The notes beneath the pieces are model-generated. The model worked only from the letters and a program-made list of their open reading frames with translations, ran no database searches and was not told the DNA's origin. A program made the translations under genes and the position numbers. Below are positions 1-37,878 of a stretch of DNA of 37,878 nucleotides, piece by piece. The stretch lies in contig SUVA01000010.1 of NCBI GenBank assembly GCA_015062245.1, forward strand, positions 1 to 37,878, read 5' to 3'. This DNA comes from Alphaproteobacteria bacterium (GTDB lineage: Bacteria; Pseudomonadota; Alphaproteobacteria; CAAHEQ01; UBA3637). Position 1 is the stretch's first letter, and each line of letters starts with the position of its first letter.

Positions 1-1196
1 CATATACGGACGGCGATAATACATTCAAGTTAAAAATTTCAAATATTGACGATAATGTTTGTGAACAAATGAAATCATCTATGGGTGGAATGGTTCGAGA
101 TATTGTTTGTGATGAAAACGCCAAGACCGCATTGATGACGTTTAATAAGGATTTATCGACAACGGATTTACCAAAGACGGAATCGGTAATTGATAAAAAC
201 ATTACAAATCCGGAAGATTGTCAAAAGGCCGGTAAAACATGGTGTGTTGAAGCATCCAGCGGTAGTGGTCAATGTTCCAATTCCACGGATTGTTGCCGTG
301 GTGTGACAGCTCCTGCGTGCAAGCAATGTCAGACAATAGAAGATATGTATGTGATTGGAAATTCTTTACAGAACTCTAATTGTGATTCAGATGGTGATGG
401 CACAAAAGATGGTCAATGCTTGCCCGATGGTTCAGAAGAGGGAAATTTAACCTGTCAACAGGTTTCATGTACGGAAACACAAACTTGTTGTGTCTTTTAT
501 GATATGGATTATCTTCAACAATTAATGGATGAAATAGCGAATTCAGGAGATGAATTAAAAGCGATGGCTCTTGTAAAACATCTGAATGAATTTCAATGTG
601 GCACTTGTGATCCAGAAAGTGGTCAGATTACTTTTTTGCCAGATGGAACCCCATGTGATTTTCTGGATTTCATGACAGGGACTGTTAATGGAAACTGTGT
701 GAATGGTTCTTGTGCTACTTTTAATCCTGATGCTTTTTTAAAATCCTGTACCTCATACATCAATTGTGATTCGGGTGAATACTGTCAATTTTTTGAAGAA
801 ACGATTCCCACAGATCCGAAACCTGAAAAAGGATATTGTTTTCCTTTATCTGAGTGGAAAGTGGAATCTAAATTTCAAAAGTTTACCTCTTATGCTTCAG
901 AGGGTAGATATCCGGCAAGTGCTAATTGGTGGACGGCATTGGATATATGTTCAGCGATGGGAAAAAGATTGGCGACATGGGAAGAATTCGGTTGTGATGT
1001 CAACAGCACCCATTGTGTTGGATTGGCGGAAACTTGGTACGAAACTGATGGAACTTGGGCGTACTCTTATGTTTGTAAGTCTGCATCTGATCAGACGGGG
1101 GGATTTTTGTCAAACAATGGTTCCTATGGTTCAAATTTATTTAGTTTTGAGCAAGATGGTGAAAGAGTGGGAGGTGTAATTTGTACAGATAAATAA
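1..1196 (+). CDS. Cys-rich prepilin-like surface protein, 5' end outside window
   Basis: The reading frame is open from base 3 with no start or stop before the first ATG at 69, so the gene begins upstream and only its 3' part is here. The first residues (motif VCEQM followed by GGMVR) align by eye with residues 107-125 of the prepilin-like protein at 13538, which supports a missing N-terminal pilin helix. The middle is Cys-rich, with CC pairs and C-x2-C spacings. The last 110 residues contain a WWTALDICSAMGKRLATWEE segment, then a Trp/Gly-rich stretch and a terminal Cys. That pattern recalls C-type-lectin or formylglycine-enzyme-like folds. I infer an exported pilus or pseudopilus component with a disulfide-stabilised ectodomain, possibly an adhesive tip. 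A terminator follows directly. Family assignment is moderate; the ligand is unknown. Confidence 0.7.
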   Translation, partial: YTDGDNTFKLKISNIDDNVCEQMKSSMGGMVRDIVCDENAKTALMTFNKDLSTTDLPKTESVIDKNITNPEDCQKAGKTWCVEASSGSGQCSNSTDCCRGVTAPACKQCQTIEDMYVIGNSLQNSNCDSDGDGTKDGQCLPDGSEEGNLTCQQVSCTETQTCCVFYDMDYLQQLMDEIANSGDELKAMALVKHLNEFQCGTCDPESGQITFLPDGTPCDFLDFMTGTVNGNCVNGSCATFNPDAFLKSCTSYINCDSGEYCQFFEETIPTDPKPEKGYCFPLSEWKVESKFQKFTSYASEGRYPASANWWTALDICSAMGKRLATWEEFGCDVNSTHCVGLAETWYETDGTWAYSYVCKSASDQTGGFLSNNGSYGSNLFSFEQDGERVGGVICTDK

Positions 1197-1201
1197 AACC
1201 T

Positions 1202-1230
1202 CAGCCCCTCAGTTTGAGGGGCTGTTTTTT
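1202..1230 (+). terminator. Rho-independent terminator
   Basis: A perfect 9-bp stem (CAGCCCCTC at 1202-1210 with GAGGGGCTG at 1216-1224) has a 5-nt loop and is followed by six T. It ends the prepilin-like gene. Close relatives of this hairpin recur at 13114 and 14854. Confidence 0.9.
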
Positions 1231-1291
1231 GTGTAAAATTGCCCGGAATGTTCTTTTTTGAAAAAATGTTTTGGTGTTTTTTAAAAAACAG

Positions 1292-1320
1292 TTGACAATA
1301 GATTGAATATCGGTTATAAT
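1292..1320 (+). promoter_or_regulatory. Consensus sigma-70 promoter of the secE-rpoC operon
   Basis: TTGACA at 1292-1297 and TATAAT at 1315-1320 are separated by exactly 17 bp, a perfect housekeeping promoter. It lies 44 bp before secE, as expected for a highly expressed ribosomal/RNA polymerase operon. No other equally good promoter was seen before rpoC ends. Confidence 0.9.
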
Positions 1321-1363
1321 AGTCCAACCTTTATTTTAGATAAAGGCATGAAAGGCATAAAAA

Positions 1364-1549
1364 ATGACATCACCGGCACAATTTATCAGACAAGTTAAAC
1401 AAGAAGTGGCAAAAATTACTTGGCTGCCCCGCAATGATGTGTTGCGTGGGACTTTTGTGGTTATTGTGGCCAGTGTGGTTTTGGCGGCCTTTTTATTTTG
1501 TGTGGATTTATCTTTTGCCCGTGTGGTGAGTTGGATTATTGGAGGATAG
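1364..1549 (+). CDS. secE: Preprotein translocase subunit SecE
   Basis: This 61-residue protein is the small clamp subunit of the SecYEG channel in the inner membrane. It shows the conserved amphipathic segment before the membrane (VKQEVAKITWLPRNDVLRGT), then one hydrophobic helix at about residues 30-50. Single-span SecE of about 60 residues is usual outside enterobacteria. The ATG has an AAAGG-like ribosome site 8 nt upstream (1351-1355). nusG starts 3 bp after its stop, the usual secE-nusG pairing. It is the first gene after the consensus promoter at 1292. Confidence 0.95.
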   Translation: MTSPAQFIRQVKQEVAKITWLPRNDVLRGTFVVIVASVVLAAFLFCVDLSFARVVSWIIGG

Positions 1550-1552
1550 GTA

Positions 1553-2074
1553 ATGCGTTGGTATGTGATTCACGCGTATTCTGGTTTTGAACAGAAAGTG
1601 GCTGATTTTATTAAAGAGCAGGCTGTGAAAAAGGGTTTGCAGGATAAAGTGGCTGAGGTATTGGTACCGACAGAAAAGGTGGTGTCTGTTAAAAACGGTG
1701 CTAAAAAAGAATCAACACGCAAATTTTTCCCCGGCTATGTGTTGGCCAAGATGGAAATGACGGACGATACATGGTATTTGGTTGCCAAAACACCGAAGGT
1801 AACGGGTTTCTTGGGTGGTAAAAAGCCGACCCCGATTACCGAAGCAGAAGCTCAGCACATTTTGAATCAAGTGGAAGAAGGGGTGTCTAAACCCCGTGTG
1901 GCTTGTGTTTATGAAATTGGTCAACAGGTTCAGATTATGGATGGTCCGTTTGCCAGCTTTGTGGGTGAAATTCAAGAAATTGATGCCGAAAAAGAACGTT
2001 TGAAATTGCAGGTTTCTATCTTTGGTCGTGCAACACCGGTTGAATTGACTTATTCTCAGGTAAAGAAGGTGTAA
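1553..2074 (+). CDS. nusG: Transcription termination/antitermination factor NusG
   Basis: The 173-residue NusG binds RNA polymerase to promote processive elongation and couples it to Rho or the ribosome. The NGN domain starts at MRWYVIHAYSGFEQKV and includes the RKFFPGYVLAKMEM stretch near residues 57-70. The KOW domain (IGQQVQIMDGPFASFVGEI) lies near residues 122-140. Length and order are normal for the family. It follows secE by 3 bp and its stop is separated by one base from the next ATG at 2076, suggesting translational coupling with the small ORF. Confidence 0.97.
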   Translation: MRWYVIHAYSGFEQKVADFIKEQAVKKGLQDKVAEVLVPTEKVVSVKNGAKKESTRKFFPGYVLAKMEMTDDTWYLVAKTPKVTGFLGGKKPTPITEAEAQHILNQVEEGVSKPRVACVYEIGQQVQIMDGPFASFVGEIQEIDAEKERLKLQVSIFGRATPVELTYSQVKKV

Positions 2075-2075
2075 G

Positions 2076-2267
2076 ATGGGTTTAATGTTTGGTCGGATGG
2101 ATTGTGATGAATTGCGTATGGAAATAGAGTATCAAGCCAGAAAAGAACGTTTGAAAAAATTAAAGGCTTTGGCTGATATGAACGAGGATGTTTCAGAAAA
2201 GAAAACGCCGACTGTATCGGTCAGAAAAAATGCAAAACGTTTGGGGTGTCGTCAAAAAGAACGTTAA
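2076..2267 (+). CDS. Small charged protein of unknown function between nusG and rplK
   Basis: The 63-codon ORF starts one base after the nusG stop (TAA-G-ATG), so it should be translated by coupling. It is rich in Lys, Arg and Glu, with a probable helix at residues 10-40 and a basic C-terminal tail. It has no signal peptide or membrane segment and only two Cys. I do not recognise the family. The usual bacterial order places rplK directly after nusG, so an extra gene here is unusual. Expression at ribosomal-protein level and the basic tail would fit an RNA- or ribosome-associated protein, but that is inference. It could also be a fortuitous ORF, although tight coupling and the absence of a competing frame argue for a gene. 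Confidence 0.6.
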   Translation: MGLMFGRMDCDELRMEIEYQARKERLKKLKALADMNEDVSEKKTPTVSVRKNAKRLGCRQKER

Positions 2268-2290
2268 GAATTTTAAAAGGGTGGGTAAAA

Positions 2291-2371
2291 TCAGTTCGTA
2301 CCTGTCCCTTTGTAGTAGATGAGCCATCATCGGACTACGAAACTTCAAGGCTGAAAGGCTGAATGAACTGA
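2291..2371 (+). promoter_or_regulatory. Structured mRNA leader of rplK-rplA, possible L1 autoregulatory site
   Basis: TCAGTTC (2291-2297) pairs with GAACTGA (2365-2371), closing a junction. Inside, GTAGT/ACTAC (2312-2316, 2334-2338) and GATGA/TCATC (2318-2322, 2327-2331, loop GCCA) form one arm, followed by a GAAACTTC segment (2339-2346). L1 is known to repress rplK-rplA by binding a leader that mimics its 23S site. The position and the GATGAGC plus GAAACTTC elements fit that, but the match to the L1 target is from memory. The ribosome site AGAGG lies at about 2391-2395, just downstream. Confidence 0.5.
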
Positions 2372-2402
2372 AAAACATTGCTAGAAAAAAAGAGGTTATA
2401 AA

Positions 2403-2831
2403 ATGGCAAAAGAAATATTGGGCTTTATTAAACTTCAAATTGAAGCTGGTAAAGCAAACCCGTCCCCGCCCGTGGGTCCTGCCTTGGGTCAAAGAGGCTT
2501 AAACATTATGGATTTTTGTAAGGCTTTTAATGCCAAAACACAAAAAGAAGAACCCGGTTCTCCGATTCCTGTGATTATTACAGCTTACAAAGATCGTACA
2601 TTCAGCTTTGTGACAAAATTACCGCCGGTCAGCTATTACATTAAAAAGGCTGCCAACTTGAAAAGCGCCAGCAAAGCGCCTGGTCGTGAAAAGGCTGGTA
2701 AAATCACAAGTGCTCAAGTAAAAGAAATCGCCGAAAAGAAAATGCCGGACTTGAACTGTCATACAGTGGAAGCTGCCATGGAAATGGTGGCCGGTCAAGC
2801 ACGTTCTATGGGTATTGAAGTTGTGGGGTAA
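2403..2831 (+). CDS. rplK: 50S ribosomal protein L11
   Basis: The 142-residue L11 binds 23S rRNA at the GTPase-associated centre where elongation factors act. The N-terminal domain carries the conserved Pro-rich segment ([16 protein letters not shown], residues about 19-34). The C-terminal RNA-binding domain ends with [10 protein letters not shown]. Length is normal for the family. The ATG has an AGAGG ribosome site about 7 nt upstream, and the structured leader at 2291-2371 precedes it. rplA starts 3 bp after its stop. Confidence 0.97.
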
Positions 2832-2834
2832 GAG

Positions 2835-3524
2835 ATGAAATACGGTAAAAGATTGAAAAAAGCTTACGAAGGTATTGAAAAGAAACTCTATACTCTGGAC
2901 GAAGCAATTGCTTTAATTAAAGCCAATACAAGTGCCAAATTTGACGAAACAGTTGATATTGCCGTTAAATTGGGCGTTGATCCGAAACAATCCGACCAAA
3001 TGGTGCGTGGTGCTGTTTCTTTGCCCGCCGGTGTGGGTAAAACATTAAAAGTGGCCGTGTTTGCCAAAGGTCCAAAAGCGGCCGAAGCAAAAGCCGCCGG
3101 TGCCGATATCGTGGGTGATGATGATTTGATGAACGATATTTTGGCCGGTAAAATTGAATTCCAACGTTTGATTGCCACGCCTGATATGATGGGTTTGGTG
3201 GGTCGTGTTGGTAAAATTTTGGGTCCCAAAGGTTTGATGCCGAATCCCAAATTAGGAACAGTGACAATGGATGTGACCAATGCGGTGAAATCCGCCAAAG
3301 CCGGTCAAGTTCAATTCCGTGTGGATGCGGGCGCCATTGTGCATGCTGGTATCGGTAAGGCCAGTTTTTCGGAAGATAAAATTGCCGAAAATGTCCGTGC
3401 CTTTGTGAAAGCTTTACAAGGCTTAAAACCTGCTACTTCTTCAGGTGTCTACTTGTTGCAAGTGGCTTTGAGTACAACTCAGGGTGTCGGTGTGAAAGTA
3501 TCCATTCCGACAATCGTTGGGTAA
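2835..3524 (+). CDS. rplA: 50S ribosomal protein L1
   Basis: The 229-residue L1 forms the mobile stalk at the E site of the large subunit and helps release deacylated tRNA. Conserved parts visible are [12 protein letters not shown] at the N-terminus, [20 protein letters not shown] near residues 127-146, and [15 protein letters not shown] near residue 170. Length is normal. It lies 3 bp after rplK. In many bacteria L1 represses its own rplK-rplA mRNA, which the leader at 2291 may mediate. Confidence 0.97.
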
Positions 3525-3533
3525 AAAGTTTTT

Positions 3534-3741
3534 GCCCCTGTCCCAAAGACGGGGGCGAAAAAATGCCTGTCCAAGACTGTGGGCGTTTATCACGGGATAA
3601 ACTCAATCGGGGAGCACCCCAGCCGACATAGACAGAACGGTCAAATTTCTTTGTTAAAGGAATGCAAGCCGGTTTCTGGACAGGGTAGAGTGGGGAAGGA
3701 ATTGTCCGTCCCTGTGTAGAAACCAAGAGGGTTCGCCCTCT
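3534..3741 (+). promoter_or_regulatory. Ribosomal protein L10 leader
   Basis: The 234-bp gap between rplA and rplJ has no ORF but is highly structured. CTGTC (3567-3571) pairs with GACAG (3631-3635), next to a CCAAGAC and TAGAC pair of internal-loop elements typical of the L10 leader. TGTGGGC (3579-3585) pairs with GCCGACA (3622-3628) with one mismatch. Inner hairpins are TTTATC/GATAAA and GGGG(AGCA)CCCC (3609-3620). Further elements are a hairpin at 3534-3556 and AGAGGG/CCCTCT at 3726-3741, just before the ribosome site. L10(L12)4 binds such leaders to repress rplJL translation. The Rfam-style match is from memory. Confidence 0.75.
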
Positions 3742-3758
3742 TAAAACGGAGTAAAAAA

Positions 3759-4244
3759 GTGAAACGTGAAGAAAAACAACAGATGATTGCTCAAATGTCT
3801 GACGTTTTCAAAAAAGCCAAGTTGGTGGTTGTCGTCCATAATAATGGTTTGTCAATGCCCCAAACAACAGCTTTAAGAAATGCGATTCGGGCTGATGGTG
3901 CCAATTATAAAGTTGCCAAAAACCGTTTGGCGAAACTTGCTCTGGCAGGAACACCCTGTGAATCCATGGCGGATTTATTGACAGGGCCCACCGGCATTGC
4001 GTATTCGGAAGACGAAATTGCGGCTTCTCGCGCAGTGGTTAAAATGGCAAAAGAATCCGACAAATTTGTAATTGTCGGCGGTGTCATGAACGGTGAGAAA
4101 ATTGATGCAGCCAAAGTTCAACAATTGGCCGCTTTGCCGTCTTTGGATGGTTTGCGTGGCAAATTGGTTGGCTTGTTGCAGGCACCTGCTGGTCAGTTGG
4201 CCAGACTTGCAAAAGCTTATTCCGAAAAGGAACAAGCTGCTTAA
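3759..4244 (+). CDS. rplJ: 50S ribosomal protein L10
   Basis: The 161-residue L10 anchors L7/L12 dimers to the ribosome to build the stalk that recruits translation factors. It starts with MKREEKQQMIAQMSDVFKKA and contains the conserved YKVAKNRLAKLAL segment near residues 51-63. The C-terminal helix that holds L12 is present. The start is GTG at 3759, chosen because it follows GGAG at 3748-3751 and matches the family N-terminus. The L10 leader upstream implies autogenous control. rplL follows after 31 bp. Confidence 0.96.
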   Translation: MKREEKQQMIAQMSDVFKKAKLVVVVHNNGLSMPQTTALRNAIRADGANYKVAKNRLAKLALAGTPCESMADLLTGPTGIAYSEDEIAASRAVVKMAKESDKFVIVGGVMNGEKIDAAKVQQLAALPSLDGLRGKLVGLLQAPAGQLARLAKAYSEKEQAA

Positions 4245-4275
4245 TTTAACAGTTACATAAGAAAGGAAAAAGAAA

Positions 4276-4644
4276 ATGACTGATTTAAATAAATTGATTG
4301 ACGAATTGTCTGCTTTGACAATTTTGGAAGCTGCCGAATTGGCAAAAGCTTTGGAAGAAAAATGGGGCGTGAGCGCTGCTGCTCCTGTGGCCGTTGCTGC
4401 CGCTGGTGCTGGTGCTGCCGCTGCCGAAGAAAAGACAGAATTTGACGTGATCTTGGCCGAAGCCGGCGCCAACAAGATTGCCGTTATTAAGGAAGTCCGT
4501 GGTATCACAGGTTTAGGCTTGAAAGAAGCCAAAGACTTAGTGGACGGTGCTCCTAAGGAAGTCAAAAAAGGCGTTGCTAAAGAAGATGCCGAAAAAATGA
4601 AAAAACAACTGGAAGCCGCTGGTGCTAAGGTTGAATTAAAATAA
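4276..4644 (+). CDS. rplL: 50S ribosomal protein L7/L12
   Basis: The 122-residue stalk protein is present as multiple dimers on L10 and stimulates factor-dependent GTP hydrolysis. The N-terminal dimerisation helix is followed by an Ala/Gly-rich hinge (about residues 35-52) and a C-terminal domain with KTEFDVIL, the [19 protein letters not shown] stretch and the final VELK. All are typical. The ATG has AAAGGA upstream at 4262-4267. A hairpin in the gap to rpoB probably tunes the ratio of ribosomal to polymerase gene expression. Confidence 0.97.
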
Positions 4645-4663
4645 GGTTCGTTTAACCTCGGGG

Positions 4664-4691
4664 GAGTTGCTCTTTGTTTTAAGGGCAACTC
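4664..4691 (+). terminator. Hairpin (probable attenuator or processing site) between rplL and rpoB
   Basis: GAGTTGCTCT (4664-4673) pairs with AGGGCAACTC (4682-4691), a 10-bp stem with one G-U pair and an 8-nt loop. Only a short T-run follows, so it should terminate partially. An attenuator or RNase III site at this position is known in other bacteria. Confidence 0.6.
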
Positions 4692-4723
4692 TTTGCCCGT
4701 AAAATAAACAACAAAGGTAATTG

Positions 4724-7700
4724 GTGCCTTTTCACCAAAAAAGATTTTTTAAAATGGGGTTGCTGAAAATGATAAAATCTGAAATAAATCACCGCCGTGT
4801 GCGCAAAAACTTTGGTAAAATTGAAACTGTGGCCGAAATGCCGAACCTGATTGATGTGCAAATCAGTTCTTATAAACAGTTTTTACAGGCAGATGTTCCG
4901 GCCGATAAGCGTGAAGATGTGGGCTTACAGGCCGTTTTTAAATCGGTATTTCCGATTCATGATTTTGCCGGTCGTGGCGATTTGGAATTCGTCAAATATG
5001 AATTAGATCAACCAAAATCAGACGTACAAGAATGTTTAAAACGTGATTTAACTTTTGCGGCCCCTGTGCGTGCGACATTGCGTTTGATGGTTTGGGATGT
5101 GGATGAAGCCACCGGTGCCCGCACGATTCGTGATATTAAAGAACAGGATGTATATATGGGTGATTTACCCATGATGACCGACCGTGGTACTTTTGTCGTG
5201 AACGGTACAGAACGTGTGGTGGTCAGCCAAATGCATCGTTCTCCTGGTGTGTTCTTCGGACATGATAACGGTGAAACACATTCATCGGGTAAATTTTTGT
5301 TCTCTGCCCGTATTATTCCGTATCGTGGTTCTTGGATTGATTTTGAATTTGATGCCCGTGACTTGATGGATGTGCGTATTGACCGCCGTCGTAAATTACC
5401 GGCCACAACATTGTTGTATGCTTTGGACAGCGAATATACCGAACAAAAACGTTTGGAAGCCGCCAAAGAGGGCAAAACCATTGATCCGGCCGATGTTATC
5501 GGTATGAGCAAAGAAGAAATTTTGAACTACTTCTATGAAACTATTACATTGACACGTGATAAAAAAGGTTGGAAAACCGAATATAATGCCGAACGTATGA
5601 AGGGTACAAAGTTGGCCTATGATTTGGTCAATGCCGAAACAGGTGAAGTCGTGTTGGCCAAAGGCGAAAAACTGACACCTGCTTTATCCAAAAAATTGGC
5701 CAAAGACGGTTTGAAAGAAATCCGTGTTCAAGAAAGTGATTTATTCGGTCGCTTCGTTGCGATGGATATGATTGACGAAAAAACCGGTGAAGTGTTGATG
5801 GAAGCCGGTGATGAGCTCAGCGAAGACGATTTCAAAAAATTACAAGAATTAAAAATCAAAGAAATTCCTGTTTTACATATTGATTATACAAACGTGGGGC
5901 CGTATATCCGCAACACTTTGGTGGCCGATAAGAGTTCTTCCCGTGAAGAAGCTTTGATTGAAATGTACAAAATTATGCACCCGGGTGAATTGCCTGTGGT
6001 GGAAACAGCCGATAATACTTTCCGTTCATTGTTCTTTGATCAGGAACGCTATGATTTGTCGGCCGTCGGTCGTGTAAAAATGAATATGCGTTTGGGCTTT
6101 ACAAACGAAGAAGTTGATCCGTCCGTTCGTGTTTTGCGCAAAGCCGATATTTTGAAAATTATGAAAACATTGGTTGAAATCAAAGACGGCCACGGTGAAA
6201 TTGATGATATTGATAACTTGGGCAACCGTCGTGTGCGTCCGGTGGGCGAATTGATGGAAAACCAATACCGTATCGGTTTGTTGCGTTTGGAAAGATTGGT
6301 GCGTGAACATATGACATCCACGGAAATTGATTCGGTGATGCCGTCTGATTTGGTCAATGCCAAGCCTTTGGCAACGGCCGTTCGTGAATTCTTTGCATCC
6401 AGCCAGCTCAGCCAATTTATGGATCAAAACAATCCGTTGTCTGAAATTACACACAAACGCCGTTTGTCGGCTTTGGGCCCTGGTGGTTTGACACGTGATC
6501 GTGCCGGTATGGAAGTGCGTGACGTGCATCCGACACACTATGGTCGTATTTGCCCGATTGAATCACCCGAAGGTCAAAACATCGGTTTGATTAACTCGTT
6601 GGCCACTTATGCCCGTGTGAATGAATACGGATTTATTGAAACACCCTATCGTAAGGTTGTGGATAAAAAAGTGACGGACGAAGTTGTTTATATGTCCGCT
6701 ATGGAAGAAGCCCGCCATACCATTGCTCAGGCCAATTCTGAATTGGACGGCAAAGGTTGTTTGGCCGGTGAATTTGTGACAGCCCGCCAGGCCGGTGAAG
6801 TGGTTCAAGCCAGATCCGAAGAAGTGGATTTGATGGATGTGTCGCCACGTCAGGTTGTTTCCGTTGCCGCCGGTTTGATTCCGTTTTTGGAAAACGATGA
6901 CGCTAACCGTGCGTTGATGGGTTCTAACATGCAAAAACAAGCTGTGCCTTTATTGAAAAACGAATCACCGTTGGTCGGTACAGGTATGGAACGTGTTGTG
7001 GCCAAAGATTCAAAAGCAGCTGTTTCTGCTTTGCGTACAGGTATCGTCCAATCTGTGGATGCGGCCCGTATCGTGATTCGTGCCACGGAAGATTTGTCCG
7101 CCACCGCCAGTGGTGTTGATATTTACAACTTGGCCAAATTCCAACGTTCCAATACAGGAACCTGTATGACACAAAAACCGCTTGTCAAAGTGGGCGAAAA
7201 AGTTGAAAAAGGTGATATTATTGCCGATGGTCCTTGTACAGAAATGGGCGAATTGGCCTTGGGTCGCAACATTTTGGTGGCCTTTATGCCTTGGAACGGT
7301 TATAACTACGAAGACTCTATCTTGGTCAGCGAACGTATTGCCCGTGATGACGTCTTTACTTCAATTCACTTGGAAGAATTGGAAGTTACCGCCCGTGATA
7401 CAAAGTTGGGCCAAGAAGAAGTGACCCGTGATATTCCCAACGTGGGTGAAGAAGCTTTGCGTAACTTGGATGAAACCGGTGTGATTTACATTGGTGCCGA
7501 AGTGAAAGCCGGTGATATTTTGGTCGGTAAAGTGACACCGAAAGGTGAAACAGTGATGACACCGGAAGAAAAATTGTTGCGCACCATCTTTGGTGAAAAA
7601 GCTGCTGATGTGCGTGATTCTTCTTTGCGTGTGCCCCCTGGAATTTCGGGAACGGTTGTGGATGTGCGTGTCTTTACCCGTCGTGGTTTGCAAAAAGACG

Positions 7701-8947
7701 AACGTGCTTTGTCTATTGAACAAACCGAAATTTCAAAACTTACCAAAGACCGTGATGATAAAAAGGCGATTTTACAGGGCGACTTTGCCACACGTATCCG
7801 TGCCATTTTGGTTGGTCAAGCTATTACAAAAGCCGAAAGCTTCAAGGCTGGCCATCAATTGACAGAAGAAGATTTGGCCGGTTGTAATATGTCTGCTTTG
7901 CGCAAAATCAATGTCAAAGATGACAAAGTGATGCAAGAAGTGGAACAAATGATTGCCACCTATGATGAAGCCGATAAAGCTTTGCAGGCTGACTTTGAAA
8001 ATCGTGTGACGAAATTGCAACGTGGTGATGATATGTTGCCGGGCGAATTAAAGAAAATTAAAGTCTTTATTGCCGCCAAACGTAAATTGCAACCTGGTGA
8101 TAAAATGTCCGGTCGTCATGGTAACAAAGGTGTGGTTTCCAGAGTGCTCCCGATTGAAGATATGCCCTATACCGAAGACGGTACACCGATGGACATCGTG
8201 TTGAATCCGTTGGGTGTTCCTTCTCGTATGAACGTGGGGCAGATTTTGGAAACACACTTGGGTTATGCCTGTCATGAATTGGGCAAACAAATTGACGTGG
8301 CCGTGAAACAAGTTCAAAATAACCAAGCCAAAGTGGAAGATTTGCGTCAAGCCTTAAAGGATGTCTATGGTGATAAAGAATATACCAAGAAAATCGCCAA
8401 AATGTCCGATGAAGAAGTGATGCAAATGAGCCAAAACCTCAAAGACGGTTTGCCGATTGCAACACCTGTGTTTGACGGTGCCCATGGCGAAGATATTGAT
8501 GCGATGTTGAAAAAGGCCGGCTTACCGGTATCGGGTCAGGTGACCTTGTACGACGGTCGTACGGGTGATGCCTTTGACCGCAAAGTCACCATCGGTTATA
8601 TGTACATGTTGAAATTGCACCACTTGGTGGATGAAAAAATTCACGCCCGTTCTATCGGACCGTACAGCTTGGTCACACAACAACCTTTGGGTGGTAAAGC
8701 TCAATTCGGTGGTCAGCGCTTCGGTGAAATGGAAGTGTGGGCTTTGGAAGCCTATGGTGCGGCCTATACCTTACAGGAAATGTTGACGATTAAATCCGAT
8801 GACGTTTCCGGTCGTATTGCGGCCTATGAAACAATTATCCGTGGCGATACCTCATTTGAAGCCGGTATTCCCGAATCCTTTAACGTGTTAGTCAAGGAAA
8901 TGCGTTCCTTAGGGTTAGACGTTGAATTAAACCAAAATGAACAATAG
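4724..8947 (+). CDS. rpoB: DNA-directed RNA polymerase subunit beta
   Basis: The roughly 1400-residue beta subunit forms one side of the RNA polymerase active-site cleft. Visible landmarks are the N-terminal [20 protein letters not shown] segment, the rifampicin-site cluster ([20 protein letters not shown], about residues 560-580) and the C-terminal [20 protein letters not shown]. The Asp, His and Ser positions where rifampicin resistance usually arises are wild type, so sensitivity at this site is predicted. The start is uncertain. GTG 4724 follows AAAGG with 6-nt spacing, TTG 4721 is in frame just before, and ATG 4754 and ATG 4769 are also possible. The family-conserved part begins only after 4769. 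rpoC starts 9 bp after the stop. Confidence 0.96.
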
Positions 8948-8956
8948 GAGAAAACA

Positions 8957-11900
8957 ATGAACGAATTAATGAAAACTTTCAGCCCGTTGGCGAATCCTCA
9001 AACTTTTGATGATATTCGTATTTCGGTGGCCTCACCCGAAAGAATTCGGTCTTGGTCATATGGTGAAGTGACACGTCCTGAAACCATCAACTATCGTACT
9101 TTTAAACCCGAACGTGACGGTTTGTTCTGTTCCAAAATCTTTGGTCCGACAAAGGATTACGAATGTTTGTGCGGTAAATATAAGCGCATTAAATATCGTG
9201 GTATCACCTGTGAAAAGTGCGGTGTGGAAGTGACCCTTTCCAAAGTGCGTCGTGAACGTATGGGACACATTGAATTGATGGCCCCTGTCACACACATTTG
9301 GTTTTTGAAATCATTGCCCAGCCGTATCGGCACATTGTTGGATATGATGCTGAAACAGTTGGAAGCTGTTTTGTATTTTGAAAAATACATTGTGATTGAA
9401 CCGGGCTTAACCCCATTGAAACAGATGGATTTGTTGACCGAAGAACAATACAATCAGGCTTTGGAAGAATATGGTGAAGATTCTTTCCGTGCCGGAATTG
9501 GTGCCGAAGCCATCAAAGCTTTGCTCAGCCAGATTGATTTACCGACTGAGGCCAAAAAGTTGCGTGCTGAATTGATTGAAACAAAATCAGATATGAAACG
9601 CAAAAAGATTGTAAAAAAATTAAAATTGGTGGAAGCCTTCTTGGAATCCGGTTCACGCCCCGAATGGATGGTGTTGGATGTGTTGCCGGTGATTCCGCCG
9701 GATTTGCGTCCGTTGGTGCCATTGGATGGTGGTCGCTTTGCCACATCTGATTTGAACGATTTGTATCGCCGTGTGATCAATCGTAACAATCGTTTGAAAA
9801 GATTGTTGGAATTGCGTGCCCCCGAAATCATTGTTCGCAACGAAAAACGTATGTTGCAAGAAGCCGTTGATGCTTTGTTTGACAATGGTCGTCGTGGACG
9901 TGCCGTAACAGGTATCAACAAACGCCCATTAAAATCTTTGGCCGATATGTTGCGTGGTAAAGGTGGTCGTTTCCGTCAAAACCTGTTGGGTAAGCGTGTG
10001 GACTATTCCGGTCGTTCCGTGATTACGGTGGGGCCTGAATTGAAATTGCACCAATGCGGTTTGCCCAAACGTATGGCTTTGGAATTGTTTAAACCGTTTA
10101 TCTATGCTAAATTGGAAGCTCAAGGTAAAGCAGCCACCATTAAAAACGCCAAGCGTTTGGTGGAAAAAGAAACACCGGATGTTTGGGATATTTTATCCGA
10201 AGTGATTAAAGAACACCCTGTGTTATTGAACCGTGCGCCGACATTGCACCGTTTGGGTATTCAGGCTTTTGAACCCGTGTTGATTGAAGGTAAAGCCATT
10301 CAATTACATCCGTTGGTTTGTACAGCTTTTAACGCCGACTTTGACGGTGACCAGATGGCTGTTCACGTTCCTTTGTCAATGGAAGCTCAATTGGAAGCCC
10401 GTGTTTTGATGTTGTCCACAAACAACATTTTGGCACCTGCCAGTGGTCAACCGATTATCGTTCCGACTCAGGATATGATTTTGGGTATGTACTATTTGTC
10501 CATGATGCGTGAAGGCGAAAAAGGCGAAGGTATGCTCTTTAACGGTCGTCAGGAAATTGAACACGCTTTGTTCAATAAAGAAGTTTCCTTGCACGCCAAA
10601 GTTAAAGTGCGTTTGCCAATCGTCACAGATAACGGTGAACACAAAACACAAATCGTTGAAACAACACCAGGCCGTGTGATGATTTCATCCATTTTGCCCG
10701 ACAGCGATCATATTCCGTTTTCTATGATTAACCGTCAGATTGGCAAAAAGCAAGTGGCCGAAATGTTGGGTCGTGTGTATCGTGCCTGTGGTCAAAAAGA
10801 AACCTGTATCTTTGCCGATAAGATTAAAGAATTAGGCTTTAAAAACGCCGCTTTGGCCGGCATTTCAATTGGTAAAGATGACTTTGTGATTCCGGCTGAA
10901 AAGAAAAAATTATTGGCCGAAACGGAAGCCAAAGTCAATGAATTTGAACAACAATATCAGGACGGTTTGATTACCCGTTTGGAAAAATACAATAAAGTCG
11001 TGGATGCTTGGGTGGCCTGTACAGATGCTGTTTCCAAAGCCATGATGAAGAAAATTTCACAAACGGAAGTGGGTCAACCTGTGAACTCGGTCTTTATGAT
11101 GTCTGATTCCGGTGCCCGTGGTTCTGCCACTCAGATGCGTCAGTTGTCCGGTATGCGTGGTTTGATGACCAAGCCGTCAGGTGAAATTATTGAAACACCC
11201 ATTCGTTCAAACTTTAAAGAAGGTTTGACCGTTATGGAATACTTTAACTCCACCCACGGTTCCCGTAAAGGTTTGGCCGATACCGCTTTGAAAACCGCCA
11301 GCTCGGGTTATTTGACCCGTCGTTTGGTGGATGTGGCCCAAGACGCCATTATCACAATGCCGGATTGTGGGACAGAGCATGGTATCACCATTCAACCGAT
11401 TATTGAAGGCGGTGACGTGATTGCCACAACGGGTGAACGTATTTTGGGCCGTACAACTGCCGAAGATATCAAACATCCCGAAACAGGCGAAGTCATTATC
11501 CCCAAAAACAAATTGGTGGATGCCAAAGATGTTGAAAAAATTGATGCGCTGGGTATTGATTCCGTCCGTATTCGTTCCGTGTTGACCTGTGAAGCCGAAG
11601 ACGGTATTTGTGCCGCCTGTTATGGCCAGGATTTGGCCCGTGGATGCCCTGTGAACTTGGGTGAAGTGGTGGGTATTATTGCCGCCCAATCCATTGGTGA
11701 ACCGGGTACTCAGTTGACATTGCGTACCTTCCACGTGGGTGGTACAGCGCAACGTGGTGCCGATTCTGCGGTGGATGCAGCCTTTGATGCTCAAATTCGT
11801 TTGGGTCAAGGTGAAATCGTTAAGAACTCACAAGGTGCCAGCATTATTTTGTCCCGCAACTTTGAAATTTCCTTGTTGGATGCCAACAAACGTGAAAAAG

Positions 11901-13093
11901 CCCGTCATAAAGTGCCGTATGGTGCTAAATTGATGGTGGAAGATGGTCAGGAAGTGAAAAAAGGCACTCGTTTGGCCGAATGGGATCCGTATTCAACACC
12001 GATGATTGCCGATGCCAACGGTAAAGCCAAGTTTGAAGATATCGTGGCCGGTAAAACATTGGATGAACGTACCGATCCGTCAACCGGTTTGACAGAACGT
12101 GTGATTATGGAAGCCGATAAACAATCGTCTGCCAAAAACTTGCGTCCGCATATTTGCATCTTGGATGCCGACAAGAACGTGGCCAAGACCAGCAAAGGTA
12201 ATGAAGCCCGTACATACTTGCCCAAGGGTGCGATTATCACCGTCAAAAACGGTCAGACAATTCATGTGGGTGATGTGTTGGCTTTGGTGGCCCGAGATTC
12301 AAAAACAAAAGATATTACGGGTGGTTTGCCACGTGTGGCTGAATTGTTTGAAGCTCGCCGTCCGAAAGATGCTGCCATTATGGCAGAAGCTGCCGGTCGT
12401 GTGGAATACGATACAGATTTCAAGGCCAAACGTGTTATCAACGTTGTGGATGAAGACGGCAACAAACATGCGCACTTGATTCCGAAAGGAAAAACACCGG
12501 CTGTCTATGAAGGCGATATGGTGCAAAAGGGTGATATGATTGTGGAAGGTCCTTTGGCCCCGCATGATATCTTGCGTATTTTGGGCGTTGAAGCTTTGGC
12601 CCATTACTTGGTCAAAGAAGTTCAGGCTGTGTACCGTTTGCAAGGTGTGCGTATCAATGACAAACACATTGAAGTGATTGTCCGTCAAATGATGCGTAAA
12701 TTGGAAGTTGTTGATGCCGGTGATACCACCTTGTTGGAAGGTGAACAGGTTGAAAAACAACAATTGATCAACGAAAACATCAAGGCTGAACAAGCCGGCG
12801 GTCGTCCCGCCAAAGTGATGCCCGTGTTGTTGGGTATTACTAAGGCTTCGTTGCAAACCAGTTCGTTCATCTCGGCGGCCTCCTTCCAAGAAACAACTCG
12901 TGTCTTGACAGAAGCGGCCATTGCCGGTAAGCGTGATCCTTTACACGGTTTGAAAGAAAACGTTATCGTGGGTCGTTTGATTCCCGCCGGTACCGGTGCG
13001 GCCATGAAACGCTTGCGTGCGATTGCCCAAGAACGTGATAAGGAAGTTTTGCAAATGCGCAACAAAGAAACGCATAACGAAGCAAACGCTTAA
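8957..13093 (+). CDS. rpoC: DNA-directed RNA polymerase subunit beta'
   Basis: The 1378-residue beta' subunit carries the catalytic Mg motif NADFDGDQ at about residues 458-465. The N-terminal zinc site uses CLCGK and CEKCG (about residues 70-90). The second zinc site uses a Cys before EAEDG and CAAC (about residues 875-890). Length is usual for alphaproteobacteria. The ATG follows AGGAG with good spacing. rpoB and rpoC are separate genes, not fused as in Wolbachia-type genomes. A strong terminator follows at 13114. Confidence 0.97.
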
Positions 13094-13113
13094 AATTATT
13101 TAAATAAAACCAC

Positions 13114-13149
13114 AAAGCCCCTCGTCTCCTGAGGGGCTTTCTTTTTTTT
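13114..13149 (+). terminator. Strong terminator ending the secE-rpoC operon
   Basis: AAAGCCCCTC (13114-13123) pairs perfectly with GAGGGGCTTT (13131-13140), 10 bp with a 7-nt loop, followed by a C and eight T. Confidence 0.95.
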
Positions 13150-13163
13150 ACCCAACAATCCGC

Positions 13164-13192
13164 TTGACAAGGGTGATAATTTATGCTAGTGT
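13164..13192 (+). promoter_or_regulatory. Putative promoter after rpoC
   Basis: TTGACA at 13164-13169 is followed after 17 bp by TAGTGT (13187-13192), preceded by TGC that resembles an extended -10. The -10 is poor, so confidence is limited. It would transcribe the small ORF, microsatellite and repeats, and perhaps the prepilin-like gene at 13538. Confidence 0.45.
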
Positions 13193-13226
13193 GGGGATAA
13201 GCAAAGAAAACGGGAGGCTATTTAAA

Positions 13227-13304
13227 ATGTGTTTAAAAGGCGTTAAAGGTATAAATAGATGGACCTTGTACACACACACACACACATTTAATTTTGAATA
13301 TTAA
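13227..13304 (+). CDS. Possible 25-codon ORF containing a CA repeat
   Basis: ATG 13227 is preceded by a good ribosome site (GGGAGG at 13212-13217). The short frame runs through the CA microsatellite, which encodes a Thr/His alternation, and stops at 13302. A change in CA copy number would shift the frame. It could be a leader peptide or mean nothing; its function is unknown. The frame, ribosome site and upstream promoter are seen, while translation is inferred. Confidence 0.25.
   Translation: MCLKGVKGINRWTLYTHTHTFNFEY
13271..13286 (+). repeat. CA dinucleotide microsatellite, eight units
   Basis: Eight uninterrupted CA units lie between the putative promoter at 13164 and the prepilin-like gene. 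Such tracts are uncommon in bacterial chromosomes and can vary by slippage. Confidence 0.9.
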
Positions 13305-13351
13305 GTTGTGCCTTGGCACAACCGACCCACTGTATGATAAATACAGTGGGT
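13305..13351 (+). repeat. Two adjacent perfect hairpins
   Basis: GTTGTGCC/GGCACAAC (13305-13322) has a 2-nt gap. ACCCACTGTAT/ATACAGTGGGT (13325-13351) is an 11-bp stem with a 5-nt loop. No long T-run follows either, so they may be RNA processing elements or leaky terminators. Confidence 0.6.
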
Positions 13352-13360
13352 TAAACTGTA

Positions 13361-13496
13361 TTTGTCATTCCACCCCATCACTGTTATTCTCGGACTTGAT
13401 CCGAGAATCCATTCCCACTCTGTCATCTTCGTGCTTGACACGAAGATCCATAGAATCAAATCCTTATGGATTCCCCATCAAGTGGGGAATGACAAA
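13361..13496 (+). repeat. Dispersed palindromic element with terminal inverted repeats
   Basis: The ends TTTGTCATTCC (13361-13371) and GGAATGACAAA (13486-13496) are an 11-bp perfect inverted pair. Inside are three further palindromes built on TTCTCGGACTTGATCCGAGAA, CTTCGTGCTTGACACGAAG and CCCCATCAAGTGGGG-like units. Elements of this kind (TGTCATTCC ends, xGGACTTGATCCx cores) are common in alphaproteobacteria. The open frame crossing it at 13294-13521 looks spurious. No gene is otherwise visible between 13305 and 13537. Confidence 0.7.
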
Positions 13497-13537
13497 AGGT
13501 AATTACTGTCTGAACAAATAAAAGAAAGGAGAAAAAC

Positions 13538-14491
13538 ATGTCAGTAAAAAATAAAACAAACAAAAATTATAAAAGAAGCCAAAAGGGGCGCTCTATGGTT
13601 GAAATGCTGGGCGTACTGGCCATCGTGGGCGTCTTGTCCGTGGGCGGTGTGTACGGTTATGGCGTCGCCATGAAAAAACACAAAGCCAATGAATTATTAC
13701 ACCAAGCCAGTATGTTGGCTGCCACTGTGTCAGCGCAAATTGAAACCGATAAACCCCTAAATGTTCAAGACTTTGGTAATAGCAAATATGGAACATTTGG
13801 CACACCGGAAAAAGTCAACGATGAACAATTTGAAATGAAAATCACCGATATGGATTCTGCGGTTTGTGAACAGATGGCAAAGATGGCGGGCGGTATGGTT
13901 CGCAAAGCCGAATGTGAAGGCACAACATTGACCTTAACCTATAACAACAATTTATCCAGCGAAAAAGTCGCCGCCGATTATAATGATGATACAACAGGTG
14001 AAAACTGTACAGGTGCTGGTTATAAATGGTGTTCAGAATTATCCACGCCCGCTTGTAAAAAAGATTGCTGTTCAGGAATAACCTTGAATGATTGTCAGGA
14101 AAGTTGTGATTCCACCACAGGTGAAATCGCCAACAAAGATGATGAAACAGATTGCACCACAGCAGATAACAAAGAAGGAACGTGTAATGCGGGCGTGTGT
14201 GAGGAAGCGACAACAAATAACATTAATCTTGCTGAAACTTCAGGTCATGATTTAGATGGTAAACCATGTGAACAAGCAGGTTATTATTGTGTGGGTCCGA
14301 CTGATTATATCGGTATGGATGGAGAAATTATTTCTTCTTCTGGTCTCCTTGGTATTGCATTTTGTAATGTAGAGGGGTATGAAGACAATCTTTTTCATTA
14401 CGTCAATGGTTTTGGCTGCCGTGGGACCTGTGTAGATCATGGTCCACATGATACACCAGAGGGTACCTGTGACGGTTATTTTGAGGTATAA
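13538..14491 (+). CDS. Prepilin-like Cys-rich exported protein
   Basis: The 317-residue protein has a basic leader followed by GRSMVEMLGVLAIVGVLSVG at residues 22-41. That is a type III (prepilin) signal with cleavage expected after Gly, Glu at +5 and a hydrophobic helix, as in type IV pilins and type II secretion pseudopilins. Residues 55-130 form a globular part with VCEQMAKMAGGMVR. Then comes a Cys-rich region with CC and C-x3-C spacings (residues 145-230). The C-terminus holds further Cys. The 5' partial gene at 1 is a paralogue with a different C-terminal domain. The start has AAAGGAG with a 7-nt gap. No pilus assembly genes are nearby, so assembly proteins must be encoded elsewhere. The role is inferred as adhesion or an appendage minor subunit. 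Confidence 0.75.
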   Translation: MSVKNKTNKNYKRSQKGRSMVEMLGVLAIVGVLSVGGVYGYGVAMKKHKANELLHQASMLAATVSAQIETDKPLNVQDFGNSKYGTFGTPEKVNDEQFEMKITDMDSAVCEQMAKMAGGMVRKAECEGTTLTLTYNNNLSSEKVAADYNDDTTGENCTGAGYKWCSELSTPACKKDCCSGITLNDCQESCDSTTGEIANKDDETDCTTADNKEGTCNAGVCEEATTNNINLAETSGHDLDGKPCEQAGYYCVGPTDYIGMDGEIISSSGLLGIAFCNVEGYEDNLFHYVNGFGCRGTCVDHGPHDTPEGTCDGYFEV

Positions 14492-14525
14492 GTCTAAAAG
14501 ATCACAGTTAAATAAATCAAAAAAT

Positions 14526-14549
14526 CCCCACATTAAGTGGGGTATTTTT
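14526..14549 (+). terminator. Terminator after the prepilin-like gene
   Basis: CCCCAC (14526-14531) pairs with GTGGGG (14537-14542) around a 5-nt loop and is followed by TATTTTT. Confidence 0.75.
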
Positions 14550-14663
14550 CGCAAAAACCTGCCTGTGGCCGGAGTTTTGCGGTGAGACGCAATGAAACAC
14601 AATGAGTTATGACGGCAGCCATAAACGAATTGATGTTGGAATTGAACATCCTATATCAAAATA
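14550..14663. other. Intergenic stretch with inverted repeats, no gene
   Basis: CGCAAAA/TTTTGCG (14550-14556, 14575-14581) encloses a GC-rich loop, and GATGTT/AACATC lies near 14631-14650. No ORF, ribosome site or recognised RNA family was found. It may be the remnant of a mobile element or an untranslated tail. Confidence 0.4.
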
Positions 14664-14693
14664 AAAAGTCTTATCAATTTTGATAAGACTTTT
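14664..14693 (-). terminator. Terminator of the minus-strand tRNA-like RNA
   Basis: A perfect 13-bp inverted repeat (14664-14676 with 14681-14693, 4-nt loop) is flanked by A-runs and T-runs, so it can act in both directions. It sits 5 bp after the CCA end of the RNA at 14698 on the minus strand. Confidence 0.85.
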
Positions 14694-14697
14694 AAAT

Positions 14698-14818
14698 TGG
14701 TGGAGATAAGCGGGATCGAACCGCTGGCCTACGCATTGCGAACGCGTGGGTCGTTGACGTTTTCTCTTACGTCGACGCCGTCAGCGACTACACTCGCGAC
14801 GGCGGCCTCTACCCCACC
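14698..14818 (-). ncRNA. Structured RNA with tRNA-Ala(CGC)-like 3' half
   Basis: Read on the minus strand, the last 50 nt look like a tRNA-Ala. An anticodon arm ACGCG/TGCGT has a 7-nt loop TTCGCAA (anticodon CGC). A variable loop AGGCC follows. The T arm is AGCGG-TTCGATC-CCGCT, and the acceptor strand TATCTCC-A-CCA is encoded. The expected 5' half (GGxGATA, D arm GCTC/GAGC) is missing. In its place are two stable hairpins, GCCGTC/GACGGC with inner GCGA/TCGC, and GACGT/ACGTC. The 5' end GGTGGGGTA can pair with TATCTCCACC through one bulge. The region is clearly richer in GC than its flanks. It could be an insertion-altered tRNA, a decayed tRNA or a new tRNA-like RNA. A tmRNA was considered and rejected. 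Confidence 0.55.
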
Positions 14819-14853
14819 TTGTGTCAGGAGTGAATGTTCAGCTTTTAAAAAAC

Positions 14854-14878
14854 AGCCCCTCGGTTTGAGGGGCTTTTA
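14854..14878. terminator. Bidirectional terminator-like hairpin
   Basis: AGCCCCTC (14854-14861) pairs with GAGGGGCT (14867-14874), with TTTT after it on the plus strand and an A-run before it. It separates the ferredoxin promoter from the tRNA-like RNA. Confidence 0.7.
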
Positions 14879-14900
14879 AATACAAAAATAAAAATAATGC

Positions 14901-14928
14901 TTGATTTTTGTGGAAAAAATGATATATT
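14901..14928 (+). promoter_or_regulatory. Promoter of the ferredoxin gene
   Basis: TTGATT (14901-14906) and TATATT (14923-14928) are spaced by 16 bp, 33 bp before the ferredoxin ATG. Confidence 0.65.
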
Positions 14929-14961
14929 ATGCAACGTTTCAATTTTAAAAAGGAGAAAAAA

Positions 14962-15198
14962 ATGCCATCAGTTGTAAATGATTCATGTATTAAATGTAAA
15001 GCTTGTGTGGAAGTTTGTCCCGTTGGTGCTTTCCATGAAGGTGAAACACAATTGGTTGTTGATCCCAACGTTTGTATTGATTGCGGTATCTGTATCGGTG
15101 AATGCCCTCAAGGTGCTATTCAAAATTCCGAAGAAGCCGATCAAAAATGGGTTCAATTTAACGCCGAAAAAGCAACAGAATTTCCTGTCGCTCAATAA
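14962..15198 (+). CDS. 2[4Fe-4S] ferredoxin
   Basis: This 78-residue soluble electron carrier has two complete CX2CX2CX3CP motifs, at Cys 9, 12, 15, 19 and Cys 38, 41, 44, 48. These ligate two [4Fe-4S] clusters, the compact bacterial or clostridial pattern. The start at 14962 is chosen because AAAGGAG lies 7 nt upstream and the product then begins at the usual MPxVVNDxC. A longer frame from 14929 lacks a ribosome site and begins at the -10 region. The gene is monocistronic, with a promoter at 14901 and a terminator at 15217. The C-terminal tail (residues 52-78) is charged and of no recognised domain. The redox partner is not shown. Confidence 0.93.
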   Translation: MPSVVNDSCIKCKACVEVCPVGAFHEGETQLVVDPNVCIDCGICIGECPQGAIQNSEEADQKWVQFNAEKATEFPVAQ

Positions 15199-15216
15199 GG
15201 CCGTGAATTTAAGTTC

Positions 15217-15249
15217 ATAAGCCTATCCCAAACGATAGGCTTATTTTTT
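15217..15249 (+). terminator. Terminator after the ferredoxin gene
   Basis: ATAAGCCTATC (15217-15227) pairs with GATAGGCTTAT (15234-15244), an 11-bp perfect stem, followed by TTTTT. Confidence 0.93.
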
Positions 15250-15266
15250 CGGATAAAGTCCCTTTT

Positions 15267-16202
15267 ATGATTATTCCTGCCAATTCCCAAAATATTTTAA
15301 AGGCCGCCCAATTGATTCAATCGGGCCAGGTGGTGGCTTTTCCAACCGAAACGGTCTATGGTTTGGGGGCAAATGCCTATGACAGTAAGGCCATCGCCAA
15401 AATTTTTGCCGTCAAAAACAGACCGACCTTTAATCCTTTGATTTCCCATATTGCCGATATTGACTTTTTGGCCGAATACGCCCAAACGGACGAACGTATC
15501 TTAAATTTGGCAAAAAAGTTTTGGCCGGGACCTTTAACCTTTATATTAAACAGAAAAGACAATAATCCCGCTTTGGATTTGGCTTGTGCCGGCTTGGATA
15601 AAATTGCCGTGCGTATGCCCAAGCATCCAACGGCTTTGGCCTTAATTCGGGCCAGTCAATGCCCCATTGTGGCACCTTCGGCCAATAAATCCCAATCCAT
15701 CAGCCCAACAACAGCCCAACACGTTCATAAAAGTCTGGGCGACTTGGTTCCAATGATTTTGGATGACGGCGCCTGTTCGGTGGGGGTGGAATCCACTATT
15801 TTGGATATGACCCACAATCAGGTGGTGGTTTTAAGGGCAGGGGGGCTTTCGGCCGAAACAATAGAAGACTTTTTAAATGAAAAAGTTTTGTTTTCTGACG
15901 GCAATCCAAATAAACCGTCTTCACCCGGACAATTATTAAAACACTATGCCCCGAAATATACAACACGTATCAATGTATTAAATCCCGAAGCGGACGAATT
16001 TTTTATCGGTTTTGGTCCAATGGAATGTGATTTAAATTTAAGTCCCAATAGTGATTTGCAAGAAGCTGCGGCCAATTTGTTTTTGATGTTGCATATGGCT
16101 GAATCTCAAAATACGAAAAAAAAGATTGCCATAGCCCCCATTCCAAATATTGGACTGGGCAGGGCCATTAATGACAGAATTAAAAGGGCTTCATATCAAT
16201 AA
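15267..16202 (+). CDS. L-threonylcarbamoyladenylate synthase, Sua5/YciO/YrdC family
   Basis: The enzyme makes threonylcarbamoyl-AMP from Thr, bicarbonate and ATP, the first step of t6A37 formation in ANN-decoding tRNAs. The YrdC domain covers about residues 5-195, with VVAFPTETVYGLGANA near residues 22-37, FWPGPLTFIL near 85-94, and the SAN of PSANKS near 137. At 311 residues it is longer than TsaC (about 190) and has the C-terminal Sua5 domain, joined by a linker with the SPGQLLKHYAPKY motif near residues 217-229, which is typical of Sua5. The ribosome site is weak, and the start is the first ATG, matching the family N-terminus. It appears to be a single-gene unit. Confidence 0.93.
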   Translation: MIIPANSQNILKAAQLIQSGQVVAFPTETVYGLGANAYDSKAIAKIFAVKNRPTFNPLISHIADIDFLAEYAQTDERILNLAKKFWPGPLTFILNRKDNNPALDLACAGLDKIAVRMPKHPTALALIRASQCPIVAPSANKSQSISPTTAQHVHKSLGDLVPMILDDGACSVGVESTILDMTHNQVVVLRAGGLSAETIEDFLNEKVLFSDGNPNKPSSPGQLLKHYAPKYTTRINVLNPEADEFFIGFGPMECDLNLSPNSDLQEAAANLFLMLHMAESQNTKKKIAIAPIPNIGLGRAINDRIKRASYQ

Positions 16203-16247
16203 AATTCAAAATAACATACTGATATTAAACATTTTTATTGTTTTTAC

Positions 16248-16276
16248 TTTACTTTTGTCAACTTTTGGTGTATAAT
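16248..16276 (+). promoter_or_regulatory. Promoter of the three-gene envelope cluster
   Basis: TTTACT (16248-16253) and TATAAT (16271-16276) are spaced by 17 bp and lie 31 bp before the ATG at 16307. The -10 is consensus. Confidence 0.7.
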
Positions 16277-16306
16277 TATCCAGAACTCGAAAAAAGGAGA
16301 GGAACA

Positions 16307-16798
16307 ATGGTGGAGAAAAAACATAATTTGAAAAAAGCAACAATCATCCCTGTTTTGTATGCTGTGGCTTCTGTGATGCCAATAAATGCAAAAGCCAATG
16401 GCTGGGGTGCTGTGGCAAATTTTATTTCAGGTGTCGGAACAGGTCTGACGGCCTATCATTCAAGCCGTGATTCAGCTGCAACATCTTGTACAACCCCCGC
16501 TGTTGTACATGCGCATCCGCAAGAACAACGTGTTGTATATGTCGGTGGAAATCAATCCCAAGTTCAACCCGCTTATCAGCCGACCCCTGTGGTTGCTTAC
16601 AGCGAACCCGTTGTTGAACAACGTCAGGTTGTTCCTGTCCAACCCCAAAAACGAAAAGTTTATTATCGTGTCGTTTCTGAACGCAAAATTGAACGCCCAG
16701 GTCAAGACCCGATTATTGAAACAGTTTATGAGGAAGTCCCCGTCCAACAACCTCAATACCAACCAACAATTCGATACACATCGAATCAAGGACGATAA
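16307..16798 (+). CDS. Exported Val/Pro/Gln-rich protein of unknown function
   Basis: The 163-residue product starts at ATG 16307, preceded by AAAGGAGAGG. A longer frame from 16238 has no ribosome site and lies upstream of the promoter, so it is rejected. Residues 1-30 form a signal peptide (basic start, hydrophobic core, MPINAKA cleavage region). Residues 31-60 are Gly/Ser-rich. The rest is low-complexity with PVV, QPQ and VYV repeats, ending in a Tyr/Arg-rich strand-like segment (KVYYRVVSERK). It shares this composition with the next two genes, so the three probably act together at the envelope. I do not recognise a family. Confidence 0.75.
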   Translation: MVEKKHNLKKATIIPVLYAVASVMPINAKANGWGAVANFISGVGTGLTAYHSSRDSAATSCTTPAVVHAHPQEQRVVYVGGNQSQVQPAYQPTPVVAYSEPVVEQRQVVPVQPQKRKVYYRVVSERKIERPGQDPIIETVYEEVPVQQPQYQPTIRYTSNQGR

Positions 16799-16818
16799 TT
16801 TAAAAAGGAGAAAACAAA

Positions 16819-17637
16819 ATGAAAAAACAAAACAAAAAATTTGCAAAATTTGCAGCTATCAGTGGCTTGTGTGCTTTGGGTAGTTTGTCGGCTGATGCTA
16901 TTGGTTTGGATGCCAATATTTATGCCAACTTTAAAGACGGTATCGGTGCCGATGTGGATGTTGATGCCGGTGTGGCCCAAGCGAAGGTCGGTGCTAATGT
17001 CGGTTTAACCGGTGTAGAGGCCGAAGTCGGCGCTGATGTGTTGGGTGTGGGTGCTAATACTGCCCCCCGTGTTGGTTTTGACGGCGTTAAAGCCCGTGCT
17101 AATACTTACGCTTGGAATGTGGCCAATGTCGGTGCTAATGCCGGTGCCACATGGAAAGACGGTGTTTATGCCGGTGGTACAGCCCGTTTCTTTGAACCGG
17201 CCAATACGCAACCGGTTGCCGAACAAAACGGCCAAACAGTATATGTTCCGCAAACGCCGGCCCCGCAAGGAACACAGTGGGTTTATGCCAACAACGGCCG
17301 TATTGTGGGATATAAAACATTGCCGATGCGCCAACGTTTCACAACAGTTCAATCACAACCGGATCAAACAGTTGTTTATGCCAATCCGGATGTGCGATAT
17401 GTTGCTCAACCGACTTACCGTGTTGTGCGTCGTGTCGTTCGTCCGGCTGAAATGTCTGTGGTTGCTGATGCCTCAGAAACTCAATTCAGTCATGTTCAAC
17501 ATGAAGTACATCCAAACGGCAGTACTTTCCAACGCAGTGATTATTACGAAGTAAATGATCCGGCCAATGGTTATCGTTATACCGATAAACGTCAATTAAA
17601 ACGTACAATCATTCGTCGCAGAGTCATTAGCAGATAA
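16819..17637 (+). CDS. Exported Gly/Ala/Val-repeat protein of unknown function
   Basis: The 272-residue protein has an N-terminal signal peptide ending near SADAIG (residues 23-28) and an AAAGGAG ribosome site. Residues 30-125 are an alternating repeat of GAxV and VGAN units with regular spacing, consistent with a beta-rich or fibrous fold. Residues 130-165 resemble a QTVYVPQTPAPQG low-complexity linker. The C-terminal third is basic and ends RRRVISR. The gene starts 20 bp after the previous stop and is followed by a terminator. No catalytic motif is visible. I infer a structural or outer-surface role. Confidence 0.75.
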   Translation: MKKQNKKFAKFAAISGLCALGSLSADAIGLDANIYANFKDGIGADVDVDAGVAQAKVGANVGLTGVEAEVGADVLGVGANTAPRVGFDGVKARANTYAWNVANVGANAGATWKDGVYAGGTARFFEPANTQPVAEQNGQTVYVPQTPAPQGTQWVYANNGRIVGYKTLPMRQRFTTVQSQPDQTVVYANPDVRYVAQPTYRVVRRVVRPAEMSVVADASETQFSHVQHEVHPNGSTFQRSDYYEVNDPANGYRYTDKRQLKRTIIRRRVISR

Positions 17638-17640
17638 ATA

Positions 17641-17666
17641 AAATGACGGCTTTTGGCCGTCATTTT
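17641..17666 (+). terminator. Terminator after the Gly/Ala-repeat protein gene
   Basis: AAATGACGGC (17641-17650) pairs perfectly with GCCGTCATTT (17656-17665) around a 5-nt loop, with T residues extending it. The next gene lies only 19 bp further on with its own ribosome site, so read-through probably expresses it. Confidence 0.85.
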
Positions 17667-17684
17667 TTAACCAAGGAGTTTTAA

Positions 17685-18125
17685 ATGAACTATAAAAAAG
17701 CAGGAATTATTGCAGGTTTGCTTTGTCTGGGGGCTGTCGGTTGCCAAAAAGAAACCGTTGTAAGAGTAGTTCCAATGGAATATGAGCAATCCCCAAGAAC
17801 AGTTTATACGACACAAAGATCTTATGAACAACCGATCCGGTATGTACAACCAAGACAAACTGTTTATGCAACATCCTATGCGCCAAGTGTTCAAACCGTT
17901 GTTGCCCCCGCACCGGTTGTTTATGGAAACAGATCTGTTATCGTATATGATAATCCATATCGTTATAATAATGTTTGTTATCCAAATGGTTTAAGACATG
18001 TTTACCGTTATAACAGATGGTATGATTGTTATCCCAGAAATTGGGGTCATCACCATCACAGATACCATCATCACGGGTGGCATGGTCCACGTCATCACCA
18101 TGGCGGACATGGACATTGTTGGTAA
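17685..18125 (+). CDS. Lipoprotein with His-rich C-terminal tail
   Basis: The 146-residue protein has a lipoprotein signal with lipobox LGAVGC, so Cys20 is the predicted lipidation site. Residues 25-100 are low-complexity with Tyr, Val, Pro and Gln (VYATSYAP, QTVVAPAPVVYG), like the two preceding proteins. Two Cys at about residues 98 and 115 could pair. The last 26 residues hold some thirteen His interspersed with Gly, Trp and Arg (HHHHRYHHHGWHGPRHHHGG). Such clusters typically bind Zn, Ni or Cu, so metal storage or buffering at the membrane is a reasonable inference. No known family was recognised. Confidence 0.75.
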   Translation: MNYKKAGIIAGLLCLGAVGCQKETVVRVVPMEYEQSPRTVYTTQRSYEQPIRYVQPRQTVYATSYAPSVQTVVAPAPVVYGNRSVIVYDNPYRYNNVCYPNGLRHVYRYNRWYDCYPRNWGHHHHRYHHHGWHGPRHHHGGHGHCW

Positions 18126-18134
18126 TTTAAATTC

Positions 18135-18160
18135 AGCCCCGATATTATCGGGGCTTTTTA
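18135..18160. terminator. Terminator between convergent genes
   Basis: AGCCCCGATA (18135-18144) pairs with TATCGGGGCT (18146-18155), followed by TTTTTATT on the plus strand. It lies between the lipoprotein gene and the minus-strand gene ending at 18174 and could serve both, though the minus-strand T-run is poor. Confidence 0.85.
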
Positions 18161-18173
18161 TTAGCGTATTTTT

Positions 18174-18989
18174 TTATTTTTTCTGTTTTGAAATTTCTTC
18201 CAATTTTTTGGGTATCTGCAAAAAGGAAACGCAAATATCAATTGTGAAGTAGTAAAACAAAAATAACAGGTATCCAACCAAAGGTAGTAAAGCCATGCCA
18301 AAGCAATAGAAAGCTTCATAAGCTGAACCCATTACCGAATAAACGGCAGTTCCTTCGGCCACAAAAAGAATGTCCAATAAATGGATAACGCAAAAAATCA
18401 TTGCTGAACCAAAAGCAACAGGAACAAGTCTGTATAAGGATTTTGCCAATACAGAAAAAATTCCAACAAAATTTTCGGCAGGTGTGGCATTTTTTTCAAT
18501 AACGATATTTATTGATTTTACAGGATCCAATAACATTGCCATACAATATTCACAGAATATAAACATAAATACACCACTTAAAAATGTATTCCAATCACCT
18601 GTCGTTATTGCAAAATAGATTGAAGCGCATAAGACAACTAATCCGCCAAAACCAATAAAAACCGTCAATACATCCAATAAAGCACCGGATGAAATTTTGG
18701 TTGTTGCTTTGTTGATTGTGTCCTTTACATACGATAACATTTTTTCCGCCGTATAGCGAAACAAAACGGATAAAATGCACACAATAACAGGAATCCACAA
18801 AATAACGGCATTCAATTCAGCCCTTACCAAAATGGCAATGGTGGCAATAATGCTCAATATCGGAATGATATATGACAGGCAAAATAAACCTGATTTTACC
18901 AACCAATTTTCATTGGATTCCAAAAAGTTAAAATATGTTTTTTTACGCAAATACTTTAATAAATTGTCAATTAAGTTTGTTGTATTCAT
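18174..18989 (-). CDS. Multi-spanning membrane protein of unknown function
   Basis: The 271-residue protein has about six hydrophobic stretches (around residues 30-55, 60-77, 105-130, 135-155, 185-210 and 225-258), with charged loops and a Lys-rich C-terminus. I saw no transporter signature, catalytic motif or lipobox. The start is supported by AAAGGAA upstream on the minus strand. It is transcribed opposite to the envelope cluster and ends near the shared terminator. It lies just outside the repeat at 19139. The length and topology could fit several uncharacterised inner-membrane families. Confidence 0.75.
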   Translation of the reverse strand: MNTTNLIDNLLKYLRKKTYFNFLESNENWLVKSGLFCLSYIIPILSIIATIAILVRAELNAVILWIPVIVCILSVLFRYTAEKMLSYVKDTINKATTKISSGALLDVLTVFIGFGGLVVLCASIYFAITTGDWNTFLSGVFMFIFCEYCMAMLLDPVKSINIVIEKNATPAENFVGIFSVLAKSLYRLVPVAFGSAMIFCVIHLLDILFVAEGTAVYSVMGSAYEAFYCFGMALLPLVGYLLFLFYYFTIDICVSFLQIPKKLEEISKQKK

Positions 18990-19110
18990 ACAATTTCCTT
19001 TCTTTTATAATTAGTACACAATAAAATCATAAAACATTTGCCAAATAAAGTAAATACCATTTTATGTAAAATATTTAAAATTTAAGAAAATTTTAAAACC
19101 ATAAAACAAA

Positions 19111-19137
19111 AAAGCCTTGGTTTTCCAAGGCTTTTAA
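19111..19137 (-). terminator. Hairpin next to the tRNA 3'-end relic
   Basis: AAAGCCTTGG (19111-19120) pairs with CCAAGGCTTT (19125-19134), flanked by A and T runs. It lies immediately beside the CCA-like end at 19139, the same arrangement as at 14664/14698 and 36292/36324. Confidence 0.7.
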
Positions 19138-19138
19138 A

Positions 19139-19155
19139 TGGTGCGGAAAGCCGGA
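19139..19155 (-). repeat. tRNA 3'-end relic, left copy of a 17-bp direct repeat
   Basis: The 17 bp TGGTGCGGAAAGCCGGA read on the minus strand resembles a tRNA end: part of a T-stem, the acceptor strand TTTCCGC, discriminator A, and CCA. The rest of a tRNA is absent. An identical copy in the same orientation lies at 36324. Integration into tRNA 3' ends by mobile elements leaves such duplicates. Confidence 0.6.
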
Positions 19156-19596
19156 GTCCAGGGGGCAAATAAAATAAGCGTCTGTAAAATAAGAAGAAAA
19201 AAATGACTTTTTTTAGGACTATTTTCCGGTGACGGCTACCCGTCAAAGTTGTCTTCAAAAAGCCGTTCCAGATATTTCATCTTATTTAAGCCATCATTGA
19301 TTTGCGATATGTTCGCTACCGAAGACCGTTATGTTCGGTGCATTTTGAGAAACATCAATAATATCAGGGTCTATCTGGGTGTTTTTTGTTGCTATAATAG
19401 AAATAAAATAGAATCTATTATAGACAAAAATATGACAATAGATTCCTTTGTTTTTAAGTAAAATAGAGCCCATTAGGGAGCCAATAACAAATTGATACAT
19501 TAAACAGCCAAAAGCCATCATATCCCCATATAAAATAACCTCAGCCGCCTTTTGGCGAGGGAGGTGTATTTTTTTATGTGGAGAGGGGGAATAATG
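19156..19596. other. Gene-poor stretch between repeat and array promoter
   Basis: Besides the minus-strand gene relic at 19236-19602 and a palindrome at 19539-19564 (CCTC-GCC-GCC with GGC-GAGG), nothing convincing is present. The plus-strand frame at 19249-19461 has no ribosome site and unlikely composition. Confidence 0.5.
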
Positions 19597-19602
19597 TTGC
19601 AA
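19236..19602 (-). pseudogene. Frameshifted relic of a protein gene
   Basis: On the minus strand a 102-codon frame (19602-19294) reads protein-like, with IDPDIIDVSQNAPNITVFGS near its end, then hits TGA. A +1 shift at about 19290 continues as NDGLNKMKYLERLFEDNFDG and stops at 19236. The combined C-terminus looks like a real gene broken by one base. The upstream end runs into the palindrome at 19539. I do not recognise the family, and no ribosome site is evident. It may be debris left at the island edge. Confidence 0.35.
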
Positions 19603-19625
19603 TTGGTGGGAATTTTGTGTAAACT
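19597..19625 (+). promoter_or_regulatory. Promoter of the binding-protein array (first of three similar promoters)
   Basis: TTGCAA (19597-19602) and TAAACT (19620-19625) are spaced by 17 bp. The -35 region and its surroundings (TTGCAATTGG) match the promoter at 34695 closely and the one at 32145 more loosely. It lies about 145 bp before the first array gene, leaving a structured leader. Confidence 0.55.
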
Positions 19626-19657
19626 GGTTCTATTCTTTGAATAGAAAGGAGTTTTTT

Positions 19658-19729
19658 ATGTCAGACTGAAATCGTAAATTTTCTTAATGATGAGCGTTAT
19701 TAGCGAAGAATTTAGATAATTTAGATTTC
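19658..19729 (+). promoter_or_regulatory. Array leader: minimal ORF and long hairpin
   Basis: GAAAGGAG (19645-19652) precedes ATG TCA GAC TGA (19658-19669), a three-codon ORF or remnant of a lost cassette. Overlapping its stop, GAAATCGTAAATT (19668-19680) pairs with AATTTAGATTTC (19718-19729) with one bulge, and TTCTT pairs with AAGAA inside. The real ribosome site of the first array gene (AAAGGA) lies 24 bp downstream. A regulatory leader or a simple scar are both possible. Confidence 0.4.
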
Positions 19730-19768
19730 AATCAGCGGGTCAAAAGAGCAAATGAAAGGAAAAACAAG

Positions 19769-20887
19769 ATGAAAGCAAAAATGAATTGGAAAAAGGTAAT
19801 TGGCTGGGTTGTTGCCGCACTGGTGGTTATCGGCGTGGTTGGAATAAATATGTACAATCAACAAAACAATAGTACAGGGAAAAGAAATGTTTATGCGGTG
19901 CTGCCTTTGACTGGAGGGCTCGCGAGTGTGGGTGACGAATACAAGAAAGTCATAGACAATGAAATCAAAAATACAGAATATCCCTTCCATATTGTGTATG
20001 TAGATTCTGAATCCAATCCGATGAAGGGCTTAACTGCTTTGCAGGCCGCAACTGTTTCTGCGGAAAATCCAATTGTCTTTTCGTTTATGTCTTCGGTTGG
20101 TTCGGCAATAGCCCCCTATGTTGACCAAAAGAAAGGTTTTATGTTCGCAGTTTCTTCTCAATCCATCAATACAGATGTAACTAGTTATCAACAGGTAGCT
20201 ACTTCGCTTGCAGAACAACTTGATCCACTTATCAAACACATTTTATCCCACTACAAAACTTTGGACATTGTGTACATTATGGATGAGTATGGTTTGGCTC
20301 AAAAGCGTTATGTAATCAATCAATTGAACGCTAAAAGATTTACAAAAATTCGTGAATTGGCTGTTCCGATGAATGTGTCAGACACCAGAAATGAAGTCAC
20401 AAAATTGTTGGCGCAAAATCCAGAAGCAATCTTTGTGATGGGCAATCCAACTTTGGGCTATATCAATATGTTTAAAAACTTGAAGGAACAAGGTTTTCAT
20501 GGTGATGTGCTGGCCGATGCCACTTTAAGCAATCCTTCTGTTCGTGCCAATATTGGAACACATGCAAACGGAGTCGTTTCTGTTGCGATAAAAATTGAAA
20601 CAGAGGCAAAACAATCCCCTAAGGAAGAAGTGTTAAAGAACAAAGTGGAATCCTATGGTATTGAAATTAATCCCAAACCAATTCAAGCCATAGATACGTT
20701 AAGTTTAATCAAATATACTTTGGACAACAATTTACCATTTGAACGTAAAACATATGAAAATTTAAAGAATTGGAAGAGTTGCTCAGGAGATACCATTACT
20801 TTCAAAAATGGCTTGAGCACCTACCCGACAATCTTGGTTATCTACAAAGATGGAAAGTATTATCCTGTTGAAAGTGAGGAAAAATGA
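19769..20887 (+). CDS. Membrane-anchored periplasmic binding protein 1, LivJ/LivK-like
   Basis: The 372-residue protein has residues 5-27 (NWKKVIGW followed by a Val/Ala/Ile core) as a membrane segment with no lipobox. It is therefore probably an uncleaved anchor. A short polar linker (YNQQNNSTGKRN) leads to a type I periplasmic-binding fold beginning VYAVLPLTGGLASVG (residues 40-54). A subgroup motif follows (DSESNPMKGLTALQAAT). The ligand is unknown; the fold usually binds amino acids or small amides for Liv-type ABC importers. It is the first gene after the promoter at 19597 and ends ATGA-overlapped with the next gene. It belongs to the same subgroup as the proteins at 22037, 25836 and 26962. 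Confidence 0.85.
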   Translation: MKAKMNWKKVIGWVVAALVVIGVVGINMYNQQNNSTGKRNVYAVLPLTGGLASVGDEYKKVIDNEIKNTEYPFHIVYVDSESNPMKGLTALQAATVSAENPIVFSFMSSVGSAIAPYVDQKKGFMFAVSSQSINTDVTSYQQVATSLAEQLDPLIKHILSHYKTLDIVYIMDEYGLAQKRYVINQLNAKRFTKIRELAVPMNVSDTRNEVTKLLAQNPEAIFVMGNPTLGYINMFKNLKEQGFHGDVLADATLSNPSVRANIGTHANGVVSVAIKIETEAKQSPKEEVLKNKVESYGIEINPKPIQAIDTLSLIKYTLDNNLPFERKTYENLKNWKSCSGDTITFKNGLSTYPTILVIYKDGKYYPVESEEK

Positions 20888-21990
20888 AGATAAATTGGAA
20901 AAAGATTATTGGATGGGGTTTGGCTGCGTTGGTGGTCATTGGTGTGGTTGGAAATAATATATATCAACACCGCGAGCAAAAGGGAGACAAACCAGTCATA
21001 AAAATTGGTGCTATTTTACCTTTAACAGGCGTTGTTGCACAAGGCGGACAAACGTATAAAAATCTGTATGAATTAAAGATATCTGAACTTTCAAAAGATA
21101 GCAAGTATGACTATAAATTGATTATAGAAGATGATGAATTAAACGCCCAAAAATCTATTACCGCAGCTCAAAAATTACTGAATTTGGATGATGTTGATGT
21201 TTTGATGATGTCTTACTCTGGGGCTGAACCAACTATTGCGGATATGGCCTCTAAGCAAGGTAAGGTCAGTTTTTCACTTTTATGGGATGATAAAACACCA
21301 TATGAAAACAGATACACATTTAATGCTTTACCGCTACCAACAGAATATGTTCCACAACTGCTATCAGAACTTCAAAAAAGAGGGATGAAAAAAGTTTCTA
21401 TTGTCTTCGAGAATCATAAAGGGGCACTTCAGGCATATGAAGCTTTGAAGAAATATGCCCCGGAATATGGAGTTGAAATTGTTGATACGGAATGGATAAA
21501 TGTTGGAGAACGTGATTTTAGAATCCTTGTTATGAAATTGGCCAAGAATAATCCAGATATTTACATTGTACCATCTGCCCCAATTTCGTCAACACGTTTT
21601 GTGGATGAGTTGAGAGCACAAGGAATTCAAACGCCTGTTACAGCTATTGGTTCTTTTGATTATATTGAAGACAAAACTCCCTATGAAGGTGTGTGGTATG
21701 TTTCCGACAGTATCATCAACAATGAAATGGAACAAAAATACAAAGAAACGTATGGAAAAGATTTGTTAATGTCCCAAACACTATGGGGATATGAAGCACT
21801 AAATGCTGTAATTAACGCTTATGAATCGTTTGATGTAAAACCAACCGCAGATCAATTAGTTAAAAAATTGTATGAAAAGAGAACAAATACCGTTGTGGGT
21901 GATGTACAATACAAAGGTAATGGTATTTTACATGGCAATGGCATTATGAAAATTATTAAAAATGGCAAGGCAGTGAAGTTAGAAGAATAA
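20884..21990 (+). CDS. Membrane-anchored periplasmic binding protein 2, LivJ/LivK-like
   Basis: The 368-residue paralogue starts with NWKKIIGWGLAALVVIGVVG (residues 3-22) and a linker with YQHREQKGDKP. The domain then opens IKIGAILPLTGVVAQGG. It carries the subgroup motif EDDELNAQKSITAAQKLL, shared with the proteins at 32206 and 34756. Its ATG overlaps the previous stop (ATGA), so the two are translationally coupled. The stop is followed within 3 bp by an 8-codon copy of the livH start. Its linker DNA (about 20936-20990) is nearly identical to that at about 23870-23925 in the fourth paralogue. Ligand unknown. Confidence 0.87.
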   Translation: MKINWKKIIGWGLAALVVIGVVGNNIYQHREQKGDKPVIKIGAILPLTGVVAQGGQTYKNLYELKISELSKDSKYDYKLIIEDDELNAQKSITAAQKLLNLDDVDVLMMSYSGAEPTIADMASKQGKVSFSLLWDDKTPYENRYTFNALPLPTEYVPQLLSELQKRGMKKVSIVFENHKGALQAYEALKKYAPEYGVEIVDTEWINVGERDFRILVMKLAKNNPDIYIVPSAPISSTRFVDELRAQGIQTPVTAIGSFDYIEDKTPYEGVWYVSDSIINNEMEQKYKETYGKDLLMSQTLWGYEALNAVINAYESFDVKPTADQLVKKLYEKRTNTVVGDVQYKGNGILHGNGIMKIIKNGKAVKLEE

Positions 21991-21993
21991 AAC

Positions 21994-22020
21994 ATGCAGA
22001 TATTATTAAATGGACTTTAA
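21994..22020 (+). pseudogene. livH 5' fragment (8 codons plus stop), first copy
   Basis: ATG followed by codons for QILLNGL then TAA. These 24 coding bases match the first eight codons of livH at 24956, and the stop replaces the ninth codon (TGT). A second copy is at 23771. It is followed by TAGAAAGGAG, the ribosome site of the next binding protein. Confidence 0.85.
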
Positions 22021-22036
22021 ATAGAAAGGAGTTAAA

Positions 22037-23140
22037 ATGAGTAAGATTAATTGGAAAAAGGTAATTGGATGGGCTGTAGCCGCACTGATGGTCATTGGTG
22101 TGGTTGGATTCAATGCTTATAAAGAGCAAAATCTAACAAATAAGAAAAGAATTTATGCAATCTTACCAATTACAGGAAGTTTATCTTTTCAAGGTAAAGA
22201 AGAAAAGAAAACCATGGAAGTTTGGATGCAAAATCATCCAGATGCCCCATTTGAATTGGAAATTTTGGATAATGAATCCAATCCAACAAAAAGTTTAACC
22301 TTGGCGCAACGTGCCGCTATGAATGATAAAGAACCTTTATTCATTTGTCCAACTGGTGCAATGTGTCATCCGATTGTTCCACAACTTAAATCCATGAATG
22401 GTTTTATGATTTTGTCACCAAGTACACAGGAAGAAGATGGAACATATAAAGAATTTCAGCGAATTTCTTTCGGTTCTGCCGATATGAATAAACCTTTAAT
22501 TGATTATGTAGAATCTGGGAAAACTGTGGTTATCATGAATTCAAATGATATGGCTGGGCATACAGGGGCTACAAAAACAGAGGAAACCCTAACAAAAAAA
22601 GGAGCAAAAATAATAGAAAAATTGGCTTTTGATACAAAAGAATTAGATATGAGAATTATTGCGTTAAAAGCAATGTCTTATAAACCAGATATTATTTTTG
22701 TTATCAGCCCACCAACCATTGGCTTTTTGAATGTAATTAAGGAATTAAAAGTACAGGAATTCCCAGGTGTTGTTTTGTCAGATCCTGCACTAAGAACACC
22801 ATCTATTGCAAGTCAATTAGGAAAGGATGCAGAAGGAGTTTATACCTCTATTATGCCAACAGAACGGATTTATAAAGAATATCCACAGGTGGCCAAAGCG
22901 TTAGAGGAAAATGGTTTGGAATTGTATAATTTCCCCATTAATGTTTGGGATATTATGGACGTTATGAATCACTTTATAGCCAATAACATTCCTTTCAATC
23001 AAGATGAATTTTTGAAAATGGCTAAATGGCATGGTATTTCCAGTGATATTACTTTTACACCTAATGGAAACAGTGCTTATGAATTCATGTTGTCCATTGT
23101 AAAAAATGGGAAGTTTGTTTCAGTGGAGAAAAATCAATGA
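22037..23140 (+). CDS. Membrane-anchored periplasmic binding protein 3, LivJ/LivK-like
   Basis: The 367-residue paralogue has the anchor at about residues 4-25 (INWKKVIGWAVAALMVIGVV), then KEQNLTNKKRIYAILPITGSLSF. The subgroup motif is LDNESNPTKSLTLAQRAA. It contains two Cys (about residues 102 and 108, within FICPTGAMCHP) that the close paralogues lack and that could form a disulfide. An AAAGGAG ribosome site directly follows the first livH fragment. The methyltransferase gene starts ATGA-overlapped with its stop, so the two are co-translated. Ligand unknown. Confidence 0.86.
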   Translation: MSKINWKKVIGWAVAALMVIGVVGFNAYKEQNLTNKKRIYAILPITGSLSFQGKEEKKTMEVWMQNHPDAPFELEILDNESNPTKSLTLAQRAAMNDKEPLFICPTGAMCHPIVPQLKSMNGFMILSPSTQEEDGTYKEFQRISFGSADMNKPLIDYVESGKTVVIMNSNDMAGHTGATKTEETLTKKGAKIIEKLAFDTKELDMRIIALKAMSYKPDIIFVISPPTIGFLNVIKELKVQEFPGVVLSDPALRTPSIASQLGKDAEGVYTSIMPTERIYKEYPQVAKALEENGLELYNFPINVWDIMDVMNHFIANNIPFNQDEFLKMAKWHGISSDITFTPNGNSAYEFMLSIVKNGKFVSVEKNQ

Positions 23141-23769
23141 AAACCAGGGAGGCATGGAATCAGGTTTATATAGAACATGGGGAAAATGTCCCTTGGGCTG
23201 TTGAACCAGAATTAAACCAATGGAATATCCAAACTGTTTCAAAATATTTAGAAGAAAATCCAACAGGGAGAACCTTGTTGGATTATGGCTGTGGTTTAGG
23301 ACAGGTAGCTGAACATTTTCGCCAAGAAGGTTATCAAATAGAATTAGCCGATTTATCAGAAATAGTCACGGAAAAATTAAAGAAAAAATACCAAAATAAA
23401 GTTCCTGTGTATTTAGTTGAAGAGCCAAAGGATATTTCTAAAAAATCAGCCTATGATGTTATTTTGGCTATTGGCGTTTTTCACCATCTAAATCCAAACA
23501 AATGGGCATCATTTTTGGAAGATTTTTATAATCTTTTGAAAAAAGACGGCATTGTGTTTATTGCTGGTTGGGATGAAACAGATGAAGAAATTAGCCGAAT
23601 TCAAGAGAGTGCATACTCACATTTGTTAAGATGGCCTGTAAATAGTTTGAAACAATATGTCAATCAAGATAAATTTCAAATTTTAGCAGATTCCGCTTCT
23701 AAAATCAGGTATGAAAGTTTTTCATTTTTAAGAACTATGCATTATTTTGTTTTGAAAAAGAAAGATTAA
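23137..23769 (+). CDS. Class I SAM-dependent methyltransferase
   Basis: The 210-residue cytosolic enzyme has the SAM-binding motif LLDYGCGLG (residues 47-55), an acidic ADLSE (71-75) as motif II, and YDVILAIGVFHHL (106-118) as the motif IV region. No signal peptide is present. The N-terminal W-x-Q-x-Y and PW elements recall small-molecule methyltransferases of the TehB or thiopurine type, but the substrate cannot be read from sequence. It overlaps the preceding binding-protein stop by 4 bp (ATGA), so the two products are made together. The substrate may be the compound taken up by the system, or the gene may be passive cargo of the cassette. Confidence 0.88.
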   Translation: MKTREAWNQVYIEHGENVPWAVEPELNQWNIQTVSKYLEENPTGRTLLDYGCGLGQVAEHFRQEGYQIELADLSEIVTEKLKKKYQNKVPVYLVEEPKDISKKSAYDVILAIGVFHHLNPNKWASFLEDFYNLLKKDGIVFIAGWDETDEEISRIQESAYSHLLRWPVNSLKQYVNQDKFQILADSASKIRYESFSFLRTMHYFVLKKKD

Positions 23770-23770
23770 C

Positions 23771-23797
23771 ATGCAGATATTATTAAATGGACTTTAA
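23771..23797 (+). pseudogene. livH 5' fragment (8 codons plus stop), second copy
   Basis: Identical to the copy at 21994-22020, including the premature TAA and the following ATAGAAAGGAG. It sits 1 bp after the methyltransferase stop. The intact livH at 24956 has the same first eight codons. Confidence 0.85.
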
Positions 23798-23815
23798 ATA
23801 GAAAGGAGAAATAAA

Positions 23816-24952
23816 ATGAGTAAGATGAATTGGAAAAAGGTAATTGGATGGGGTGTGGCCGCATTGGTAGTCATTGGTGTGGTTGGAAATAATATATATC
23901 AACACCGCGAACAAAAAGGCGATAAACCTGTCGTAAAAGTCGGAATTATAGCCCCACTTTCTGGTGAATATGGGCAGGTTGGCCAAGAAGTGCTAAAGGG
24001 TATTCGTTTGGCGGTCAAACAAAATGAATCAAAAATGCCATCTTTTGCTGTATCCATAGATGCAAAGGATAGTAAAGCATCCACATCAGAATCAATTACA
24101 GCCTTTCAACAACTTTTATTTTCAAAAATTCAAGCAGCCATATTAGTGGGTGACCCACCAACAATGGCAGTATCTCCTTTAGCAATTCAAAACAAAATAC
24201 CAACAATTGCTACATTGGCTGGTGAAGCTGGTTTTATTTCGCAAAATCAAGATAGATACTTATTTTTGAACTTTTTACCGCCAAGGGTTGCAGGAATAAG
24301 AACAGGTAAGTATGCAAAAGGTTTAGGATTGAAAAGAGTGGCTATTTTGTCTTTACAAGCCCCTGAACCTCTTGATTTAGCAACGGGTTTTGAAACGGGA
24401 TATGGTATTCCACCAGTAATTCATGACACTTATGATGTGAAAGATACAGATGCTCGTACAGAAATTTTACGTCTTCTTGCAAAACAACCAGATGGCATAT
24501 TCATCACAGGTTATGGGATGACCTATTATGCCTTTATAAAAGCATTAAAAGAGCAAGATTATCAGGGTGTTTTGATGTCTAATGCATCTATCACAGACCC
24601 CAAAGGAATTGAAGTGACAGATATCAGCAACATTATATTCTCTCAAGCCAAAGATATGAAGTTAGACGAAAATTCGGATTATCAAAAATTTGAACAAGAA
24701 TATGTGGCAGAATATAAGGAAAAGCCAACAATGTTTTCTCGGTATGGATATGATTCTATGCGCTTACTGTTAGAGGGTATTCAACGTGGAAACGGAACTA
24801 CTTCTGGTCAAATTCATGAAGGTTTGAAGACTATTACAAGTTATGATACATTTGCAGGAAAATTGGAATTTTTACCAAATGGAGTTTCCAGTTTGTCAAC
24901 ATCAATCTATAAAACCAATAAAGATGGTTCAGCAAATCTGTTGGAAGAATAA
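23816..24952 (+). CDS. Membrane-anchored periplasmic binding protein 4, LivJ/LivK-like
   Basis: At 378 residues this is the longest paralogue. The anchor (NWKKVIGWGVAALVVIGVVG) and YQHREQKGDKP linker are followed by VVKVGIIAPLSGEYGQVGQEV, the closest in the array to classical branched-chain amino acid binding proteins. The motif GIRLAVKQNESK near residue 62 also fits LivK-type proteins. It stands directly before livH (ATG 3 bp after its stop), as in canonical liv operons, so it may be the ancestral binding protein of the system. The ribosome site AAAGGAG follows the second livH fragment. Confidence 0.88.
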   Translation: MSKMNWKKVIGWGVAALVVIGVVGNNIYQHREQKGDKPVVKVGIIAPLSGEYGQVGQEVLKGIRLAVKQNESKMPSFAVSIDAKDSKASTSESITAFQQLLFSKIQAAILVGDPPTMAVSPLAIQNKIPTIATLAGEAGFISQNQDRYLFLNFLPPRVAGIRTGKYAKGLGLKRVAILSLQAPEPLDLATGFETGYGIPPVIHDTYDVKDTDARTEILRLLAKQPDGIFITGYGMTYYAFIKALKEQDYQGVLMSNASITDPKGIEVTDISNIIFSQAKDMKLDENSDYQKFEQEYVAEYKEKPTMFSRYGYDSMRLLLEGIQRGNGTTSGQIHEGLKTITSYDTFAGKLEFLPNGVSSLSTSIYKTNKDGSANLLEE

Positions 24953-24955
24953 AAC

Positions 24956-25825
24956 ATGCAGATATTATTAAATGGACTTTGTAATGGAATGGTGATTGCC
25001 TTGTTGGCGATTGCTTATACTGTGGTGTACTTGCCAACTCGGATATTCTTTATCGCCTTGGCGGGGATTTATGTGGGGTGTGCGTACTTGACGTGGGAGA
25101 TGCTGGGCAAAGGCATCCATGTCGGCTATGCCATCGGGCTCAGCGTGGCTTTGGGTGCAACCCTTTCGGTGTTGTGCGAACTGTTGAACCATCGGGCATT
25201 GGAAAAGCACAAAGCATCGGACGGGGCACACATGATTTCCAGCTTGGGCATCTATATGATTATGATTCAGGCGGTAGCGATTATCTGGGGGAATGAGCCA
25301 AAGATATTAAAAACAGGGCTGGAAACAACCTATCACTTGATGGGTTTTACGGTGGCCAGTTCCCAAGTGATTAACTTGGTTGCGGCCAGTATTGCTGTGG
25401 GTGGATTCTTTTTGTGGTTGAAACGTAGCAGTTTGGGATTGTTGTTCCGAGGGTTGGCGGATAATCCAACACAGATGGCACTGCTGGGCTATGATACCAA
25501 CAGATTACGCTTGGTGGCGTTTGGATTGTCGGGGGCTATGGCGGGATTTGCGGGAATCCTGTCAGCGTATGATTTGGGCTTTGACCCCTATACGGGAATG
25601 AATGCGATTTTGTTGGCGGTAATAGCCACGATTATCGGAGGCAAGACAAACTTTGTGGGGCCGTTGCTGGGCGGATTGATTTTGGGCATCCTGCGTGCAG
25701 AGGTTGTGTGGTTTTACTCAGCCCGCTGGCAAGAGGCCATCACTTTTGTGATTTTGGTGGTGTTTTTGCTATTAAAGCCGGACGGATTATTGGCCAAGGA
25801 AGGCCGTTTGGAATCGCGGGAATAA
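24956..25825 (+). CDS. livH: Branched-chain amino acid-type ABC permease LivH
   Basis: The 289-residue permease has about eight membrane segments. It starts MQILLNGLCNGMVIALLAIA, the usual LivH opening, and contains GLADNPTQMALLGYDTNRLR near residues 170-189, the region expected to contact the ATPase (EAA-like loop). It ends with FLLLKPDGLLAKEGR, as in LivH. With LivM it would form the channel of a HAAT-family importer. Its base composition is visibly richer in GC than the binding-protein genes around it. It is the only livH in the window for nine binding proteins. Confidence 0.93.
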   Translation: MQILLNGLCNGMVIALLAIAYTVVYLPTRIFFIALAGIYVGCAYLTWEMLGKGIHVGYAIGLSVALGATLSVLCELLNHRALEKHKASDGAHMISSLGIYMIMIQAVAIIWGNEPKILKTGLETTYHLMGFTVASSQVINLVAASIAVGGFFLWLKRSSLGLLFRGLADNPTQMALLGYDTNRLRLVAFGLSGAMAGFAGILSAYDLGFDPYTGMNAILLAVIATIIGGKTNFVGPLLGGLILGILRAEVVWFYSARWQEAITFVILVVFLLLKPDGLLAKEGRLESRE

Positions 25826-25835
25826 AGGAGGAAAG

Positions 25836-26945
25836 ATGAAACTAAATTGGAAAAAGGTAATTGGTTGGAGTGTGGCTGCAGCAGTTGTGGTAGGTATTGT
25901 GGGATTTAATATGCACCAGCAACAAAACACCGACACTTCCAAGAAAAATGTGTATGTTCTTATTCCTTTATCTGGACCAATAGCACAATCTGGGCATGAT
26001 TATCAAAAAGCCTTAACCTATGCGTACGATAATTTGAAAAATCCTCAAATTCGTCTTGTTTTTTTAGATGATGAATTTAATGCAACAAAGGCTGTCACTG
26101 CTTTGAGTCAGGCAACACTTAATGATGAAAATCCTTTAGTTGTTGCTTGGGGGGCTATTATTTCTTTTGCCGCAATACCTGCGGTGAAAAATGGTTTTGT
26201 TATGGCGGGAGGAACGGTGGAATTAGATGACCTAAAGAAATTTGATAACTACCACAGATTTTCTGTCGCTTCCAGTGCGACTACCGAATTAGCGACCAAT
26301 TATTTGGCAAAAGAAAACAAGAAAATCGGACTTTTATACTCGTATGACATGTATGGTTCCAATGGTTATAAAGTATTTTCATCTATCATGAACCAAAAGA
26401 ACATTCCTTTTGTTGCAATGGATTTTGATCCGAATACCCTTTCTATTCGGGATATAACTGCAAAATTCTTACTGAAAAATCCAGATATAGACACTATTTT
26501 TATTTCGGCCACAGCAACAGCACCTTTCTTAAAACTGTTTCAAGAATTAAGAGAGCAAGGATTTACTGGAAAAATTGTATCCGATATGTCATTTGCCCAG
26601 AAGTTTGTTTTAGATTCATTGGGAAAGTATGCTGAAGATGTTGTTTTTGTGACACTTGAACCACATTTGGACAATCCAAGGACTACGCAAGCAAAAGAAT
26701 ACCGCGATTTTGCCTTAAGAAATGGGATGTATCCTTCATTCAGTTCAATAGAAGGCTATGATATGGTTAATATCATAAACAAAATGATGGAAAAAAAGAT
26801 TCCATTTACACAAAAAAGTTTTACGGACATGAAAGAATATGATGGTGTGTCAGGAAAGGTGTTATTTCCAAGTACAGGGAACACAGCATACCCATTTATT
26901 TTAGCACAAGTTAAAAATGGCAAGATTATCCCTGTGACCGAATAA
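25836..26945 (+). CDS. Membrane-anchored periplasmic binding protein 5, LivJ/LivK-like
   Basis: The 369-residue paralogue has the anchor NWKKVIGWSVAAAVVVGIVG at residues 4-23, then a polar linker (HQQQNTDTSKKN) and the domain start VYVLIPLSGPIAQSG. The subgroup motif is DDEFNATKAVTALSQATLND. It ends KNGKIIPVTE, and that 3' end plus the following TAAAGAAAGGAGAA is repeated after the genes at 26962 and 29003. A strong AAAGGAGG ribosome site follows livH. Ligand unknown. Confidence 0.87.
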   Translation: MKLNWKKVIGWSVAAAVVVGIVGFNMHQQQNTDTSKKNVYVLIPLSGPIAQSGHDYQKALTYAYDNLKNPQIRLVFLDDEFNATKAVTALSQATLNDENPLVVAWGAIISFAAIPAVKNGFVMAGGTVELDDLKKFDNYHRFSVASSATTELATNYLAKENKKIGLLYSYDMYGSNGYKVFSSIMNQKNIPFVAMDFDPNTLSIRDITAKFLLKNPDIDTIFISATATAPFLKLFQELREQGFTGKIVSDMSFAQKFVLDSLGKYAEDVVFVTLEPHLDNPRTTQAKEYRDFALRNGMYPSFSSIEGYDMVNIINKMMEKKIPFTQKSFTDMKEYDGVSGKVLFPSTGNTAYPFILAQVKNGKIIPVTE

Positions 26946-26961
26946 AGAAAGGAGAATTGAC

Positions 26962-28074
26962 ATGAGTAAGTTAAATTGGAAAAAGGTAATTGGATGGGCT
27001 GTAGCCGCATTGGTGGTCATCGGCGTGGTCGGAACAAATATGTACAATCAACAACAAAACAGCGACAATTCCAAAAGAATTGTATATGCAGTATTACCTT
27101 TAAGTGGACAATTTGCTTCCTATGGTAAAGATGTGCAAAAAACAATGGATGTATATATGGCTCAAAAAGATTTTGCTTTCCAAATCAAATATATTGATTC
27201 TGAAGGTAATCCATCAAAAGCAATTACCGCACTTCAACAAGCGACACTAAATGATAACAACCCATTGGTTATTTCTGCCTTTTCATATATAAGCACGCCA
27301 CTTGCGCCGGTAGTTCATAACAAAAATGGATTTTTATTTGGTGTTATTACTGCATCTATATCTTCCGATACAAACAGTTATCAGCGTATTAGTGGAAATG
27401 CTGCGGATGTCGTAAAACCCATTAGTGATTACATAGCAAAACATCCAAAGAAAACAAATTTGATTTATATTCAGGATGAATTGTCTATTAAAGAACTTAA
27501 TGCTATCAAAGAAAGTATCAAAAATTCAGAACAAACAATTAATCGTGAAATGGTATTGGATATGAACACATTGGATGTTCGCAACAGCGTTGTAAAATTA
27601 TTATCCGATAAGCCAGAGCGAATTATTCTCTTGGGACAACCAACTCCTGGATATTTGAATATTTTACGAGAATTAAAAGCACAGGCTTACCAAGGTGAAG
27701 TATTCACTGATTCTGCTCTTTCAAATCCACCAACAATAAAAGCATTGGGTGATAATATGGAAGATATTTATTCCCCGACAATGACAATAGAAGCGGATAT
27801 TCCTCAACCAGAAAAAGTTGAAAAAATGCGTATAGAATTGGCAAAAGTGGATTTGCCTGTTTATATTAGTGTTTCCGAAGCCATTGATACATTAGATTTG
27901 ATACAATATACTTTAGAGAATAATTTACCATTCTCTCAAGAAACATATACAAACCTCAAAAAATGGAATGGATTATCCGGAAATATTCACTTTCCAGGGA
28001 AAGGTGAAACATTTGTTGATTTTTATATTTTAACTCAACGAAGGAATGGAAAGTTCATCCCCGTGACCGAATAA
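26962..28074 (+). CDS. Membrane-anchored periplasmic binding protein 6, LivJ/LivK-like
   Basis: The 370-residue paralogue is closest to those at 19769 and 25836. The anchor NWKKVIGWAVAALVVIGVVG is almost base-for-base like that of the gene at 22037. The linker is YNQQQNSDNSKR and the domain begins VYAVLPLSGQFASYG. The motif DSEGNPSKAITALQQATLND is present. The shared C-terminus GKFIPVTE leads into a repeated junction before livM. Ligand unknown. Differences from its closest paralogues lie mainly in the domain faces, as expected for different ligands. Confidence 0.87.
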   Translation: MSKLNWKKVIGWAVAALVVIGVVGTNMYNQQQNSDNSKRIVYAVLPLSGQFASYGKDVQKTMDVYMAQKDFAFQIKYIDSEGNPSKAITALQQATLNDNNPLVISAFSYISTPLAPVVHNKNGFLFGVITASISSDTNSYQRISGNAADVVKPISDYIAKHPKKTNLIYIQDELSIKELNAIKESIKNSEQTINREMVLDMNTLDVRNSVVKLLSDKPERIILLGQPTPGYLNILRELKAQAYQGEVFTDSALSNPPTIKALGDNMEDIYSPTMTIEADIPQPEKVEKMRIELAKVDLPVYISVSEAIDTLDLIQYTLENNLPFSQETYTNLKKWNGLSGNIHFPGKGETFVDFYILTQRRNGKFIPVTE

Positions 28075-28090
28075 AGAAAGGAGAAATAAA

Positions 28091-28990
28091 ATGAACTATA
28101 TGTGGCATTTGATGATATACTTCGGGATTTACGGTGTTTTGGCCTTATCCTTGAACATTTTGGTGGGGGCATGTGGCTTGCTGACTTTGGCACACGCGGG
28201 ATACTTTGCTTTGGGTGCCTATACCTACGCCATTACAACAGTGGCCTTTGGTGTAGATACCATGACAGCCATCGGGCTTTCGGTCGGAATGGCCGCATTG
28301 TTCAGCTTGATGATTTCCTTGCCCACGTGGCGATTAAAGGGAGATTACTTTGTTATTGCTTCTATCGCTATTCAAGTGCTGATTTACAGTGCTATTTACA
28401 ACTGGGTGGAAAGTAATGCCCCCTTGGGCACAGCGGACAACATGACAAACGGTCCGTTTGGTATTTCCTCTATCCCCAGGCTGAACATTTTTGGATTTCA
28501 TCTGGATACGATGCCGAAAGTGACGCTGATTACTTTGTTGGTGTTGGGGGCTGTGGCATGGATAAACAAAAAGTTGCTCTTTTCGCCATGGGGACGCGTG
28601 CTGAATGCGATGCGAGATGATGAACTGGCCGCCCGCAGTATTGGGAAAAATGTGCAATTCTATAAGGTTGAGGCGGTCTTTATCGCTTGTGTGTTGGCGG
28701 GCTTTGCAGGTGCGTTGTATTCCGGATACGTCAGCTATATTGACCCAACATTGGCCACGATGGACCAATCCATTTTGTTCCTGTCTATGGTGCTGGTCGG
28801 TGGAACAGGCAATGTGCGTGGACCTTTGACAGGGGCGTTATTGTTATTGGTGATTCCGGAAATCTTGCGTATGTTGCAAATTCCTGATAATATAGCGGCT
28901 GAAGCACGGATAATGTTATACGGATTGTTGCTGATCGTGATGGTGCACGTCCGCCCGAAAGGTTTGCTTGGAAACTATAAACTGGATTAA
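28091..28990 (+). CDS. livM: Branched-chain amino acid-type ABC permease LivM
   Basis: The 299-residue permease has about eight membrane segments. Family features are ALSLNILVGACGLLTLAHAG near residues 18-37, GRVLNAMRDDELAARSIGKN near residues 172-191 (ATPase contact loop), and VGGTGNVRGPLTGALLL near 236-252. It pairs with LivH to form the membrane channel. The N-terminal extension common in longer LivM proteins is absent, but 299 residues is within range. GC-rich composition resembles livH, not the binding proteins. It is the only livM in the window. Confidence 0.93.
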   Translation: MNYMWHLMIYFGIYGVLALSLNILVGACGLLTLAHAGYFALGAYTYAITTVAFGVDTMTAIGLSVGMAALFSLMISLPTWRLKGDYFVIASIAIQVLIYSAIYNWVESNAPLGTADNMTNGPFGISSIPRLNIFGFHLDTMPKVTLITLLVLGAVAWINKKLLFSPWGRVLNAMRDDELAARSIGKNVQFYKVEAVFIACVLAGFAGALYSGYVSYIDPTLATMDQSILFLSMVLVGGTGNVRGPLTGALLLLVIPEILRMLQIPDNIAAEARIMLYGLLLIVMVHVRPKGLLGNYKLD

Positions 28991-29002
28991 GAAAGGAGTA
29001 AG

Positions 29003-30103
29003 ATGAATTGGAAAAAGGTAATTGGTTGGGGGGTGGCTGCACTGGTGGTCGTGTGTGCTGTCTATACCAATGTGCAACGAAACAAAACAGATAATTGGCG
29101 TGTTTATGGTTTCTTTGCATTGACAGGAAAAGTTGCTTCTGCTGGAACGGAAATGTCAAAAGGGATGGAGTTAGCCGTTGAAAAATGGAATAATAATGGT
29201 GGACTGTTGGGCAAAAAAATCTCTTATATTGCAGAAGATACCAAAGGTGATCAAACTGAAGCTATTACAATTTACCAAAGAGCAATTGCAGGAACTGATA
29301 ACAAACCCATTGCAATCCAATCCATTGTCAGTGGGGTAACATTAAATGTTAAGAACTTTAGCGAAAAAGATGGGATTCCTTTAATTGGTGCAATAGGTTC
29401 ATCAAAATTTTTGGAAGAACCAAACAACTATGTTATCCGTGATTTTGCTTCCCCTAACATCATTGGGAAAGGTTTTGTAGAATACATTCAAAAATATCAT
29501 CCCAATAAACGCATTGTTTATTTTTATGAAAATTCGGATATGTCTATTGAAACAAAAAAATCTTTTTTGAATGCATTACCAAAGGAGACAAATATTCACT
29601 TGGTTGATTTTGACCCTAATACAACACATTTTAGAGAACTTGTTTTAAAAGCAAATATTCAAAATGGAAAAGATGTTGTTGTAATTACAGGATTGGGCTC
29701 ATATATGGGGATTTTGGTTCGTCAATTGCGGCAATATGGGTATACAGATAACATCGTCAGTGATACAAATATGATGATTTCTGGAACAAAAGAGTACGCT
29801 GAAGATGCAATGAAAAATGTTGTTATTTTGGATTTTATGCCAAACTCAGAAAATCCGTACTGTCAAGAAATCGATAAGGCCTATCAAGAAAAATATGGTA
29901 AAAAAGTTCCGTTTAATGCTCCATATTTGTCCTATCAAGGGATTGATACATTATTGGCATTTTATGAAAAGATGGGAACAACAGATATTCCAAATTTAGC
30001 CAAAGCAATGGAAGGTTTTGAACATGATGGTTGTTTGGGAAAAGTTACTGTTAAAAATGGAGAAATGAATTATCCGTTATCCTTCAAAACTGTGACCGAA
30101 TAA
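29003..30103 (+). CDS. Membrane-anchored periplasmic binding protein 7, LivJ/LivK-like
   Basis: The 366-residue paralogue starts at ATG 29003 after AAAGGAG. The anchor has a divergent end, VVVCAVYTNVQRN, with a Cys inside the membrane segment that does not form a lipobox (no small residue pair before it). The domain begins WRVYGFFALTGKVASAGTEM and includes ELAVEKWNNNGGLLGKKI, a classical LivK-type stretch. It is one of the two most canonical members, with the protein at 23816. It follows livM directly and ends with the repeated VTE-TAAAGAAAGG junction. Ligand unknown. Confidence 0.87.
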   Translation: MNWKKVIGWGVAALVVVCAVYTNVQRNKTDNWRVYGFFALTGKVASAGTEMSKGMELAVEKWNNNGGLLGKKISYIAEDTKGDQTEAITIYQRAIAGTDNKPIAIQSIVSGVTLNVKNFSEKDGIPLIGAIGSSKFLEEPNNYVIRDFASPNIIGKGFVEYIQKYHPNKRIVYFYENSDMSIETKKSFLNALPKETNIHLVDFDPNTTHFRELVLKANIQNGKDVVVITGLGSYMGILVRQLRQYGYTDNIVSDTNMMISGTKEYAEDAMKNVVILDFMPNSENPYCQEIDKAYQEKYGKKVPFNAPYLSYQGIDTLLAFYEKMGTTDIPNLAKAMEGFEHDGCLGKVTVKNGEMNYPLSFKTVTE

Positions 30104-30116
30104 AGAAAGGTGTGAA

Positions 30117-30614
30117 ATGGCAATGAAAATACAGAAAAAAACAACAAAACGTGTGGCTCAGTCCCCCCTCATAAAATTAAGAGGGGGGAACGGGGGGAGC
30201 TTAACGAATATAAGCCCCTCTGACACTAAAGTGCCATCTCCCCTTAAAATTATGGGGAGACATGAAAAGCTTATTTCCAATGCCAGACAATTACGCCACA
30301 ATGCAACAGAGGCAGAAAACAAGATATGGCAATACTTACGCCAAAAACAAACTGGTTATCGCTTCTATCGCCAATATGTTTTTGATGACAAATATATTTT
30401 GGATTTTTATTGTGCCAAAAAGAAACTTGTTTTAGAAATTGATGGTGGACAGCACAATCAAAATGCTGATGATAAAGTTCGTGATGCTTATCTAAATAAT
30501 CGTGGATGCCAAATCTTACGGTTATGGAATAATGATGTATTAAATAACATAGAGGGCTGTTGGGATATGATTGAAAGGGCTTTAAGCTCCCCCAACCCCC
30601 TCTTGAAATCATGA
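30117..30614 (+). CDS. DUF559-type endonuclease-like protein
   Basis: The 165-residue protein's conserved part starts at about residue 47 and contains NARQLRHNATEAENKIWQYL, GYRFYRQYVFDDKYILDFYC and LVLEIDGGQHN. The Asp/Glu/Gln pattern (D-F-Y-C, E-I-D-G-G-Q-H) is the very-short-patch-repair-like nuclease core of DUF559 proteins. The first 45 residues come from repetitive, GC-rich sequence and may not be structured; a start near 30252 is possible. The gene lies inside an inverted-repeat cassette (30181-30204 and 30582-30602) between a binding protein and the ATPase gene, so it looks inserted. The biological role of this family is not established. Confidence 0.8.
   Translation: MAMKIQKKTTKRVAQSPLIKLRGGNGGSLTNISPSDTKVPSPLKIMGRHEKLISNARQLRHNATEAENKIWQYLRQKQTGYRFYRQYVFDDKYILDFYCAKKKLVLEIDGGQHNQNADDKVRDAYLNNRGCQILRLWNNDVLNNIEGCWDMIERALSSPNPLLKS
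30181..30204. repeat. Left inverted repeat of the DUF559 cassette
   Basis: GAGGGGGG-AAC-GGGGGGAGCTTAA pairs imperfectly with 30582-30602; the inner 12 bp (GGGGGAGCTTAA) match exactly. A CCCCCCTC/GAGGGGGG hairpin (30163-30188) adjoins it, and CTCCCC/GGGGAG (30238-30259) follows. Confidence 0.7.
30582..30602. repeat. Right inverted repeat of the DUF559 cassette
   Basis: TTAAGCTCCCCC-AA-CCCCCTC is the reverse complement of the left repeat apart from a few bases. It overlaps the last codons of the DUF559 gene and forms a small hairpin with GAGGGGG just downstream. Confidence 0.7.
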
Positions 30615-30623
30615 GGGGGCAAT

Positions 30624-32141
30624 ATGCAAAAAAAAGGTGTTAAGAAAATGCAACCTAAACCACAGGAATCACGCCGTGTTATCCTGCGTGCCAGTCATAT
30701 CCGCAAGGCCTTTGAGGGCAACGAGGTCTTGAAAGATGTGAGCCTGGAACTCCACGAAGGTGAAGTTATGCTGTTGCAAGGGGATAACGGTTCGGGAAAA
30801 ACAACCCTTATCAACATTTTAACGGGGAACTTAATGCCCTCACGCGGTCGGATTACTTTGGCCACAGACCCGAACAAAATCCGCCATTTTCGCTTTCCAA
30901 TTCCGTTTTGGCGCAGGACTTTGTCGTTCACTTACTTTTCGCCGGAACGTTTTGCCAAAGAAGGTCTTGCCCGCATGTGGCAGGATGTCCGTTTGTTTTC
31001 CAGCCAATCGTTAAAGGACAACATTGTGGTTGCAAAAGCCCATCAACGGGGCGAAAATCCTTTGCGGGCTCTGATAACTCCGTGGCAGATTGATAAAGAT
31101 GAAGCCACTTTGACCCAAATGGCCAAAGAAACCCTGAAAAAATTCGGGTTAGAGGGGCGTGAAAATTCATCAGGCAGTCGCGTATCCCTTGGCCAATCCA
31201 AACGCGTGGCAATCGCCCGGGCCATCTATTCGGGGGCCAAGATTTTGTTCTTGGATGAACCTTTGGCCGGCCTGGACAACGAAGGCATTAAACAAATGCT
31301 GGACTTTTTACATGCTTTGGTCAAAGAACATAACACTTCTATCGTGATTGTGGAACACGCCTTTAATATTCCCAAGATTTTGGACTTGGTGGACGGCGTG
31401 CTGACCTTGAAAGACGGCGTCATTACCCGCAACACCAAGGCCGAAGTGTTTAAATCAGAGGCACGTGAACACAAAGACGCTATGTTGGAATGGCTGACGG
31501 CTTTTGCGGGAAAGACGGGGCGGACGGATATTATCCCTTTACCCAATGGGGCACGCCTGACCATTGCCCGCAGGGATCCTGTGGCCCCTACGGTGTTTGA
31601 AGTCAAAAATCTAACCGTTGCACGAGAGCACAGACCTGTTATTATTGAACCGATGGCATTTAAAATAAACAAAGGTGATATTGCTTTGTTGGAGGCCCCG
31701 AACGGTTGGGGAAAGTCCACCTTGATGGATGCGATAACGGGCGTGATTGCACCGAAAACGGGAACGATTTTACTGCATAATGAACACATAACAACCCTGC
31801 CGATTTGGACAAGGGCCAAGAAAGGATTGTTGCTGTCGCGGTCAAGCAATGTGCTTTTCAAGTCCGTAACGGTGGCCGAAAACAAACGCTTGGCACGGGT
31901 AAAACGTGCCGAACTGGGCGAAAGATTTTTGACGCGTCAAGGGGGTAGCTTATCCGGTGGTGAAAATCGGCGGATTTCATTGGGACTGGCTTTGTATCAG
32001 TATAAACGTGATATGGTATTGTTGGATGAGCCCTTTCAAGCCATGGACACCGCACAGGAAGAAATCGCACGTGGTAAGATTTCTTTGGAGGCCCACAACG
32101 GCAAAACCTTCCTGATTACCATCCCCAAGATTTATGAGTAG
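30624..32141 (+). CDS. Fused double-NBD ABC ATPase, LivG-LivF-like
   Basis: The 505-residue protein joins two nucleotide-binding domains that are usually separate LivG and LivF. NBD1 has Walker A GDNGSGKT (53-60), signature SLGQSKR (188-194), Walker B ILFLDEP (207-213) and the H-loop His245. NBD2 has an altered Walker A APNGWGKS (first Gly replaced by Ala, 358-365), signature LSGGE (443-447) and Walker B MVLLDEP (464-470). It ends only 35 residues later at FLITIPKIYE, lacking a recognisable His/Gln switch. One site may therefore be degenerate. The start may be 30624 or the in-frame ATG at 30648; the first eight codons lie next to the DUF559 cassette. It is the only ATPase for the array. Confidence 0.85.
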   Translation: MQKKGVKKMQPKPQESRRVILRASHIRKAFEGNEVLKDVSLELHEGEVMLLQGDNGSGKTTLINILTGNLMPSRGRITLATDPNKIRHFRFPIPFWRRTLSFTYFSPERFAKEGLARMWQDVRLFSSQSLKDNIVVAKAHQRGENPLRALITPWQIDKDEATLTQMAKETLKKFGLEGRENSSGSRVSLGQSKRVAIARAIYSGAKILFLDEPLAGLDNEGIKQMLDFLHALVKEHNTSIVIVEHAFNIPKILDLVDGVLTLKDGVITRNTKAEVFKSEAREHKDAMLEWLTAFAGKTGRTDIIPLPNGARLTIARRDPVAPTVFEVKNLTVAREHRPVIIEPMAFKINKGDIALLEAPNGWGKSTLMDAITGVIAPKTGTILLHNEHITTLPIWTRAKKGLLLSRSSNVLFKSVTVAENKRLARVKRAELGERFLTRQGGSLSGGENRRISLGLALYQYKRDMVLLDEPFQAMDTAQEEIARGKISLEAHNGKTFLITIPKIYE

Positions 32142-32144
32142 GTG

Positions 32145-32173
32145 TTGCAATCGTGAACAGTTTTGGTTATAAT
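32145..32173 (+). promoter_or_regulatory. Promoter of binding protein 8 (TTGCAA-N17-TATAAT)
   Basis: TTGCAA (32145-32150) and TATAAT (32168-32173) are spaced by 17 bp and begin just after the ATPase stop. The downstream part matches the promoter at 34695. Confidence 0.8.
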
Positions 32174-32205
32174 GAAAAAAATTCAAACAGAAAAGGAGTT
32201 TTAGT

Positions 32206-33297
32206 ATGAAAAAGTTTTTAGGTTGGGCTCTGGCCATTTTAGTCGTTGTCGGTGTCGTGGGATATAATGCATATCAACATCGTGACCAAAAGACGGATAA
32301 ACCTGTTGTTAAAATTGGCTTAGTTTACCCCATGAGTGGTGCTATGGGGCACATTGGAAAAGGTGTAATGAATTCGGCAAATATGGTTTTGAATAAAATC
32401 AACCAAGACCCTAATCGCCAATTTAATTATCAATTGATTGCCCAAGATGATGAAATGAAAGCTCCAAATACAATTACCATCGCCAATAAATTAATCGGTG
32501 TAGATAAAATTAATGTTTTAATGACAAGCTGGTCTGGACCAAGCAATGCTGCAAAACCTTTAATGATTGAAAACAATTTGATTCATTTTACGGATAGCTA
32601 TACAACATTGTCAGACGGAAAAAATATTTTTAACTGTTCTGTTACCAATGAAGATTTAGCCCCAATGGCATTTGATTTTATTAAAAAAAGGAATGCTAAA
32701 AAAGTTGCTTTGATTTTTCAACAGGTTCCTGCAGGTGCAGAAATTTTAAGTATGTTAGAGCCCAAACTAAAAGAAAGTGGCATCAAATATGATGAATATT
32801 TATATGGAGGAACAGAGTTTGATGCTTTTCGCACAATGGTAGCCAGTGTGAAAGCAAACAATTATGATTTGATTTTATTATATGGATGGTCACCCGGCAT
32901 TGTTTTTGTAGCACGTGAATTAAAATCTCAAGAAGTCAATGTCCCCGTATTAGGATTTGATACTGTGGAAACCGCAAACTATGATTTTACTTACTTTGAT
33001 GGTATTTATGAAATTGGAAAACCTTATAAACAAGAATGGGAAGAATTTTTAAAATCAAAACATCCAGACGCTGTTTATATGTATGATGCCATGAATGTGA
33101 TTGTGAACACTTATGAAAAAGCGGGAAAACAATTGGGACGTATTCCAACAACAAAAGAATTCCGTGATATAATGTACCAGCAACGTGATTATCAAGGACT
33201 AATTGGAAACGTACATTTGGAAGATAATGGATTACTACGTGTCCCAACTTTCTTGAAGAGAATAGAGGGAAATAAAATCATTCCTGTGGAAGAGTAA
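32206..33297 (+). CDS. Membrane-anchored periplasmic binding protein 8, LivJ/LivK-like
   Basis: The 363-residue paralogue has an anchor variant, MKKFLGWALAILVVVGVVGY, shared only with the protein at 34756. The linker YQHRDQKTDKP is followed by VVKIGLVYPMSGAMGHIG. The motif QDDEMKAPNTITIANKLI places it with the proteins at 20884 and 34756. It has its own promoter (32145), ribosome site AAAAGGAG and leader, nearly identical to those of the gene at 34756, so the two are recent relatives. Ligand unknown. The MATE exporter gene follows after 14 bp. Confidence 0.87.
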   Translation: MKKFLGWALAILVVVGVVGYNAYQHRDQKTDKPVVKIGLVYPMSGAMGHIGKGVMNSANMVLNKINQDPNRQFNYQLIAQDDEMKAPNTITIANKLIGVDKINVLMTSWSGPSNAAKPLMIENNLIHFTDSYTTLSDGKNIFNCSVTNEDLAPMAFDFIKKRNAKKVALIFQQVPAGAEILSMLEPKLKESGIKYDEYLYGGTEFDAFRTMVASVKANNYDLILLYGWSPGIVFVARELKSQEVNVPVLGFDTVETANYDFTYFDGIYEIGKPYKQEWEEFLKSKHPDAVYMYDAMNVIVNTYEKAGKQLGRIPTTKEFRDIMYQQRDYQGLIGNVHLEDNGLLRVPTFLKRIEGNKIIPVEE

Positions 33298-33311
33298 GGT
33301 CTTTTTGAACT

Positions 33312-34652
33312 ATGTCCCAGATTAATACCATCAATAGGAAAACTATTGGGCAATCTATATTCAGTTTGGCTTTTCCGGCTGTTATATCCTCATTGGTCAC
33401 GGTTTTTTATAATTTAGTTGATTTGTTCTTTATCGGCCAAATCAACGACCCCAATCAGGTAGCTTCTATTGCTTTAACAATGCCGGTATTTATGTTGATT
33501 ATCGGATTTGCTTCGGTTCTGGGGGTAGGTGGTGCTTCCTATGTTTCCAGATTATTAGGGGAAAAGTTATATATTCAAGCCAAAAAAGTATCTTCTTTTT
33601 GTTTTTGGATAGGTTTAATCTTAGGTGGCATTTTTAATATCGTATTTGTTATGAATATGTCTTGGTTGGCGGATTTAATGGGATGTTCCGAAATGACAAA
33701 AGGTCCTGCATCCGGTTATCTGACGATTTGCAGTTATGGGGCGTATTTTTTAATTTTACAGGTTATCTTCAGCTTTATTATCCGGGCCGAAGGAGCATCC
33801 AAAGAATCGACTATCGGTATGGCGTTGGGAACAGTTATCAATATTATTTTAGACCCTTTGTTTATTTTAAAAATGGATATGGGTGTCCAAGGTGCTGCGT
33901 TGGCAACCGTTATAGGGGCAGGTGTCGGAACGCTTTATTATCTTTATTATCTGTTTTATGATAAACAAACGATTTTGTCTATCTCTTTAAGATGGTTTCG
34001 CTTGAAAAAGAATGTCATACAAGAGGTTTTCGGTGTGGGGTTCCCAACGGCAGTTTCTTTTGGGTTAATGAGCACCTCCATTATCATTTTAAATAACTTT
34101 CTTTCCTCTTATGGGGATGTGCCTGTGGCCGCAATGGGAATTACCGTTCGTTTATTTTCGTTTATTCCCTTAATTCAAATTTGTTTTTCTTCGGGGGTTC
34201 AACCGCTTATCGGCTATAATTTCGGGGCTAAAAATATAAATAATTTACAGGGCATTATTAAATTATCATGCAAAATCTTATTTTTAATAGGAATGGGATT
34301 TTTTGTTGTTTTGGAAGTATTTGCACCGTTTTTCGCCTCTCTTTTTATCCAAGACAAAGAAGTATTACAATTATCAACTCATTTTATCCGAATTCATACA
34401 TCAATAGCACCGGTATTGGGCTTTTTCTTCTTTTCTGTTACCATTTTGCAATCTGTGGGGCAAAAACTGATACCTTTGATTTTATCCGTCGTCCGACCAA
34501 TCGTCTTATTGGTCCCGATGGTGTATTTACTGTCTTCAACTTGGGGGTTATACGGTATTGTTTGGGCGCAACCCATTTCGGATATTTTATCCGTTATCTT
34601 GGCGATACTGTTATCAAAATTGACATTGAGGAAAATTTTTATAAAGGAATAA
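33312..34652 (+). CDS. MATE family efflux transporter
   Basis: The 446-residue inner-membrane protein has about twelve hydrophobic segments in two related halves. The opening GQSIFSLAFPAVISSLVTVF and YNLVDLFFIGQ, and the later GVGFPTAVSFGLMST, fit MATE proteins, which export organic cations, drugs or metabolites in exchange for H+ or Na+. It follows the eighth binding protein by 14 bp and ends at the terminator at 34658. Substrate is unknown. Placed inside an uptake island, it may export an end product or a toxic compound, or simply be cargo. Confidence 0.9.
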   Translation: MSQINTINRKTIGQSIFSLAFPAVISSLVTVFYNLVDLFFIGQINDPNQVASIALTMPVFMLIIGFASVLGVGGASYVSRLLGEKLYIQAKKVSSFCFWIGLILGGIFNIVFVMNMSWLADLMGCSEMTKGPASGYLTICSYGAYFLILQVIFSFIIRAEGASKESTIGMALGTVINIILDPLFILKMDMGVQGAALATVIGAGVGTLYYLYYLFYDKQTILSISLRWFRLKKNVIQEVFGVGFPTAVSFGLMSTSIIILNNFLSSYGDVPVAAMGITVRLFSFIPLIQICFSSGVQPLIGYNFGAKNINNLQGIIKLSCKILFLIGMGFFVVLEVFAPFFASLFIQDKEVLQLSTHFIRIHTSIAPVLGFFFFSVTILQSVGQKLIPLILSVVRPIVLLVPMVYLLSSTWGLYGIVWAQPISDILSVILAILLSKLTLRKIFIKE

Positions 34653-34657
34653 ATCCT

Positions 34658-34686
34658 AAACTCCCCACCAATCGGGGAGTTTTTTT
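34658..34686 (+). terminator. Terminator after the MATE gene
   Basis: AAACTCCCC (34658-34666) pairs with GGGGAGTTT (34674-34682), followed by T-run. The same element, differing in one loop base, recurs at 35850. Confidence 0.92.
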
Positions 34687-34694
34687 ACACCCCC

Positions 34695-34723
34695 TTGCAA
34701 TTGGGAATAATTTGGGTTATAAT
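34695..34723 (+). promoter_or_regulatory. Promoter of binding protein 9 (TTGCAA-N17-TATAAT)
   Basis: TTGCAA (34695-34700) and TATAAT (34718-34723) are spaced by 17 bp, immediately after the MATE terminator. The leader that follows is nearly identical to that of the gene at 32206. Confidence 0.82.
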
Positions 34724-34755
34724 AGGGAAAATTTAAACAGAAAAGGAGTTTTAGT

Positions 34756-35844
34756 ATGAAAAAGTTTTTGGGTTGGGCTTTGGCCATTTTAGTCGTTGTC
34801 GGTGTTGTGGGCTTTAATGCGTATCAACATCATGAACAAAAGGGTGTTAAACAAGTTGTAAGGATTGGTGTGATTGCACCGATGACAGGTGCTAATTCCT
34901 TAATGGGAAAGCAATTTCAAAGAGGTTTGGAATTATTGAAAAAAGATAAAAAATATAGCGTTGATTATGAATTAATTTATGAAGATGACCAAATGTTGGC
35001 AACGAACACTGTGACAGCGGCTAAAAGATTGATTGACTTGAAAAATGTTGATGTCATTTTAACATATGCCTCGCAAGCCGCAGGGGCTATTGCCTCAATT
35101 ATAGAAGAAAATAAGGTTCTCCACTTTTCTGGTAGCTCTGATATGAGTTTAACACAAAAAGGATACAACTATATTATGGGACCAACACCTGAAGATGATA
35201 TGAAAACATTGTTTGATTATTTACAAAAACGTGGGTATAAGCGTTTAGCTTTGATTTTAGAAAATGATTCTTATGTGAAATTGATACAACCCCACATTCA
35301 TCAATTTGCAAAGGAAAAGGGTATTGAAATCGTTTTTGAAGATAACATTCAACCATCCGATAGAGATTTCCGAATTTTGCTGACAAAAGCAGAAAAAACA
35401 AATCCTGACATATATCTTTTACAGGCGTTTAATCCCGTTTTTGACATTTTAGTTAGACAATTAAGTCAATATGCACCTAACAAACCATTTACAGGGGCGT
35501 ATGTAGCTGGTTCTCAATCACAACAGCCAGAACTCATGGAAGGTCAAGCATTCTTGGATGTGGACACAACGGATTCCAATTTTATTCAAAGATACAAAGA
35601 GGAATACAATACAAAACCAGAACAAATGGCTGTTATCGCATATCCTATGTTAGACATATTATTGAAAACAATTGAAACGGGGGTAAATTTGAAGGATGAA
35701 AAAGCCTTTCAAAAAGCATTGAATGAAGTCAATGTGAATAATATGACGATTTTAGGTAAGGTTCGTATAGATGGTCGCAAATTGAATTATTATCCTATTA
35801 TTCAACAATTCAAAAATGGGAAACTTTCTCCTGTTGAAGAATAA
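34756..35844 (+). CDS. Membrane-anchored periplasmic binding protein 9, LivJ/LivK-like
   Basis: The 362-residue paralogue has the same anchor and leader as the protein at 32206, then linker YQHHEQKGVKQ and domain start VVRIGVIAPMTGANSLMG. The motif EDDQMLATNTVTAAKRLIDL fits the subgroup of 20884 and 32206. It is a free-standing unit with its own promoter (34695), ribosome site AAAAGGAG and terminator (35850). A single transcription unit of this kind is what a movable cassette would look like. Ligand unknown. Confidence 0.88.
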   Translation: MKKFLGWALAILVVVGVVGFNAYQHHEQKGVKQVVRIGVIAPMTGANSLMGKQFQRGLELLKKDKKYSVDYELIYEDDQMLATNTVTAAKRLIDLKNVDVILTYASQAAGAIASIIEENKVLHFSGSSDMSLTQKGYNYIMGPTPEDDMKTLFDYLQKRGYKRLALILENDSYVKLIQPHIHQFAKEKGIEIVFEDNIQPSDRDFRILLTKAEKTNPDIYLLQAFNPVFDILVRQLSQYAPNKPFTGAYVAGSQSQQPELMEGQAFLDVDTTDSNFIQRYKEEYNTKPEQMAVIAYPMLDILLKTIETGVNLKDEKAFQKALNEVNVNNMTILGKVRIDGRKLNYYPIIQQFKNGKLSPVEE

Positions 35845-35849
35845 ATCCT

Positions 35850-35876
35850 AAACTCCCCACCACTCGGGGAGTTTTC
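35850..35876 (+). terminator. Terminator after binding protein 9
   Basis: AAACTCCCC (35850-35858) pairs with GGGGAGTTT (35866-35874). The surrounding AAATCCTAAACTCCCCACCA is shared with the terminator at 34658, suggesting duplication. Confidence 0.9.
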
Positions 35877-35958
35877 TTACACCACCACATTATCCACAGT
35901 ATCTGAAAGCCTTTTTGAATAATTTGTTCATTTTTTATAAAAATCTTTAAAAACGATC

Positions 35959-35987
35959 TTGACTTAAGAATCGTGGCCCGATAGGAT
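35959..35987 (+). promoter_or_regulatory. Promoter overlapping an inverted-repeat operator
   Basis: TTGACT (35959-35964) and TAGGAT (35982-35987) are spaced by 17 bp. ACGAT and ATCGT (about 35953-35974) flank the -35 as an imperfect palindrome, as expected for a repressor site. It would transcribe the short DUF6876-like ORF. Confidence 0.5.
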
Positions 35988-36041
35988 ATGTTTATAAAAC
36001 GGCAGGAAACTGCGGATAAACACAAACTAAAGGGCTTTTTT

Positions 36042-36212
36042 ATGACACTAAATACTACTCAACATTCCACAATTGAATCAAACAAACTGGAAAATATAAT
36101 GTCCTATTGCTATGGGACTGAACATTATTACAAAATCCCTCAATATTCATTTAACTACACTGATGGCGTAAAGACTTTCTGTGAAAAGGTTGATTCTGTA
36201 TCAAAAAATTGA
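36042..36212 (+). pseudogene. DUF6876-like protein, truncated
   Basis: The 56-codon frame starts at ATG 36042, preceded by AAAGGG. An earlier in-frame start at 35988 lacks a ribosome site. It contains GTEHYYKIPQYSFNYTDGVK, the conserved opening of DUF6876 proteins (small proteins common in mobile elements). It then stops soon after, at about half the expected length. I read it as a decayed or truncated copy, but an intact short variant is possible. It lies just inside the right direct repeat, consistent with being a mobile-element remnant. No function is known for the family. Confidence 0.45.
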
Positions 36213-36291
36213 AGTGATAAGATGTCCATAACGGGCGAATTGACGGGAAGCACTGACGGGTAGGAAAAAATCCTAAAATAAAACGTAAAAA

Positions 36292-36316
36292 AACCCTTTG
36301 TTGTCAAAGGGTTAAT
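36292..36316 (-). terminator. Hairpin next to the right tRNA 3'-end relic
   Basis: AACCCTTTG (36292-36300) pairs with CAAAGGGTT (36305-36313), with an A-run before and AATTT after. Same arrangement as at 19111. Confidence 0.65.
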
Positions 36317-36323
36317 TTAAAAG

Positions 36324-36340
36324 TGGTGCGGAAAGCCGGA
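36324..36340 (-). repeat. tRNA 3'-end relic, right copy of the 17-bp direct repeat
   Basis: Identical to 19139-19155 and in the same orientation. The following bases differ but keep an ATAAATAAGC-like stretch. The complete tRNA is not in the window. Confidence 0.6.
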
Positions 36341-36555
36341 TTCAATCCATTTTATAAATAAGCCTTGATTTTACTTACTTTTTTAATTTGCTGCATTCCA
36401 AAATTACACAGTTTGCATCACAATCAAATCAGTCAATTTATTATACGCTAAAAATATGAAAAAGAAAACTGTTTTTTATCATCCCGATAAATTTTAGACC
36501 ATAAGTAAGCCTCAACCTCTGCTTTTTTTGCAGAGGTTTGTTAAATTAATGATAT
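36341..36555. other. AT-rich intergenic stretch, no gene
   Basis: No supported ORF. A hairpin AACCTCTGC/GCAGAGGTT (36514-36538, seven-T loop) lies 18 bp after the recombinase stop and may end that transcript, though without a T-run on the minus strand. Confidence 0.5.
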
Positions 36556-37158
36556 TTATCTCCAACCCATTCTTTGTATAAATCTGTAAACGGTTGTTCT
36601 TCGTACTTCAAGTGTACGGGCAATTTGTGATATTGATACTTTATTATCCAATAAATCTTTTATTTTTTTACTGTTTTTGGATAGTTTCAATTTTTTTGAT
36701 TGGGCAGAAAGGGGTCGTCCGAGTCTTTTACCCGTTGCACGAACGTTTTCAAGAGATGCCTTAGTACGCTGACTAATTAAATTTCTTTCAATTTCGGCGG
36801 ACAATCCAAAGGCAAAAGCCATAACCTTGCTTTGTATATCATTGCCCAATCTGTAATTTTCTTTGATGGTCCAGACCTGACAGTTTTTGTTGAGGCAAGA
36901 TTCCAAAATACGCATTACTTCTAACAAAGATCTGCCCAATCGGGAAATCTCACAGGCTATCAGAATATCACCTTCTTTTAATTCATCCAATAATTGTCCT
37001 AATTTACGCTTATTGAGTGATTTTCTGGATGATATCTTTTCTTCAACCCATTTGTCAATTCTAATGTTTTGAGCTTTTGTAAATTTTTTTATTTCAAATT
37101 CTTGATGTTCTAACATTTGTTTATTTGAACTAACACGAATATATCCGATAATTGCCAT
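36556..37158 (-). CDS. Serine recombinase, Hin/Mpi invertase-like
   Basis: The product of about 200 residues cuts and rejoins DNA through a covalent serine link. The catalytic domain opens with IGYIRVSSNKQ (Ser10 is the expected nucleophile). It includes the conserved EISRLGRSLLEVMRILE helix, with the catalytic Arg residues in RLGR, and FAFGLSAEIERNLISQRT. The C-terminal part (about 150-200) is a Hin-like helix-turn-helix (ISQIARTLEVRRTTVYRFIQ). Overall it resembles the Mpi master invertases. The start at 37158 is favoured by AAAGGC upstream; an in-frame ATG at 37173 is also possible. Target sites are unknown; it may act on the nearby island or an invertible promoter. Confidence 0.9.
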   Translation of the reverse strand: MAIIGYIRVSSNKQMLEHQEFEIKKFTKAQNIRIDKWVEEKISSRKSLNKRKLGQLLDELKEGDILIACEISRLGRSLLEVMRILESCLNKNCQVWTIKENYRLGNDIQSKVMAFAFGLSAEIERNLISQRTKASLENVRATGKRLGRPLSAQSKKLKLSKNSKKIKDLLDNKVSISQIARTLEVRRTTVYRFIQRMGWR

Positions 37159-37339
37159 TTTTTTGCCTTTCATTTATGTTGATTTTCTTGTTCAAAACAC
37201 CCCAAAAGTGTTCTTTTTAATAGAACGTTTGTGGTCACCTCAGTTCAAAGTTTTACTAAAATCTCTTAGGAAGAAATTTTCTTTTATTTTCCATACATTT
37301 ATAATTTTACATAAAAAATAAAAAAATGGAAAAAAGTGC

Positions 37340-37368
37340 TTGATTAAATCGTTAGATTGTGGTTAAAT
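37340..37368 (+). promoter_or_regulatory. Promoter of the XRE regulator gene
   Basis: TTGATT (37340-37345) and TTAAAT (37363-37368) are spaced by 17 bp. Transcription would start near 37375, downstream of a GTG at 37359, which argues against that GTG as the start of the XRE gene. The upstream 37174-37339 holds no ORF. It has a GTTCT/AGAAC hairpin (about 37210-37226) between the divergent genes. Confidence 0.55.
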
Positions 37369-37400
37369 ATCTTCGGATTAAATTGAACGGAGTAAATGTC

Positions 37401-37688
37401 TTGGAAAACAAAAAAACAGTATCTTGTTTTTTGAAAAAAGTCGGCTCAAATATGCGAGAGATTCGCAAGAACCGAAGAATGACGCAATCGCAAATGGCCA
37501 AAGCATTAACCATGGCTAAAGTCAGTTATGGTATTATTGAACGTGGACAAATCGGAACATCTCTTAAAACACTTTTTAATATAGCAACAATTTTAAATGT
37601 ATCTCCAGCTCAGTTATTATTAGACAAAGATGAAATCTTTTTGACCAAAAAGGATATTGTTGCTCTTTATGCTCAGGGGGAAAAATGA
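37401..37688 (+). CDS. XRE-family helix-turn-helix regulator
   Basis: The DNA-binding protein of about 95 residues has the Cro/C1-type HTH around MREIRKNRRMTQSQMAKALT and the following YGIIERGQ, IGTSLKTLFNIATILNVSPA. It probably regulates itself or the adjacent recombinase. The start is uncertain: TTG 37401 with GGAG 8 nt upstream is preferred, because the longer frame from GTG 37359 begins before the predicted transcript start. It overlaps the next gene by 4 bp (ATGA), so both are co-translated. It is divergent from the recombinase, a common arrangement in mobile elements. Confidence 0.75.
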   Translation: MENKKTVSCFLKKVGSNMREIRKNRRMTQSQMAKALTMAKVSYGIIERGQIGTSLKTLFNIATILNVSPAQLLLDKDEIFLTKKDIVALYAQGEK

Positions 37689-37878
37689 CTGTTATTACAA
37701 CAAAGCCCCAAAAGAGCAATCTTTTAAAGTTAGATGTAAGAGCTATTCGAAAAATGTATCAAAATGGTATGAGTTATCGTGAAATAGCTCGACTCTTTAA
37801 TAAACCACCTTCAACGATTTATTATTATTTAAAGAAACAAAACACGCCTATGCGCAAAGGTAAGCCTTTCTGTTTGGA
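37685..37878 (+). CDS. HTH protein, 3' end outside window
   Basis: The frame starts with ATG overlapping the previous stop (ATGA) and is open to the window end, 64 codons. Residues 22-48 (AIRKMYQNGMSYREIARLFN, then PPSTIYYYLK) form a resolvase- or transposase-like helix-turn-helix. What follows is unseen. It may be a transposase subunit, an excisionase-like factor or a recombinase fragment. Confidence 0.6.
   Translation, partial: MTVITTKPQKSNLLKLDVRAIRKMYQNGMSYREIARLFNKPPSTIYYYLKKQNTPMRKGKPFCL

Follow-up and report, generated by a model that had tools for sequence, protein, structure and literature searches.

One LivHM-type importer in the 1.12-Mb genome of a gut bacterium (G000) is probably served by many interchangeable receptors that are kept as cassettes. 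In the window (the whole 37,878-nucleotide stretch of DNA that was analyzed), nine intact ORFs encoding Peripla_BP_6 receptors were found around single ORFs for LivH, LivM, and a fused ATPase (Table 1), as the sequence-only reading of this DNA had proposed. The nine receptor ORFs were all complete, on the plus strand, and 362 to 378 amino acids in predicted length, and each exceeded the curated PF13458 (Peripla_BP_6) cutoff in a profile search. The single permease set described in that reading held within the window but not genome-wide, as a second LivH/LivM/LivG/LivF set, with eight receptors, was found at a second locus on another contig (C19).

Receptor array and pump genes

The array was broken by three unrelated genes, coding for a methyltransferase, a DUF559-type protein, and a MATE transporter. 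A Methyltransf_23 gene also accompanied receptor genes at two places in a related genome (G043).

Table 1. Features of the receptor array, with positions in the window
Feature	Positions	Strand	Remarks
Receptor 1, Peripla_BP_6	19769..20887	+	Subgroup I
Receptor 2, solute-binding protein fold	20884..21990	+	Subgroup II; AlphaFold2 mean pLDDT 88.3
Scar 1	21991..22031	+	Exact copy of livH bp 1 to 25, with ribosome site, immediately 5' of receptor 3
Receptor 3	22037..23140	+	Subgroup I; AlphaFold2 mean pLDDT 88.3
SAM-dependent methyltransferase, Methyltransf_23	23137..23769	+	
Scar 2	23768..23808	+	41-bp exact repeat of scar 1, immediately 5' of receptor 4
Receptor 4	23816..24952	+	Subgroup III; C19-type binding domain with window-locus leader
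LivH-type permease, BPD_transp_2	24956..25825	+	Scars 1 and 2 derive from its first 25 bp
Receptor 5	25836..26945	+	Subgroup I
Receptor 6	26962..28074	+	Subgroup I
LivM-type permease, BPD_transp_2	28091..28990	+	
Receptor 7	29003..30103	+	Subgroup IV; nearest solved proteins 4obb/4nqr
DUF559-type protein	30117..30614	+	
Fused LivG-LivF-type ATPase	30624..32141	+	505 amino acids, two NBD halves
Receptor 8	32206..33297	+	Subgroup II
MATE family efflux transporter	33312..34652	+	
Terminator-like direct repeat, copy 1	34647..34694	+	48 bp, 94% identical to copy 2
Receptor 9	34756..35844	+	Subgroup II
Terminator-like direct repeat, copy 2	35839..35886	+	48 bp

Both permease ORFs matched PF02653 (BPD_transp_2; E values of 6.7e-29 for LivH and 2.4e-39 for LivM), and their best NCBIfam matches were LivH/LivM/Urt-type models, with scores under the equivalog cutoffs. 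The first half of the ATPase contained a Walker A motif (GDNGSGKT), a Walker B motif, an H-switch (EH), and a signature motif (SLGQS). In the second half, LSGGE and a Walker B motif were present, the Walker A motif started with A (APNGWGKS), and the H-switch histidine was absent; a canonical site paired with a degenerate one is therefore expected. The two BPD_transp_2 permeases, Peripla_BP_6-fold receptors, and two NBDs with ATPase motifs are those of HAAT/LIV-type systems, and a high-affinity amino-acid/amide-type (LivHMGF, HAAT) ABC importer is the best reading of the predicted proteins. IlvC was absent across the whole family, so import is needed. The ligands probably differ between receptors, and amino acids plus further small nutrients needed by a small auxotrophic genome are likely candidates.

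Each receptor would combine a membrane-directed (signal-anchor-like) leader with a binding domain that has its own pocket. Loaded receptors would dock by turns on LivH-LivM, and the fused ATPase would power import. Silent-cassette variation, with incomplete donors and one expression site, was rejected because all nine copies were full length, each with a start and a ribosome site. An Mpi-family invertase beside the array (36556 to 37173) was considered as a phase-variation switch and rejected for now, since the inverted repeats were weak and no invertible promoter was found at receptor starts. Neither an Rfam match indicating a riboswitch or other RNA control nor a tRNA indicating a tRNA-linked island was found in the window.

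Receptors and importers across genomes

Together with an orphan receptor on contig C6, the genome encoded about 18 receptors and two importers (18 PF13458 versus 4 PF02653 matches). Multireceptor liv loci were sought in other genomes and found in three relatives, all rumen bacteria (G037, G002, and G043), each with about 25 to 30 receptors and two importers. PF13458 and permease matches numbered 30 and 4, 32 and 4, and 27 and 4, respectively, where each PF13458 count includes an LpoA-like match and a few fragments. Receptors thus outnumbered importers by roughly 9 to 15 to 1 in the four genomes. Across 56 further families of the class, PF13458 matches outnumbered PF02653 matches, among the matches listed, in none of the genomes with at least five receptors (match counts in the largest genomes were at least about 29 and at least about 36). 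No extra permease sets were found beside receptors in the related genomes, and these genomes contained no LivHM-class permeases beyond the two known sets.

The sequence-only reading had one channel accepting many receptors, each with its own ligand, and we still infer this from the ratios, the lack of extra permeases, one pump found with two receptor sets, purifying selection, and the pockets. Sharing would require that receptors with identities down to 16 to 19% all fit one LivHM surface, and some receptors could be sensors or serve the second pump. It is unlikely, on balance, that only one or two receptors feed the importer and that the rest, co-encoded by chance, sequester ligand, act as sensors, or partner other membrane proteins. 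Lone or paired receptors were scattered in G002 and G037 with no permease adjacent, and most pockets lacked the amino-acid residues of LivJ, as that alternative would have it. However, receptors were interleaved with the LivH, LivM, and ATPase genes, all on the same strand and separated mostly by short gaps, in the window as well as in G037, G002, and G043; the orphans shared leaders and purifying selection; and no other LivHM-class permease was available to them.

All of the genomes were metagenome assemblies of 20 to 90 contigs, and such fragmentation makes chimeras possible. A G037 contig (C25) carried a 141-bp repeat at both ends, a typical assembler overlap size. It is nevertheless hardly credible that the array and its hybrid receptors arose from collapsed or chimeric contigs, because the pattern recurred in four genomes, including one array on a 163-kb contig from another record set (SUUJ01000005), the nine ORFs of the window were all intact within one contig, and synonymous-site rates between orthologous domains were normal. 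The window scars also lay inside that one contig. In the closest relative (G030; RpoC 96% identical, no receptors), no clean empty site was found, as synteny stopped right after rpoC in both genomes.

If nine to fifteen receptors do work with one LivHM pump, the uncultured gut Alphaproteobacteria that have genomes of ~1 Mb widen their diet via receptors rather than transporters, which bears on the nutritional versatility of small auxotrophic genomes. The arrays would be natural receptor libraries for one pump, so that comparison and reconstitution could test what surface a receptor must present to a type I importer. They also caution against labeling every receptor "branched-chain amino acid-binding."

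Binding domains, leaders, and exchange between genomes

Binding domains in the window were 16 to 38% identical to one another. The at least three subgroups that had been claimed do exist, but binding-domain identity separated four: subgroup I (25 to 38% identity); subgroup II, which included the C6 orphan (24 to 29%, except that receptor 2 and the orphan shared 62%); and subgroups III and IV, with one receptor each. AlphaFold2 models of receptors 2 and 3 matched 4ey3, 3td9, and 4n0q. A comparison of ligand pockets, suggested by the same reading, yielded nine different pocket strings for the nine receptors, and pocket columns varied more than other columns (equally variable random draws, 10/20,000). 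Ser79, Thr102, and acidic residue 226 of LivJ occurred together only in receptor 8, in a low-identity alignment. Orthologous binding domains, orphan receptors included, were under strong purifying selection (dN/dS, 0.02 to 0.13), and the cross-species orthologues indicate that the domains are old and have been kept apart. Recent amplification of one receptor for redundancy or dosage, with the same ligand(s) for all, would account for the near-identical DNA of leaders and junctions; the low domain identity, the four subgroups, the distinct and unusually variable pockets, and the age of the domains make it very improbable.

The leader, the ribosome site, and sometimes the C-tail were near-identical DNA among receptors of one genome. 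Window leaders had a hydrophobic stretch of 16 to 18 residues and neither a lipobox nor a clear AXA site (they may still be cleaved after VVG or GRA); receptor relatives in G043 had clear lipoboxes. The nearest neighbor was in the same genome for 70% of leaders and 30% of domains. For 28 of the 34 receptors that had a binding-domain partner of at least 60% identity in another genome, the best leader match was an unrelated paralogue in their own genome. Receptor 4 paired a domain nearest to second-locus receptors with a window-locus leader and was flanked on both sides by 28-bp segments identical to the start of livH. No livH 5' scar was found at other loci; in the search for core-gene scars, these were present only in the window array. 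The 200-bp upstream-plus-leader segment of receptor 9 repeated that of receptor 8 with 82% identity, and the two terminator-like repeats enclosed receptor 9.

Domains and pumps also appear to have been exchanged between genomes. Two genera with pump genes 62 to 74% identical shared one binding domain at 96% identity, and a domain pair from G037 and G002 had a dS of 0.36, compared to a dS of >2.5 for the pump genes at that locus. Between G000 and the distantly related G043 (RpoC, 67%), the LivH, LivM, and ATPase sequences were 94 to 98% identical, and these near-identical pumps were surrounded by unrelated receptor sets, that of G043 consisting mainly of lipoproteins without the window-type anchor. 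No LivM relative indicating viral carriage of the pump was found in IMG/VR with the patterns used.

It is quite possible, if short of probable, that these loci form a receptor-cassette system, in which binding domains are mobile modules across loci and species that take on the leader and junction of the resident receptors through recombination and so give a constant importer new specificities. The pump would be transferred as well and combined with the receptor sets it meets locally (membrane anchored or lipoprotein). New, already diverged domains would come in by recombination or horizontal transfer and be inserted next to pump genes or at other genomic positions; the leader, the ribosome site, and sometimes the C-tail would then be homogenized to the resident type. 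Rather improbable is the alternative that the leader is an address tag, a locus-specific anchor that docks each receptor on its own pump, with homogenization reflecting selection for right pairing. Leader class tracked the locus even where the domain did not (receptor 4), leader protein identity was high, and second-locus codon identity moderately exceeded chance (0.51 to 0.53 versus 0.38 to 0.41), an excess small enough that purifying selection accounts for part of leader conservation. The address tag is weakened, however, by the G043 pump with its mainly unanchored lipoproteins, and copied leader DNA extended into the ribosome site and the preceding C-tail, which points to recombination.

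Comparison with known systems

The earlier suggestion of an undescribed system was too strong, since receptor sharing is already established. In Borrelia burgdorferi, the Opp receptors OppA1 to OppA5 serve two permease pairs (PMC5736914), and the likeness extends to receptors with different pockets, few permeases, a reduced amino-acid-auxotrophic genome, and tandem plus dispersed receptor genes. The Opp receptors belong to another family, however, and window-type genomes have about 9 to 15 receptors per pump; the excerpts of that paper describe no cassette-like discordance between leader and domain such as that of the window receptors. In Pseudomonas aeruginosa, five receptors (DppA1 to DppA5) likewise share one pump, and deletion and complementation led to DppBCDF being credited with transport and the receptors with recognition (PMC4206461). 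Dpp differs as a peptide transporter of another family with fewer receptors, and homogenized leaders are not reported in the excerpts of that account. Receptor sharing is also the subject of a 2010 commentary by Thomas, "Homes for the orphans" (listed among the references of PMC3223731).

The scale of receptor expansion and the cassette exchange look new, and homogenized leaders, insertion scars, a second locus, and genome-wide orphans are a more unusual part than receptor sharing. Such arrays were not found described in the literature on livK-type receptor expansion. The window array resembles E. coli LivJ/LivK-LivHMGF in its Peripla_BP_6 receptors, LivH/LivM permeases, and LivG/LivF-type ATPases, but E. 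coli has two receptors per pump (livJ and livK, beside livHMGF), whereas the window has nine, interleaved with the pump genes. The window system further differs in its fused NBDs with one degenerate half, its conserved membrane-directed leader, and the absence of most LivJ ligand residues. The nearest outside relative found for the pump was that of "Candidatus Thiosymbion oneisti" (L062; LivH 50%, LivM 53%, and ATPase 44% identical), with the ordinary arrangement: a single receptor next to the pump and, genome-wide, 4 receptors to 6 permeases. Its fused ATPase also lacked the second H-switch.

Receptor arrays and their distribution

The contig (37,878 bp, from a 1.12-Mb genome that is 94% complete) fills the window. 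Chromosomal genes lie at its left, with Pfam matches to nusG, rplK, rpoB, and sua5 and an ORF assigned to rpoC by position and by full-length homologues at 67 to 96%. ORFs predicted to encode LivH, LivM, a fused ATPase, and nine binding proteins (receptors, named by start coordinate) share one strand, with mostly short gaps and a recurring ribosome site, AAAGGAG. All nine receptors exceeded the Peripla_BP_6 cutoff in a profile search. The sequence-only reading had placed nine receptors around one importer; this held within the window, but the array also includes intervening ORFs for a methyltransferase, a DUF559 protein, and a MATE transporter, and a second pump set was found on contig C19, where LivH, LivM, LivG, and LivF are surrounded by eight further receptors. 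A third contig, C6, carries a single orphan receptor with a mosaic relationship to 20884 of the window: its domain is 62% identical in protein and its last third 76 to 93% identical in DNA. The whole genome contains four PF02653 permeases, and the one PF13458 match beyond the 18 receptors is to an LpoA-like protein. We infer that several receptors share one pump here.

Beside receptor genes, a Methyltransf_23 methyltransferase was found in three places in two genomes. An Mpi-family serine DNA invertase adjoins the window array, where no convincing inverted repeats were found with it; a relative (E = 1.1e-74) lies on a contig shared with arrays of yak-rumen bin G002.

Coordinates of features in the window and in related loci
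Feature	Location	Coordinates	Strand
Receptor array	window	19769-35844	
rpoC ORF	window	8957-13093	
livH start	window	24956	
Fused ATPase	window	30624-32141	
Fused ATPase	L059 (G043)	13435-15018	
Fused ATPase	L026 (G037)	3487-5091	
Fused ATPase	L062 (Candidatus Thiosymbion oneisti)	6121-7695	
Methyltransferase	window	23137-23769	
Methyltransferase	L059 (G043)	16456-17085	
Methyltransferase	L067 (G043)	2047-2700	
DNA invertase	window	36556-37173	-
Invertase relative	L055	5811-6491	
Decayed receptor	L023 (G002)	607-1668	
Decayed receptor	L056 (G037)		
Exact 141-bp repeat	L026 (G037)	1-141, 7209-7349	
Pilin-like proteins	L011	111-1136, 9030-9770	
Pilin-like protein	L009	118-894	

A LivH scan covering 85,000 species genomes returned five loci, in a SIG43 metagenome bin (G043; 96% identity), yak-rumen bins G037 (87%) and G002 (75%), Thiosymbion (50%), and Gracilibacterium (31%). 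Distribution was patchy, with zero or one PF13458 match in most of 43 family genomes and 30, 32, and 9 in G037, G002, and G018, which have 4, 4, and 1 PF02653 permeases; SIG43 has 27 matches versus 4 permeases, and Thiosymbion 4 receptors to 6 permeases. Across 56 other families of the class, receptors outnumbered permeases in none of the genomes that had five receptors or more (counts for the largest genomes being minimum values), compared with 18 to 4 in the source genome. The closest relative (G030; RpoC, 96%) lacks receptors apart from the LpoA-like one. Split or fragmentary receptors in G002 and G037 are as expected under birth and death.

Leaders and binding domains

By sequence comparison, the leader and the binding domain of each receptor differ in history. 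Binding-domain identity among window receptors was 16 to 38%, the mosaic orphan excepted, and leader types followed locus (NWKKVIGW..VVGxNxY in the window, KKLIW..VFGGRAW on C19, and the lipoprotein type MKKVLLSLLMATSLVACGEKTExPKEN in G043). The leader and ribosome site, often with the preceding C-tail, were near-identical in DNA among paralogues with unrelated domains. Exact leader-region repeats spanned 41 bp in the window, 72 bp on C19, and 60 bp in G043, and receptors 32206 and 34756 shared a 200-bp repeat at 82% DNA identity. Among 112 receptors, the nearest neighbor lay within the same genome for 70% of leaders and 30% of domains. A domain counterpart with 60% identity or more was present in another genome for 34 receptors, 28 of which had their best leader match in an unrelated paralogue within their own genome. 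At conserved leader residues, codon identity (0.51 to 0.66; chance, 0.38 to 0.48) exceeded chance in all groups, though only modestly in the second locus; selection on the leader therefore contributes as well.

In G043 (L059 and L064 to L070), a near-identical LIV pump lies amid mainly lipoprotein receptors rather than signal-anchor-like ones. Pilin-like proteins in one genome, with a conserved N terminus (MVEMLGVLAIVGVLSVGGVYGYG) and a divergent remainder, are perhaps another constant-leader, variable-body family.

Apparent movement of domains, receptors, and pump

Binding domains appear to move between loci and genera. Receptor 23816 combines a domain of second-locus type (8 of 8 nearest) with a window-type leader. 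Between G037 and G002, which belong to different genera, one domain showed 96% protein identity (dS, 0.36) that broke off at the leader and at the stop codon; LivM and LivH of that locus were 62 to 68% identical (dS, >2.5). Receptors 22037 and 23816 are each preceded by an exact copy of the initial 25 bp of livH; both copies lie upstream of the true livH start and abut the receptor's own ribosome site. Because these scars are 100% identical across 41 bp while the receptor domains are saturated, they record insertion of already diverged genes. Receptor 34756 is flanked by two terminator-like 48-bp repeats (94% identical).

The pump itself also appears to move between genomes: LivH, LivM, and the ATPase of the source genome and G043 were 96%, 98%, and 94% identical (dS, 0.33 to 0.62), RpoC just 67%, and receptor sets were not in common. 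The repeat at both ends of L026 (contig C25 of G037) lies within a receptor C-tail with which contig C14 ends as well. It reflects either overlap introduced by the assembler where a repeat recombines or a circular 7.2-kb unit carrying the ATPase and five receptors.

Pockets, predicted function, and known shared importers

Receptors appear functional and unlike in their pockets. dN/dS was 0.02 to 0.13 for orthologous binding domains, orphans included, and AlphaFold2 models of 20884 and 22037 (mean pLDDT, 88.3) matched solved leucine- and aromatic-acid-binding proteins. The pocket-residue comparison that the sequence-only reading had called for used eleven aligned positions, which we take to be ligand contacts of the E. 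coli LivJ/LivK structures (letters confirmed on the E. coli sequence), and yielded nine different strings for nine receptors. Pocket entropy was above that of random columns (10 of 20,000 draws). Ser79, Thr102, and an acidic residue at 226 were kept only by 32206 in a low-identity alignment, which limits residue-level claims.

Pump sharing by several receptors is established in other systems, and reportedly was treated in a 2010 commentary by Thomas, "Homes for the orphans" (cited in PMC3223731). Examples are five OppA proteins in Borrelia (PMC5736914) and DppA1-A5 in Pseudomonas (PMC4206461). The present arrays differ from these in receptors per pump, interleaving with pump genes, leader homogenization over unrelated domains, insertion scars, and intergenus exchange of domains or pump. 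No description of these differences was found in the literature searched; they, rather than sharing itself, look new.

IlvC was absent from 12 of 12 family genomes tested, a search of the source genome for SBP_bac_5 peptide receptors found none, and the reduced genomes of ruminant-gut RF32, a group to which the source genome may belong, have reportedly lost amino acid biosynthesis (PMC8199421); in nature, the two pumps would thus import many small nutrients. One half of the fused ATPase is canonical and the other degenerate, a feature common to Thiosymbion, so the pump is probably asymmetric. The fused LivG-LivF-type form, its second half partly degenerate, is kept from rumen Alphaproteobacteria to Thiosymbion.
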